A stretch of 64,000 nucleotides of DNA, taken from positions 31,329,788 through 31,393,787 of the forward strand of contig NC_049982.1 of assembly GCF_000003815.2 (NCBI RefSeq). The letters are read 5' to 3'. Shown here piece after piece: positions 1 through 64,000 of the stretch (position 1 is its first letter; each line of letters opens with the position of its first letter). This DNA comes from Branchiostoma floridae. Its lineage: Eukaryota; Chordata; Leptocardii; Amphioxiformes; Branchiostomatidae. The position numbers and the translations under genes were made by a program. The notes below the pieces were generated by a model. That model was not told the origin of the DNA. It saw only the letters and a list, made by a program, of their open reading frames with translations, and ran no database searches.

Positions 1-99
1 TGGTGCAGGTGGACGAGAAACAAGGCTGGTGCCCCGCCTCCTACCTGGAACCTTTGGACCAACCAGAGGAGAGAGACGAGGAACGCCCCAACTGGGAAG
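1..99 (+). CDS. NCF1: NCF1-like exon: end of first SH3 domain
   Basis: The frame starts with GTG at 3-5 and reads VQVDEKQGWCPASYLEPLD and an acidic linker, the usual end of p47phox SH3-A. It stops at the donor GAAG/GTTAGA, phase 1; the next in-frame codon would be a stop in the intron. Confidence 0.85.
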
Positions 100-636
100 G
101 TTAGATACAACCAATCTAAAGTCGCCAAACAAATGTTACCTCGACCAATGAGTGCACAGTTTGCAAAAGCTGAGAGAATCCAAGATAACACTGTCCCAAC
201 TGGGAAGGTATTAAAGAAAGCCTTTCTGAAATGTTACAATGTAAGGTGGAAATTTAGGCCGAGTCAAAGGTTGGCAAACATGCATGACTACATACACACA
301 TACGCATATAAACACACACACACACACACACACACACCACTCACACACACAGAAACACACACAGAAACACACACACCACTCACACGCATGAACGTACACA
401 CACATCATCGATCGAGCACACTCACGCATACACGCAGGCACATACCCATACACATACATTCATACACATGCATTAAAAATACGCACACATACACACACAC
501 ACACAAACACACACACACATAAAAACGCGAGCGTGCTCACACACACTCACATATGTACCATATGTACACATATACAGAAACACATGCAACATAGACAAAC
601 ACATATTTTATACACACGTATACGAGCACACATGCA

Positions 637-672
<36 letters not shown>

Positions 673-795
673 ACCACATAAATACGCGAGCGTGCTCACA
701 CACACTCACATATGTACCATATGTACACATATACAGAAACACATGCAACATAGACAAACACATATTTTATACACACGTATACGAGCACACATGCA

Positions 796-833
<38 letters not shown>

Positions 834-945
834 ACCACATAAATACGCGAGCGTGATCACACACACTCACATATGTACACATACAGAAACACATGCAACA
901 TAGACAAACACATATTTTATACACACGTATACGAGCACACATGCA

Positions 946-997
<52 letters not shown>

Positions 998-3806
998 ATA
1001 TATAACGTTATACATATAAACCTACGTTATATTTTACACCAAGCCGCAAACTTAATGATACTCGAGACATTAATGTTCTTTTTCCTAAGCTACGGATAAA
1101 AGTGTATTTGACGTAAATAGAGAATTGACATTATCTTAGACATTGTTCATTGACGACAAATGCCCCTCTCGTCTCCCCAGTCCTAAGCCTTTCCGTTTTT
1201 CTCTTATAGGTGAAGAGTTCCTGACGACCGAACAGTACGAGGCACAGATAGATGACGAGATCTCTTTTGATAAAGGTGTGATTGTTCACGTGATCCATAA
1301 GCTCCTGGACGGTTGGTGGATTGTGCGGTAGGTACTTATCTTTACCCCCTTTGTACCTTTCCTTTAAAACCGAATCCTGGAACTCCCTTTGAGAGCCATT
1401 CTCTATATAAGTCGGTGTACGTCACTGTTTGCCATGCGACAAAATTGTAAAACCAGCCTAAATTATAGTATTATATAAAACATGGAAAAAACACGATCTC
1501 GTAGAAAGATATTCTCGTATGTTGATTACGATCATCTGAGTATAGATTTACTACAATAGTGAAAATTTTAATACATTTTCTACCTTGAAACTTATAGATC
1601 GTGTAATCTTTGCATTCTCTCTGATTCTTAGCCCTTGACAATAACAATATGTGCGTTTATCAACGTAGCCGTACATTAATGTTGTTTACAACAAACCAAG
1701 AAATGATCTATCTTTGCCAACAAACTACAAGATTTGGGAAATATATTTTTCTTTCCATATCTTACCACCCGTTATTTTAAGTTCGGCTTCAACGTATTAG
1801 TCACCCATTGTAAATAGGAGCTAGTCCTTCACCCACCACGTCTACTTGCGTTTTTGCAGGTACAACGACAAAGTCGGTTACGCCCCTTGCGCCTACCTAC
1901 GGAAGTACAGCAACCCCCACCTACCCCTGCACAAGGCACGCGCGAGAACAGATAGCGACACAAGTACCGGCTCTTTCATCAAAAAGCTGCCTCCAAGAAG
2001 GTAAGTAGTGTAACGCTAGTTCATCTTCTTCATCCGCGGGGTAACCTATATCCGTTTATGTTGAAAAAGGGAATTTATATATACCAAGTTGACGGACGGT
2101 TTGTTTTCAAACTGCAATATTTCAATTTGAAATCACCTTCCGTAGACTTGATATCCCCAAGTATATATCCTGTATTTTCAACAATGGATATAGGTACCCC
2201 GCGGATAAAGGCGAACTAGCATTAACCTAGCTGAGTGGTCGTTAATAAACTTCTTTCCATCTCAAGGAAAAGAAGGCAGCATATTCCAATAGTTGTTTTG
2301 CTGCTACATATATAAAGTCTTATATAGTACATTATACACAGTATTTATAGATTTAGGACTCGAAGCCTATGCCACGTGACCTGAACGGAAGTGTGACGTC
2401 AGCAACGGGTCAAAGGTGGTATTCGGTGGTCGGTGTCGGCCCCCGTCTGTCTATTTTACAGTTGTGTGCGCGCGGAAATACGTGTACAATTCTTATGTTG
2501 AAAACTGCTACACAGGAATATTCCTAGACTCATATTCATACGAATTTAAGTCATCAGAGGCACTGCCAGGCGAGAACTGTAACCAGTAGCCAGTTGCTGA
2601 CTGAGGCCCGGACTGAGCTTTTGACCTTCTACCGAGACGAAAAGAGCCGAAGAGACATAAGTCTATATTTGGGTCTTTCCTTTCAATTCATGATGTAAGT
2701 CTCTTTCAATTTACATTCTTTACAGGTCTACCATACAAAAGAAGAGCAGTGCCCACGAAAAGGAGCCCAAACGACGCGACCTGCAAATTTACAGGCGCAA
2801 GACTCAGGAGGCCTCAAAAAGATCCAACCTGGCTGCCAAGGCAAGAGAGGCATACAGGAGGGTAAATGCCGTCGCCGAGGAACCCGAAGGGGTATATATG
2901 GATATGACAGGCGATACCAGTGCTGCGGCGGATGGATACATCTCTCCTGACAACGTAGCAAAGAAGTTCGACCATCCGTACGTAAACGAAAGCGTGGTAG
3001 AGGAAATCGCCGGTAGAAAAGCTAAATCTTCTGGCCCACGTTCAACGGGAGAAGACATCATGATGGTTACCGAATCGTGCCATGTCTACATCAACGGGGA
3101 TGTCGTAACGCAGGGAAACGCCAGCTCGGGTAACGTGTACGTGAACGAGGAAAGCCTGACACAATTACGTGTGGGAGGCAAGGTTGACAGGCCCGCAGAC
3201 GACGTTTGGATACTGGCACTCGTGTCCCCTAAAAGCAAGGCGTCGGAGACAAGAAACAGTAACTCCTCATACAATGCTGTTTGGGCGCCAGCCTTCGTCG
3301 ATGAAGAGAAAAGCAAGAAGGATTTTCCCAAGAATCCAGGTTTTATCGACAGTAACACGGTGGCGTCAATGACGAGGAAGAAGACACAGTTTTTGAATCC
3401 CGGTTACATGCCTGACGCGGCCCCCGTCTCGCCGGATGCCTGGAACCAAAAAGGACCAATCCCCGACAGCAACGCTTCTACGGACTCTGCCTACGAAAAC
3501 ATTAACGTGCAGCAAAATATTGTCGCAAAAGGAACAACAACGCGGCTAGAGTCGAGTCCAAGAACTCCCCGGACCCCTGTCCCAGCTCCCAGGAGCGCAG
3601 CCCCAAACTTGCTGTCACCGGTAACAAGCGTGGACAAGTCACCGAGCGGTAGGTCAACTCCGAAGAGCGGTCACCTTACGCCTCGGAGTGGCCGTTCCAT
3701 GCCTAAGAGCGGTCGTTCAAGCCCAAAAAGTGGTCGTATGAGTCCCAGTGTACCAGCTAGACCAACGGCGACAGAAATAGCAGCGAAGTGCAGTCCGCAA
3801 ACATAA
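1..3806 (+). CDS. NCF1: p47phox-like NADPH oxidase organiser, 3' part (4 exons)
   Basis: Exons 1..99, 1210..1327, 1860..2000 and 2726..3806 join in frame (intron phases 1, 2, 2; all GT-AG) into 478 residues ending at TAA 3804-3806. The protein begins inside an SH3 domain (GWCPASYLEPLD), continues with a second SH3 (VIHKLLDGWWIVR, GYAPCAYLRKY), a basic region with KKLPPRRSTI, and ends with VPARPTATEIAAKC. In known p47phox the tandem SH3s clamp p22phox, the basic PPRR region holds them shut until phosphorylated, and the C-terminal proline motif binds p67phox; all three landmarks are visible. The PX domain must lie upstream of the window. About 290 residues between the basic region and the C-terminal motif have no counterpart in the roughly 390-residue vertebrate protein. 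SH3PXD2 (Tks) proteins are related alternatives, but the VIHKLLDGWW and C-terminal motifs favour p47phox. Confidence 0.88.
287..1000. repeat. CA-rich minisatellite, unit about 160 bp
   Basis: (CA)n tracts alternate with a complex unit containing GCGAGCGTGCTCAC and TTATACACACGTATACGAGC. The unit recurs at 531, 690 and 851 (periods 159 and 161). It fills most of the first NCF1 intron. Long ORFs here on both strands are low-complexity artefacts. Confidence 0.9.
1210..1327 (+). CDS. NCF1: NCF1-like exon: start of second SH3 domain
   Basis: It follows the acceptor CTTATAG and encodes EEFLTTEQYEAQIDDE and VIHKLLDGWWIV. It enters at phase 1 and ends at GTGCG/GTAGGT at phase 2. The VIHKLLDGWW string is nearly the p47phox SH3-B sequence. 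Confidence 0.88.
1860..2000 (+). CDS. NCF1: NCF1-like exon: end of SH3-B and PPRR motif
   Basis: It follows TTTTTGCAG and encodes YNDKVGYAPCAYLRKY, a linker, and KKLPPRR, the beginning of the autoinhibitory region. It ends at AGAAG/GTAAGT, phase 2. A MITE-like element starts only 10 bases into the following intron. Confidence 0.88.
2011..2225. repeat. MITE-like element, family A (CCGCGGGGTAACCTATATCC)
   Basis: Inverted ends run from TAACGCTAGTTC and CATCCGCGGGGTAACC on the left to their reverse complement ending GCGAACTAGC on the right. Further copies lie at 42464, 45632, 46012, 49876, 57367 and 57600, all in this window. Confidence 0.75.
2726..3806 (+). CDS. NCF1: NCF1-like last exon: polybasic region, tyrosine-rich insert, C-terminal proline motif
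   Basis: It follows TTCTTTACAG at phase 2. The exon encodes a basic region (EPKRRDLQIYRRK, AREAYRR), then a long polar segment with YMDM at 2895, YVNE at 2979, YING at 3087, YVNE at 3138 and YENI at 3492. A run of SGRSxPKSG-like repeats follows (about 3647-3756), then VPARPTATEIAAKC and the stop at 3804. The ORF stays open for 360 codons, consistent with a genuine terminal exon. Confidence 0.87.
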
Positions 3807-3845
3807 TTCAAGTTCCTCCAGGCTCAGCAAGACCTTTTCGTTCCC

Positions 3846-4012
3846 AGCAACGGTCGTCTTATTCCAAGGAGAGGTAACCGTACGCCAAAAGCGGCCGTTC
3901 CACCCCGAACAGTGGCCGTTCGAGCCCGGGTGTCCACTCCAAAAGGACGGTAGAAGAACTCGCTGCAAAATTTGGTAACGTTAACCTTACTGAGGTACTG
4001 CAGCGAAAATAA
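3846..4012 (+). other. Post-stop tail resembling a second NCF1 C-terminus
   Basis: After the stop, the same frame again gives NGRLIPRRGNRTPK. The repeat pattern then carries on in frame +2 from 3887 as KSGRSTPNSGRSSPG, and ends RTVEELAAKFGNVNLTEV with TAA at 4010-4012. This copies the layout of the true terminus (repeats, then RPTATEIAAKC) and looks like a decayed or alternatively used duplicate of it. It could also be an assembly or allelic frameshift problem. Confidence 0.55.
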
Positions 4013-4352
4013 ACGGACATGTCCATGATATAGGGGAAGGGGACATTTCGTGCTCCACTGCTTCCAGAAAAAAAGTCAAACCCAAAATATTCAGTTTTTA
4101 GCTCTTAGCTGAACATATCATTATATACGTTTTTTTTTATATGTTAAGTACGGTAGAACCCGCGTAATTTCACGGCCTATTTGCCAGTGAATTTCGTGCA
4201 ATTATGCGAAGTTATCAAGCTGGGTCGTACCGGTTTGGGGATTTCGTGCAGTTAACAGAAGTGTGCGTTAATCAGCTGTGCAATTAACTGGCTGCTACTG
4301 TATATATTCTGTATTTTCCGTGTTGCAATTAGCCATCGGGCAAGACCTTTCA

Positions 4353-4358
4353 AATAAA
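4353..4358 (+). promoter_or_regulatory. Candidate polyadenylation signal AATAAA of the NCF1-like gene
   Basis: AATAAA lies 550 bases after the stop, in plain non-coding sequence. Another AATAAA at 4008-4013 overlaps the end of the post-stop tail. Which of them is used cannot be seen. Confidence 0.4.
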
Positions 4359-4448
4359 CTTTCTTCTATTATGAAGTTTGATCGTACTTGCTATATATGA
4401 AATTGTATAGCGCTGTTGTTTGTGATTGATGTTGTTCACGTCGTATTG

Positions 4449-4783
4449 CTTAAGCTAGGGCCACAACCCGCCGTACGTGCAAATACGTGCTGCCTACGTG
4501 CTAAAACATGGACAATCTTTTGGGATCCGTAAGTGGTAAGTACTGCCTCCGTACGAACTCGTAGGGATCCGACGGATTTTGGAGCACGCAGACACGTCGT
4601 AGAACTTGCAGGCAAAACTTTGTGTGCCATCGGGCTGTGGATTCGCCCCCCGTACGTGCCAGTACGGGCGACGCAACTGCCCAGTACAGCCTGAACGTTT
4701 TCAGAAATACATGGCGGACGTGGCCTCCCAAAAAAAACGTACGGACAAATTTCACGTACGGCGGGTTGTGCCCTTAGCTTTAG
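4449..4783. repeat. MITE-like element with ~28 bp inverted ends
   Basis: The left end TAAGCTAGGGCCACAACCCG with CCGTACGTG is mirrored by CACGTACGG and CGGGTTGTGCCCTTAGCTTT at the right. The interior is GC-rich and carries more CGTACG/GTACGTGC motifs. Only one copy was seen here. Confidence 0.7.
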
Positions 4784-5362
4784 TGGTGCTACGCAGGTCA
4801 GCAACTTTTCTTGCTGTTTCAGTAGCAGGGTATACAGTGAGATAGCCTGGATACCATACCCCAGCCCGATCTCAAAAATATCTATCGTGCAGGGGTCTGG
4901 CAGGATGACTGTAGATAGTTTCTCAAAGACCCTTGATCAGAGGGAGGAGAACCTAGGATTGATGACCACTCTCACCCCAGGTAGCAATCCACAGCACACC
5001 ACAGTTGGTCAGCAGGCTATCACAGTAGCGAATCAGGGACTAGATATGGCTGAAGGGTGTGTTGAGTTATTTTCAACGTAACAACAGTTCCAAACTGGAA
5101 GCTTTTTACCTCTGGTTGTTCCTTAAGTTACTCGATCAGGTACAAATGATGACTAGCTTTGCCAAAATTGGTATGGGACGTCCCTCGGGTAAAGGACGTT
5201 GAATGGCGGCCCCGTGTTTCAGGAGAATACGCAAGGGAACCCACCACACTTATCGAAGGTAAGGGGCCCATCCCGGTGTGAGTGGATCGAATAGATCTGT
5301 CCGGATCTGCAGATTGTACGGTTCGTCGATCTAGGTTAGACATCCGGGTAATAAGATGCGGC

Positions 5363-5443
5363 AAAAAGTAGTTACTCAGGCAACTGGATATGGTTTTGGA
5401 CCGTTTCCAAAACCATATCCAGTTGCTTGAGTAACTACTTTTT
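5363..5443. repeat. Near-perfect 37 bp hairpin
   Basis: Arms 5363-5399 and 5407-5443 are complementary with a single G:T-type mismatch around a 7-base loop. Both sides are flanked by a copy of ATTGTACGGTTC (about 5313 and 5445), suggesting it is part of a larger unrecognised element. Confidence 0.75.
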
Positions 5444-5754
5444 GATTGTACGGTTCATTGTACCCGATTTGTTATGCCGTAAGAAGCTTTACCGGGTATA
5501 CAATACAAACAACATGCTGTCGTATTGATGACGTAATGTTTTGCCTTTCCTAGAACCTCTTCTGTTTATTTATTTCGATGACCGGTAACAATAGAATACA
5601 TAATTGAATACTAGGTCAGACATCGGAGTTAGACCATAGGAAAGTATGTTAAAATGCTCTGCAGTGAATGAAGGCTTAAAATTCTTCACCAGAATGTCAC
5701 TTGGGTCTAGGTAATGACCGTTTAAAGAAATGAGGGGTAATGTTCTGCTCATTC

Positions 5755-6035
5755 TTCGAGAAAAGCTCTCTCTATGAAAGAAGCCTCACATTTGACCCCA
5801 GTTCCCTCCTGATACTAAAATTTGTCTGTAGGCTTTACATCAACCAAACTGCTGGACGAAATTTGACCAAAACAGGAGAGCTTAGACCCTACCTGCCCTT
5901 TCTAACTCTAAAAGTGTCCGGATAAGGCAAAAGTTTTCAATGAAAAGAATGATTTTTAAGGATTTTAAGTGGCAATAAATCCCGTTTTGTGCCCTCTACT
6001 GTGCAATGCGACCCTGATGTCAGCCCTAATAGCAT
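5755..6035 (+). repeat. Dispersed repeat, also at 18287-18592
   Basis: Shared strings between the two copies include CTCTATGAAAGAA, TTTGACCCCAG, AGCTTAGACCCTACCT and AAGGATTTTAAGTGGCA in the same order. There is no coding frame common to both. Confidence 0.7.
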
Positions 6036-6119
6036 GTGTTACACGATCTCTCGTTGCTAAGTCGGGCGTGCCGCTAGGAGGCATGGTTTTGTCAGGCGTG
6101 AATAGATAAATACGAAGTA

Positions 6120-6260
6120 GTCCATATCATGATGTCTTGTGGAACCATGTGACGTAAATCGGAGGGTATTGTCCTGGGTTCGAATCCCGTCATGCTACAA
6201 AGCTTGTGCCCTGAGCGAACTTTCCTCACTCAACTCAGGTGGAAACTAGAGTTCCACGAC
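6120..6260 (+). repeat. tRNA-like SINE remnant
   Basis: GGGTTCGAATCCC at about 6178 is a textbook Pol III B box, followed by a non-tRNA tail (CATGCTACAAAGCTTGTGCCC). A related but more decayed copy with the tail CATGCTCCAGACTTAAGC lies at 15290-15480. Confidence 0.45.
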
Positions 6261-6289
6261 CCCATACCTTCGCCAAATGATCCTAGCCT

Positions 6290-7130
6290 TTACAACTGCT
6301 GTATGTGTTAATTGTGTGTTTCATTAATTATGCAAATAAGGTTCTCATTTGCATAAATTACATTACTTGATCATCTCCACCAAACAACAGACGTACACAT
6401 CTATGTTAAGAAAGAAGGCTTTCATCGCATTTTCTAATACTTTATGCAAATGAGGACCTCATTGGCATAATTAATGTTCAATGATGTTCACCTGTCCATA
6501 ACTTCCAAATGCTACAAGTAAGAAGTTTCCATCATTTACCAAAATGACATTATAGCATTTTCTCATTAATTATGCAAATTAAGTCTTTATTTTGCATACT
6601 ATATATCTACTAATATTCTTCTCCTTCTTAGTTACAAATGTCATATGTTGCAATGGTCCTATAATAAAACTTAGCGTGCATACATGATTTTCTAATTAAT
6701 TATGCAAATTAGATTCTAATTTGCATAATAAATGCGTAATTATGTGAAGCATCACTTAAGCTATGTACATACCAAAAATCATAACAATCCGTCAGCCCCT
6801 TCTTGAGTTATTCCCTTTCAAAGTCTGGCACTTAACCTACCCTGCAGTTCCAAAACAAGCCGCTAGCGGGCCCAAACCTATACCACTTACTCTTTGCATC
6901 AAGAGCTGTCTACCACTAAAAAATCATAGCCGCAGCAGAACTCGAGATATCAAACCAGAAAGTTCCGCTGCAGTCCCTTCCCAGGCCGCTAGGGGGCCCA
7001 AAATCTAAACGTTTTCAGGTCTCATCAAGACCTACACACACACCGAATATCAATACAATCGAGCATGGCGTTCTCAAGTTATACTGGTCATCTACACACA
7101 TCCCCCCCACACACACACACACACACGCTA
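6290..7130 (+). repeat. Octamer-rich AT repeat family, copy 1
   Basis: Alternating TTATGCAAAT and ATTTGCATAATTAATG motifs are spaced roughly 100 bases apart. They are followed by a conserved tail with GAGATATCAAACCAG, CGCTGCAGTCCC, GCCGCTAGGGGGCCC and a CA run. Other copies are listed at 7750, 11600, 26740, 38455, 44500 and 50540. Confidence 0.75.
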
Positions 7131-7369
7131 CCGAAAACATAACCTTCTTGACGAAGGTAAAAATGGGTACCTGACTTCGGCTGGGAAGGTAAAAGGCGGT
7201 TGAAGGAGTGGGATGCATGGGCCCCGCCTCCCGAAACTGTAACCTAGACACAGTGATAACTCACTGTCCATGCAGCACCAAAAAAGCTGTGATAATACCT
7301 TACCTTATCATCAAATCTGCTGTTCTTTGTATATGGAATGTGAAAAGATGGCAAAATCTTCAAAATAGC

Positions 7370-7745
7370 CTGTCCATAAATGTTGTAACAAGAATTGAAG
7401 CGACAAAACAGGATATCACAGACAACAGAGCATTCATTCCTGTATTCAAGATCTAGAAGAGATCTGGTGTAGTATATAGTATAAGTGACACTAATGTGGT
7501 AGACTGATACTTTACCAAGTTTTAATAGCAACCTCCCTGATGGCTGCGTACCACATTGGTGCCACTTTTACAACCATAAAGCTAGTTTCACTTCTACAAC
7601 TACACTCATGGCTACATCGCTACTGTCACTTCTACGGGTACAGTCATTAGGCTGTAGCACAAAATATTTCCTATGTGAAGGTACTTTCTTGTCATGTTGA
7701 CCATCTCCGAAAAAGAAAAAAATATCTTCTTTTTGTTACCTTCAT
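7370..7745 (+). repeat. Dispersed repeat, also at 16755-17075
   Basis: Both copies contain AACAAGAATTGAAG, GACAAAACA, CCTGTATTCAAGA, GCCACTTTTACAA and TCATGTTGACCATCTCC in order. It is non-coding in both. It borders octamer-rich repeat sequence on each side here. Confidence 0.65.
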
Positions 7746-7749
7746 GAAA

Positions 7750-8770
7750 TGTCACGGAGGTTACATTTTCACCAGCGTTTTTGTGTCTGTCTGTCAACAA
7801 GATAACTCAAGAACGGCTTGGTGGATTAGTTTCATACTTGGTGTGTTGGTGGGGTGTGATGAAAGCTGGAAGTGATTAGATTCTGGGCCCCCTAGCGGCT
7901 TTCATTGGTACTACCGCACAACTTCCGGTTTTGCTATCTCGTGTTCTGAATAAGATATGGTCCCAGTTTTTGAAGTGTTAGATAGCTCTTGGGCTCAGGA
8001 ATAAGGGAAATAAGTTTGGACCCCTAGCGTCTAGTTTTGGGATAGCAGGGGCATTTTTGTCAAAAACTTCTGAAGTGGATAACTCAAGAAGGGAACAATG
8101 AATTTTCATGACAATGTTATACAAGATAGAATCCTAATTATGCAAAATTAGATTACATTTGCATAATTAATGAGCTTAATCTATCAAAGCAATTTTTTTA
8201 ATGTATATCTTGTACCGGACATGGTGTGGTTTTGATATTTAGGTTGTATATAGCTTTCAACGTCATAACAAAGGGAGGCAAGTTTCAGCCCCCTAAAATG
8301 TAATTTTGGAACTGCAGAGGCGTTTTTCAAGACATTTCAAATAGGATAACTATTGAAAGGAATGATGGATTGCCATCATTTTTGGCTAGCAGGTAGCTTA
8401 GGCAAAGATGTTCATAATGATATACATTTTATGCAGGTTAGGACTTTATTTGCATAATTAATGAGGAAATTGTACAAGTCCATTGTTTTCAATAGCTGAA
8501 CTTCAGCAAATGTTACACATGTAAGTTATGATAGGCGAAACCAAGGCCCTCCTTGGTGAAACATAAGCAGATACCAAATATGCAAATAAGGAACTGATTT
8601 GCAAAATGTACAAAAATATCCGCATAATAACTAATGATGGGAATTTCATACTTGTGTACGTTAGTCAATAATGAACATTGTCATGCATAAATTATGTAAA
8701 TGGTAAGTCATTTGCATGAAATTTACAAAAGCTCTAAATATTTCATGGAGGTATGAGGTCGCCGAACTCT
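7750..8770 (-). repeat. Octamer-rich AT repeat family, copy 2 (inverted)
   Basis: It contains the reverse-complement signature of copy 1: GGGCCCCCTAGCGGC near 7890, then TATGCAAA and TTTGCATAATTAATG pairs at about 8140, 8430, 8580 and 8690. It ends with TCATGGAGGTATGAGGTCGCCGAACTCT. Confidence 0.7.
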
Positions 8771-8779
8771 AGTTGCTAT

Positions 8780-9205
8780 TGTGAACAGTTGCGACTGATA
8801 AAGTTTTCTTTTTCGTCAAAATCAACAATATCTGGGGAAACTGAAACCATGACCATATGCTAAAAATTTATGAATCTTTAACGTCATCAGTAGAAAAAAA
8901 ACTGGCCGTAATGAAGTCTGCTATGGGGGCATTAAAATCGTACGACGATGGTGAATCTTTGAACATGTTTAAAATCCATGTCAGCTCTATTTTCGTCAAA
9001 GAAGGCTCCCCGATTTACTATGATTTACCTGCGTTTGACGCAGCTACGCTCTTATGATCTCATCGTACGATGTACTACGATCCTTGTGACCACGGTTTTA
9101 TATATTTAAACCATAGCTTCCATTCTTCCCCGACTTACGACGTACTGCGCTTATACCAAGCATAAAACCTCCATCGCAGACAATCGTACGATTCTTGTGA
9201 CCGGG
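8780..9205. other. Intergenic sequence without recognisable features
   Basis: A 66-codon ORF at 8857-9057 has no recognisable motif and no splice context. Short repeats of the type TCGTACGA and CTTGTGACC recur at 9063-9205. Nothing functional can be named. Confidence 0.5.
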
Positions 9206-9211
9206 GCCTTA

Positions 9212-9319
9212 GCGTGCGTGCGTGCGCGTGTGTGTGTGTGTGTGCGTGTGTTTGTGTGTGTTTGTGCGCGTGCAAGTGTATAGTACGTGTGTCCAAACTG
9301 TTAGTATTAACATGCCTTC

Positions 9320-9390
<71 letters not shown>
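9212..9390. repeat. GT and TA microsatellites
   Basis: A (GT)n tract spans 9212-9266 and a pure (TA)n tract 9323-9389. ORFs crossing them translate to simple repeats only. Confidence 0.95.
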
Positions 9391-9399
9391 GAAAGTGAA

Positions 9400-10590
9400 A
9401 GTTTGCCCTGTAATTTGAGTTTGAGTGAGAATCTCTGAACATGTGTTTTTGTATTATTTGATACACTTTACCATGACGTTTTCTATCAAATTAGAATACT
9501 CCGGCTAAACTGAACTGAACCAATGTCTCGGTTAGAACTGCCCAGAAGACTCCCTGTAGAGGCCACCTACTGTGTCTACTGCGACTATATAGTCTCTGGG
9601 TCACTCTCCTTTGTAAATACGCAATGTGTTTTTTTACATACGTAACGTCTTATTGTATCTAAGAGGGGGTGAACTGGAAAAGCATCGTGGTTAGGCTTAG
9701 GTCACAATTGGAAAAGGGGGCCCACGCGGGCTGTTTTATGGCACTTTCGGGCGTGACCCTTTGGTTGCTGTCGCATCTGTCTCGTCACGAACATGCAAAT
9801 GAGCATGAATGAATGAATGAATGAACTTTATTCGCCTTAAAAACGGCGGCACAATCGGCACTGCAGGATTCTGTCAAAGGAAGGAGCATTAGTATTTACG
9901 TGTAATTTGGGTAGAGGGAAGACCCATTGACAAACAGATTATTCAATCAGATCCTTATTTGCATGATTAATGTGATACAACAATGGAAATACTTTTACAA
10001 CTCTATTTGTCGAAGGTGTGAGGTCGTTGACCTTAGTTTTGTTCCTTTTCTGAGAATCGGCTCACTTCCTGTCACGCATCACGCCCGAAGTGACGTCATG
10101 GCGGAAGTTGGTTGCCAGATGACTAATTGTTTTCCCCGAAGTATTTAGTGCAGCTTGTCGGTTTCCCGTGCCCTCACTGTCCTTAGCGGAGGTCATGAAA
10201 CGACAGCCGACGCACAGGCAGTAGTCTGGAACAGTATTAAGACGCAATTTTACGTCGCCCGAACAAACATCGTAATCCAACTCATACAGACTCAAAACTG
10301 ACGTATTCCTTCACCATCCAGCAAAGTTTCTACCGTGCATAGAAGAACATCTGTGGCTTTCTTACGTGCTGTGCGGCACTACTTCATACCTGTTCAACTC
10401 CTATCAGGGTCACCAAAAACAGAATTAGTCCGCGACGCGGATGTAGACGAGTACAGTAGCGCGGAAATCAGTCATCGAAGAACCATCGCGCCAGCTAGTT
10501 TGGTAAGTTTTGTCCTTTCCATTTCCTTTTGTACAGGAGACAGACGCTTCACGATCACATTCATAGTAGTACAACCATTCGTATAGTACA
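9400..10590. other. Intergenic, mostly unique-looking sequence
   Basis: It contains a fragment (9690-9770) sharing GGTTAGGCTTAGGTC and TTCGGGCGTGACCC with elements at 36364-36703 and 43985-44265, and a short (GAAT)n run near 9806. No exon with good splice sites and a recognisable domain was found. Confidence 0.45.
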
Positions 10591-10875
10591 ACCGGTAGCG
10601 TTCGTAGTCCAGAGTTAAGCGGCCCTGCCTCTGGAACTAGAAGCCGTGAGTTCGATTCCGGCTGTGTCGCTAACCCGACATGCACGCTACCGGAAATGAT
10701 TCAAGTCCTTAGGACGCGACGTTAAGCCGTGGTCCACTGTTCATTGTGCTTGTCGTAAAGAGCTAGGGGAATTTCCCCAGTACAATGAACCTGTAAATAC
10801 TGTACATATATAGTGTCTGTCCTCTCTGTCACGACCAGTGAAGACTTAAGCTCTTCAGTGTGCTAAACTGGTTTG
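10590..10875 (+). repeat. tRNA-derived SINE
   Basis: A box-like TAGTCCAGAGTTAAG and B box GAGTTCGATTCC at about 10650 begin the element. A non-tRNA body follows (GGACGCGACGTTAAGCCGTGG, CAGTACAATGAACCTGTAAATA). This layout is typical of SINEs, not of a functional tRNA. Confidence 0.6.
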
Positions 10876-11389
10876 ACATCACGTAGTACAACCATCGTAC
10901 GATCGCAATGAGGTTATTCCTGGAATAGTCGTGCATGTGTCGTACACAATTCAGCTGCCTTGTTATGTCCCTATCTTAATCATGTAGTCATCCGCTACAG
11001 TGCAGAAGTACACAGAATACGACGCTTGTAAGATCACCCCAAGGGCGAATTCAACTACTTCAAGTATTGTTGTCACTATAGGTGGGGGAGGGGGGTTTTG
11101 ATCGCACGAAGCATATTAGCAGTTCTTTGCACTTGGATGGGTTCAGTTGCGTGTAGTTGGCTTCTGTCTCATGAAAAGATTACACACGTCAGTTTACATC
11201 GTGGAGTGATGTGTAACGTGCCTTGCCTGCGACAATGGCATGTCACTTTTCTTCCTTTTTTTTTCAATGTTTTATTCATTAAGGTTCTCGCGGGCAAACA
11301 CACATTCACCCGAATTACGACCTTCTTACACACGTCAGGCTTTACCATAACCACACAAAACACATACGAACAACGACTTTTTAGATAGT

Positions 11390-12592
11390 ACAGTCAAACC
11401 TGTCTGTAGCGGCCACTCAAGGGACTGGTCAAAATTGGCCACTATAGAGAGGTGGCCACTATAGATAAAATGCTGATTAATTGACCACAAGCAATAAGTT
11501 ACACATGGTTTTAGTAACCATTGATCTTTATTCACATAATACAGTGCTGTAAATGTACTGCAATAATTCTTACACTATATGTATTCAGAAAACAAAAGCT
11601 AAAGTAGAGTTCGGCGACCTCATACCTCCATGAATATTTAGGACTTTTGTGAATTTCATGCAATTGACTAACACATTAACATAATTTATGCATAGTGTTA
11701 TTCATCATTGACTAACATACACATGTGAAAATTGTAAAATCATTAATCAATGGGCGGTTTTGCAATTTTTACATAAATTATGCAAATTAGTTCACCATTA
11801 CCATATTTGGTTTCTGGTTATATTCCACTTATCATAATTAACAAGTGTTACATTTATTAAAGTCCAGTTATTGCAATCAATGGAATTATACAATTCCCTC
11901 ATTAATTATGCAAATTAAGTCCTCATTTGCATAACATGCATATCCTTTTGAACATCTTTGCCCAAGCTACCTGCATGCCTAAAATGATGCCAATTCGTCA
12001 ATCCTTTCTGCAGTTATCCTCTTTGGAATGTCTTGACAAAAACTCCCCTGCAGTTCCGAAATTAAATGTTAGGGGGCTGAAACCTGCCCCACTTTGCCAT
12101 GACACTGCAAGCTATCTACCAGCCAAATGTCAAGACCATGTCACGTCCAGGACAAGAGATACATAGAAAAAACTGCTATGATAGAATATTCTCATTTATT
12201 ATGCAAATGTATTCCTATTTTGCATAATTAGTATCTTACCTTGTACAACATTTTCGAAGGTACCTACATACCAAAAATCATGACAATCCGTTGTTCCCTT
12301 CTTGAGTTATCCTCTTCAGAAGTTTTTGACAAAAATGCCCCTGCTATCCCAAAACTAGACGCTAGGGGGCCCAAACTTATGTCATTTCCTCCTGAGCACA
12401 AGAGCTATCTAACACTCAAAAATTGTGATCACAGCGTGTTCAGAACACCGAGATAGCAAAACCGGAAGTTGCGCTGCAGTACTAAGGGAAGCCGCTAGGG
12501 GGTCCAAAATTTAATCATTTCCAGCTTTCATCACACACTACCAATACACCAAGTATGAAACCAATCCACCCAGCCGTTCTTGAGTTATCTTG

Positions 12593-12635
<43 letters not shown>

Positions 12636-13353
12636 ACAAACGCGGGGTAAAATATAACCTCCATGACATTTCATGGAGGCAATAAAAGTTTTAAATGCTC
12701 TACAGTTGATGAAGAGACCGGTATCGTCATAATTCTTCGATCCTTTGGCTTGCATGGATCCTTTGATACTTCGCCGTACGTGTGTTCCCGCTCGCGTTCA
12801 CACGTCAGATTCCACCATTATGCTAATGTGGTACTCACAAGAAAAGCCTGTCATTTTAGACTTATCTCTTAATAAATGTAAGAGTAAAATCCACTATAGT
12901 CTAAAGTTCATATAATTTTATCAGTGTAACAATTTTTTTAGAATGTTTTTGTAATGTAAATTAACCTCAACGACAGTGTATTAGAACGTAACTTTACCAC
13001 AATTTACCTCCGTAATAGTGGTGTCGTCTGTTGACCTTATATGACCTCGTTTGTCGGGAGGTAGGCAGTTTTGTTTTGAAAATAAAGAGGTTTTAAATCC
13101 GGCGTAGGGTGACAATACAGCCGCTGAAACAGTGGCCGAACGCGTGCCGGACCGTAGATAAGCCGTCCTCGTGGCTGTAATCGGCAGTGTTTCTTTATCT
13201 GCGGGACCGGAAATCGTGTGGCCGTGGCCGCGTTGGACAGGTGGCCGCTAAGCCTATTTCTTAATCATTACGAATCCAAGGGACCGACAAAAAGTGATCA
13301 CTATGGCCAGGTGGCTGATATGCAAAGGTGGTCGCTAATACAGGTTCGACTGT
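11390..13353. repeat. Inverted-repeat element interrupted by an octamer repeat
   Basis: The left end TACAGTCAAACCTGTCTGTA with GCGGCCACT is mirrored at the right by GTGGTCGCTAATACAGGTTCGACTGTA. GTGGCC-type motifs recur inside both flanks (11440-11470, 13220-13340). The middle (11600-12690) belongs to another repeat family, so this looks like a nested pair. Confidence 0.5.
11600..12690 (+). repeat. Octamer-rich AT repeat family, copy 3
   Basis: This is the fullest + strand copy: TATGCAAAT/ATTTGCAT pairs at 11780-12230 and CTAGGGGGCCC at 12362. A tail follows with GCCGCTAGGGGGTCC, CCGTTCTTGAGTTATC, a (CA)n run at 12598-12632, and AACCTCCATGACATTTCATG. Confidence 0.75.
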
Positions 13354-13500
13354 ACCTGCCTCGTGTCTGTGTTCTTCACACTCATGTGGTTAAATTACGT
13401 GGCATGCCTAATCCTCACCTGTTTGAGATCACCTGTTCTTTATTAGATTGCTTACTTCCGGTGTAGGCTACATGATCAAAATACTAGAAAAGTTATGACT

Positions 13501-15209
13501 TTAACCCTATCCAGACATCGGGGCTAAAAGTGCCTGCGGCAACTTTGACCCCCTATAGCTCCCAAACGGCTTGTGCTAGAACAACCAAACTTGGTGAGTT
13601 GTCCTAAAATATTGTTGGCAACAATTTTAAAAACATTGGGGAAGTTTATGATTTTTGTGTTGCCATGGCAACGGGTTTCTGAAAAGCAAATTTTACAAAA
13701 ATCACTAATTTTGGTTCAAACAATGGGATTTTAAACCGGCTGGTAAAACTATATAAAGACCAGATAATATAAACTATGGCCTTCAGTATGCTACAGGCAC
13801 CCGTGCAGTTAACATCAGTGGTGGCCTGGCTGAGAAAGTACAAGTTACTCTTCAAATCATGTTAAATCTAGAGACAACAGATAAGAAATTGAAGTAATAC
13901 TACACATAAAGAAGTTTGCTTGAAGAATATCAAGTAATGAGAACACCGGGTTGCTATTCAGTGTGAGACATCGACTGGCAGTTATATGTACAGTTCTCCA
14001 GAGCATAGGTCTATATTGGATTCTTACTATAGGTCAAGTACTACAAGTCATGTTCCTACACATACAACTCATGAGAGCTGTAAGCTGTGACAGTGTGAGG
14101 AAGACATTTTCAAGTTCGAAATGTACATGTAGATGCAAATATATGCTTTGATACAATTTTGACAAGGCTAATTTGAAATTTGAAGAAAGTTGTTTTTCCA
14201 AGAACTGCAGATAGTATTATCTTATTCATGATCTTATCTAATTGAAACCTTGCATTATGTAACTTTGTTACTTACTTTGGGTCATTCTGTATGATTTGAT
14301 AATGTTCCTATGAAAACCAGTACTTTGAACCAGTACAGTATTTGAATCAGTGACCAGTAATATGCTAATCTGTCTCTGACCATTGTTTCTAGCTGGTAGA
14401 CAGTCTGGGGTGTTTATGAGTTTATTTGGTTATGGGTGTCAATCCACCATACAGACTGCTGGACAAGTCACAGTGGGAGCACTTCCTTATTGTTCTTGCC
14501 CTGGGTAAGAAATCCTCCGGTTTAAGATTTTCTTGCTAAAGTTAACTTCTTTTCATATATCTTTAATATCCAACACATCTAAGTTAAACTTTTATAATTG
14601 AATATTCATAAATTATGCTAATGAGATGACGTAATTGGTCAAAATCCAAGATGGGCGACAATATCATGATTTTAAGTATAACAAGTTTATTTTCACTCAG
14701 ATATCATCACTACGTGGTATTTTCTTACAGAAAACATTCATGTGAACGTTTTTAATCCATTCCAAGGGGTTTTAGCGTTATATGTTGAAAAAAATGTAGC
14801 TTGAAAAATTTCAGGTTGATAATCCAAGATGGCGGATAGCTAAACTACAGATGACGTCATTCTATGACGTCATTTTGACGTCGTTGCGTCGACTTTTGAC
14901 AACAGAAGTCTTATAACACTTAAATATCAATAAGAAACCTTTATTGGTAACTTTTTGAGTGACATATTTAGGTATTATGGGAATTCCCGTTTTTAGCCCA
15001 AAAAAGCAATGAATGACGTCATAATTACGTCATATTACGTCATAATCATATACAAATTGCAGGAATTATAAAACTCGATAAGCACAACCTTCCCTGCAAA
15101 TTTGGTGATCGTACAATAAGCCGTTTTGAAAATACGAAGGGGGGGTCGAATGAGCCCCCCCCCCCCCAGGCCAGGGAAGGCCCAAAAAGCCCAGTCTGGA
15201 TAGGGTTAA
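13501..15209. mobile_element. piggyBac-like non-autonomous element (TTAA/CCCTATCCAGAC ends)
   Basis: The ends are TTAACCCTATCCAGAC (13501) and GTCTGGATAGGGTTAA (to 15209), an inverted pair bounded by TTAA on both sides, the piggyBac target signature. The interior holds several TGACGTCA palindromes (14850-15050) and a C run at 15158. No transposase frame was found, so it would depend on one in trans. Confidence 0.7.
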
Positions 15210-15289
15210 ATTATTGTCATTGGCTGATCCAGTCCGGTTACCTTCCGGTCACAGAGTAATTTCGGAACCTTTATATCCCTAATACCAGT

Positions 15290-15480
15290 CTTTGGCCCCG
15301 AACTAAGAGGCTTGGGTTTTGATTCTTGCCATGCTCCAGACTTAAGCACTTTGGCACTACCTACCCTGACGGCAGGGTGACGCCCACTGAAGCCCTAAGC
15401 TAAAGTGTCAAAAGTGTGCTAAAAGCATAGTCTCCAATCATATCTTGAGGTTTCGGACGGGGGTACATTAGAAGCCGGGA
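15290..15480 (+). repeat. Decayed tRNA-like SINE
   Basis: GGCTTGGGTTTTGATTCTTGCCATGCTCC resembles a decayed B box plus the tail of the element at 6120-6260. The call rests on that similarity only. Confidence 0.35.
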
Positions 15481-15639
15481 TTTCACCATAAAATTTACAT
15501 GCTATGGACTAAGACGGGTATAAGATAGCAAACATCGACGATTCATCTAAAATGTCTTCATTTTATTTGGTCTTATCTACCTGTCCAACGATTCATGTGG
15601 CCGGGTTTAATACCCTATCTCAATAACACATTGTGCGAA

Positions 15640-15940
15640 CACAGAATAAGAGTGAAGTAACGGATGAAATACATAAAATATGTATCACTAGTAAGAGCAA
15701 AATTTTCGCGAAAATGCTGAATGTTTTCCCTGTTGCCTTTTGTCAAGCTATTCGCACAGAATACTATACCATCAGGCTCGCCCTATATATACTACATAGT
15801 ATTGTATTTGTCCATGAGCATAAAAGGGTCACCTTACATCTCCCTGTTTTTTATGAGAAGAATATGAACAACTAAATATCAAATATCATGCCCGAAGGCT
15901 AATTGCACATACAGTCTCAGAGTAAGAATAAAGGCATTCA
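15640..15940 (+). repeat. Probable LINE 3' remnant
   Basis: The segment ends GCCCGAAGGCTAATTGCAC and AATAAAGGCATTCATTCAT, an ending like the LINE tails at 21226, 28725 and 61735 (AGCC...GTTATGAAC/TTGCAATAAA). Its frames contain no clear reverse transcriptase motif. Confidence 0.35.
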
Positions 15941-16029
15941 TTCATCAGTAAATAACATTAGTTTCTAATCTACTATAAGGTACTAAGTTTATTATTGTAG
16001 GGTTTGACTTTTTCTTTGAAAATTGAAGG

Positions 16030-16330
16030 CAGTGGTTAATGAATTGTCCACTTTCTGCAAAATGGCTGGGTTTTGTGCTTGGAGTAAAAAATGTAGTCTC
16101 TTGCTGATCTCCTAAATGGTAAAAGCTCGGTAAAATTGAGCAACAGTTTAAAATAATCTGTTACTTTCGGCCTTGTAGTGAGGGCGCTGACTAATGAAGT
16201 GCGTTTCATTTTCCACTGCATTCATTAAGCAATATTTACATAATCTATCGTGTATAGGTACAGGTACATGTACATGTTCACTCCGGCAAAAACAGTTATA
16301 TGTTTTCCCTACCGAGAAAAACATAATTAT
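16030..16330 (-). pseudogene. LINE reverse transcriptase C-terminal fragment
   Basis: On the minus strand the frame reads DRLCKYCLMNAVENETHFIS and then AESNRLF, the Cys-rich tail after the reverse transcriptase of many LINEs (CxxC...E-HF). It is truncated and isolated, 100 bases upstream of the receptor kinase start on the opposite strand. Confidence 0.6.
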
Positions 16331-16440
16331 CATGCATATGGCGCATAATTTCAAACTACCATATGTACATCATTGTACATCCAGGTATAGTCCAGCCCCA
16401 TCAAGACAGCTACACAGTGGTGTAACACGGTGCAGAGAAG

Positions 16441-16600
16441 ATGACGTGGGCGACGTTTTGTGTCGTATTCATGCTCTTCAACTTTCTGCCATCGTGCCAG
16501 GCCCGCCGAGACGCCGCGGTGTGGAGTGAAGATGTCCCGATACGTGAGGATGTGTCCGTCGGCAGTACAGTCTACAGTATCACTCACGGCGCGACAAACG
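16441..16600 (+). CDS. Receptor kinase exon: signal peptide and first cadherin-like strand
   Basis: ATG at 16441 has an A at -3 (AGAAGATGA). The peptide MTWATFCVVFMLFNFLPSCQ followed by AR is a clear secretion signal. Next comes EDVPIREDVSVGSTVYSI, the start pattern of a cadherin repeat. It ends at AAACG/GTATAT, phase 1, matching the 23974 exon as well as the two cassette exons. Assignment to this gene is inferred from strand, phase and module content. Confidence 0.65.
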
Positions 16601-19600
16601 GTATATGATGATAAGCTTCCTGAATACATGCTTTAAGCCACAGTAAGCACATTTTATGGATGACAACCTCGTCAGACTTCATTAGAATTAATGAGATAGG
16701 GCAAAAAATCCAAGATGGGTAAAAAATACAAGATGGCTAAATTTTCAAAATGGACACAATAGACGTAGTAACAAGAATTGAAGTGACAAAACATGGTATC
16801 ACAGCCAAAAAGTCATCCATTCCTGTATTCAAGAGGTAACTTAGTGTAGTAAAAGTAACACTAGTACTGGTATCACTTACCAAGTTGGCAATTCACTCAT
16901 GTCTTCCGTAGTGATGCCACTTTTACAATTATCCAAGTATAGCTTCACTTCAATAGCAACAGTCATTGCTACCTCGCTAATGTCACTTCTATAAGTACAA
17001 TCAGTACACAAAACAAAATTTCCCATTTTGATATTTTCTCGTCATGTTGACCATCTCCAAAGATGAAAAAACCTTTTATTTTAAATCATGCGAAATTCAA
17101 TGAGCGAATGTCATCCATAGAATTTACTTGCTGTAGCCTTACGTTTAACTTATTGCTTTCCTTCTTTACATATCGAGGCACATCTCATGCAAAGATTGTT
17201 AGATTTAGTATGGTTGCCCCCCCCCCCCCCACCTATGGAACAGTCCACGCATGCGTACGGGGGCTGGGGAGGGCAGTCTAGTTTGAGGCACGACTCAGTG
17301 AATACATATGGTTCTATACGTCTGTGTGTGTGCGTATTTATTCCCAAGCATCAGTGGAATTGGAGCCAGGTTAACAAAGATTACCTTACATTATCTTGCA
17401 ATAGGTACCTAAATTATTTTACTGTTTTCAGTTGTCTTTCAGTAGCATCCAAGTATCGTAAGCTTAGAGACTAATTCCTCCATGAAATATCTAGAACTTT
17501 TGTACATTCCTTGTTTTGTTTTCTTGTAATCAACACAATCTATTATAAATGATGATCGTCCCTACCAAGATCATACATAGGTGTGAAAGTCCTTACTTAC
17601 CCTTTCTGCTTAATTAACGTCACCTCTCAAAAAAGTTTGACAATTTTATTTTTATTTCAAGATGCACGGTATTGCAGCCGAAAATTGGCTGATGAGCGCC
17701 GACATAAATTAAAACAGCTGTAATAAAATCTTGTCACAATATTAAGAACTTATAAATGTATACATTTACAAGCATTTCTGTACGAGTATATTGATCAACG
17801 CTCTGCAATCAGCAAAATTAGAAGTAGCGACCACCTTCTTGAAAAAGAGAAAGGGTGGTACAAGAAGTTACTTCAGTGCGAAAGATCATGTAATATACTG
17901 CATGCACGTCAAATATTGCGGAAGACGAAACACATTTTATTTCAAACTTTTCCTTCTACGATCACGAGAGGAAGGAGCGTTTTAAAGAGGCCACTAATTT
18001 CCTCCCAAATTTTCCCAAACATGTCACAGATAAGTGCATAATGCAACAAGTGACTAACGGTCGACTTCCTTCTCTCCATAGAGCTGGTTGATACCACAGT
18101 TGGACCTCCCCATAGAAAAGCATGTTAAAATACACTGAAACAAGGCTTTGCAAAAGTGCTAACCTCAATTTCAATCTTAATTTTTTTCTCCACCACTGGC
18201 ACCAGACAGCCCCAATGGTCAACTTTGTATTTATTATTAACCTCTAAAAGAAAAGAGGGGGGTTACCTGCTCAAACACCGAGGAATTGTCGCTCTATGAA
18301 AGAAACCTCACCTTTGACCCCAGGTTTATCCTGATACCACCGGTACCCATATGACCCAACGACTAAAATCCTTCTGCACCTAAACTGCTATTAAAGCTGA
18401 GCAAATTTTGACCAAAATGGGAAAGCTTAGACCCTACCTTCTAACCCAAATGAAAAGTTTCCAGGTTGGGCCAAATTTTTCAAGGAAAAAGAAGATTTTC
18501 AAGGATTTTAAGTGGCACTATAATCGTATTCACTTTTTGTGTCTTCTACTGCGCAACTCAACTGTGACGTCAATCTGCCCTAAAACGATTCTATGTTTTT
18601 CTCCCCAGTTGTACATGTTTGGTTGACACGGGATCCGTCATGGGTTACTGACCCCACCGACACTGGAACCTACTGGAGCCCGCTGATCGGCCCGGACCCA
18701 CTTCCTGGCCAGAGCGTCGACAACTGGTACATCGCCCTGGACCTCGCAGCGCCCCGAACTCTGAACAGCATCGCATTCAACAAGTACGGTGACACCGTCA
18801 ATGACATCGCAGCCTTCACGTTGCAGAAGTCGCAGGTTGGGAATCCATACAGCTGGGAGGACGTCACGTCCGTCGATAACGAGCAGGGAGGGACCGCCCA
18901 ACGGCAGGAGTTCGGCGGGTTCCAGGGAACAGCGCGGTACTGGAAGTTCCTGATCACTCGGACCCACTCGGGCCTGCAACCATATCTCACAGAACTGAAC
19001 CTCTATGGAATTGGAATTTCCTCAGGTAAGAAAAAATATCAGTCTCGTTTTGTAACCTTTACAAATGTCGATACAAGGAAGGCTCACGATTTCGGATTTC
19101 GGCGAATTCACCCCCCGTACGGACACCATATATAATAAGGACACTGTACGTGCACAGCAAGAGCCACTAAGTGACATTTTCAAGACATCACCAGAAGTAC
19201 TCAGCATAACTAAAATCATACCTTAAGGGGTATGCAAGAGTTTAAGCGTGCGCCTAGACCCCACGCGACAAATATAAAACAAGATTTTAAACCGGACATA
19301 AGAATTTTCTTTTGCACAACCAGTTTTTCTCACCTGCTGACGTTTCGATGTCTGTCAGACATCTTCCTCGGAGCTTCTAACTGGAGTTCTATTCTTGCCG
19401 CTATATGTAGCCGATTTAGGGGGCGCTGTTGCGGCGAGAACGTAGCTCAGCTTGTACCCCCCTTGTAACCCCCTTCGAACCATTACATCCATAGGCAGGC
19501 TTTTCAGTCGCAGGGCTCACACCGTCATTACGTGTGAACGGTGGTGTCAGAACTGGCAGCAATTTTTGACTGATCGTGGTGTAAAATTGAGAAATGATTT

Positions 19601-22600
19601 TCAGAAGCAGGATGCGATTCACAATTTTGAAAAGAAATGACGTGTTTGGTGGAGAAGCCGCCGAGGCAGAGAGGTAGTACAGTACTGTAAATGCAGATAT
19701 GTTCGCGGTGGATTTATATTCGCGGTTTTCGCGGTGGCCACTTCACCGCGAATTTAAAACCACCGCAAACATTTTTCCACGGCATTAAGAGACTACAGTG
19801 CACGGTGCTACCGCGAACTTAAAACCACCACGAAAAGTCCCTTTTCCTGCTAGCGCGAAATTAAATCCCCGCGAACTTAAATGCATTTACAGTATCCTAT
19901 TATCTTTAGAGTCCCAGGAATCGAAACAGGCATTCCAAGACGTCTGGAATTACACAGGTCCCAGACAGGATAACAAGAGGTCAGAGTTACTGGATAGCAG
20001 GACAGAGGTCGACAGCCGATCCATCAAGTAGCTAGTTAGCACATTGTTAGCACTTGATAGGCTGTAAACAGAGCCAGTGGAAAGACGAATACTAAAACAC
20101 ACAACAACAACAAATGTACAATTCAATATACTTGAATGTATATAAACCATAACTCCGTAACCATGGCAATGCATTTTCATTGCCACACTTTTTTTTGTAA
20201 TTTCATCTACCAGAATTTTGTGGGGTGGGAGATGGGACATCCTACCGAGGAACAGTCTCTGAGACCGAAACAGGCAGGAAGTGTCAGCGCTGGGACAGTC
20301 AGACACCTCAGGAACACGACAGGACACCCGCCAATTATCCGTCATCCGGACTAGAGCAGAACTACTGCCGGAACCCAGTCGGTTTGCCAAACGTTTGGTG
20401 CTACACCGCGGATCCTAGAAAGAGATGGGAGTATTGTGACGTACCATTATGCGGTAAGGTTTGATTCTGTAACCTTATATAAGAGCTGATGTTGGTTCTG
20501 TGTTGATGATATCTATACGTTTATGAAGGTTAGACATCCAGGTAAGCAATATTCAAATACAATTCAATCTCTACAACTGGATAAAAACGGATATTTATTT
20601 CCGGACGTTTCGAGTATGCTATGGACGGTGGAAGTATGCTAACTTGATTTGCATTTGTGTAGCCTTTTGCATAAGATCCTAACGATTTAGTGGTTAAACC
20701 AGTTTTTCTAGTTAGCTGTACTGGTATTGAATTGTTCTGACTAGTTCATCCTTTCAAAGCTGAAGAAGAGTGATGGATGTCACTCGAAACGTCAGGAAAT
20801 AAATATCCGTTTTTATCCAGTTGTAGAGATTGAATTGTATTTGATGATATCTATGTTTTCTCCGGTATAGGAATACATAATGCGTTTGCTGGTGTGCTCT
20901 TTTTCTTTCTTCTTCTGCCAATCAGACCTTAGTTTAGATATTGGATGCTGTTACAAATATGAGCAATTTTGTAATCGATCAGAGCTTAGGTTAATCCATG
21001 TTGATTTGATTATATGGATGTTATCCTATTGGAATTCCAAAACTGATGCGAGCGCGGACAAAAGTGTGACCAAAATAAAGTTGCCGTCGGCATAAAATCT
21101 AAGTATACATAGCGGTTGAGCATATAAATTTTCACTCCTCTGAACATACTCCTCTTTTAACAATGATGCCAAACCACTGTTCATGTTACATGTATGTCTC
21201 CTATGTTTCTACCATTTACTTGCAATTAGCCTCCGGTTATGAACTTGCAAATAAACTGTCTATGGCTAAAGATGCATAGTATGGCATAACGGGGCATCGT
21301 ACGGGGACGAAATCGTTTTTTGTTTTCTTCGACGGGTACAAAATTTAAAAAAAAAACAGACCTGAAAATTCAATGGAACAAGTTTCGCCGATTGGAAAAT
21401 GGACACGCTATATCGGCAGGCGTTTTGCACCCATGTCCAGTATCAGGGTGATATGCCCGAAGTTGTCCTAAGTTAAGTTAGATGTCAGAAGTTGTCCAAA
21501 GTTGTCCAAATGTGTCCGTAGTTGTCCGAAGTTATGACGTCACGCTAACCATGACGTCATCCTAACTTTGGACAGTCAGCCGGGGGGTGTACGTAGTTGT
21601 CCAAAGTTGTCCGAAGTTATGACGTCACCATAACCATGACGTCATCTTAACTTTGGACAGTCAGCCGGGGGGTGTACGGAGTTGTCCGAAGTTGTCCGAA
21701 GTTATGACGTCATTATAATTATTGTGTGCATTGTTCAAACGAACGTTAAGAGGAGAAATAAAAGACAAAAAGACTTGAAATAAATGATTTTTTTACAATG
21801 CATGAACATTGATTTTGTGCTGATTAATGTGCATCTATATTTTATTCATATATATGCGTGAGTGGTGTGTATCTTATTTACACATATATAAGTTTTTACT
21901 ATATATTAATTAACTTAGGACAACTTCGCACACTTGTTGACCTACCCTGCCCACTGTCCAAAGTTAGATGACGTCACGTAACTTTGCACAACTCAGGACA
22001 ACTTCGCACACTTGTTGACCTACCATGCCCACTGTCCAAAGTTAGATGACGTCACGTAACTTTGCACAACTTAGGACAACTTCGCACACTTGTTGACCTA
22101 CCCTGCCCACTGTCCAAAGTTAGATGACGTCACGTAATAACTTTGCACAACTTAGGACAACTTCGCACACTTGTTGACATACCCTGCCCGCTGTCCAAAG
22201 TTAGATGACGTGACGTAACTTTCCACAACTTAGGTCAACTTCGCACACTTGTTGACCTACCATGCCCACTGTCCAAAGTTAGATGACGTCACGTAACTTT
22301 GCACAACTTAGGACAACTTCGCACACTTGTTGACCTACCCTGCCCACTGTCCGAAGTTAGATGACGTCACGTAACTTTGCACAACTTAGGACAACTTAGT
22401 TAGATTACGTCATCCAATAAATGTTTTGACGTCATCTGTGACTCCCGATATAGCCTCAAAGCCAGTGGGAAACGGTTGTAACTTAGTACAACTTCGTACA
22501 ACTTCGTACACCCTAACTTCGTGCACTTCACCCTGATACTGGACATAGCTCGCGTTTTGGGCCTTATTGGGCCAAGAAAACAACAAGATCTTTTAGTGAA

Positions 22601-25600
22601 GTCGAGTATATAGAGTTTGTAGTCATTTGTATAATGTTTCTACAGTACAGAGGCAGTTAGCCTTAATTACATGAAGATTTTTAAGCGCCAGTGGGAGTCG
22701 TATACTCCACCGAACAGATTCCTTTGTTGCAAAATTGGCCATTGTTTTGAGTTTTACCGATTCACAAGTTTTTACAGACAATCAAGTCAAGGTTTCGGTC
22801 CTAAACTGGACCTGATCCTCTTTACCTGAACCGGACCTGTACCTGAATTCTGTACCGGTGCCCACCTCTACCAACAATAGCTTTGTCGTTTTTGCTCTTT
22901 GATCTCTTATTCTTTGGCGTTATATTTACTTTGGCATTCTGTGACATTAGTCATCTGTTTTTCGATACCTTTTTTTTCATTCTACAGCATATATATGTGC
23001 TCGTTTTACAACTGCTTTGCACGATTTACAATATGATGAAAAACTTTTTTCGGGGAAACAGATGCGCGCAGATGTCATCTGTATAATCAAATCAACATGG
23101 CCGAAGATATTAACTGTCGTGCGCCAAACTTTATATATGCTGTATCATTCTGAAGCATTATAAACGTATTTGTCTAAAGTGTTACAGATAGCGTTTTTAA
23201 GATGAGATTTTGACACAAAATGATGCCAACAAAGTAAAGAAACACGAGTTTTGGATTCCAGTGTAGAGCGTTGGTAATTAGTCGGAAGTCAATGTACATT
23301 TACATCAAATGATTCGACATGAATTAAACCTACCGTATTTTTTTTCGAAAAAAGTACGCATCCTTGATTTTGGGCAGGTCTCAGACAGATCTGTTAGACT
23401 GAAAGGTAAAATGGAAAAAAAAACTCAAGTAAAGTACGCATCCCTTCTCCAGCAATTTTGAATAGACCTTTATATACGTTTTGTGCATCGTCCCAACTGC
23501 CAGTCTCTACAAAGTTGCTGCTGCAACTTATAAAAATCACTGAGAATGAACTGGTGGAACAAATAACCCAGTACATCTAACTGAAAAAAAAAAAACAGTT
23601 GAACAAATTGTCAGTCACTAACCATGGAGGTTAAAATTTAATTTCTTTAACCTCATTGCACGAACTCATAAGGGTTGTATGCAAATATCACTCTTATGTA
23701 GATCATGTTTAGACAATTCCTTTTGTAAGACAACACCAAGACAACACCAATGTGTCTGTTTTGGATCTCTCCTAAAAGTGTAGCCACATCTTCCTCTATT
23801 TTAAGGGTCTTTTATCATTTATCCCTGCAATAACCTCAAATCAAGTACGCACCCCACCTTTGGCAACAGATTGAAGCAATTTTTCAATTTTGAAATGTTT
23901 TAAAAAGTGCATACTTTATTCGAGAAAATGCGATAAAGTGGGGTCCACAATTTTCGTTCGTATTTTGACACAGATATGATGCCATACACGGTCAAACACC
24001 AGCGAGACTTCATAAATGTCAGCGCGGACTTCATGGAGGAAAACGGAACATCAATATGGTCATTGAACATCACCAAAGGCAACGATTTCGGACGGTTCGA
24101 TGTTGTTGCTGAGACCTTGTCGATAATCGTTACATCACCGCTGGACTATGAGTTCCACTCGCGGTACAACCTGTCCCTGGAGCTGAAGAACACTGCAGAC
24201 AACAGCGTTTGGCAGATGAACCTAGCCATTCTGGTCATGGACGTGACGGGATACCCGCCGTACTACAACAAGCTATGTGAAACACCCGTTATACCTGATG
24301 ATGGGACAGCTGAGAACTATGTAGTCATGAGCACGATGGCACATCTCGAGCTAAATGGGGTCAGCAGTGGACGGTTCCTTGACATTTTCTCCTATTTGCG
24401 TCAAGAACTTGTCGATGCTATCATGGGCAACTGCTCCCTTCGAGTGTGTGCTGCTTTGAGTTCAGCAGATGCGCTTGATATTTTCGAACTCGCACTCAGG
24501 AGGTCAGAGAATCGGCGCACGGGAATAGAGTGGCAATGTCGCGACAAAGAGATGAGAAGTAATGGTAGGCTGGTTGGGATGTTGAACAAACGATACGATA
24601 CGTTGCCTGAGTGGGCAGATAGTGGTCAGTGTTTTACGGCAGAGAGTTCCCGTTATGTTGTGCTTTTTGAGGTCTGGTCCGCTCCAATCAATTGGATAAA
24701 ATGTGGCGCTAACGTCACATTTTTTGATGGCAACACACAGTTCGTAGAGTTCACATTCCAGTCCACTATTATAGGATGTCCCGAGGGCAGGTACGGACTG
24801 TACTGTGACAATGACTGTGTTTGTAAGAACGGAGTCCGTTGCCATGGTTTTAACGGTGCCTGCGAGTGCCGTCCTGGCTGGAGAGGAAGGGCCTGTGATA
24901 TACCCTGGCCCGAGGTCGTCATCATCGCGTCACCTGGCGATTCAGTCGTGAAGTACATCGGTGCCAATCTGACTCTGACCTGCCTGACTCCACACATCCA
25001 TGTGGTGAACATGACGTGGATTTACAAAGCAGAAATCGACTATAATGACACCAAGTTGATCCTTAATGACACAAAAGAAAAAGGGGTATTTGTAGTGCAG
25101 AACAATTCCATCAGATTTAAGCCAATCTTGGAATCAGCCAATGGTGAATACATTTGTGTGGTACAAGGTATAGACGGTACAGTTGTTAACGCAACTTTCG
25201 TTCTGAACGCCACCAAATGCCCACCCAACTATTATGGAGAAGTTTGTAGCGAAAAGTGTGACTGTCAGTACGGAGGGACGTGTGACAGGTGGGAGGGTTG
25301 TCTGTGTCCTCCCGGTCGTCATGGAGACAGGTGTGAGCACACATGCGCACCTGGCAGTTTTGGTTTAAACTGCAGTAGGAACTGTAACTGTCAGAACAAT
25401 GCCTCCTGTGATCCAGTCAACGGCACCTGTTTTTGTGCTGAAGGGCAGTCGGGTGAATTTTGTGAGAACGCCCCCAAACCTGAGAACAACCAAGTCGTTG
25501 TTATTGTATTGGCTTCCGTTATTCCTGCTATGATCATACTAGTCGGCAGCATTGTAATTGTGATGCTGGTACGGCGACGGTTAGAAACAAAGTACACAGG

Positions 25601-26525
25601 TGTGGACACTGAAATGGACATCCTTTCATCATGGGAAATTGACAAAGAGGACATTAGTTTCGAGCACATGATCGGCGAGGGAGAGTTTGGCCATGTCGTG
25701 CGGGGGAGACTGCGCGTGCCGGCGGGCTACCAGGTTTTGGTTGCCGCCAAAAGTATCCGGCCTGACCGTATGACAGCGTTGGCTGTCCGTGACTTTCGCC
25801 GAGAGATGGACATTCTAGCGAGGCTCCACGAGGACAGAGAGGGACACCCAAACGTGGTGAAGTTTTATGGAGTTCTGACAAAATCGGAACCACAGTACAT
25901 TGTTGTAGAGTACGCAACTAATGAAGAACTGCGGCGGTACCTGTGGAGTTTGAGAGAAGAGTACAAGGTGACAGGACATAGGAAACTGTTAGAACGACTA
26001 AGGTTTGCTTCTGGCGTGGCCAGTGGGTTATCAGAGCTGGCACGTCTGAAGATCGTGCACCGGGACATCGCAGCTCGTAATATCGTCATCAGCGACAGGA
26101 AGGTGGCCAAGATAGCGGATTTCGGGCTGTCGCGTGACGTTTACGTGTCGTCGGCGTACAAACGCACCAACCAGGGCGGAGAGGAGGAGCTGTTGCCGTT
26201 GAAGTGGATGGCCCTGGAGTCGTTACGGGACGGCGTGTACACGTGCGAGAGTGACGTGTGGTCGTACGGCGTGCTGCTGTGGGAGATCGCCAGCTTCGGG
26301 GAGGAGCCGCGCTATGCGGGGGGTCCCATGCACCCGGATGTTTGCACACTGTTGGAGCTCCTGCAGAAAGGAGTCCGTCTGCAGCAGTCAAAGGACTGCC
26401 CGCTGTCGGTGTACCGCATCATCAGGTGCTGTTGGATTGTTGACCCATCGAAGCGACCGACGCCTGAGGAACTCTTGCAAAAAATAGACCAGTTGATGCC
26501 ACGGAGAGATGCCTCTCAATCATAA
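16441..26525 (+). CDS. Receptor tyrosine kinase with cadherin-like, F5/8C-like, kringle, EGF and Ig modules
   Basis: Candidate exons are 16441..16600, 18609..19025, 20214..20453 and 23974..26525. All junctions are phase 1. The gene encodes a signal peptide and the start of a cadherin-like module, a discoidin-like domain, a kringle, then the rest of a cadherin-like module, EGF, Ig, two EGFs, a transmembrane segment and a tyrosine kinase. All four exons give 1,122 residues; exon 1 joined directly to the last gives 903. The direct join restores an intact cadherin-like repeat, so the middle exons may be alternative cassettes. Kinase landmarks are complete (GEGEFG, VAAK, HRDIAARN, DFG, WMALES), so it should be active. 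GLSRDVY before the activation loop is RET-like, and a cadherin-like ectodomain is also a RET trait, but the EGF/Ig set is more Tie-like. It does not match a named vertebrate family. Confidence 0.75.
16755..17075 (+). repeat. Dispersed repeat, second copy of 7370-7745
   Basis: It shares AACAAGAATTGAAGTGACAA, TCCATTCCTGTATTCAAGA and TCATGTTGACCATCTCCAAA with the upstream copy. It lies in the first intron of the receptor kinase gene. Confidence 0.65.
17080..18286. other. Intron without recognisable exon
   Basis: Apart from a C run at 17216-17230 nothing repeats obviously. I looked for an exon that would supply the missing N-terminal strands of the discoidin-like domain at 18609 and did not find a convincing one. 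Confidence 0.4.
18287..18592 (+). repeat. Dispersed repeat, second copy of 5755-6035
   Basis: It runs right up to the acceptor of the discoidin-like exon (AG at 18607-18608), so repeat sequence supplies most of the branch-point region for that exon. Confidence 0.65.
18609..19025 (+). CDS. Cassette exon: discoidin (F5/8C)-like domain
   Basis: It follows GTTTTTCTCCCCAG and ends TCAG/GTAAGA; phase 1 in and out, 417 bases. It encodes TGTYWSPLIGP, NWYIALDLAAPRTLNSIAFN, SWEDVTSVDNEQGG and a RYWKFLITRTHSG end, the galactose-binding-like fold common in amphioxus receptors. The first strands of the fold appear to be missing, so an upstream exon may exist. Its role in the kinase receptor would be ligand or glycan contact; membership of this gene is inferred. 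Confidence 0.7.
19679..19895. repeat. MITE-like element, family C (TACTGTAAATG ends)
   Basis: Ends TACTGTAAATGCAGA and TGCATTTACAGTA flank alternating TTCGCGGTGG and CCACCGCGAA blocks. Further copies at 30285, 38728 and 60668 share the same layout. Confidence 0.8.
20214..20453 (+). CDS. Cassette exon: kringle domain
   Basis: It follows TTTCATCTACCAG and ends TGCG/GTAAGG; phase 1 in and out, 240 bases. It reads FCGVGDGTSYRGT ... GRKCQRWD ... QNYCRNPVG ... VWCYT ... EYCDVPLC, with all six kringle cysteines and the NYCRNP motif. No AKR-type frame break is present, so the domain should fold. Kringles near a receptor kinase are known from ROR, but there the Ig and Frizzled context is different. 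Confidence 0.85.
20540..20850. repeat. MITE-like element with ~65 bp inverted ends
   Basis: AATTCAATCTCTACAACTGG with ATAAAAACGGATATTTATTT and GACGTTTCGAGT at the left is mirrored at 20785-20845. Related single ends occur at 59870-59985 and 62285-62515 (GATGGATGTCA, AAACGTC, CAGTTGTAGAGA). Confidence 0.8.
21433..22546. mobile_element. Inverted-repeat element with internal 78 bp and 85 bp minisatellites
   Basis: Terminal ATGTCCAGTATCAGGGTGA is repeated perfectly inverted at 22528-22546. The left arm has about 85 bp units (GAAGTTATGACGTCA ... GGACAGTCAGCCGGGGGG). The right arm has at least six 78 bp units starting at 21918, 21996, 22074, 22155, 22233 and 22311. Most units carry a TGACGTCA or GATGACGTCACG palindrome. 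No transposase is present. Confidence 0.75.
22760..22875. repeat. Fragment of the GGTACCGG/GGACCTGGACC element
   Basis: ACTGGACCTGATCCTCTTTACCTG and TCTGTACCGGTGCCCACC match one end of the elements at 41040-41485 and 48251-48586. Confidence 0.65.
22880..23973. other. Last intron part of the receptor kinase gene
   Basis: AAGTACGCATCC-type strings recur at 23352, 23432 and 23845. No module-like frame was found. The acceptor of the large exon is TTTTCGTTCGTATTTTGACACAG. Confidence 0.45.
23974..26525 (+). CDS. Receptor kinase main exon: cadherin-like end, EGF, Ig, EGF x2, TM, tyrosine kinase
   Basis: The exon is open for 850 codons from the phase-1 acceptor to TAA at 26523-26525. Counting from Met 23976: the rest of a cadherin-like module (GRFDV, SPLDYEFHSRYNLSLELK) to about residue 95; a Cys-poor stretch; an EGF (CPEGRYGLYC ... 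CRPGWRGRACD) at 267-306; an Ig domain (NLTLTC ... GEYICVV) at 308-408; two EGFs to about 497; a hydrophobic helix at 506-530; the kinase from 555 to about 840. The catalytic set is intact: glycine loop 25674-25691, lysine codon 25749, HRD 26058, DFG 26118. Activation-loop tyrosines are in DVYVSSAYKR. The cytoplasmic tail is almost absent. Many N-glycosylation sites (NVS, NGT, NIT, NDT) fit an extracellular part. Confidence 0.93.
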
Positions 26526-26740
26526 CATTTCTTGACAATGAAGTTTCTTCTATAGACCAACTGAGGCTCAATCAAGCACCATAGACAGTCACGGTCTTAT
26601 ATCCTCATGGTCTCTCATCGGCTCATGGATGACATGTTTTATTTCTGAGAAAAAGGAGGTTGAATCAAATTCTAGCAACATTGGTTATCTTCGTTGGTTC
26701 TTTGTTCATGGGTTGAACATTTGGTTCATTGATATTGATA
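26526..26740 (+). other. Probable 3' UTR of the receptor kinase
   Basis: Sequence directly after the stop has no repeat signature until about 26740. No AATAAA was found here, so the polyadenylation site is unknown. Confidence 0.4.
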
Positions 26741-27960
26741 GCACCTCCATAAGTAAGGAAATTATGGATGAATTGTGATATTTGGTATGTGAAAATTTGG
26801 TGTAATGACAAAGGCAAAGATAAATCTTGCGCCTTCTAGCGACTTTACGTGGTACTGCAGTAGATCTTCCGGTTTCTATATACGCTGTCTTATTTTGTTT
26901 ATTGTGAGGTAGGTTTTGTCGTTGGGAAGAATGGGTGTGAAATTCAGCCCCCTATCAGATTGCTCTCTGCTGGTACTGCAGGGGTAATTTTGTTTAAACA
27001 ATTCAAAGAGGGTAACTAAGAATGAAATGACGAATTGAAATGGCCTTGAGCATATTGGTAGCTTAGAGCAAGGTGATGGCGACCAGCCCAATGGTGTGTT
27101 AATTATGCAAAACAGGACTACATTTGCATAACAGGTAAAGAAAGTTTACATTTCAAATACATACTGTTTTATTTCTTCTCACTCAACACGGTACAGATAG
27201 CAGAGTCATTATTATCTCCATGAAAATGGAGATATAGTTTTGGGTGTGTCTGTGTGTCTGTCTGTCGGTGTGTGTGTGTGTGTGTGTTTGTGTTTCCGGA
27301 TATTTGTGGTCAGCATAACGCAAGAACCTCTGGATAGATTACGATGATATTTGGTATGTAAGTAGGTGTTAGGAAGACAAAGGTCAAGATCAATTTTGGG
27401 CCCCCTGGTATGTGACATTTGGTCTTGATTTTTTGGTGGCAGATAGCTAATGACGTAAAGAATAGGTGGTGTATGTTTGGGTCCCCTTGCAGGTTGCTCT
27501 GGAGCTGCATTGGCGTTTTTTACAAAAACCTCTTGGGAGGATGACTAAACAAGGGGACGACAAATTTAGATGATATTTGGTATTTAGGTAGTTTTGACAG
27601 AGATGTTCATCCTAAAGTGCAAATAATGCAAACTGGCACTTAATTTGCATAATTAATGAGGGAAATCTATATTTGTAGTGTTTTCCATTATAGGACTCAA
27701 ATACCTGTAATATATGTAGTTTGTTGCTGGTGGAACATTAGCAGATAACAATTATGCAAATTCGATCCTAATTTGCATAATTAATATAAAAGCGCTAGCT
27801 ATAATTCTTCTCCATGGTATATTATTGGACAATCAACATTGGGACCGACATAAGTTATCTAAAGGTGTACATAGCCAAGCATAGATTATGTAAATGTGGA
27901 AGTAATTTGCATAATCGGACTACTTCATGGAGATATGAGGTCTGCGAACTCTTGTTAAGA
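26740..27960 (-). repeat. Octamer-rich AT repeat family, copy 4 (inverted)
   Basis: TATGCAAA/TTTGCATAATTAATG pairs lie at 27103, 27625, 27750 and 27900, with (GT)n at 27258-27286 and GGAGATATGAGGTCTGCGAACTC at the end. Interior units GGATTACGATGATATTTGGTATGT repeat loosely. Confidence 0.7.
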
Positions 27961-28224
27961 CCTTGAATTGCACGACGGCCTTACATTTGTTAAAACCAGA
28001 AGACAATTATTAAAAAGAGTATTTGCACATTAGCGGATATTGCACGTTTGCGGATATTGCACACACTTACTTAACGGCAACAATGTGGCCAAGTGTAAAA
28101 AGCCATTTATAATTGTTGATTTTTTAACCTGATAATAATATTGAAATTGAGTATATTGCAATAATGATGGATATTGATAATTAGAAAATCAAGGAGACAA
28201 ATGTAGGACGTACAAGGCATTTAA

Positions 28225-28790
28225 AGAGATATGTGAAAGAGAAATATATCTGAACACTTCAAACTTTGAACATCGTAGAGCTATGTGTAAACTTCGCCTT
28301 AGTGACCATCCCTTACATATAGAATCCGGTAGGAATAATCGTACTCCTCTAAAGGACAGAACATGCAGATTTTGTGACCACTCGTATCTTGAAGACGAAA
28401 CACATTTTTTACTAGACTGTACTTGTATATAGACAATATCTATTTAACACTTTACTGTCAGTCAATAATTATAAGAAAATGTCAAAGCAGCACACATTTA
28501 ATTACTTGATGTCATGCAGAAATGATCATGCTATGATAAACACAAAATGTAAATATATCTGAACGTGTTCTAAAAAGAGAGAAGAAAATATTAGATGTAG
28601 CGGTTAACAATAGTTTATGTATTCAACAGAAATTCATGATGTCTTAGTACATTTCTCCTCTAGTTTGGTTTAAAATTAATGCATAGGTTTAGTTCTACCT
28701 TTTTATCCATTAGATCACATGTGGCCCTCTGTGCATTTAGCCTACGGTTATGAACATGCAATAAAAATTGTTATTATTAATAAAATGATC
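28225..28790 (+). pseudogene. LINE 3' end with C-terminal Cys-rich motif
   Basis: The frame from about 28260 reads EHRRAMCKLRLSDHPLHIES, then DRTCRFCDH and ETHFLLDCT, typical of the segment after LINE reverse transcriptase, and stops at about 28430. The 3' tail ends GCCTACGGTTATGAACATGC and AATAAAAATTGTTATTATTA, a plausible LINE 3' terminus. Confidence 0.7.
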
Positions 28791-28799
28791 ATGCACAAA

Positions 28800-29600
28800 A
28801 CGTTTTTGTCAGTATAGCAAAGTGATAGAAAATGACTCAAGTTGTGATTTCTTTTAAATCTGGCGAACTTTGAACACAAACTGAATTAGTGTCTGTAACA
28901 ATATGATATGTGATGAGTCATATAAAATGTAAAAATATGACAGCCTTACATTATCTTAATGTGCAGTTAAGATTCAAACTACTGTCAAAGCAAATAATTA
29001 AAAACGAACTTCATGAATAAATATTTTGATTGGCTATCCTTAAGTTGGAGAGGTGCGTTTTCTTCACTATTTTGTTGATAAATATTTTGCTAAATCTGAT
29101 ATAATGTATCAACATAATGTTTTATAGGTTGTGCTTGTTGGTAATAATGACTTTATTATAGATAATGGAATAAAGATTCCTTAATGCATTAGGTCTGTTT
29201 GAAAACACTTAACGTAAACGAGGAGTGTCCACTGAAATTTATCACAATGCAATCTACAATTATTATTGACGAGGCCTTTACGATTGGCTACCACGCTTTA
29301 CACAAAAATATTATTTTACAAAGTTTTTAACATAGATATACATACAACATGCAAGTTGGTACATTTGTCATATATATTCATCGAGGGGCACAGTTTTGCC
29401 TATGTATGGCGCCCTATGTATTACTATATATAGGAACAAAAATTATCTAAAATGATCACCTTTATTAGCTAACGAAGAAAAAAATGTTTGTAAGCAAACA
29501 TTATAGTCGAAGTCTACATTTATTATTATGGTATCATAGCAATTCAAATAGTACTATGATATAATGTAAGAAGAAGAACACATTATTTTATACATAACAA
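28800..29600. other. AT-rich intergenic sequence between convergent genes
   Basis: No exon or repeat signature was found. TTTATT on the + strand at 29461 and 29519 gives AATAAA on the minus strand, possible polyadenylation signals for the channel gene. Confidence 0.45.
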
Positions 29601-29604
29601 CAAA

Positions 29605-29850
29605 CAGCAGAGTGACTAAAAGTAAAGTCAGGATCTGTTGTCACATTTAACATATTTACTTGCCTAAATACAAAGTCATGGGAACGGCTGAGTAGCTTAA
29701 ACTACACTCAGGATCTGTTGCCACATATAACATATTTACTTGTCTAAATACATAGCCATGGGAACGGCAGAGTGACTAAAAGTAAACTCAGGATCTGTTG
29801 TCACATTTAACATATCTACTTGCCTAAATACATAGTCATGGGAACGGCTG
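29605..29850. repeat. 80 bp tandem triplication containing the channel gene stop codon
   Basis: ATGGGAACGGC recurs at 29679, 29759 and 29839, exactly 80 bases apart, with the preceding AGGATCTGTTG, CACAT, TAACATAT and CTAAATACA strings also repeated. The highest-coordinate copy contains the last ten codons and the stop of the channel gene; the other two are in its 3' UTR. Confidence 0.9.
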
Positions 29851-30248
29851 CCGCGATGCTGATGATGTACAGAACAAGTAAAACCCTGTCCAGGACTTTA
29901 GCCAACAGGATGTACTCGGACACCTCCTCTTCATTCATCATAACCTTCTTAAGCACCTCTCTCTTGTTATCAACAGCCTTTGCGAGCTCTTTGACTTCTT
30001 TTTTTACGCCTTTAAGATTAGGGATAAGCTGAAGGAGGGCGGTGGTGCGGGTGGGCACCAGACTTGAGAGAGGCGTTGATGGCTGTTTGGTTGTCTCATT
30101 GCCATCACAGGGCCTTTCGTCGTTGACGTCCACCTTGCCATCGCATAGAAAAGCGCAGTTGATCAGGCCTGTGGCTGGAAAGTCTGTCAGGTCAGCCTCT
30201 TCATCACGGGGGTGCTTCTTTTCTGTTAGATCGCCCAACAGCAGTATT
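29816..30248 (-). CDS. Channel gene last exon: M3-M4 loop, MA helix, M4 and stop
   Basis: It begins [20 protein letters not shown] after TTTTTATTTAG at phase 2. It continues with an acidic/polar loop, a charged helix ([18 protein letters not shown]) and M4 ([20 protein letters not shown]). The stop TAG lies in an 80 bp tandem repeat. Loop length, about 100 residues, is normal for nicotinic-type subunits. Confidence 0.92.
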
Positions 30249-33200
30249 CTAAATAAAAATGACGTGAATTAAATGGCGCCGAAGAGCAATTACTGTAAAT
30301 GTAGAAACTTTCGCGGTGGTTTGATGTTCGCGGTTTTCGCGGTGGCCGCTTCACCGCGAACATTTTTTATGGCAGTAAGAGACTACAGTGCATGGTGCTA
30401 CCGCGAACTTAAAACCAACGCGATAAGTATATTTCCCGCTACCACAAAATTAAATCTCCGCAAAGTTAAATGCATTTAAGTATTACTTGAGCTTTCTACA
30501 ACCCGAAATTCATGACGATTGTTCAAAGTTATTCTCTTTCAAACATTGAAACGAAATCGCCCCCCCCCCCATCACCAGGGAACCATACCTACACAACTTA
30601 AGAATCATGGCCATAAAATCTCCAGAACATGAGATCAAAAACGTCAAGTACATAAGAAAGTTGCTAGGAGACCAATATTTGGATAATTGGGAAATATTAT
30701 ATACTGAGTGAAAAGGTGGCCCTTGTGTGTAAGGAAAACAATTCCAACAAACAGAAAAACTAGCATGTAATGTTGGTGATATTCTCATTAGAGAATGCCA
30801 TTAACTAAATATGGAGCCTTGTCGAATCATGGAATATTAAAAATTTGGGATAAGCGAATGTATTTTGAGGTTACAAAGATACCGCGGAAATAATTCTAAA
30901 ATGCTGTAATTACTAGTTACTATCAATTTTCTTCCAACAGTGACTAGATGATCTACGAAAGCCTGGCCTAGTCTCGTGTTCTCTCGCGAGATCGAGACTA
31001 GGCCATTCTCCGTGACCAAGATGTGCTGTCAGACATCGAAAATTTGGAGGTACGTACTCTACATTTAAAACAGTCACTGTCGGAAGAAAATTGATAGTAT
31101 CTGTATACATACGTAACTGATGAACCTCTTCAACGATATTCAACTGTAATGACTAGTAATTACTTTGAAATGTGTCGGAGAAAAATAATCTTCGCCATTG
31201 GAGACAGGCTGCCCTTCCGGTCGTGAATAATGATGACGGCCATGGTAAGAAGGAGGAAAACTCCCATCAGCCCCATGCACACGATGATCAGCGTAGCTGT
31301 AAAATTATGATAAAACATAGCACGGACGTTCATCGATTTGTGTTAAATAAATGGACAAGCTGAACTTTGCCCAAGCAACACTTGGGGCTTATCCAAATTT
31401 TCGGCTAACACCATGTCTACTGCAGCTTCCGGAACATGACATTCGAGCTGGCCGTCCAACACTGAACAGAGACGGGGGGTGACATAGGTTATCTGAAACC
31501 AAATGATTGGCTGCTGCAGCCATGTGGCTTCGACGGTACGTCCCGGAAGCTGCAGTAGACGGGTCCATTCCGTGAACAAGGCTGACGGAGTCATCCGAAA
31601 ATTTAGCTAAGTTAACTTTCTTCAGTGATAGTTAGGGACATTTTAGTTTGTCATAATGGCAAACAGTTACCAGAATGCTAAATATCAGGATAGCCTTAAC
31701 TGACATTTATCTTGTTCAAAAAACAATGCAGTCGATTTGTATCTATTTTACTCACCGAAAAATGGCAAACCCCCCTTGACAGGAAGAACGCCTGTGACAA
31801 ATACAAGAGACACGACCATGGAGAGCAGAATGGTCAGGCCAAACGAGATCCGGTCTCCCCTGTCCAGGGGCATGACGAAGGTGATGATCATCAGCACAAC
31901 CAGGATGATGCAGGGTCCCACAGTAGTGGCGAGGTGAAACAGGGGGATCCTCTTTAGATGAACAACAAAGCATGCTTCTCTGTTGTCTTTCGCAAATATA
32001 TTGTCATTTCTATGCCATTCGCCCTCTGTTGTTACATCCGAGTAAGAGTTGCATGGACTGCTCCCCTTGTCTGTTGATCCTCCTCCTTGGCATTCTACAT
32101 GTTCAAAACATAAAAAATATCACGTCATTCCGTCAACGAGCTATTGTCATCCAAAGTTTGAAAGACAATCGGCCACTGCACTTCCAAAAACGCCCAAACT
32201 TACCGAACGTATTTCCTACTCAAAAAGCTATCTGTTCGTCAAAAATCATGACCTTAGCATGTCCAGAACACGAGATATCAATAACTAACGCTCCACTGCA
32301 GTACCTTAGAAAGCCTCTGTGGTGCCCATTATCGAACCTGACCTTAGTTTTCCTGACACCTACCCACCTACCAAATATCATCAGGATCCATCAAAGGCAC
32401 ACGTACAGACAAACACGCCCAAAATATAACCTTCTTGACGACGGTAAAGACCATTACTTGTACGCGTAAACCATTACTTGTTATCTTGTCATCAGGATAT
32501 AATATGTAATACCCCTTTGATACATCCGAATTGCGATCGATGGCCCGTACAGTTGATCATGAAGACTCATCTTACATACATACAAACCTACATAGTCATA
32601 CCCTTAACAAGTTAGCCATATCCAGACCGGGCTTTTTTGGGATTCCTGGGACGGGGGGGGGGGGCTCTTTTGACCCCCTCCTTCGTAATTTCAAAACGGC
32701 TTGGGTTACGATCACCAAATTTGGAGGGAATGGTGTAAAGATTTATATGTTCTGTAAGTTTGGTATCGTTATGACGTAATATGACGTAATTATGACGTCA
32801 TAATGTCATAATTTTAGCCCCCCCCCCCGTCTGGATAGGATTAAAGCATTCACAAAGTTTTGCTTCCATTCCAAGAATCATCTTCTGATTACAAAGTCTG
32901 GTCCCCTCCTGTTGTCAGTGTTGGATGGTATTCTTCTCTTGCCAACATATGAACAGCTTGTAGTTGTGATTTATTTTGTTTTAGAAATATTCCCTATCAT
33001 TTTACCCAATCTTTTACAAAAGGAACGAAAATCAGTTAAGACTTATTTTTTCGAAATCCTTACGAATGGTTTGAATAGGTAAGAATTATTTATACCACCT
33101 TTCCACTAGGACGACGCTCTCGTCGCGCTCTCTCTGCGAAATAAAAATTGACAGATCTGTTGTCTTTTCAGTTACACTTTTACGTTTTGTATGATATGCC

Positions 33201-36200
33201 AAGTGTGAAAGCGAACGTTACACATATCCTATTTAGTTCGCAATGAGAGCGCAGCGCGATGGCCGTCTAGTGGAAAGGGGGCCCGGAACTTACGAATGGT
33301 TTGCTCCACTGCTGCGATCGCAGAGAAGCAGACGTGACATTCCATGGTGTCTGCAGGGAAGTAGAAGGGGTCTGCATCACACACAGTGGTGGTCTGGGTT
33401 TCTACACTCCAGGCTACCCGGCCATTGCTGCTCACGCGGACCGGGACATCCTTTTGTAGGCTGTGTGAAGCAGCACTGCGAAGGTTCAACATGTTTTGGT
33501 TATTTGTTCTTGTTTTTCCTTTCCCTTTGAAACGGTGTCTAGTTGTTGCTACACAATATCGTGTGTAAGGCTCGTATATTACTAGGATGCAAAAAATTAT
33601 AATGTATGCCCATTGATTATTTCAGTAGCCAATATGAGATTTTGTTGATTTTTTTCAGTTATGAAAGCTCAAATCGGCCTGCACTGCAGGTGGCCTTTTA
33701 TTTAAGTCATGAGGGAAGAGATGTCAGATAAAATACATAACAGAGGTATACGTAACGTATAGTTTATAAAACTAACCTTTGTTTATAAAAAATAAACTTT
33801 GTTCCAACACAACAGAAGACAGACTCACCATGAATTTTCGGTCCAGCACGTCGACCTTCTTCAGATAGACGATTCGCTGCACTGATGTTCCGGAAGTTCG
33901 TCGGATGACGTCAGCACTCAGCGGCGAATGGTCAATGGCGGGAAAGCGAAACTACCGCCATAACACGGTTCAGAGAGGGTTGATGCGCCATTATGTATAT
34001 GACCTCCTTGACAAACCCCATAAAATGCCTTCCCGCCATTTACGATTCGCTGCTGAGATGAATGCTGACGTCATTCAACATCAGTACGGCGAATCGTCTA
34101 TCTAATAGGGCCTTTACACTGAATCCGAATTAGCAGGAATCAAGCAGAACCAGCCGGAAGGAAGTATTTGCAAAATTCTTGCCACATTCGGGGCAATTCC
34201 GAATGGGGATTCCAAATGGACCTCATATCCCCTTCACACGAGTTCGAAGGAATGAGCCCCAATGCCGTCATAATAAAAAGTATTCTCTTTTCCTGGGTAT
34301 TCGTAGCGTATTCTAGAAATTCTTACTGCATTCCAGATATTCTTTTGGCCACTTTAGAAGTGGCTTGCCGTTTCGGTTCTCCATCAAATGAGATAAGAAT
34401 GTTTTGAGTAATGTTGGAATGCCGTAGAATGCGGTCATAATGCAGTTAGAATAGTTAGAAGACACTTTGAATCCACTTCGAATGCACCTCGACAGTTTTT
34501 AACTTGTCAAAAACTTTCGGACCAGCCAAAAATTCTGGCACAAATAGCTGGAATTGCCAGGAATAGAAAAGAATTTTCATTCCGACGGCATTCCGGCTGA
34601 TTCTTGCTCTTGTGTGAAGGGTGCTTAAAGAACATCGACGTGCTCGACTGAAAATTTATGGTTAGTCTTTCTTCTGTTGTGCTGGAACAAAGTTGAACCT
34701 TTTTCGCTATGGATTCTACCATGAGATTCTACAATCACAGATGAGATTTCATTCAGATGTGAGGTAAAGTTTACTTCATTTATAGTCATACTAAGTCTAT
34801 ACACATATTTTGCACATGCATGGTACACAATACATAGAAGCGAGCTGCTGTATGATTCGAGTCCGTTTGTTTTGGTAGTTTCTGTTTCTTTAAGCTGCTA
34901 CATCATAAATATTGAATTCCTAAGTTTCCCTAGTAAGGCTTTCACCCGGTCCTTCAATGTAATCTGATGGTCAAATGAAAGTTTATTTCAAAGTGTCATA
35001 CCAAAAGGCGGATTGAAGGTACATGGGAGAAACATAGGGAACATACATGTGACAATGGATAGTGATAAATGTAATTGTAAAAAGAGACAACTAGAATATA
35101 CTAGTGTTGGCTATTTCTTACCAGGTTGGGTTTGACTCCTTTTTGTAAGTAGAGAAAGACGAAAAGCCCTATTTTTTCTACAATTTGTGGATTCTGTGAC
35201 TTTAAGAGGAAAGTGGCTTTCTGTTCATCTGTGAATGTAGTTAAAAGTTGGAGTATGTCACTGTGACTTCTCTTAACAAACTTGGTCAAACCGCACCTAG
35301 ATATGTATATTGGACATGTGATGCATGAAATGATTAATCTAAAAGGCGGAAACTGAATACACAGGGGTGCCTAAGCATTTGCATGAAACGCAAGAAAATT
35401 ATGAAAATCACACGAATCACTATGAGTTAACGAACGAACCTTGTGCGATTTGTACGAACCTTATGCAAATGACGTAATGTCACGTGATTCGGTGGTGGTC
35501 GGCCGGTTTCGCATACGGTTCGTGCAAATCGCATAAGGTTCGTACGTTTTCGCATAGTGATTCGTGCGTATCACATAATGTTCGTGCGAATCTCATAGGG
35601 TTCGTGCAAATGCTTAGGCACCTCTGATACAAGCTTACTTTCTCTTCAAGGTCAATATTGGAGTCCAAATGTTGTCACCAGGAATGTTGAGTGTCGTGAC
35701 GTCATCGTAGTATTTTGGATCCCAGCTCAGTCTGCTGTCTTGCCATGTCTAAGAAAAGGAACAATCATTTACTATCAATTTTTTTCCGACAGTGACTGTT
35801 TTAAAGGTAGAGTACGTATCTCCAATTTTTGGATGTCTGACTGCACATCTTGGTCACGGAGAATGGCCTAGTCTCGATCTCGCGAAAGAGCACGAGACTA
35901 GGCCTGGCTTGCTTAGATCATCTGCCCCTCCCCCCGCCTCCTTGCGGAGAAGGGGTAGGTTTAGTCTCGTGTTCTCTCGCGAGATCGAGACTAGACCCTC
36001 TCCGTGACCAAGATGTGCTGTCAGACATCGAAAATTCGGAGGTACGTACTCTACATTTAAACCAGTCAATGTCGGAAAAAAATTGATAGTAACTGTATGC
36101 ATACGTGACAGGTGAACATCTTCAAGGAACAAACATGAAAATAATTACCAAAATAACGTCTGAAACACCTCTGGGCAAAACGTTCTTTATGTGCAGTCAT

Positions 36201-39200
36201 ACAGTTTCTTATCTGTTGTCTGTATATTTAAAGGGTGACTCTGTACTTGGTTAACTGTCTTAGAAAATCTCCACCGATGTAGATGTAAATTGCAGGACTG
36301 CCATACTGAAGTCCATATTTTACGTTATCCGGATTTATACCGGCAGGGTCTGGTCATTATCTGTATTAGGCCTAGGTCCTAATCGCAAAAAGGGGCCCTG
36401 TCGAGTAGTTCATGGGCTGTTTGGGGGGACTTTTCGACGTGGGACACTTTACGAGGTCCCGTGGGACACCTTACGGCTCACGAGGTATTTTGGGGCCCGG
36501 ACGACTACCAGGTTGAATTTAAGCCGGAGTTAAGATGAACCCGGGCCTCGGTTACAAATAGGCGCCGTAACCTACCCGTGGGGTACACCGAGGGGTACCC
36601 CCGTGTATGGCAGTTCACTGGGACAAATATGTGTCCTCGGGGCCGGGGCTACATCCCTGACGGGCACCGGTGCAGTTGGGACCTAAGCCTAAGTGGTGTC
36701 TTTGAGGTATTTTATCTGGCTAAATTGGCATTTTGACCTTGCATTGTTTTCTTATTAAAGAATTAAGAAAGAATGGAGACGTAAGGAATATTGATAGATG
36801 GGCATGGAAGAATTCTAAATCTGATTTTTTGCGGCCATATTGATGACGTCATCAGGTTTTATTGCCCCTAATATTACTTTTTTTTCTATGACAAAATACG
36901 GCACTTTGGTACATATCACTGCAATGAAACTATGTTTTTATGTGCATAATGATGAAAGCTACAAATCCACGGTTTCGCAAATTGATGTCTACTAATGATC
37001 TGTAGTAATTAGAAAATATTAGTTTTCATCTAATAAAAAAATCATTTTTTATAACTACAGATTGTTAGTAGATATCAATTTGCGCCCACTCACGAAATCA
37101 ATGGCGACAGATGCAACCAGCTGCTCCTTCTTTTCGTCCTGAAATGAAAGTAACAGCATGGATTTAGATATGCATTTTGCTCCGAGAAATAATTCCATTC
37201 CGATATCAAATCCAGAATAAATCAAAACGGAAGGAAAGATACGGACAAAAAAGTATATTTCGAATGTACACAGTTTTGAACTTCGTAGAACAATCACAAA
37301 GATAAGAATCTGTAGTCACAAACTAAATATAGAAGCCGGAAGATATACTAACTTTCCCCGTGACGAGAGGTTTTGTCCATTCTGCCCAAATGAGATCGAA
37401 GGCGAACGTTTTTTTGTATGGATTGTTCACGATATAATGATAAACGCACAGAGCTGTTCACATCACTTTCCACTTGCTCTAAAGAATTTACTACTGTCTG
37501 TTTGATACATAAATTCAACTACATTCTGGGAGGCGATAACCCTGTGTACAAATATATTCACGAATGCTTATACCGTAGAACCAATAGTGTAAATGACATG
37601 CTAGACCCAATGTGTTGACTTATCTATAGATATCCATATATGTCTGTTTAGTTGTGCTGTAAGTAGTGAGACAAAGGTACTTGCCAAGTCGACTATCTGT
37701 TCTACAGATCCAGTGAAGTTGATGACGACATTCTCAGGTGCAAGACTGGCACTGTAAATCTCCAGGAGCTCCCCCTGAAGCCTTCGTCGGTGGTTTACTG
37801 CATCAGTGTTTGTATTAAGTTCAAAAATCATTATGCGGCAACTTATAAGATAAAACGCGACATAGAGATATGTTGTCTTATAAACATGGGAAGAGAAAAA
37901 TTATACTGAAATAGTGTGCAAGTCGTTATTGTAGTATTTTTAATCTTGAATAAAATTTCATGTTGGGAAAATAACAAAGCATGGCAAGTTGAAAACAAAT
38001 GTTAACAGAGCGCTGACTTTCATCAAAACCATCTGTAGTCTTTGGACATGCGAAGAGTTTTTTTATATTCGTCTTCCATTTTAATATAAATATACCAAGA
38101 ATATTCTACAGCCGCACATTTAAAAAGGGTTAGGATTGAATAAAGTTGTATACGATTCATCATATGTTACAAAATACGACACTCTACAAATCAATCACCT
38201 GAGCATCTGGGCTTGTCGTATTGCCAATCGCCCCCTGGCATGCACCTCGCTTCACTGGTGTAACCTGACTTCAGCGTGTAGCCTTCGTTGCACGTGTACG
38301 TGACTCTATCATCGACGTAGTAGAACCTCTTACCGGGGCTTCTCTTGCCGTAGTTTGGAGGGCCTCTATCCCAGCAGCCATCGGCATCTGTATCAACACG
38401 TGACAGTTAGTGACAAAATAATCATCAACAAGAGCACCCTAAAATCGTGACCATATAGCTTGTTCAGAACACGAGATAGCAAACCCGGAAGTTGCGCTGC
38501 AGTGCCAAGAGAAGCCGCTAGGGGGCCCAAAATCTAACCATTTCCAGTTTTCATCACACACTACCAACACACAAAGTATGAAACCAATTCACGCAGCCGT
38601 TCTTGAGTTATCTTGTTTACATACAAACAGACAAACAAACGCAGGGTAAAATATAACCTCCATGACATTTCATGGAGGTAATAATATGCTTTCAGACGTG
38701 TGCTAGAACATCTTTTGTGATCGCAACTACTGAAAATGTATTTACGTTCGCGGGGATTTAATTTCGCGGTAGCGGGAAAAGGGACTTTTCGCGGCGGTTT
38801 TAAGTTCGCGGTAGTACCATGCACTGTAGTCTCTTACTACCGTGGAAAAATGTTCGCGGTGGTTTTAAGTTCGCGGTGAAGTGGCCACCGCGGAAACCGT
38901 GAACATTAAACCACTGCGAAAGTTTCTCCATTTACAGTATTTCAATCACTCTGTTCTCACAGGACAACTTACCACAAGGAATGACGTCACAATCCTCCTG
39001 GCTACCGTCTTCTGTCAAACAAAATGGCCGATCGAGCCCGGTCGGGTTGCGGCAGTAGTTGTTATCCAGGTTGGCCCAGGGGTACTCTGTCTTGTAGTAA
39101 CCGGCTTGCTCAACCGACCACTCCACACAATCTGCCCCGGATGTAGTTTTACTCCATGTACCACGGTAGTTTATGCCAATGCCATGGTAGCAAACTATGG

Positions 39201-42200
39201 GACACATTTAACGAAGAAGTATCTGTAGTTTATAATTTTTATGAAAAAAAAACGTATTTCTGACTAAGTGTAACGAATATGGGTTGGCGTGCCGAAATCC
39301 AATTGTTGTGCTTATTGTGGCATTCAATATCCATATGATGTCACAACTGACAGAAAATGATTCATAGCTACGTATTATTTGACGTTTTGGTCAACTTCTG
39401 ATCTGCGAAGTAAAGTAATATGGACTTCCTTTATTTTTCATAGACTTCTGAAATGACGGAAACAAACAAAAGGAACGGACTCGAATCATGCAGCAACACT
39501 CACTATTATGATTTTTTCATACCATGTATGTGTATAAAGTATGTGATTAAACTTATTAGGACTTTGAATGATGTAAACTGTACTGTTATGTATTTTGTCT
39601 GACCATTACCTCTTCCCTCGTGACCTTAATGAAACGCGGACTGCGGACCGATTTGAGCTTTCATGAATAACTAAATTTAAAGCTTCAAACAAACAAACAA
39701 GACAGGCATTACAATCTTATAGACTACTTCGACTAAATGGCATCGAAGAAAGTATTCACTTTCACCTTCGTTTCCCTTCTTGGCTGAATTGGGATTCCAG
39801 CAGCCGTGTTCGGACGATGGAAACAGTTTACATCGAGGCAGCAGGCCCTTCATCCAGTCAGCAGCCATGTAGAGCACTTCCTCACACCACGAGCGGCATG
39901 GCACCAGCTGTGTACCCGTGACGTTTCCCCTAAAAACACTTACAGATTTACCGAAAGTTGGTAGAATATAGGATATATGACAATTCTTGTTCACAAACAG
40001 GTTAAACTTACTTATTTTCTTACTTGCTTACGTTTGGGTGTCTATCAGACACTTCTACAGTGATGAACCGGGTCGAGGGGGAGGGGGGTATAAGCTGAGC
40101 CACGTTTGGGATTGTGTTCTCGTCGCAAAAGCGCCACTTACATCGGCTACATATGGCAACGAGAAGCAGAACTCCAGTGAGAAGTTCTGAGGAAAGTGTC
40201 TGATAGACACAGAATCGTAAGCAAGTAAGTCTAACCTGGTTGTGTACAAGAATTCCCTTATATCCTATTTACAGATTTAGCATACGTACCGGTAACCTCA
40301 AAGTGGATTCTATGGTAGCATAAGATGGTATCAAAGGCTGGCAAAGGAGTGTAGCCGAGCTTAAAGTCAATGCACTCGCCAAAGTCGGCTACACCAATCT
40401 GCTAGCTTTTGATACTATCTGCTGCTACCGTAAGATCCGCTTGAGATCGAAGTACCATCTCGCCGCTACCTGAATACGTGATGTTTGTTACTACTAAGCA
40501 ATGTTTTAATCCGACATTGACCAAGTGACATTGAAGACTGTTGTTTAACTTGATAGTTTCCTAAAGCAAAACTGAAACGTTATTTTAGAAAAATTATTTT
40601 CCCACAATATTTTCCTACTTACATGCACGAGATCGTTTCGGTTGCATTTGGAGACAAAAAGCAGTCGGCCTTGTTCTCTTCGGTTACATTGCATTGCGGG
40701 AAAATGACCGTCGAAACGAAATTTCTTAACTCCGGGTGGTAGTTTCCGGAGCTGCTGTACGAAGTGTTGAGCAGCTCCACCACAGAGGAATTCTGGGCCT
40801 CCTCAAATGTCGTCTGGCCCAGCTGATTCGGCAGCATGGCCAGTCTGATGTCGATTTGAAAATCTCCAGGTATTGGCTGACACACTGAAAATTTGGCAAA
40901 GAAAAGCATTATGCCATTTCACTGGTTTTGATACTGATTAGAAGACAAGGATTCTGAACCGTAGATAGCTGCAACATGGGAAAGAAAGACATTAGTTGAT
41001 ATCGTTCGTCTCTTTTGTCTGTAAAGACGTATACATCGTGTATAGGGATGGGTACCGGTACGGCGTACCGATACAAAACCTTTTTTCTCGTTGGACCGGT
41101 CCAGAAAAACCGAACCTGAAAAAAATCAGTAGACCGGATGTTGGACCTATTACAAAGGAAACAGATTATATGATCAGGAATTCACACGTTTTGGGGCTTA
41201 CCGGTCAAAAAAATAACAAGAGCGGAGCAGAGTAGAGCTTATGGTCATTTTTTAAGTTTTACAGTCAAACATACAGATACAGTTAGTCTTGCATGATTTT
41301 AGAACGCCAGATGGAGTCAAATACTCCACAAAACATATTTCTCTGCAGCGATATTGACCATTGTTTTGAGTATCGCCCATTCACAAGTTCTCACATACTG
41401 AACATGGACCTGGACCTGATCCTCTGGACCTGGACCGCACCTGGACCTGAATTGTGTGTGTCGGTATCCACCCCTAATCGTGCACCATTGGACTGGAGCA
41501 ATGGTCGAATGATCGTCTTGCATTCAGCCGTTCATATCTAGGACGTAAAGATGGTACATACTGCTTTCTCTGCTTAGCACTGAGCAATAATGTATTGACG
41601 AGTATAGGAGTTGAAATACACATCACTATTGGTTTGCACAAACTTATAGCCTATGGGGCTACAGAAAAGGAGATGGGCACAACCTTAAGCATCTGTTACA
41701 GCTGATACACTAGCAACTTCAACTTGATACATCAACGGGTCACCCCCTGATAGTGATTTCATCATCGGTCGACGTGCTTACACACGATGGGGTTATACCG
41801 CCCCTTGCGGAGTGATATACCCTTTCGAATAGCTGAATACAAGACGGGGATGCGACAGGTCTCTCGTGCGGGTGAATGATGTTAATCACCGTATGGCTGA
41901 TACGAGACAGAGGTTCGCTAGGCCTCCATCCGGGTGATTTGTAGTGAATCACCAACTCCGGACAGAAGGATTTGCACCAACGCACACCGCACCATCGCAC
42001 GTGTGGGTGTTCTTTAACGTGCCTGGGGTATGGCTCTCCCCAGACACGGGACCTCCAATTAACGTCCTATCCGAGGGAAGCTAGGTACTCATGTTCACCT
42101 AAGTAAAGTGAGGAAAGCGGAATAAAGTGCCTTTCACAAGGGTACAAGATCTGTGACACGGCAGCCGGAGTCGAACTCGAGACCTCTCGGTCACGAGGCA

Positions 42201-45200
42201 AACACGCTGCCGCTGCGCCACGCGATCTCACAGTGACTTACCACAGCCCGTCTCATCACTCCCGTCCGTACAGTCCGTGGCCCCGTCACACCGCTTCCAT
42301 GACAGGATACACGCACGGCCGTGGCTACAGCGGAAGTATCCTAGAGAGCAGGTTATAGCTGTGCATGGACACAGTCCAGTAATGAGTTTTTTTAGGGTTG
42401 TTTTAATCATTTATTCTCCACGTGAACAACAACAGGACACTCACTTGCAGATTTACATAGAGACGTAACGCAAGTTCACCTTTATTCGTGGGGTAACCTA
42501 TATCCGTTGTTTTTCAAAACAGGGTATTTAGGCACATCAAGTCGACGGGTGGAAGTTTTAAACTACAATATACTGAAAATATTGCAATTTGAAACCAACG
42601 TCCGTCAACTTGATATTCCCAAATACTCTGTTTGAAAAGCAACGGATATAGGTTACCCCGCGGATAAAGATGAACTTGCGTCAAGTTTATAACTGATCAT
42701 TCTTATCATTTAGTCCAGTCGAAATCACACACTTTGACGATAGGATCAGAAAAAAATGAAATCAACGTATCAGTAAAACATATCAATAAAAACAAAGTTT
42801 TAGTTTATGATGTTGAATCTACCGCGTTATGATATGCAAAGGCATTTGATCTATATACTATAACCGGTTAGAAAGAAATTGTTTTTATTATTCGTATCTT
42901 GATCACAATGTCATGTAGAAGGCCACGGGCAATGGTGGAATGATAATTTTATAGAAGCAAATGTATCAACTCCAACTGCAAAAACTCTTATATAATAAGT
43001 AAAATTCTGCACAATGTTACGTGGAATACCTTTTCTCAGCTGGCATATGAACTTGTAAGCAGAGGAGCACGGTGCGTCATTCCATCCGGAACCACCGTAG
43101 TTCGCACAGTCTTCACCTCCCTGGTTATCGTTAGGTTCCCCCAGCTGCCAGCCGTTCCAGTCAGCGATGGTGTCGTGTTCAGTCCCGTCCGCCCACCTCC
43201 ACTCACCCTCGTCCTTCTGATCGCTCAGGCCGATCCAAAAACGTGAGATTTCACTGACGGCATTCTTTAGATCTCTTACGAAGTTGTTCACGTCTTTGTC
43301 TTTCGGCAAAGCCAGCATTCCAATCTCCTGGTCCGCCAAATCCCCCGCCCCGTCCTCTTCACACACCTGCCTTGCCTGGTCGTACGTTTTTTCTTGGTTG
43401 TAGGCCTTGAAGCATGCACCAGCGTATGCGGTGTAGCCAGAAAGACAGCCTATGACAACAAAGATATTTCTTTACATTAGAAATGGAATTTATGTTGGTT
43501 CATCCGTTATAAACACTATCTAATCCACGCTGATAGCTCTGTAGCAAATTATACCAGTGGACTTCTATTTGATAGCCAGCCCTATTGTGCCACAAAGTAC
43601 AGTTGTTGGAAATACTAGTAGTGTGCCAACAGACTCAATGACACTTTCTAAATCAGGTTCGTAGGGCCTGATGTTACTATCATGAAGATGAAGAGCGGCC
43701 CAAAGCGATAACTGTAGCAGCATCTTTTCTCCCTCTTCTCAGTCAGAAACATCAAGCTTAGGCAAGCTTGACTTCACTGACTCAATAGGCGAAGCAGGGG
43801 TTACGAGGCTGCTCGGGAAATTTCCTACCCCATTTTGATTAGAATGGTTTGATCCGCTCACACCGCACCATCTCACATGTGGCTGGTTCTTTTACATGCC
43901 TGGGGTATGGCTCTCCTTTTCACTTGAGTAAAGTAAGGAAAGTCGTGTAAAGTGTCTTTCCCAAGGGCACAAGATCGGTACTTTACGGACTGTGTATTTT
44001 TGTACGTTCGGGCGTGACCCCTACGTACGTATACATGGCTTCTTGGGAGACCATGCGGCTCCTGGGCTATTTTTGGACACGTCTGGGCCCCTGGCTTTTT
44101 AAATCGCAGTTAAAGTCAATCCGGGGCCCGGCAACAAAAAATTTAAAAGACACTATGTCCTAAACTTAAATACCCCGCGGCAGTCTACCGGGACAAATTT
44201 GTGTCTTCAGAGGCCGTCCGAGACTACATCCCCTACGGGCACGCGTGTGCAAATGAATCGTAGCATCATCCGACCAACGAAACTAGAGACCAGATATTCA
44301 CATGTCACTCCATCTTTCTGCAGTTCCCAGTTGTTTCGACAGGCGCACTTGAATCCATCTGGATGCGAAAGGCACAACTCCGTACATCCTCCATTGAAGG
44401 AAGAACACCCTAATATGAAATATATATATATATATATAAATGGCATATTTGAACCTGTTAATAAAAACTGCAGATACTGATAACTTATTCGAGTTCCACG
44501 ACCCCATACCTTCGCCAAATGATCCTGGCCTTTACAACTGTATTATTATTATACTTATACTGTATTAATTGTGTTTGTCATTAATTATGCAAATAAAAAT
44601 TTCATTCGCATAAATTATATCAGTGAATCATCTCCACCAGACAACAGACGTACACAATCTGTGTTAAGAAAAAATGCTTTTATTGCATTTTCTGATCATC
44701 TATGTAAATGAGGATATCATTTGCATGATTAATGTTCACTTGTTCACTTGTACATAATTTCCAGATGCTACAAGAAAGAAGTTCCTGTCATTTAACACAA
44801 GGAAACTATAGCATTTTCTCATTAATTATGCAAATTTGGTCTTTATTTTGCATAATATATGTCAATCAATATTCTTCTCCTCTTCAGTTACAGATGTCAC
44901 ATGTTGCAATGGTCCTATAATGGAACTGAGCGTGTTTACACGAGTTCCTAATTTATCAAGCAAATTTGATACCAATTTGCATAATCAATATGTCATTATA
45001 TGAAGCGTCTCTAGCTAAAGCTATCTAAATACCATAAATCATAACAATCCGTAAACACCTTCTTGAGATATTCCCTTTTAAAGTCTGACACTAAACATGC
45101 CCTGTAGTTCCAAACCTACACCACTTACTCTCGACATCAAGAGCTGTCTACCACACAAAAATCATAGACGAAGCAAGTTCAGAACTCGAGATATCAAATC

Positions 45201-48200
45201 AGGAATTTCCGCTGCAGTACCGTAACAGGTCGCTAGGGGCCCCAAAATCTAATAGTTTTCAGATCTCAAGCAGACCTACCCACATACTAAATATCAATGC
45301 CATCCATTTAGGCGTTCTCGAATTATGCTGGTCTTCTACATACATACATACATACATACATACATACATGCATACATAGATACATACATACATACATACA
45401 TACAAACGCTACCGACGTTTGTATGTATGTAGGTATGTATCAATTTTCAAACTGATTTTTTAAATGAAGTCAACATTAAAATGTTATTTCCATTACCTAA
45501 CGTACATGTGCGAAGTATGTGCGAAGACTGTGTAAAACGTTTGGAGATACATTTTTGTATTTGTTTTGTTATGAGTTCAATCATACATATATGTAGATTG
45601 GTAATGACAGGAGGTCAAATGCACAGATGAAAACGTTAGTTCACCCTTATCCAGGAGGTATCCTATATCCGTTTTCTTAATCAGGTAATTCATAGATAGC
45701 ATGTCGACGGATTATGGTTTCAACCTGCAATATTTTGAAAACACCGTCGCCGTCCGTCAACTTGATAACCCTATATCCCCAATTTTTTTTAAACAACGTA
45801 TACAGGGTACCCCCGGATAAAGATAAACTAACGTTAGAGACTAAAAAAAACATACAAACAAACAGACGCAGGTTTTTACCATGATTGGTTGTGTTAATGG
45901 GCGATGCCGTGGACACGTAGATGTCTGCAGGATTTGAAACTTCTTCTTCCATAATAGTAGAAACAGTCTGATTGGTGATGGACTTGGATAACCTGGAGAT
46001 GTTGTAAGGACAGTTCACCTTTATCCGCGGGGATAACCGATATCCGTTGTGTTAACCCTATCAAGACGGGGAGGGGGGGGGGGCTAAAAGTGTCTGCGCC
46101 AACTTTGACGTCGTATAACTGCAGAACAACGTGTGCTAGGACTACGACACTTGGTGACTTTCCTAAAATAGTGAACTTGGTAACAATTCTGCGAAAAATA
46201 ACTTTAGTTTGAATCAAGAGATTTCATATGATCATGGTTTTGTTGCTAGAGCACACTTATTTATCTATATCATTAACATTCTGTGTAATTTCAAGTTACA
46301 TTCATAATGAAATTGCTATTTTGATGACGTCATGGGTCAACATTCAAGATGGCGGTCTATGTCTAGATAGGGTCTAGCCCGGTCCAAATAGGGTTAAGAA
46401 ACAGGGTGTTTAGGGATGTCCAATCGATGGACGGTGGTTTTTGAATTGCCATATTTTCCAAATACCTATGTATTGTAGTTTTCAACCACCGTCCGTCGAN
46501 NNNNNNNNNNNNNNNNNNNNNNNNNNNNNNNNNNNNNNNNNNNNNNNNNNNNNNNNNNNNNNNNNNNNNNNNNNNNNNNNNNNNNNNNNNNNNNNNNNNN
46601 NNNNNNNNNNNNNNNNNNNNNNNNNNNNNNNNNNNNNNNNNNNNNNNNNNNNNNNNNNNNNNNNNNNNNNNNNNNNNNNNNNNNNNNNNNNNNNNNNNNN
46701 NNNNNNNNNNNNNNNNNNNNNNNNNNNNNNNNNNNNNNNNNCCGAAAATTTTCTCCATTGACGTAAGCATTAAGAGACCACTTCACAACGACCACCTGGC
46801 CAACACGACCGCCAAAAATTGGGGCCAAATTCCTGCCCATAACGACCGCGTCATTTTCAAATCTTGAGGTGTCATCGATTTTCAATAATAACTAGCACGA
46901 ACTAGCCGAATTCGGCACAAAGTCGATTTTGTGCCGAATTCGGCTAGTTTGCGTCGGATTTTGACTACCATTACGATGTTATGTTTAACATAAAGATGGC
47001 TGCACATGCGTGTGAAGAAGATTTTCTTACCTTCTGATTCCACGTTGTTTCAGCGTTGACCCCCAGTAAACGTAGTTATCGTCCACCGCAATTCCGACTT
47101 TAGGCTCTTTAGTCTCTTCATAGAAGACAAGCATGTTATTGCCCAGCAGGTCTGAGCTGTAGATTCTGCTACCATCGCAGAAGTACAGTCGGTCCTCTGA
47201 AAGAGGTGAATACAATACATTTTTCTAGACTACACAGCAGGCTCTCTTGGCCTATTTTCCAATTGTTTTTGCTCGTAATACACTTTTGTTGGCCTTTTTT
47301 CTACGGTCGCCTGTACGGGCCGGCAATGCAAGCGACCCAATACAAAAAGGAATGACCAGAAAAGTGTATTATAAGCCACAAAAGACAAAAAAACAACCTG
47401 CTATGGAGGCTAACATTTTTCAAAGACACACACAGGTACAGCTACATGCAAAATTATTCACATTGTGGTTATGTTGGCAAAATGAGGTACATTACAACTG
47501 CAGACTATTATTATATCATGTATTTACACAAGGCTTGGTAAGAAAAAAATATTGTGTGCTAAAAAAACACCAGAGTGTGGGTTGCATGATTTTGCAACCT
47601 ATTATTTTTGTGTACGTTGACTATGAAATTAAGTTTTTAAAAATAATTGTTTTTATCTAATAATAAAATAATTTTCTAATAATTACAGATCGTTAACAGA
47701 TATCAATTGGCGCAAACAAGAGTTTGTAGTCTTTATCATTATGCACATGCATGAAAAACATAATTTCGTTGCAGTGGTATGTACCAAAGTGCTGTTCTTT
47801 CTCATGGAAAAATTATTAGGGGCAACAAAATCTTCGTTTAAAACGTCATCCATATGGCCAAAAAAATTAGACTTAGAATTCTTTCATGCCCATCTATCAA
47901 TATTCGCTACAGTTCCCTTCAGTCTTAATTCATTAATGGCAATACAATGGAAAGTAACAATGCCAATTTAGCTAACCCTGAAACCTTAAGGGGGGAACAA
48001 TTTTGCATGCGACTGTTGCATCATAGCTGAACTAGCATCAAAATAGTAATGCTGTGTAAAGTTTATGTTGTTATCAAAGTGAACATTTCACTATTGTCTG
48101 TTTTCTCACCTTTATAATCTATTGTAATGGCCCCGGGGGCATTCAGGTTCCTGATTAGGGTAGTCTGGTTGCTACCGTCCATCGCAGCACTGTCAACTCG

Positions 48201-51200
48201 GGCGTTACTGCCACGGCTCGTCCAGTACATCAGTCTATGAAAATACACCAGTATAGGAGTGGGTACCGGTACAGAAAGTTCAGGTCCAGGTCCGGTTCAG
48301 GTCCAGATGATCAGGTCCAGGTACGGACCTGAACCGGGACATGACTCAGTATGTGATAACTTTAGAAGGGGTGATACTCAAAACAATGGTCCATTTCGCT
48401 ACAAAGAAATCTGTTTTGTGGAGTACTCGACTCCCTCTGGCGGTTTAAAGTCTAACTGCTTCTGTACGAGTGTTGACTGTAAAACTTGATAGAAATGTCT
48501 ATAGAAATCCGGTCTACCGATTTTTTTTAGGTCCGGCTTTTCCGGACCGGTCCAATAAGAAAAAAACGGTTTTGTCACCCCTACACCAGTAATAAACATG
48601 AGGGAACAGAAAAAATTCTTATGCAAAAAGTGAAAATTAAAAATTAAGTAAGGACGACAAGTCCGTTTTATTTTCATGATTGATAACATGGATTTCTCCG
48701 ATAACAATTTCAGGTTTGCAGTCCTCAGTTACAAATCTTTTATGGAAAATGCTGAACCCGTGACTGACAAAAAGAATCTTGCTTTTGATTGCAAAATGAG
48801 TTTGGTATGAAACCAATGGCTCGAATTTATGACTTCCCTTCGTATACATGTTTTAGACACTAACTGTGATCCATTCTCCTACGCAGAGACATTCAACGGC
48901 GCAAGCAAACCGCCTCTCAACCGTCACCATCAGTTCCTGACCGCCCTACTTATAGATATTAATGAGCTTACCCATATATATGCGAGACCCCTTTTTAAAT
49001 CTGAAAGCCCAATTTTCTGATTCGCAGACAGGTGGTTTGTAACGACGCCCACAGGAACTGATGGAGACGGATGAGATAGCAGAGTACAGACAACAGGCGG
49101 TTTGCTTGCGCCGTGGATGTCTCTGCGTAGGAGACTGACTGTGATCATTTACAGGTCTATTTGATTACGACGAAATTACCCATTCCTGGGGTCCAGAGCA
49201 ATCCCGCTAGGATATTCGACAGTCAGAAGTGTCTTGATGAAGGATCCATGATTCCGGCATACGCGGATTGTGCCTCTATGACTATGGCTGAGCCAATACA
49301 CGTTCCCCCAGCGTGGTCCAACCTCAAGCCATAAGCTGAATTATGGAGAAAAATAAATATACTATCTAGATCTGTAAATAGTTTCATCAGGTTGGTAGAT
49401 CAATCGAACAAAGTCTTCTTCGTTTCACAACTGTCGTCTTCATCAGTACAGAATGAAACAAATATTATCGGTGCATTATGAACTAGACAGAGTTGTTCAT
49501 ATTTGCACAGTAGTTGACATTGCACTGATAATAATATTTTTAATATTTGCTGTACGGATGAAGTCGACAGATGTTCGCCGAAATGTCTATTGGAGAATCA
49601 AAAGAAGGTCGTGAAACGAAGAAGACTTTGTTCGAAAAAATACTATCGTACGTATACATGAGTTGCTACAAGGGAAAAATTCAAGGAAGGACACCGTCTT
49701 AACATAACGTTCAGATTATACTTTCAGACATAACGTGACGTTTCAATGATTTCTGCGTATTTGTAACATTGAGGTTTCCCAGTAATTTTACAATACAATA
49801 GGTGCATCTTAAATATGTCACTGAATATTTATTTATTTTGGGTATTGGTGCATATATTTGAAATATAAGATACACTGTAACGCTAGTTCAGCTATATGCG
49901 TATTCGGGACAGGCTTTAAAGGGATGTTTTAGGTCAATGGATGATGGTTTCAAACTGCAAGCTTTTGAATACATTGCAGTTTATGAAATCTCCTCGATAT
50001 GACAAAGGCTATTGGTTACTCCAATATCTAAAAATATTAATTATGGATAATTAATTGCAACTAATCACCGAATACATGGCAGCGCTGTACAAAGCGCGAT
50101 AATCACATATTGTAGTTTGATATAACAACAGATATAGGTTACCCCGCGGATAAAGGTGAACAAGCGTTACACTGATGAACATTAACAAAGGGAGAGCGGA
50201 AAGGCACCCACAGGCATGTCTGGTTGCTACAATAGTCTCCATCATTTTTCCATCACGTCCAATCCTTCTGATGCCCCCGTAAGAAATGAAGTACACAAGT
50301 TCAGTTACAGGGTCGTAGTCCAGGGAGAAGACCCGGGGCAGTTTTGAAGCCGTGACCGTGACCTCTGACCCGTCGTATTCGAGAATACTCGCTGAATATG
50401 CGAGAGCAACCAGCAGGAAATATTCCCCTAATTGATATGATAAAAGGATGTTTTTAACACTTTTCATGTGACGTTTCAAATTCAAGGAAGTGATTTTTAA
50501 AGAATTTTATGCATGTATTTAATCGCAACTACAGACGCTAGAGTTCGGTGACCTCATAACTTTATAAGATATTTAGAGCTTTTGCAGATTTCATGCAAAT
50601 AACTTACCAGTTATCTGCAGTTATCTTTCGTAGTGATTTACATAATGTAATGTAAATTATGCAAATTTGGATTTATTTTACATACCCAATGAGGAAATCT
50701 ATATATACAGTGTTTTTTTGTAAATGTGTTTGGCTGTAGACAATCTGACGCTTGTATTAAAACTTGTACATTTGGTGTTGTGAATACCTAATCATGACAA
50801 CAAACAACAAGAGTTCGGAGACCTCATACCTCCAAGAGATATTCTGATTATGCAAATAACTTTCACATTTGCATAATTAATGGTTATGTAGACCTTAAAC
50901 TGTTGACAAGCCAATAATGTACTACATGTACATAGATGAATTTAAGGACACTTTCACATTAATTATGAAAGTTAGGGACTTATTTGCATTATTGGTAATT
51001 ACTAATAGTCCAACTGCCGCAAACAACATATGTTACATGTATTTAAGTCATGTATTTAATGGAATTACAAAGCCCCCTACAGCACAGTAAGAAAAAGCCC
51101 GTTCAAACATTTTGCACTTAACCTTCCTTTTCTCGAACGCTAGCCTATTCACTGAGATTCATCAACAGCATCTTGAGTTATCTTGTTCACAACCAGTAAA

Positions 51201-54200
51201 CGTACTTACAAAGCCAGCTACAGCAACATACTACTATATAAAAGTCAGCTAAACCGTTTTTGCACTTGACCTTCCTCTCCATAACCGCTACACACCTGCT
51301 AAATATCGTGGAAATTCCACAGCAGCTTCTCGAGTTATGCTGTCCAAAACCAAGCGCACAAAAATACAAAGCTCACTACCGTACCGTTACTGTGGGAAAA
51401 CGTCAGGTAAACCATTTTCTAACTTGACCTACCTTTCTACAACAGCTATACACACCTACCAAAATCACAAAGTTCCATCCACAATTTCTCGAGTTATATG
51501 CTGTTGACCTACATACAGATCCATCATAACCGGAAATATACTCTTCTTGGCCAAGGTAATAAACTTAAACAGCAATATGAGTTAGTGTCGATTACATATT
51601 AAGGATAGGAACAACATTGTAAATAAATGGTAAATCTATAAACAGAAGTAACTTCAAATTAAGTACATACAAATAGAGTGTTTAATAGTTAATAGACGAC
51701 CACCTACCTGTACTACTTGTACAAACCACACCTACATCTTGGGTATGATCACAGTCGTGGATCCCCAACCCTGGGTACGAGCACTTAAACAGGCTACTCT
51801 CGTTCCCATCACATCTTACGTCATCCATAAAGATCTCTCCTTGTCCTTTTAGACGTATGATGATGAAGAAAAGTAAATACAAAAGCATTAGAAGAGATGC
51901 AGATGGAATTCACATAGTAATTAGCAATGCGTGAAAATGCAAAGTTGCATTTACCAATAACCGTAAATGACAGGCAATGGTAGCATATAGCACTTAATGT
52001 TTTGAGACAAAGATTATCAGACCTATTTGGGCAAACATTACTAGACGTTTTTTGGTGTATTGCTAGACAGATGTATGACATACATGGGTATAGTAATAGC
52101 TTGAATGGTGCATGCATATGTAATTAGATATGGAGAGCTCACCCCACACAAAAATAGAGAAACATGCATACATTACTGAGGGTTTGCACTTCTTCCATTG
52201 AGGTTGTGGCTAATGACAAGTTTCATATTTTCTTCTTTTCTCTGATTCTGGTAGAAATCTGTTTTTGGAAGACTTCTAGCTGGCGAAAGCTCGGTAATAT
52301 TGTTTGACTTGTTTCAGAAAGCTTGTTTCTTTCATCCTCATAATGAGGGCAGTTACAAGTACAATTTATGTTCTATCGCATCCGTTTCACAATATTTGCA
52401 CAGTACAGCGCACTAGCGACGTAGAATCAAAGCAACTGCGCTAATTTGGGACACAAAAAAGACAGTTTCGTTCTTTTTGGCCGGCAGTATGATGTCTTTA
52501 TACAAGCTCTTGTTGGTTAATTCCTACTGATTCTGACGATTTGTTTGGCGTATTTTGGATGCAACATGTGTTGCATTTTGAACTTTTTCCCTTTTAGCCG
52601 ACTTGGGCTTTGCAAGTATGGGGTGCTGTATACAATAGCGCTAATGGGAAACGGTTTTGGATTTCAGATAGAATTCTTGGCAACTAGCCGATTTTTGCGC
52701 CAAAAGCGCATTGCAAATAGCTTGTTTCCACCGTATTTCCCATGAACTGGCAGCTTTTTGTAAAGAACACATTTTATACGTCATATCAAAAAAAGTAAGA
52801 AAATAACAGAAAAAAACATAAGGGTACCAGTAAATCTTACCTTGGCCGAAAAAGGCATCATTACGAACTGCCTGAGCACTTGGGAAGCCCAGCATTCTAC
52901 AAACAACGTCTGCATCCCTCATGTCAAAATAGTCCTGACAAACCGTCCCCCAGGTCAAACCGCCGTCTTGCCTGACCTCCACACGTCCTTCGTCTGGCCC
53001 GGAACCTCCAGTAAGGCGTATTCTGATGGTATCTAAACATGTAAATTGTATTTTTGTTACGCCATGTTAATTTGATTATATTAAGGATGAGAGCGCATCA
53101 ATTTTCGGCCGTTACCCCCCCCAAAAAGTTTTTAGGCATACTGCAAGCGCCTCAAAGCAGCTATAAAATAAGGAAATATATGCCGTAGATTGCAACATAA
53201 TGTCACAGAATATTTATCAAATCCACATGGCATTACCTGATAAGCTAGTTAGACTAAACAGGTGAATTTTAACGCGTACATGAACAATGATCAGCATCAC
53301 CAATCAATTTAAAGGTAAAGCAAATAGATTATTGCTTGTGATGCTGGACATACCATGTGTTCATTCGGCTTTTTGGTTTTATACATGGCCCTGAGTTTTC
53401 TCAGACAGATAGCAAAAACTCTAGTATTGTAAAGCTTGTCTTTCAATAAGCAAGTATCATAAAAGAATGTCCAGGATACAATTTTTCTGGTGTATTATTG
53501 CAGCAAATAGGTACTCAATCTAAGTAATGAGGCTGTACATGTTTTACATGCTCGAGGCACCTCCTCGAACACAGGACCCTCATTTAACATCCCTCCTGAA
53601 AGACAAATGTAACCCCTATGTTCGAGCCGAGCCGACCCTGGGATCGCACTCAGACCCACAGATCAATGGAATTGGATCCAGATGACCGAACAGGGGAGTT
53701 GCTTAACCTCTTAGCCACAGGGCAATGACCCTAATTGACGCAGCCGCAGAAGGCCCAATTTGAGTCCACAGTATTTTAGCCTGTTTTCGACTTGTAGCAG
53801 GAAAATAAAAGAAACATTTCTTATTGGTGAGACAGTGTAGGGTGCAGACGTTCAGATTAAGCAAAAAAATAAGGTTTGGGTTAATTTTTAGGCCTATGCT
53901 GACCCCTAATTTGACGTCATGAGAATCCAAGATGGCGGCATATGTAGGGCTGCGGTAACTCTCGCTGGTTGGAATTTTTAAAGATCAGACTTTTGGACAC
54001 TTAAGATAGCGGGCTGCTGTGTGGGGTGAGTTCTCATGTTGACGGATGAGATTACGACACCATGAACCTATTTTTACATTATCGCCAATACAGATTTCCA
54101 TTGGTGTTCACTGGCCCGCAGAGACATGCCATGATTTGACAACAAACGGAATATGTATCTGTACCGCAAACAACTCCGACATGTTGGGTACAGTCACGAA

Positions 54201-57200
54201 TCCGCCACCCTCCGTGCGAGCAGTTGAACAGGCTGTCCTCCGTCCCATCACAGCGCAGGCCATCCATGTAGATTGGCGCTGCTCCGAAATCTAAAAAGAA
54301 TACTATGTTTTAGTCGATAAAACGGATGTAGTAACCTGACAAATGGTATATTGACTGGTTTCCAATAAACATCATCACCCTTTTCGTTTTCTGATATTGT
54401 TTTTTTTTTGCATATATTTGCTCATTTTACTACTTCTTTGTACGGTTTTTATATGTTAGAAAGCGTTAATCTCGAAGCAGATCCTATGGTAGCATAAGAT
54501 AGTATCAAAAGCTGTCAGAGGAGTAAAGCCGGCTTGGGAGTGTGTTTTGCTACAAGGCAACTGACACCTTTCGGCTGACTACACTCCTTGGCCAGTTTGG
54601 TACTGTCTTGTGCCATTGTAGGATCCGCTTGGAGACTAGAAAACGTTTCTCTCTTTTGTGACAACAAATAAAAATTGATGCGCACGCGGAGGTCACCCAT
54701 ATATATTCAAATCAACATGATCTCACTTGTATACGTGAATCCTACCATTAGAAAAATATTTATCCGCATCACGGACTTGTTGGGAACTTGGGTAGCCAAA
54801 CATTCTACATACAACGTCTGCATCATTCAGGTCGAATTGGTTGTGACATATTCTCCCCCATCTGAAACTGTCAGTCGGTCGGACCTCCACACGCCCTTCG
54901 TGCGGGCCGGAACCTCCGACAAGACGGATTCTACTGGAATCTAGAAAAGAAATGTACATTTTGATGATACAAAAATACGTTTGTGTCATCCAGGATATAA
55001 TTGAAACATGTAGTTAAAAATATTATGTTATGTTATGTTATGTTATGTTATGTTATGTTATGTTATGTTATGTTATGTTATGTTATTTTATGTTATGTTA
55101 TGTTATGTTATGAACAGCATCCACTGTTTTTCATCAGTAATTGAAATTATTATAGATTGCAGATTTTCATTTACTGATGAAAAACAGTGGATATTGTTTG
55201 AAACGTCTGATAAATTATATATTTATTTCCAGCAGTGAGGACTGATTTAACAACATGTTTTATACTTTTATATTGGTGAGTATTGCTAAATGCCCTCCTA
55301 ACTGATGAAGTAAGTAAAATATTAAGTTTTTTTTTGGTCAATAACTATTACTTTGAATATCTTTGATTTTTTTTAAACCCAGACTATGATCCATTATTTC
55401 ATGTTGACCTCTGAACTTTCCTCCCCACTTTAAGTTATAGCTGAATAATTGTTTTTATAGTTATAAAAATTTATAGTTATATACATATATATATTTAAAC
55501 ATACTTGTAAAACAGACAACAGCTACATCTTGGGCATGGACACAGTTGTGAATGGTCCATCCTGGGTACGAGCAGTCGAACATGCTGCTCTCGTTCCCAG
55601 CACATTGTAGGTCATCCATATATATAGGACCTGTTCCTATTTTGGAACAGCACTAATTAGTACTTCACCATATATTGATCATCAAAACATAATATATGGT
55701 TAATGGTTTAACTTTATATAAGGTACATCCGTCAAAATTTTCATCAGGTTGATACATTCTCCTACGCAGGGACATCCAACGGCGAAACCGCCTCTTTTGA
55801 TGTACCCTGCTCTTTCAACTGACACTCTTAGTTCCTGTGAAGCCCCCCCACCCCAACCAGCTGTCAGCCAATCAGAGAATAGGCCTTATAGTTTTTAAAT
55901 GGGGTCTTGCATATATAAGGGTAAGCTCATTAATGTTTATAAGCAGGGTGGTCAAACGAGCAAGGTATATCCAGACAGGCGGTTTCGCTGTTGGATGTCC
56001 CGGCGTAGGAGGATGGTACTTTGAATGAATAAAGAGACTCATTTTCTTTCACAACCCTTACTTTATTTGAACGGACACATCGGTGATCGTCTGTCACCAC
56101 CTTTAGGAAAATTCTTGTTCACGTTGTACTTGTTTATAGCCAAACGCACTTACTTACAAAGCTCCCTGGGTACCAGTAGGAAAACGCCAGGTACACCATT
56201 TTCAAACTTGACCTTCCTTTTTGAGATCCCAACCTATCCACCAAAGATCATTAATCTTCATCAGCAACATCTCGAGCTATGTTGTTCACAGACAAACTCA
56301 CTTACGTACAAAGCTACCTGGGGACCAGTAGGAAAACGCCAGGTAGACCATTTTCGTACTTAACCTTTTTTTGCGACTACGCCTATCTACCAAATATCAT
56401 TAATATTCATCAACAACATCTCGAGTTATGTTGTTTACAGCCAAACTCACTTACGTACAAAGCTACCCGGGCACCAGTAGGAAAACGCCAGGTACACCAT
56501 TTTCGAACTTGACCTTCCTTTTTGTGACCCCTACCCATCCACCAAAGATCATTAATCTTCATCAATAACATCTCGAGTTATGTTGTTCACAGCCAAATTC
56601 ACTTACGTACAAAGCTACCTGGGGACCAGTAGGAAACGCCAGGTAGACCATTTTCGTACTTGACCTTTTTTTGCGACTACGCCTATCCACCAAATATCAT
56701 TATTATTCATCAACAACATCTCGAGTTATGTTGTTTACAGCCAAACGCACTTAGGTACAAAGCTACTTGGGGACCAGTAAAAACACCAGAAACACCATTT
56801 TCGAACTTGACCTACCTTTCTACAACTGCCGCACACCTACCAAATATCATCAACGTCCATTTACAACTTTTTTTTATTTATTTGCTGTTACATATAGACC
56901 CAAAAATTCCTGGCTCAACTTTTTCCATAACGTTCAACCTTCCGAGATTCTGGCAAAGGCATATAATGTATTGTATTTGCAGCCAGTAGCTATCCAATGT
57001 GTTGAGTAATGAGGCTGATTAATGTTGTTGAGGCGCCTCCTCGAGCACCGGACCCCGTTTTACGTCCCTCCCGGAAGACGATTTAGTGGAATTATTGGCC
57101 TGGCTGAGCGCCACACGGCCGTAGATATATATATATATACATTATCTTACCTTGGCCGAAGTTGGCATCAGTGCGAACCTGGTAAGCCTTTGGATAGCCC

Positions 57201-60200
57201 AGCATTCTGCAAACAACGTCTGCGTCCCTCATGTCAAACTGGTCCTGACACACCGTGCCCCATGTGAAACTGTTGTCCGGCCGGACCTCCACACGCCCTT
57301 CGTTTTCACTGGAACCTCCGACAAGACGTACTCTGCTAGGATCTGAACATTTATCTTAGGTATCAACGCTAGTTCACCTTTATCCGTAGGGTAACCTATA
57401 TCCGTTGTAGGTAAAAATAGGGTATGTGGGGATCGTTAAGTCGATGGAAGGAAATTTCACATTGAAATATACTTAAAATGTTGACATTTCGTTGACCTGA
57501 AATCCCTGACTCTTGTCGTTGACCTGAAATCCCTAAATACCCATTGTTTTTAAAACAGCGAATCTAGGTTACCGCATGGATTAAGGTGAGTTAGCGTGAA
57601 CGCTAGTCCACCTTTTTCCGGGTTTCTTCTAGGGTAACCTATATCCAAAACAGGATATTTAGGGATAGCAAATCGACGGAAGGTGCAACATTTTGCATGT
57701 AAACTGCAATATTCACAAAATATTGAAAGTTGACGCCACCGTCCGATGACATGATGTCCCTAAATACACTAAAAACAAAAACAAGTGCTTTTAAAAAAGC
57801 TGGCATTTTGCCAATGTTTGCGTGTGTGAACGTTTTTTTGTCTTTCGCCGCGCTTCCGCGGCGAAAGGCAATCAGACCGATATTAGATTTCTGTCCGTCT
57901 GTCCGTCCGTCCGTCCGTCCGGGTCGACCATGCCATACCGTGCTAGCGAGATATTCTACCCTGTAGATTCGACGGTATGTAACGTTATGACATACGTATC
58001 GGCCTACCATGAATGTGCTGCTTGGTTTGCGGTCCATGCCATATCGTGCTAGCGAGATATTCTACCCTGCAGATTCGACGGTATGTAACGTTATGACATA
58101 CGTATCGGCCTACCATGAATGTGCTGCTTGGTTTCTGTATGGCTTATAAGCAGGAATTTGCAGAGACGGATGTGAACGGTGAGGATTTCTTCGTAAGATT
58201 GTATACAATTTATAAACTAACATGTTCGCTGTTTGGTTATAATAAAACAGACATTGTAGAGAACAGTTTGACATGTCATTTACTTTGTTTTATGGAAAAT
58301 CACCGCTACAAAATCTAGAATTGTGTAAGATGCGTGCGCCGCATCTGACATGGTGTGGGAGGGGGGCGTATTCGGAAATTTCTTACTCTAAGAAATTTCA
58401 GGCTATTTTCGTGTAACAAACTTCTTTCAGCAAAATAGTAGCCCTCGGATGCGTTGAAAATAGAATTACCCACATTTAATTTATAATTTCGAAAGGGAAG
58501 ATTCTGACCGAGCTCGACGGAGTGAGTCTGACGCGTGACGTCACGACTCCGTCAAGTAAAAGCATAATTGCGTTACTAAAAGAAACGAAACGTTCCATTA
58601 AACATACCACGGACCTGTTTTAGTTTAAAATATCTACCTTTCACATGATCTTGCCATTAAAAAAAATATTTCCATTACTGTATATGCCATGTTAATATTT
58701 TATGTTCAGTTGTTTATGGTGACAATACTTTGTTTGTTCTTGCAGAAATTCAGGACACATCTACTGATAAATTTGATTACTACAGTGCACTTTCATAAAA
58801 CCCTGTTGTACTGTAACAGAGCCGTTCTTAACAGCGAAACAATCCGAATAAAGTTAACATCATTCATGCAGTTGTGTTATTATACAGTTCAAGTAAAATA
58901 TACTCTGTGAGAACCACTACCTTACTAAACAGTTATATAACCTAGCACTTGACCAAACTGTGCCAGAGCTGCCAACGTTGCAGACTTGGCACCCACGCTT
59001 GACCAAACTATGCCAAACAATTTTACCTACACAATATAAGTAAGCGAAAGACTAGCTTTTTTCAGAAGCTCTTGTTTTTCTAGTTATTAGAATGTCATAT
59101 AAATAGAACAGAGTAACTAAACCTGATATTGGCGCATGGAGAGATTCACATATGTGCCTGAACTGCAGCAGATCTAGACGCCACCTGTTAAAATTTGCGT
59201 GAATTGCAGCAAATTTCACTACACATTGCCTGTTTTTGAGTGAGCTCTGTTGCGGGGCATTTTTAAGTTGTTTTTTTTTTAATTTTTATTTCTATTCGGC
59301 AAAAAAACGAAGCGGCGAATCCGTTAACCAAAGAAATAAATTGGTGTGGCCAAATGGATGTAAAAATTAGTATCTTAATGGATGTAAAAAAGAAAACAAA
59401 GTTGAAAAAAATCTACCTCCCCGGATTCGAACCGGGTGCATTGGTTTAGAATGCGTAAACTTTACCACTGCGCTAGTGCGAACATGTTGAAGTGCCTGTT
59501 TTAACAGGTATACAAATGTTTGGCATGGATTGAACAGGTCCGTTCATCTCAACATCACAACGGCGACTACACTGGCCAGAAGGCATTTTGCGACTGCATC
59601 ACTGCAAGTCGCAAAATGCAAAAATGGATATACGTTAACACGCGATGAAAGGTGAACTAGCGTTATATGTATAATGGGAGTTGGTAGTAGGAAGAAGGAG
59701 TTGCATACCCAAGAGAGACATAATATTTTAAGTGCTACGGCAGCTGAAGCTTGTAAAAACAAGCAAAGGTAGAAAAAAGTGTCAATTTTCTTGTTGCGGT
59801 AGACAGTTTTCATTCTAGTTTGCTGTACTTGTCTTGAATTTTTCTGCCAGTTCATTCTAGTGACGCTGAAGAAGAGTGATGGATGTCATTCGAAACGTCC
59901 GATAGTAAATATCCGTTTTTTCATCCAGTTGTAGAGATCGAATTGAATTTTAATATTATTTACCTGACTGTCTAACCTTCATGAACGTAACAAAATACTT
60001 CCTCAACATACCGCATGCAACGCCGACATCATGAATATGACGACAGTTGTAGATCCCCCAACCTGCGTACGAGCAGTTGAACAGGCTACTCTCGTTCCCA
60101 GCACATTGTAAGTCATCCATGAAGATCGGCCCGTTTCCTTGATTTTCTTTCACGACAGATCACAACAGTATTAATCATTACTGACTGAAGGTGACCAGCC

Positions 60201-63200
60201 ATTACAATAACTAAGGGCATTACATAGCCTTAAAAGATTTAATGGTTCTTGGTGGGAGACCAATGTGCAGATGTTGGCACATTGGCGCACCAAATCCGTA
60301 GCGTGTTTTATGGCATACAATTAGACAGATTAGCCGAAGAGGCTCGGTGGGCGTCACTCCACCGTAAGGGAAACTCGCGTAAAGTGCCTTTCCCAAGGGC
60401 ACAGCGTCGGGGCATGCTGGGTATCGAATTAAGAACTTTTCGATTTAGAACCGAACCCTCTACCAGTCACGTCACACTAACGACACCTTGCGAGAATATG
60501 CCAAAACGCCTTGAGGCACACGTGTTTCAGTTTAGTGTATACATTCCTTCATCAAATAAACGAAGGATTATTATGAAAAATACTTGACATGATTGTGCTG
60601 ATCATTTTGTTTTCATTATGCCATTATCGGTTACATCAATAATTATATCAATAGTTTATCGCATCACTGTAAATACAGAAACTTTCGCGGTGGTTTAATG
60701 TTTGCGGTATTCACGGTGGCCGCTTCACCGCGAATTTAAAACCACCATGGCAATATGAGACTACAGTGCATCGTTCTACCGCGAATTTATAACCACCGCG
60801 AAAAGTCCTTTTTCCCGCTATCGCGAAATTAAATCCCCGCAAACTTAAATGCATTTACAGTATCACATCATCGGCCAAAGCGCCAAGTTGTGTACCTGTT
60901 TCACTTTTTTAGCGAAATTGTTTTTCGAAAGATAAATGTTTACGAGTACCTATTATTGGAAAGGGGGGACTAGAAGTTTTACACATGGGACAACAGCATC
61001 CTCCTATGCAGTGACATCCAACAGCGAAAACGCCTTTCTGGATGTACCCTGCTCTTTCAACCGTCACTCCTAGTTCCTGTGGACGTCCTTTCTAAACCAA
61101 CTGTCAGCCAATCAGAGAATAGGCCTTTCATTTTTCAAAAGGGGGCTCGCATATATAATGGTAAGCTCATTAATATTTATAAGCAGGGCGGTCAGGAACT
61201 AATAAGGTTGACGGTTAAGAAAGCAGGGTACATCCAGACAGGCTTTCTTCGCTGTTGGATGTCCCTGCGTAGGAGGATGGGCAACAGAAGATAAAATTTA
61301 ACCTTCGGCAAGTTCATTAAATCCGCTGGCTCTGAGATAGCCCAACATTCTGCAAACAACGTCAGCGTCCCTCATGTCGAAATGGGTGTCGCAAACTGTG
61401 CCCCAGGTGAAACTGTCTTCCGGCCGGACCTCCACACGCCCTTCGTTCGGACCGGAACCTCCGACCAGACGGATTCTACCCACGGCTGTTAAGAATACAG
61501 TGGAAAATGAAACACATCTTATTTGTGAATGTGCCCAAGTCGATGCCGAAAGAAAAAGACTATTTGAAAAAGTGGCCAAACATCACACCAATATTTTCAT
61601 TGTTAAAAACGTCACAAAAGATTCTCGTCCTACTAAGATCATTGAATCAATCTATCATAGAATACATGAGGCATTTCATTTTCAACTGTCTTCATCGACC
61701 ATAATTATTCATTTCATGTATCTAGTCTTTCTTTACTTGCAATCAGCCCCATGGGCATGAATTTGCAATAAACATTATCATTCTGGTTAAGTAATGGACA
61801 TGAGCTTCATATGTATACTTTGAAATGTGACTCTTTTTATTTCTAATGTTTCTTCTATTTCTCCTGTCAATTCTTCGGATCGATTCGTTTCTGTTCTATT
61901 GGATCAATTGTGCAATATATCCCAGGGATAATGGGCCAATGTACCCACACATTTTTTTCTTTCTTTTTTTTAGGATTTTATTAAGAATTTGTTGGCCTTT
62001 TTTAGACCAAAACGCATATTCTCCCACTCTCCCACCCCCGCACCCTAGTATTAGAACTACACATGACCCAAAACATGGTATAGGGCTGCATTAGACATTT
62101 ATTCCAAGGAACCATGCATTAATTTTTTGCGGCTTTAACCACTTCAAAATTATTTATTGGTTATAGCAGATCACCAGGTGTTATGACACCATATACACTT
62201 TGGGGCAGGTCATCAACACTTAATTAGCCTCTATTGTACTTCGCTTCAGGAACCAAAATATTCTAACAATAACGTCAATGATTTGTGTATTACGTTTATG
62301 AAGGTTACACACCAAGGAAAACAATACTTCAAACCAGTTCATTTCAATCTGTACAACTGGATAACCTTCCGAGATCGCTTTCGCACGCTTTGAGTGACAT
62401 CCATCACTCTTCTAGACTTGATTAGTTCTGCCAGACCTGTGGAAGACTGATGTATGTCAATCAAAACGTCTGGAAGTGATCTCCAAATCGTATCCGATTG
62501 TAGAGACTGATCTGTTACAATATAGAGTCAAGGGTTCCAGGGTGCTTCTACAGATTATTTTTCAGTGGTGCCTAAGCATTTGCACGAACCCCATGTGATT
62601 CGTAAGAATATTTTGAGATACGCACGAATCACTATGAGAAAACGCACGAACCTTATGAAAATATATAATCACATGAATCACTATGCGAAATCGTACAAAC
62701 CTTATGAAAATCACACGAATCACTATGCGAAATGTACGAACCTTATGCAATTTGCACGAACCTTATGCGAATGACGCAATGTCACGTGACCCGGCGGTGG
62801 TCGGCCGGTTTCGCATAATGTTCGTGCAAATCGCATAAGGTTCGTGTGCGTCACATAGTGATTCGTGCGAATCACATAAGGTTCGTACGTTTTCGCATAG
62901 TGATTCGAGGGATTTTCATAAGGTTCGTGCGTTTTCACATAGTGATTCGTGCGTATCACATAATGTTCGTACGGATCTCATAGGGTTCGTGGAAATGTCT
63001 AGGCACCCCTGTTATAGGAGTTTCAAGATCATGGTTACTTTTACAAATCGGTGTAGCATCGCTCCATGTCCCATTTGTCCTACAGGTGATGTTGGCAGTC
63101 CCCCACAGCTGGTACCCTGTGATACAGGTGTACCTGACTGTCTGTCCTGATGTAAAGTTACTGTTGTTATCCCTGTTCCCGTTGAAAGGCACGCCAGGAT

Positions 63201-63224
63201 CCCAGCAATGGCCTTCAGCATTGC
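29816..63224 (-). CDS. Mosaic Cys-loop ligand-gated ion channel with giant multidomain ectodomain (28 exons, 5' partial)
   Basis: On the minus strand 28 exons with GT-AG borders (one GC-AG) join without a frame break: 5,099 bases, 1,698 residues and a stop at 29816-29818. Order: sushi; SRCR x4, each split over two exons; YWTD six-blade propeller over five exons; EGF; C-type lectin; LDLR class A; Frizzled-like CRD in two exons; kringle; sushi; Cys-loop ligand-binding domain in four exons running into a fifth with M1-M2; M3; M3-M4 loop and M4. Every ectodomain module boundary is phase 1, and the second sushi ends at phase 1 exactly where the channel's first exon needs it. The channel part is nicotinic-like and would form a cation pore as a pentamer in the plasma membrane; the added modules are typical of adhesion, scavenger and lectin proteins. 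Two adjacent genes or trans-splicing are possible alternatives, but no start codon with signal peptide was found between sushi and channel. I know no described protein with this order. Confidence 0.82.
30285..30482. repeat. MITE-like element, family C
   Basis: TACTGTAAATGTAGAAAC to AAATGCATTTAAGTA with TTCGCGGTGG/CACCGCGAA blocks inside. It lies 37 bases upstream of the last channel exon's acceptor. Confidence 0.8.
30918..31100. repeat. MITE-like element, family D (CTCGCGAGATCGAGACTAGG)
   Basis: ACTATCAATTTTCTTCCAAC at the left is mirrored by GGAAGAAAATTGATAGT at the right. The centre has TAGTCTCGTGTTCTCTCGCG with its inverse. A second, longer copy lies at 35771-36092. Confidence 0.8.
31164..31296 (-). 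CDS. Channel gene exon: M3
   Basis: It reads [38 protein letters not shown], matching M3 and the start of the cytoplasmic loop. It follows ATTTTACAG and ends CAAA/GTAATT; phase 1 in, 2 out. Confidence 0.87.
31370..31610. repeat. Inverted-repeat element
   Basis: CTACTGCAGCTTCCGGAAC near 31420 is mirrored by CCCGGAAGCTGCAGTAG near 31545, and CCAAATTTTCGGCTAA by CCGAAAATTTAGCTAA at the outer ends. Confidence 0.65.
31756..32094 (-). CDS. Channel gene exon: end of ligand-binding domain, M1 and M2
   Basis: It reads [45 protein letters not shown] and [19 protein letters not shown]2 aligns with GEKISLGITVLLSL of alpha-7 nicotinic receptors, with Asp at -1', Arg at 0' and Leu at 9', and without the insertion seen in anion channels. 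No vicinal CC of loop C is found. Phase 1-1, ending TTCG/GTGAGT. Confidence 0.9.
32130..32440 (+). repeat. Tail fragment of the octamer repeat family
   Basis: AGAACACGAGATATCAATAA, CTCCACTGCAGTACC and AATATAACCTTCTTGACGACGGTAA are the tail signatures of the family. The octamer part is missing. Confidence 0.55.
32616..32844. mobile_element. Short piggyBac-like copy
   Basis: CATATCCAGACCGGGC at the left and GTCTGGATAGGATTAA at the right correspond to the ends of the 13501 element. TGACGTAAT/TGACGTCAT strings and a C run before the right end also match. The left TTAA is degenerate. Confidence 0.6.
33098..33278. repeat. MITE-like element 14 bp from a splice donor
   Basis: CCTTTCCACTAGGACGACGC with GCGCTCTC is mirrored by GAGAGCGCAGCGCGATGGCC with GTCTAGTGGAAAGG. 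It sits immediately downstream of the Cys-loop exon's donor (GT at 33293-33292). Confidence 0.8.
33294..33460 (-). CDS. Channel gene exon: Cys-loop
   Basis: It reads [13 protein letters not shown], then [15 protein letters not shown], a Cys-loop with exactly 13 residues between cysteines and the FPxD signature. The loop B tryptophan expected just after it is not present ([11 protein letters not shown]). Phase 2 in, 1 out (CATTC/GTAAGT). Confidence 0.88.
33855..34103. repeat. MITE-like element (AGATAGACGATTCGC ends)
   Basis: AGATAGACGATTCGCTGCAC at the left, GCGAATCGTCTATCT at the right, with GATGACGTCAGCA and TGCTGACGTCATTCA as inner mirror images. Confidence 0.8.
34107..34623. repeat. Probable inverted-repeat element
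   Basis: GGGCCTTTACACTGAATCC and CAGCCGGAA at the left are loosely mirrored by TTCCGGCTGATTCTTGCTCT and TGTGTGAAGGGTGC at the right. GAATTCC/GGAAT motifs abound inside. Confidence 0.5.
35101..35290 (-). pseudogene. LINE C-terminal tail fragment
   Basis: The minus frame reads [20 protein letters not shown] then [16 protein letters not shown], the helical end found after the Cys-rich motif of LINE reverse transcriptases. No upstream RT domain is attached. Confidence 0.4.
35364..35624. repeat. Palindromic element, family P (GGTGCCTAAGCATTTGCA)
   Basis: GGGGTGCCTAAGCATTTGCA at the left is mirrored by TGCAAATGCTTAGGCACC at the right. The interior is built from CGAACCTTATGC and CGAATCACTATG units and their inverses. 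A longer copy lies at 62566-63009. Confidence 0.85.
35639..35748 (-). CDS. Channel gene exon: ligand-binding domain, loop A/E region
   Basis: It reads [36 protein letters not shown]; phase 0 in, 2 out (GAAA/GTAAGC), 110 bases, the same length as the matching exon of nicotinic receptor genes. The PDxxLYN loop A motif has become TPILTLKRN, losing its tyrosine. Confidence 0.88.
35771..36092. repeat. MITE-like element, family D, second copy
   Basis: ACTATCAATTTTTTTCCGAC to GTCGGAAAAAAATTGATAGT. The central TAGTCTCG/CGAGACTAG block is duplicated compared with the 30918 copy. It lies 23 bases upstream of the acceptor of the loop A exon. Confidence 0.8.
36364..36703. repeat. GC-rich inverted-repeat element
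   Basis: GGCCTAGGTCCTAATCGCAA at the left and TGCAGTTGGGACCTAAGCC at the right are inverted. Partial relatives lie at 9690-9770 and 43985-44265. Confidence 0.65.
36712..37086. repeat. AT-rich dispersed repeat, inverted copy at 47640-47990
   Basis: The two copies share GATAGATGGGCATG, AAGAATTCTAA, GCCATAT and CTGCAATGAAA/TTTCGTTGCAG in opposite orientation. A palindrome (TTAGTAGATATCAATTTGCG) ends 7 bases from the donor of the 45 bp exon. Confidence 0.65.
37094..37138 (-). CDS. Channel gene exon: 45 bp ligand-binding exon (DEK motif)
   Basis: It reads [15 protein letters not shown]; phase 0-0, after CATTTCAG and before TTTC/GTGAGT. Vertebrate nicotinic subunit genes have a 45 bp exon at exactly this place, encoding the VDEKNQ region. 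Confidence 0.88.
37200..37620 (+). pseudogene. LINE reverse transcriptase C-terminal fragment
   Basis: Frames with one shift read [18 protein letters not shown], then EIEGERFF and [10 protein letters not shown], the Cys-rich end of a LINE protein. It is antisense to the channel gene and truncated. Confidence 0.6.
37685..37797 (-). CDS. Channel gene exon: Cys-loop ligand-binding domain, N-terminal helix and strand 1
   Basis: It reads [35 protein letters not shown], aligning with the RLL..LL..Y start of nicotinic subunits. It enters at phase 1 after ACTGATGCAG. The donor that keeps frame is TTG/GCAAGT, a GC-AG intron; the GT three bases further would shift the frame. Confidence 0.82.
38199..38387 (-). 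CDS. Channel gene exon: sushi/CCP 2, adjoining the channel
   Basis: It reads [45 protein letters not shown]; phase 1-1, ending GCTCAG/GTGATT. It is the last recognition module before the ion-channel exons, 400 bases away on the same strand. Confidence 0.88.
38455..38690 (+). repeat. Tail fragment of the octamer repeat family
   Basis: It contains AACACGAGATAGCAAACCCG, TTGCGCTGCAGTGCC, GAAGCCGCTAGGGGGCCC and AACCTCCATGACATTTCATG, nearly the same as 12440-12680. Confidence 0.75.
38728..38940. repeat. MITE-like element, family C
   Basis: AAAATGTATTTACGTTCGCG to TTTCTCCATTTACAGTA with GCACTGTAGTCTCTTAC in the middle, the same core as the other three copies in inverse orientation. Confidence 0.8.
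38973..39194 (-). CDS. Channel gene exon: kringle domain
   Basis: It reads [39 protein letters not shown] and EDCDVIPC: all six kringle cysteines. It follows GTGTCCCATAG and ends TTGTG/GTAAGT; phase 1-1. The pairing Fz plus kringle is also seen in ROR kinases. Confidence 0.9.
39245..39660. other. Intron sequence without recognisable features
   Basis: This part of the intron between the Frizzled and kringle exons shows no repeat ends, no module-like frame and no RNA-gene motifs. Confidence 0.4.
39766..39929 (-). CDS. Channel gene exon: Frizzled-like CRD, second part
   Basis: It reads [37 protein letters not shown]; phase 2 in, 1 out (CGAAG/GTGAAA). The two parts together show eight of the usual ten Fz cysteines; those near the second and fourth positions are absent. 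Confidence 0.84.
39994..40250. repeat. MITE-like element (GTGTCTATCAGACAC ends)
   Basis: AGGTTAAACTTACTT, CTTACTTGCTTACG and TGTCTATCAGACACTT at the left are mirrored by AAGTGTCTGATAGACACAGA, CGTAAGCAAGTAAG and TCTAACCTGG at the right. Confidence 0.8.
40300..40460. repeat. MITE-like element (TATGGTAGCATAAGA), copy 1
   Basis: GGATTCTATGGTAGCATAAG with ATGGTATCAAAGGCTG is mirrored by AGCTTTTGATACTATCTG and CTACCGTAAGATCC. The second copy lies at 54474-54640. Confidence 0.75.
40623..40884 (-). CDS. Channel gene exon: Frizzled-like CRD, first part
   Basis: It reads [44 protein letters not shown]; phase 1 in, 2 out (TGCAT/GTAAGT). The PNxLGQ and FPxC motifs are those of Fz domains. Confidence 0.85.
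41040..41485. repeat. Element with GGTACCGG and GGACCTGGACC ends
   Basis: GGGATGGGTACCGGTACGG at the left; GGACCTGGACC repeats and GGTATCCACCCC at the right. The element at 48251-48586 has the same ends in inverse order; a fragment lies at 22760. Confidence 0.75.
41730..42232 (-). repeat. tRNA-derived SINE, near full length
   Basis: On the minus strand it starts with GATCGCGTGGCGCAGCGGCA (A box) and GGTCTCGAGTTCGACTCC (B box). It continues with CTTTATTCCGCTTTCCTCAC and a long non-tRNA body. Truncated relatives are at 43640, 53550 and 60340. Its head ends about 8 bases from the LDLR-A exon donor. Confidence 0.75.
42242..42358 (-). CDS. Channel gene exon: LDLR class A repeat
   Basis: It reads [19 protein letters not shown], then [18 protein letters not shown]: six cysteines and the calcium-binding acidic cluster. 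It follows TCCATGCACAG and ends TGTG/GTAAGT; phase 1-1. A SINE ends about 8 bases into the following intron. Confidence 0.9.
42464..42684. repeat. MITE-like element, family A
   Basis: GTAACGCAAGTTCACCTTTA to AAAGATGAACTTGCGTCAAG with the CGTGGGGTAACCTATATCCG ends and a CAAGTCGACGG centre. Confidence 0.8.
43030..43449 (-). CDS. Channel gene exon: C-type lectin domain
   Basis: One exon of 420 bases, phase 1-1, holds a complete long-form domain: [64 protein letters not shown] and KFIC. The EPN and WND calcium/sugar motifs are both present, the combination associated with mannose-type binding. It ends AAAAG/GTATTC. Confidence 0.9.
43640..43985 (-). repeat. SINE fragment
   Basis: CACCGCACCATCTCACATGT, GCCTGGGGTATGGCTCTCC and AAGTGTCTTTCCCAAGGGCA match the body of the SINE at 41730-42232; the tRNA head is missing. 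Confidence 0.65.
43985..44265. repeat. Partial relative of the 36364-36703 element
   Basis: GTTCGGGCGTGACCC, GGGACAAATTTGTGTCTTC and GACTACATCCCCTACGGGC resemble parts of that element. It abuts the donor side of the EGF exon, which may explain the unclear exon border there. Confidence 0.5.
44275..44409 (-). CDS. Channel gene exon: EGF-like domain
   Basis: It reads [19 protein letters not shown], then [18 protein letters not shown], the LDLR-type EGF that follows YWTD propellers. The 5' border TTCATATTAG is sound. The 3' border TTG/GTCGGA is chosen only because it gives phase 1; the true donor may differ. Confidence 0.75.
44500..45420 (+). repeat. Octamer-rich AT repeat family, copy 5, with (CATA)n end
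   Basis: The order is close to that of copy 1 (GACCCCATACCTTCGCCAAATGATCCT at 44502 also occurs at 6258). TATGCAAAT pairs follow, then CTCGAGATATCAAATCAG, GTCGCTAGGGGCCCC and a (CATA)n microsatellite at 45338-45410. Confidence 0.8.
45632..45838. repeat. MITE-like element, family A
   Basis: AACGTTAGTTCACCCTTATC to GATAAAGATAAACTAACGTT with inner CATGTCGACGG and CCGTCAACTTGATA. Confidence 0.75.
45880..45992 (-). CDS. Channel gene exon: last YWTD blade
   Basis: It follows TACAACATCTCCAG at phase 2 and ends TCATG/GTAAAA at phase 1. It reads [18 protein letters not shown], then NPADIYVST, closing the six-bladed propeller before the EGF. Confidence 0.75.
46012..46499. repeat. MITE-like element, family A, split by a piggyBac-like insertion
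   Basis: The left part GTTCACCTTTATCCGCGGGG ends at 46055. The right part resumes at 46398 with GAAACAGGGTGTTTAGGG and runs into the N gap. The interruption is the element at 46052-46397. Confidence 0.75.
46052..46397. mobile_element. piggyBac-like element nested in a family A MITE
   Basis: TTAACCCTATCAAGAC at the left and GTCCAAATAGGGTTAA at the right, with GGGGGCTAAAAGTGTCTGCG, CTTGGTGACTTTCCTAAAAT and TGACGTCAT shared with the 13501 element. The host sequence is continuous if one TTAA is removed. Confidence 0.78.
46500..46741. other. Assembly gap (242 N)
   Basis: A run of N inside a channel gene intron. ORFs crossing it are meaningless. Confidence 1.
46900..46949. repeat. Perfect 22 bp hairpin next to the gap
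   Basis: AACTAGCCGAATTCGGCACA and two more As form the left arm, exactly mirrored at 46928-46949 around a 6-base loop. GAATTCGGCAC resembles a common cDNA linker, but a natural palindrome is equally possible. Confidence 0.8.
47031..47196 (-). CDS. Channel gene exon: YWTD propeller blade
   Basis: It follows TCACCTCTTTCAG and ends AGAAG/GTAAGA; phase 1 in, 2 out. It reads [20 protein letters not shown], then [14 protein letters not shown]. Confidence 0.88.
47640..47990. repeat. AT-rich dispersed repeat, inverted copy of 36712-37086
   Basis: It shares GTTAACAGATATCAATTGGCGC, CATTTCATGCCCATCTATCAATATT-like and TTAGGGGCAACAAAA strings with that copy, in opposite orientation. Confidence 0.6.
48110..48234 (-). 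CDS. Channel gene exon: YWTD propeller blade
   Basis: It reads [20 protein letters not shown], then GAITIDYK, and ends AAAG/GTGAGA; phase 2 in, 1 out. Confidence 0.88.
48251..48586. repeat. Element with GGTACCGG and GGACCTGGACC ends, second copy
   Basis: GTGGGTACCGGTACAG, GTCCAGGTCCGGTTCAGGTC and TTTCCGGACCGGTCCAATAA match the 41040-41485 element. Confidence 0.75.
48877..49137. repeat. MITE-like element, family B (TCCTACGCAGAGACAT), copy 1
   Basis: TCTCCTACGCAGAGACATTC with GGCGCAAGCAAACCGCC is mirrored by GGCGGTTTGCTTGCGCC and GTGGATGTCTCTGCGTAGGA. Copies 2 and 3 are at 55756 and 61000. Confidence 0.85.
49180..49335 (-). CDS. Channel gene exon: YWTD propeller blade
   Basis: It reads [20 protein letters not shown], then [12 protein letters not shown], and ends AATGG/GTAATT; phase 2-2. 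The G|LMYW junction with the next exon restores a normal DPRNGLMYW blade edge. Confidence 0.87.
49345..49660. repeat. Inverted GAACAAAGTCTTCTTCGTTTC repeat
   Basis: ATCGAACAAAGTCTTCTTCG at about 49409 is mirrored by CGAAGAAGACTTTGTTCGA at about 49617, flanking about 190 bases. Confidence 0.7.
49876..50171. repeat. MITE-like element, family A
   Basis: GTAACGCTAGTTCAGC to GGTGAACAAGCGTTACAC. It is longer than the others by an AT-rich insert near 50000-50110. Confidence 0.7.
50208..50427 (-). CDS. Channel gene exon: YWTD propeller, first blades
   Basis: It reads [20 protein letters not shown], then [20 protein letters not shown]. It enters at phase 1 and must leave at phase 2. The donor TGTGG/GTGCCT fits the frame but is weak; GTGGGT three bases earlier would break it. 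Confidence 0.8.
50540..51560 (+). repeat. Octamer-rich AT repeat family, copy 6, with ~150 bp tandem tail
   Basis: TATGCAAAT/TTTGCATAATTAATG pairs at 50660-50990. The tail unit (TACAAAGCC, CACTTAACCTTCCTTTTC, ATCAACAGC, GAGTTATCTTG) is repeated about three times from 51065. Confidence 0.7.
51708..51845 (-). CDS. Channel gene exon: SRCR 4, second half
   Basis: It reads [20 protein letters not shown], then [14 protein letters not shown], and ends ACAG/GTAGGT; phase 1-1. Six cysteines per SRCR and the two-exon layout are the group A pattern. Confidence 0.86.
52180..52410 (-). pseudogene. LINE C-terminal fragment
   Basis: GGCGAAAGCTCGGTAATATTG, AGTTACAAGTAC and TTTCACAATATTTGCACAG parallel 16110-16290 (AAAAGCTCGGTAAAATTG, AGCAATATTTACATA), identifying the same LINE tail on the minus strand. 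Confidence 0.45.
52841..53032 (-). CDS. Channel gene exon: SRCR 4, first half
   Basis: It reads [37 protein letters not shown] and FFGQ, and ends CCAAG/GTAAGA; phase 1-1. Confidence 0.88.
53040..53550. other. Intron sequence without recognisable features
   Basis: No repeat ends, no module-like frame and no RNA-gene motifs were found in this stretch upstream of the SRCR 4 first-half exon. Confidence 0.4.
53550..53745 (-). repeat. SINE fragment
   Basis: GCTCGAGGCACCTCCTCGAA, CATTTAACATCCCTCC and CTCTTAGCCACAGGGCAATG look like a decayed tRNA-type SINE. A relative (GAGGCGCCTCCTCGAGCAC, TTTTACGTCCCTCCCGGAAG) lies at 57015-57085. Confidence 0.5.
54165..54290 (-). CDS. Channel gene exon: SRCR 3, second half
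   Basis: It follows TTCTTTTTAG and ends TGCG/GTACAG; phase 1-1. It reads [20 protein letters not shown], then [12 protein letters not shown]. Confidence 0.87.
54474..54640. repeat. MITE-like element (TATGGTAGCATAAGA), copy 2
   Basis: AGATCCTATGGTAGCATAAG with ATAGTATCAAAAGCTG is mirrored by TTTGGTACTGTCTTG and CCATTGTAGGATCCGC. Confidence 0.75.
54746..54940 (-). CDS. Channel gene exon: SRCR 3, first half
   Basis: It reads [37 protein letters not shown] and [12 protein letters not shown], and ends TAATG/GTAGGA; phase 1-1. It is the most diverged of the four first halves. Confidence 0.87.
55024..55112. repeat. (TTATG)n pentanucleotide microsatellite
   Basis: About eighteen units of TTATG with one interruption. 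It is followed by an inverted pair CACTGTTTTTCATCAGTAA and TTACTGATGAAAAACAGTG (55122-55190). Confidence 0.95.
55505..55636 (-). CDS. Channel gene exon: SRCR 2, second half
   Basis: It reads [20 protein letters not shown], then [13 protein letters not shown], and ends TTACAA/GTATGT; phase 1-1. [12 protein letters not shown] is shared with SRCR 1, suggesting recent duplication. Confidence 0.87.
55756..56015. repeat. MITE-like element, family B, copy 2
   Basis: TTCTCCTACGCAGGGACATC with AACGGCGAAACCGCC is mirrored by GGCGGTTTCGCTGTTGGAT and GTCCCGGCGTAGGAGGA. Confidence 0.85.
56140..56990 (+). repeat. Tandem repeat, unit about 151 bp, five copies
   Basis: ACCAGTAGGAAAACGCCAGG recurs near 56172, 56323, 56473, 56624 and (decayed) 56773. 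Each unit contains CAACATCTCGAGTTATGTTG and TTCACAGCCAAACTCACTTA. It is related to the tail of the 50540 repeat. Confidence 0.85.
57151..57342 (-). CDS. Channel gene exon: SRCR 2, first half
   Basis: It reads [37 protein letters not shown] and ends FGQ at CCAAG/GTAAGA; phase 1-1, 192 bases like the SRCR 4 exon. Confidence 0.88.
57367..57595. repeat. MITE-like element, family A
   Basis: AACGCTAGTTCACCTTTATC to ATTAAGGTGAGTTAGCGTG. It includes a local duplication of CGTTGACCTGAAATCCCT (57490, 57518). Confidence 0.75.
57841..58136. repeat. Hairpin, (TCCG)n run and 106 bp tandem duplication
   Basis: CTTTCGCCGC and GCGGCGAAAG (57841-57868) form a perfect stem. (GTCC)n follows at 57894-57920. Then CCATGCCATACCGTGCTAGC and the following 85 bases repeat from 58034. 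Confidence 0.9.
58140..59400. other. AT-rich sequence inside the 1.85 kb insertion
   Basis: No module or transposase frame was recognised. ACTTGACCAAACTGTGCCA and GCTTGACCAAACTATGCCA (58947, 58998) form a short direct repeat. Confidence 0.4.
59405..59490 (-). tRNA. tRNA-like sequence, probably not functional
   Basis: The minus strand has TAGCGCAGTGG (A box), an anticodon-like stem GCATT/AATGC with a seven-base CTAAACC loop, and a perfect T arm CCCGGTTCGAATCCGGG. The acceptor strand GAGGTAG has no partner at the 5' side (GTTCGCA). So it is a tRNA pseudogene or SINE head. Confidence 0.45.
59583..59620. repeat. 13 bp perfect hairpin near the insertion end
   Basis: GCATTTTGCGACT, an 11-base loop and AGTCGCAAAATGC, just inside the right border of the 1.85 kb insertion. 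Confidence 0.75.
59860..59990. repeat. Half of the GATGGATGTCA/CAGTTGTAGAGA element
   Basis: GAAGAAGAGTGATGGATGTC, CGAAACGTCCGATAGTAAAT and CATCCAGTTGTAGAGATCGA match the right end of the element at 20540-20850. It lies 20 bases from the SRCR 1b donor. Confidence 0.7.
60012..60137 (-). CDS. Channel gene exon: SRCR 1, second half
   Basis: It reads [20 protein letters not shown], then [13 protein letters not shown], and ends TGCG/GTATGT; phase 1-1. The acceptor AAAATCAAG has a poor pyrimidine tract, but length and phase equal the other second-half exons. Confidence 0.83.
60340..60490 (-). repeat. SINE fragment
   Basis: AAAGTGCCTTTCCCAAGGGC is shared with the SINEs at 42130 and 43950; a decayed tRNA-like portion (GGTATCGAATTAAGAAC, CTCTACCAGTCACG) follows. 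Confidence 0.6.
60668..60862. repeat. MITE-like element, family C
   Basis: CACTGTAAATACAGAAACTT to AAATGCATTTACAGTA with TTCGCGGTGG and CACCGCGAATTTA blocks. Confidence 0.8.
61000..61281. repeat. MITE-like element, family B, copy 3
   Basis: TCCTCCTATGCAGTGACATC with CAACAGCGAAAACGCC is mirrored by CTTCGCTGTTGGATGTCCC and TGCGTAGGAGGATGG. It ends 22 bases from the SRCR 1a exon's donor side. Confidence 0.85.
61303..61485 (-). CDS. Channel gene exon: SRCR 1, first half
   Basis: It follows TATTCTTAACAG; phase 1-1. It reads [26 protein letters not shown] and [11 protein letters not shown]. The donor GAAG/GTTAAA is weaker than those of the sister SRCR exons. A LINE fragment abuts its 5' side at 61497. 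Confidence 0.85.
61497..61785 (+). pseudogene. LINE C-terminal fragment and 3' tail
   Basis: It reads [20 protein letters not shown] then [14 protein letters not shown], the Cys-rich end of a LINE protein. The 3' tail has AATCAGCCCCATGGGCATGA and TTGCAATAAACATTATCAT. The fragment begins 12 bases from the SRCR 1a acceptor on the other strand. Confidence 0.65.
61790..62284. other. Intron sequence without recognisable features
   Basis: T-rich tracts at 61950-61975 and nothing else of note. Confidence 0.4.
62285..62515. repeat. Decayed relative of the 20540-20850 element
   Basis: TATGAAGGTTACACACCAAG, TCTGTACAACTGGATAA and GAGTGACATCCATCACTCTT at the left and AAACGTC, CGATTGTAGAGACTGA at the right mirror each other with many changes. 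Confidence 0.65.
62566..63009. repeat. Palindromic element, family P, second copy
   Basis: GTGGTGCCTAAGCATTTGCA to GGAAATGTCTAGGCACC. The interior is made of more than a dozen CGAA(CC/TC)xxTATGCG units in both directions, meeting at CACGTGAC. It ends 30 bases from the sushi 1 exon donor. Confidence 0.85.
63039..63224 (-). CDS. Channel gene exon: sushi/CCP 1
   Basis: It follows TATATTTTGCTTCAG and ends AAAA/GTAACC; phase 1-1. It reads [13 protein letters not shown] ... [13 protein letters not shown] ... [16 protein letters not shown] with four cysteines and the late tryptophan of a CCP module. It is the most 5' exon in the window; a signal peptide must lie further upstream. Confidence 0.88.
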
Positions 63225-63249
63225 CTGAAGCAAAATATAAGAATATCCT

Positions 63250-63800
63250 ATATATAAAAAAGGGACAGGTTCTTTATTGCCTTTGACGAGAAGGGTTTGA
63301 TTTAGGTTAAGCAGCTGTGGCTGTAGGTGTTCATATAGGTCAATCAGCATAACTCCAGAAGCTTTGGATGGATTTTCATTATATTTGTTATTTGAGTAGC
63401 GGTTGCAAAAAGGAAGGTCCAGTTCGAAAGCGGTTGACCTGGCATTTTCAGTCGGTACTGCAGCGGACTGAGTGTGTGTCCGTTTATTTGCGGAGAGCAT
63501 AACTCCAGAAGCTGAGAATGGTTTTGCAAGATACTTGGTAGATATGTAGAGGTTGGAAAAAGGAAGGTCAAGTACGATAATGCCTCCTAGCGGCAAGTTG
63601 CGGTACTGCAGTGGAGCTTGGAGATCAAACTTTCTGCAAGAGCTAGGTTCCTGATTTAGTAGTAAATAGGTCAGGGAGTAAGTAGTGTAAGTTTGGACCA
63701 CCTAGCAAATTGCAGCGAGCGTTTTCGTTTTGAGATTTAGACATGTATAGCGAAGGAATTGACGTACCGTCATAATATTTGGTATTTAGATATCTTGGGT
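63250..63800 (-). repeat. Tail units of the octamer repeat family, inverted
   Basis: AGCATAACTCCAGAAGCT recurs at 63347 and 63498. CGGTACTGCAG, GGAAAAAGGAAGGTC and TCCTAGCGGCAAG are the inverse of the family tail. Confidence 0.6.
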
Positions 63801-64000
63801 GATGCTTTACATAAATAGATACTTGACGAGTTTAGCCTTGTACTTTCCTCCTGCAAATCTGATATTGCTGTCGTAACTGAGACGTGGTTTTCTGAGGAAC
63901 TGCCAGAGGAAGTAACAGCTATTGACGGCTACAGTTTGTTCCGCAAAGACCGTCAAGGAAAGAGAGGCGGCGGAGTAGCTGTTTATGTAAGGAACTCTAT
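63801..64000 (+). mobile_element. LINE endonuclease domain, 5' degenerate, cut by window end
   Basis: From 63825 the frame reads DEFSLVLSSCKSDIAVVTET, WFSEELPEEV, GYSLFRKDRQGKRGGGVAVY, the AP-endonuclease start of CR1/L2-type LINEs (TETW and RGGGVAVY motifs). An in-frame stop lies at 63816-63818, so the 5' side is decayed. It is antisense to the channel gene. Confidence 0.75.

What the first reader, a model, noticed from the sequence alone, without database searches (positions are those of the whole stretch)
29816..63224. A Cys-loop ion channel with a giant mosaic recognition ectodomain
Seen: 28 minus-strand exons join with matching phases into one frame of 1,698 residues. It runs from sushi, SRCR x4, YWTD propeller-EGF, C-type lectin, LDLR-A, Fz, kringle and sushi into a complete nicotinic-type ligand-binding domain and four membrane segments. 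Known: Cys-loop subunits normally consist of a signal peptide, ligand-binding domain and M1-M4, while these modules belong to scavenger, lectin and adhesion receptors. Inference: recognition of glycans, microbes or matrix could be wired directly to ion flux. I know of no described channel with this architecture.
Basis: partly seen in the sequence, partly recalled or inferred. Interest (0 to 1): 0.96.

Follow-up and report, generated by a model that had tools for sequence, protein, structure and literature searches.

The report
Giant mosaic-armed ion channel family
A lancelet-like genome carries dozens of nerve-receptor-type ion channels whose outer end has been extended with a long chain of sugar-binding, scavenger and adhesion modules, which could let recognition of outside material open a channel directly.

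Summary
The 28 exons at 63224-29816 are there; six more lie beyond the window (signal peptide, CUB-sushi-CUB), giving 34 exons and 2,022 residues: CUB, sushi, CUB, sushi, 4 SRCR, YWTD-EGF, C-type lectin, LDLR-A, Fz-like, kringle, sushi, nicotinic-type ligand-binding domain, M1-M4. Sixty-three loci on 19 contigs have a matching kringle exon upstream of the matching channel exon on the same strand, 62 with a ligand-binding exon between. Nine of nine readable paralogs keep the order LDLR-A to M1-M2. The sushi-channel junction has donor and acceptor in phase in ten of ten copies, with an intron as short as 98 nt. Mean dN/dS is 0.05-0.46 in 18 modules. The pore looks cation-selective; the acetylcholine aromatic box is absent. 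I think it is an expanded family of cation channels gated or tuned by extracellular recognition; the gating is inference. Caveats: with the donor seen in paralogs this copy has a 1-nt frameshift in the propeller; no transcript was seen; the signal-peptide exon was not confirmed in a paralog. Ten literature searches in a partial library found no description.

The parts
63039..63224 (-). sushi 1 exon (phase 1-1); first exon of the gene inside the window, not of the gene
   Evidence: PF00084 7.6e-11; boundaries
60012..61485 (-). SRCR 1, two exons 61485-61303 and 60146-60012 (acceptor of the second uncertain)
   Evidence: ORFs; boundaries; not scanned with Pfam
55505..57342 (-). SRCR 2, two exons 57342-57151 and 55636-55505 (acceptor of the first uncertain)
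   Evidence: ORFs; boundaries; not scanned with Pfam
54165..54940 (-). SRCR 3, two exons 54940-54746 and 54290-54165
   Evidence: ORFs; boundaries; not scanned with Pfam
51708..53032 (-). SRCR 4, two exons 53032-52841 and 51845-51708
   Evidence: PF00530 2.1e-30; boundaries
45880..50391 (-). YWTD propeller, five exons: 50391-50212 (or 50208), 49335-49180, 48234-48110, 47196-47031, 45992-45880; apparent 1-nt frameshift in the second; N run 46500-46741 in an intron
   Evidence: PF00058 5e-9 for a join of four of the exons plus EGF
44302..44409 (-). EGF exon closing the propeller
   Evidence: PF14670 4.3e-10
43030..43449 (-). C-type lectin domain, one exon, with EPN and WND
   Evidence: PF00059 4e-20; PDB relatives include mannose-receptor-type chains and DC-SIGN
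42242..42358 (-). LDLR class A exon
   Evidence: PF00057 1.4e-12
39766..40884 (-). Fz-like domain, two exons 40884-40623 and 39938-39766
   Evidence: PF01392 1.3e-5, below cut-off; both exons found in 9 of 9 readable paralogs
38973..39194 (-). kringle exon
   Evidence: PF00051 1.3e-17
38199..38387 (-). sushi 2 exon with phase-1 donor
   Evidence: PF00084 6.5e-9; a GT donor directly after the last Cys-Ser/Thr codon in 10 of 10 copies
37685..37797 (-). ligand-binding domain exon 2 (113 nt, phase 1-0, GC donor)
37094..37138 (-). ligand-binding domain exon 3 (45 nt, phase 0-0)
35639..35748 (-). ligand-binding domain exon 4 (110 nt, phase 0-2)
33294..33475 (-). Cys-loop exon (C-x13-C, FPAD)
   Evidence: PF02931 6.5e-9 for the exon ORF alone
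31756..32094 (-). end of ligand-binding domain, M1 and M2
   Evidence: PF02932 8.5e-7 for the exon ORF alone; M2 of 11 loci
31164..31296 (-). M3 exon
29816..30248 (-). M3-M4 loop, M4 and stop
   Evidence: part of PF02932 match of the spliced chain

Best explanation
This is one member of a large gene family (63 loci counted) of single-chain Cys-loop channel subunits whose amino-terminal side carries about 1,550 residues of recognition modules. SHOWN from sequence: the architecture, its conservation across loci on 19 contigs, purifying selection on average, modules that begin and end in phase 1 up to the phase-1 start of ligand-binding exon 2, a nicotinic-type pore sequence, and absence of the acetylcholine-binding aromatics. 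INFERRED origin: phase 1-1 modules shuffled into the first (phase 1) intron of a nicotinic-type gene, between signal peptide and ligand-binding exon 2, then many duplications. INFERRED mechanism: five subunits assemble, so one cation pore carries five long multivalent arms. Binding of multivalent glycans, microbes, mucus or matrix by the lectin, SRCR, CUB and LDLR-A modules pulls on or rearranges the proximal kringle-sushi stalk on top of the ligand-binding domain and gates or biases the pore, turning surface recognition into cation entry. My odds: single-chain channel 0.93; cation-conducting 0.75; ectodomain recognition gates or modulates current 0.45.
For: Nine of nine readable paralogs (ten fetched; the tenth is two thirds N) carry LDLR-A, Fz, kringle, sushi 2, ligand-binding exons 2-5 and M1-M2 in one order and strand. 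63 of 138 merged channel-exon loci have a matching kringle exon within 30 kb upstream on the same strand, about 0.6 expected by chance under a uniform spread; 62 of 63 have a ligand-binding exon hit in between. Junction donor and acceptor in 10 of 10 copies, intron 98-1,598 nt, no signal-peptide exon candidate in it in 10 of 10. Mean dN/dS 0.05-0.46 in 18 of 18 modules, 6-10 copies each. Ectodomain and channel trees share 4 of 7 splits, P 0.00055. M2: D at -1' in 11 of 11 loci, acid at 20' in 10 of 11, G in the window copy. Lectin EPN in 9 of 10 and WND in 8 of 10 copies (and the window).
Against: No transcript, protein or current was seen. The window copy has an apparent 1-nt frameshift if the donor seen in paralogs is used and has lost the 20' acid. 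Reading through the sushi 2 donor meets a stop within 2-11 residues in ten of ten copies, so a soluble intron-retained form is possible. The signal-peptide rule found a candidate upstream of the window gene but none in 13.9 kb upstream of the C17c copy (partly N) or in 300 nt of the C17a copy, so its silence in the junction intron is weaker evidence than it looks, except for the 98-nt intron. Ten loci at 45% identity or more have no kringle in the capped list. Ectodomain and channel trees differ in three splits each way. An ectodomain can serve adhesion or localisation without gating.
Confidence: 0.5

Rival explanations
1. Orphan transmitter- or metabolite-gated channel: the ligand-binding domain binds an unknown small ligand and the mosaic ectodomain only places or tethers the channel (cell-cell or matrix adhesion).
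For: The ligand-binding domain is nearly complete against Pfam and under purifying selection (mean dN/dS 0.05-0.28 for its exons 2-5). Sushi, CUB and LDLR-A modules are common adhesion and tethering modules (recalled).
Against: At the aligned positions of W55, Y93 and W149 no copy of ten has an aromatic residue, and the stretch before M1 has one cysteine, no vicinal pair (residue numbers recalled), so the usual site is gone. Tens of copies with varied outer modules suggest a repertoire of recognition rather than placement.
Confidence: 0.25
2. Non-conducting receptor: the four-helix pentamer is a membrane anchor and multimeriser for a scavenger or lectin receptor.
For: Scavenger, lectin and other recognition modules dominate the chain; the window copy has lost the 20' acid.
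Against: M1-M2 is among the best kept stretches (mean identity 0.86, dN/dS 0.17; only the 15-residue exon 3 is higher at 0.90, kringle 0.85). D at -1' and L at 9' are kept in 11 of 11 loci and the 20' acid in 10 of 11. A mere anchor would not need this.
Confidence: 0.15
3. Two adjacent genes: a mosaic protein ending at sushi 2, and a separate channel gene starting near 37800, duplicated together as a block.
For: Read-through of the sushi 2 exon reaches a stop after 2-11 residues in ten of ten copies.
Against: Donor and acceptor are present in matching phase in 10 of 10; the gap is only 98 nt in one copy; no signal-peptide exon candidate in the gap in 10 of 10; an in-frame ATG precedes exon 2 in only 2 of 10 and has no signal peptide after it. 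The stop is not at one conserved place.
Confidence: 0.04
4. The window copy itself is a decaying or misassembled member of a real family.
For: One base fewer in a run of G in propeller exon 2 than in the six other copies aligned; length 0 mod 3 against 1 mod 3 in four of four measured; 20' D/E replaced by G.
Against: A donor 4 nt downstream restores an open frame of 2,022 residues; dN/dS of this copy against C17a is 0.145 (ectodomain) and 0.131 (channel), no sign of relaxation; a run of G is a usual place for an assembly error (recalled).
Confidence: 0.4

Closest known systems
Nicotinic acetylcholine and 5-HT3 receptor subunits (Cys-loop pLGICs)
   Same: LBD plus M1-M4, Cys loop C-x13-C with FPxD, cationic M2 signature, homology over most of the core (nAChR beta E 7.8e-33; 5-HT3A 3.8e-31 over query 33-441 of 451, into M4), LBD exons of 113, 45 and 110 nt (that nAChR genes have 45- and 110-nt exons there is recalled)
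   Different: About 1,550 residues of mosaic ectodomain between signal peptide and LBD; aromatic box and vicinal cysteines absent; large family on many contigs
Prokaryotic multidomain pLGICs (PBP-I, Cache, MCP-N fusions; DeCLIC)
   Same: Extra sensor domains between signal peptide and ligand-binding domain (Tasneem et al. 2004, PMC549065, passages seen; DeCLIC papers PMC9897478 and PMC12664993 seen as search listing with start of abstract)
   Different: Domains there are prokaryotic small-molecule sensors, one or two per chain; no kringle, SRCR, lectin, CUB, LDLR-A or Fz in the passages seen, where the animal forms are given a stereotypic simple architecture
Scavenger-receptor and C-type-lectin mosaic receptors (SRCR proteins, mannose-receptor/DC-SIGN family)
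   Same: SRCR, CUB and sushi modules; CTLD related to mannose-receptor-type and DC-SIGN domains with EPN/WND residues
   Different: This family ends in a four-helix channel core; that the known ones anchor by one helix or are secreted is recalled

Membership tests
Cys-loop receptors (animal pLGICs) | Neur_chan_LBD beta-sandwich domain | tested here: met
   PF02931 1e-30, 107.2 bits against cut-off 26; by sequence profile, no structure
Cys-loop receptors (animal pLGICs) | Cys loop C-x13-C with FPxD | tested here: met
   [15 protein letters not shown] in the window and the same pattern in the ten paralogs that gave a hit to this exon
Cys-loop receptors (animal pLGICs) | Four membrane helices with pore-lining M2 | tested here: met
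   PF02932 2.5e-17 over 2-225/233; M3 and M4 exons in 3 of 3 paralogs whose 3' end was fetched
Cys-loop receptors (animal pLGICs) | Pentameric assembly and ligand-gated current | not testable with these tools
   No structure or physiology here
Cys-loop receptors (animal pLGICs) | Simple architecture: signal peptide directly before the LBD (usual in animals, not strictly defining) | tested here: not met
   CUB to sushi modules intervene; the signal-peptide exon lies about 36 kb upstream of LBD exon 2
Nicotinic acetylcholine receptor alpha subunits | Aromatic box (W55, Y93, W149, loop C tyrosines) and vicinal cysteines | tested here: not met
   Ten copies: A/V/I at W55, K/Q (or a gap) at Y93, I/S/T at W149; one Cys and no vicinal pair before M1; residue numbers recalled
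Cation-selective pLGICs | Acid at -1' and no anion-type Pro-Ala insertion before M2 | tested here: met
   GDR at -2' to 0' in 11 of 11 loci; rule recalled, selectivity not measured
Ca-dependent C-type lectins (mannose type) | CTLD with EPN and WND | tested here: met
   PF00059 4e-20; EPN 9 of 10, WND 8 of 10 copies (and the window; the C10 copy has EPS and WAD, C17b WKD); motif meaning recalled; sugar binding not tested
Prokaryotic multidomain pLGICs | Prokaryotic sensor domain (PBP, Cache, MCP-N) ahead of the LBD | tested here: not met
   Pfam shows none in the ten pieces scanned; SRCR 1-3 and CUB 2 were not scanned

The most novel reading that the evidence does not exclude
A new class of receptor: an expanded repertoire of pattern-recognition ion channels in which lectin, scavenger, CUB and kringle-sushi arms, five per pore, sense microbial or mucosal glycans and open a nicotinic-type cation pore directly, joining innate recognition to membrane excitation in one molecule.
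Probability: 0.35. Interest if true: 0.96.

Novelty: new variant of a known kind. Interest (0 to 1): 0.87.

Why it matters
Animal Cys-loop channels are described as a ligand-binding domain plus four helices (Tasneem et al. 2004, passages). Dozens of genes in one genome that put a 1,550-residue recognition chain on such a channel, kept by selection, would change that picture, show exon shuffling into a channel gene on a large scale, and give a test bed for whether extracellular recognition or force can gate a pentameric channel. It could also link immune or mucosal sensing to electrical signalling near the base of the chordates.

Tried and rejected
Two-gene reading: rejected after comparing ten copies. 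Chance assembly of exons: rejected by the census. Kringle-less close relatives as a possible simple-channel ancestor: ten loci at 45% identity or more have no kringle in the capped list. Two of them were fetched. The C8 copy does have kringle pieces and a sushi stretch upstream of its ligand-binding hits; the C6 copy gave no clear module in the 8 kb read. An ancestral simple form is neither shown nor excluded. The genome-wide search with the sushi 2 exon never ran. Published description: ten searches. Six found no paper; for the other four I saw listings, and passages of PMC4795631 and PMC549065 (reached through the reference list of the former); nothing seen describes this architecture. The library misses most subscription papers, and no UniProt, InterPro or RefSeq annotation could be consulted. 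Structure prediction was not tried, because a spliced chain is not letter for letter in the window DNA. No other lancelet genome was available (no relatives held).

Full report
SETTING. The window lies at C4:31329788-31393787 of a 513-Mb assembly in 431 contigs.

OBSERVATION. I rebuilt the gene from the minus strand. Twenty-eight exons inside the window join in phase. The ligand-binding part consists of exons of 113, 45 and 110 nt followed by the Cys-loop exon; exons of 45 and 110 nt at these places are what I recall for nicotinic receptor genes. Spliced, the channel part gives PF02931 1e-30 and PF02932 2.5e-17, and the nearest solved sequences are nicotinic beta subunits (best 7.8e-33) and 5-HT3A (3.8e-31, query 33-441). 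Ten ectodomain pieces were scanned: sushi (three), SRCR, YWTD with EGF, C-type lectin, LDLR-A, kringle and CUB are over cut-off; the Fz piece is not (26.2 against 32.1 bits). SRCR 1-3 and CUB 2 were not scanned; they are named by likeness to the scanned ones.

BEYOND THE WINDOW. Comparing 5' flanks of paralogs showed two CUB domains, each of two exons, with a sushi exon between them, 3.6-8.8 kb past the window edge, and 10 kb past it an exon coding MEYRIFSIFLIFLVSA and an acidic stretch, with a GTGAGT donor in phase 1. That exon was found by a simple rule (ATG, hydrophobic core, phase-1 donor) in the first 19 kb of the 29.9 kb searched; the rule gave nothing in 13.9 kb upstream of the C17c copy or in 300 nt of the C17a copy, so it is not confirmed in a paralog, although C17a has similar DNA there (65% over 303 nt). 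Every module begins and ends in phase 1; inside CUB, Fz and the propeller, introns have other phases. The whole chain is 34 exons and 2,022 residues.

A FRAME PROBLEM. With the first propeller exon ending at 50212, where the three paralogs looked at have a donor, the next exon (49335-49180, 156 nt) breaks the frame. In four of four paralogs measured that exon is 154, 163, 157 and 169 nt, 1 mod 3 each, and the window has one base fewer in a run of G than the six other copies aligned. Using a donor 4 nt further on restores the frame. So the window copy has an assembly error in a homopolymer, is a frame-shifted allele, or uses the shifted donor. This does not touch the family.

THE FAMILY. The M1-M2 exon finds 150 matches, which merge to 138 loci; the kringle exon finds 150 matches. 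Sixty-three loci have a kringle on the same strand within 30 kb upstream, 61 of them within 10 kb, on 19 contigs; about 0.6 would be expected by chance under a uniform spread. Of the 63, 62 have a ligand-binding exon hit in between (that list ran to E 10). By identity, 61 of 71 loci at 45% or more and 2 of 67 below have the kringle; the ten exceptions include a subfamily with a split M1-M2 exon, one of which (C8) shows kringle pieces when read. Both searches score only 150 candidates, so counts are lower bounds on matches; on the other side, allelic duplicates on small contigs and damaged copies were not excluded, and the loci cluster (12 on C16, 7 each on C17 and C2). Ten paralog regions of 19.8 kb were read; one is two thirds N, and the other nine all have LDLR-A, Fz, kringle, sushi 2, ligand-binding exons 2-5 and M1-M2 in order. 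Outer modules vary: the C17:6,529,705 copy goes from sushi to lectin within about 360 nt, the C19 copy has three CUB-sushi pairs, the C10 lectin is divergent and broken up. The C19 kringle is interrupted and its kringle and Fz donors were not recovered.

ONE CHAIN. In ten of ten copies sushi 2 ends in a phase-1 GT donor and exon 2 starts with a phase-1 acceptor; the intron is 401, 379, 363, 391, 98, 1,598, 230, 397, 417 and 237 nt. Other boundaries were recovered in most but not all copies: the script gave no acceptor for exon 4 in C17d, a doubtful one for exon 3 in C10 and for sushi 2 in four copies, and doubtful lectin donors in three. No signal-peptide-like exon is found in the junction intron in ten of ten, with the weakness of that rule noted above. 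An in-frame ATG precedes exon 2 in two of ten. Reading through the donor stops after 2-11 residues in ten of ten, so a soluble form by intron retention cannot be excluded. Trees of the proximal ectodomain and of the channel share four of seven splits (20,000 label permutations, P 0.00055) and differ in three each way. Mean dN/dS lies between 0.05 and 0.46 for 18 of 18 modules, highest in the propeller, with 6-10 copies each; hits with stops, N or under 80% coverage and pairs with dS over 2 were left out, which favours intact copies.

FUNCTION. M2 has D at -1' in 11 of 11 loci and D or E at 20' in 10 of 11; the window copy has G. By recalled rules this is a cation pore. At the aligned positions of W55, Y93 and W149 ten of ten copies have no aromatic residue (A/V/I; K/Q or a gap; I/S/T), and the stretch before M1 has one cysteine and no vicinal pair. 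The usual transmitter site is therefore absent. The lectin has EPN in nine of ten copies and WND in eight of ten (and the window), and its PDB relatives are mostly mannose-receptor-type chains, DC-SIGN and langerin. The likeliest reading is a cation channel whose opening is set by what the arms bind. That step is inference.

KNOWN WORK. Tasneem et al. [quoted passage not shown] Jaiteh et al. [quoted passage not shown] Ten searches showed no description of the present architecture.

VERDICT. A new variant of a known kind, with a real chance of being a new class of recognition channel.

Noticed in passing
18584-26522 (+): Apparent mosaic receptor tyrosine kinase gene on the other strand: discoidin-like exon (below cut-off), kringle 20219-20449 (1e-27), and one long ORF 23937-26522 with weak cadherin-, EGF- and Ig-like stretches (all below cut-off) and a tyrosine kinase (3.9e-67). 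That these belong to one gene was not tested.
   Followed up: partly
29603-29850: 80-bp tandem repeat (3.1 copies) that overlaps the last codons of the channel gene, so the C-terminal codons are repeated downstream.
   Followed up: no
37685 and paralogs: Ligand-binding exon 2 uses a GC donor in five of ten copies (GCAAGT) and a GT donor in the other five.
   Followed up: no
46500-46741: Run of N inside a propeller intron.
   Followed up: no
C6:15.63-15.71 Mb, C18:15.52 Mb, C259, C8:5.54 Mb: A related subfamily with M1 and M2 hit as separate pieces; the C8 copy also has kringle pieces and a sushi stretch upstream of the channel.
   Followed up: partly
whole genome: Nicotinic-type exons look numerous: PF02931 gives 156 matches (150 candidates scored), with runs of neighbours on C2, C3 and C13.
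   Followed up: no
479-988: 159-bp tandem array rich in CA repeats, 3.3 copies.
   Followed up: no
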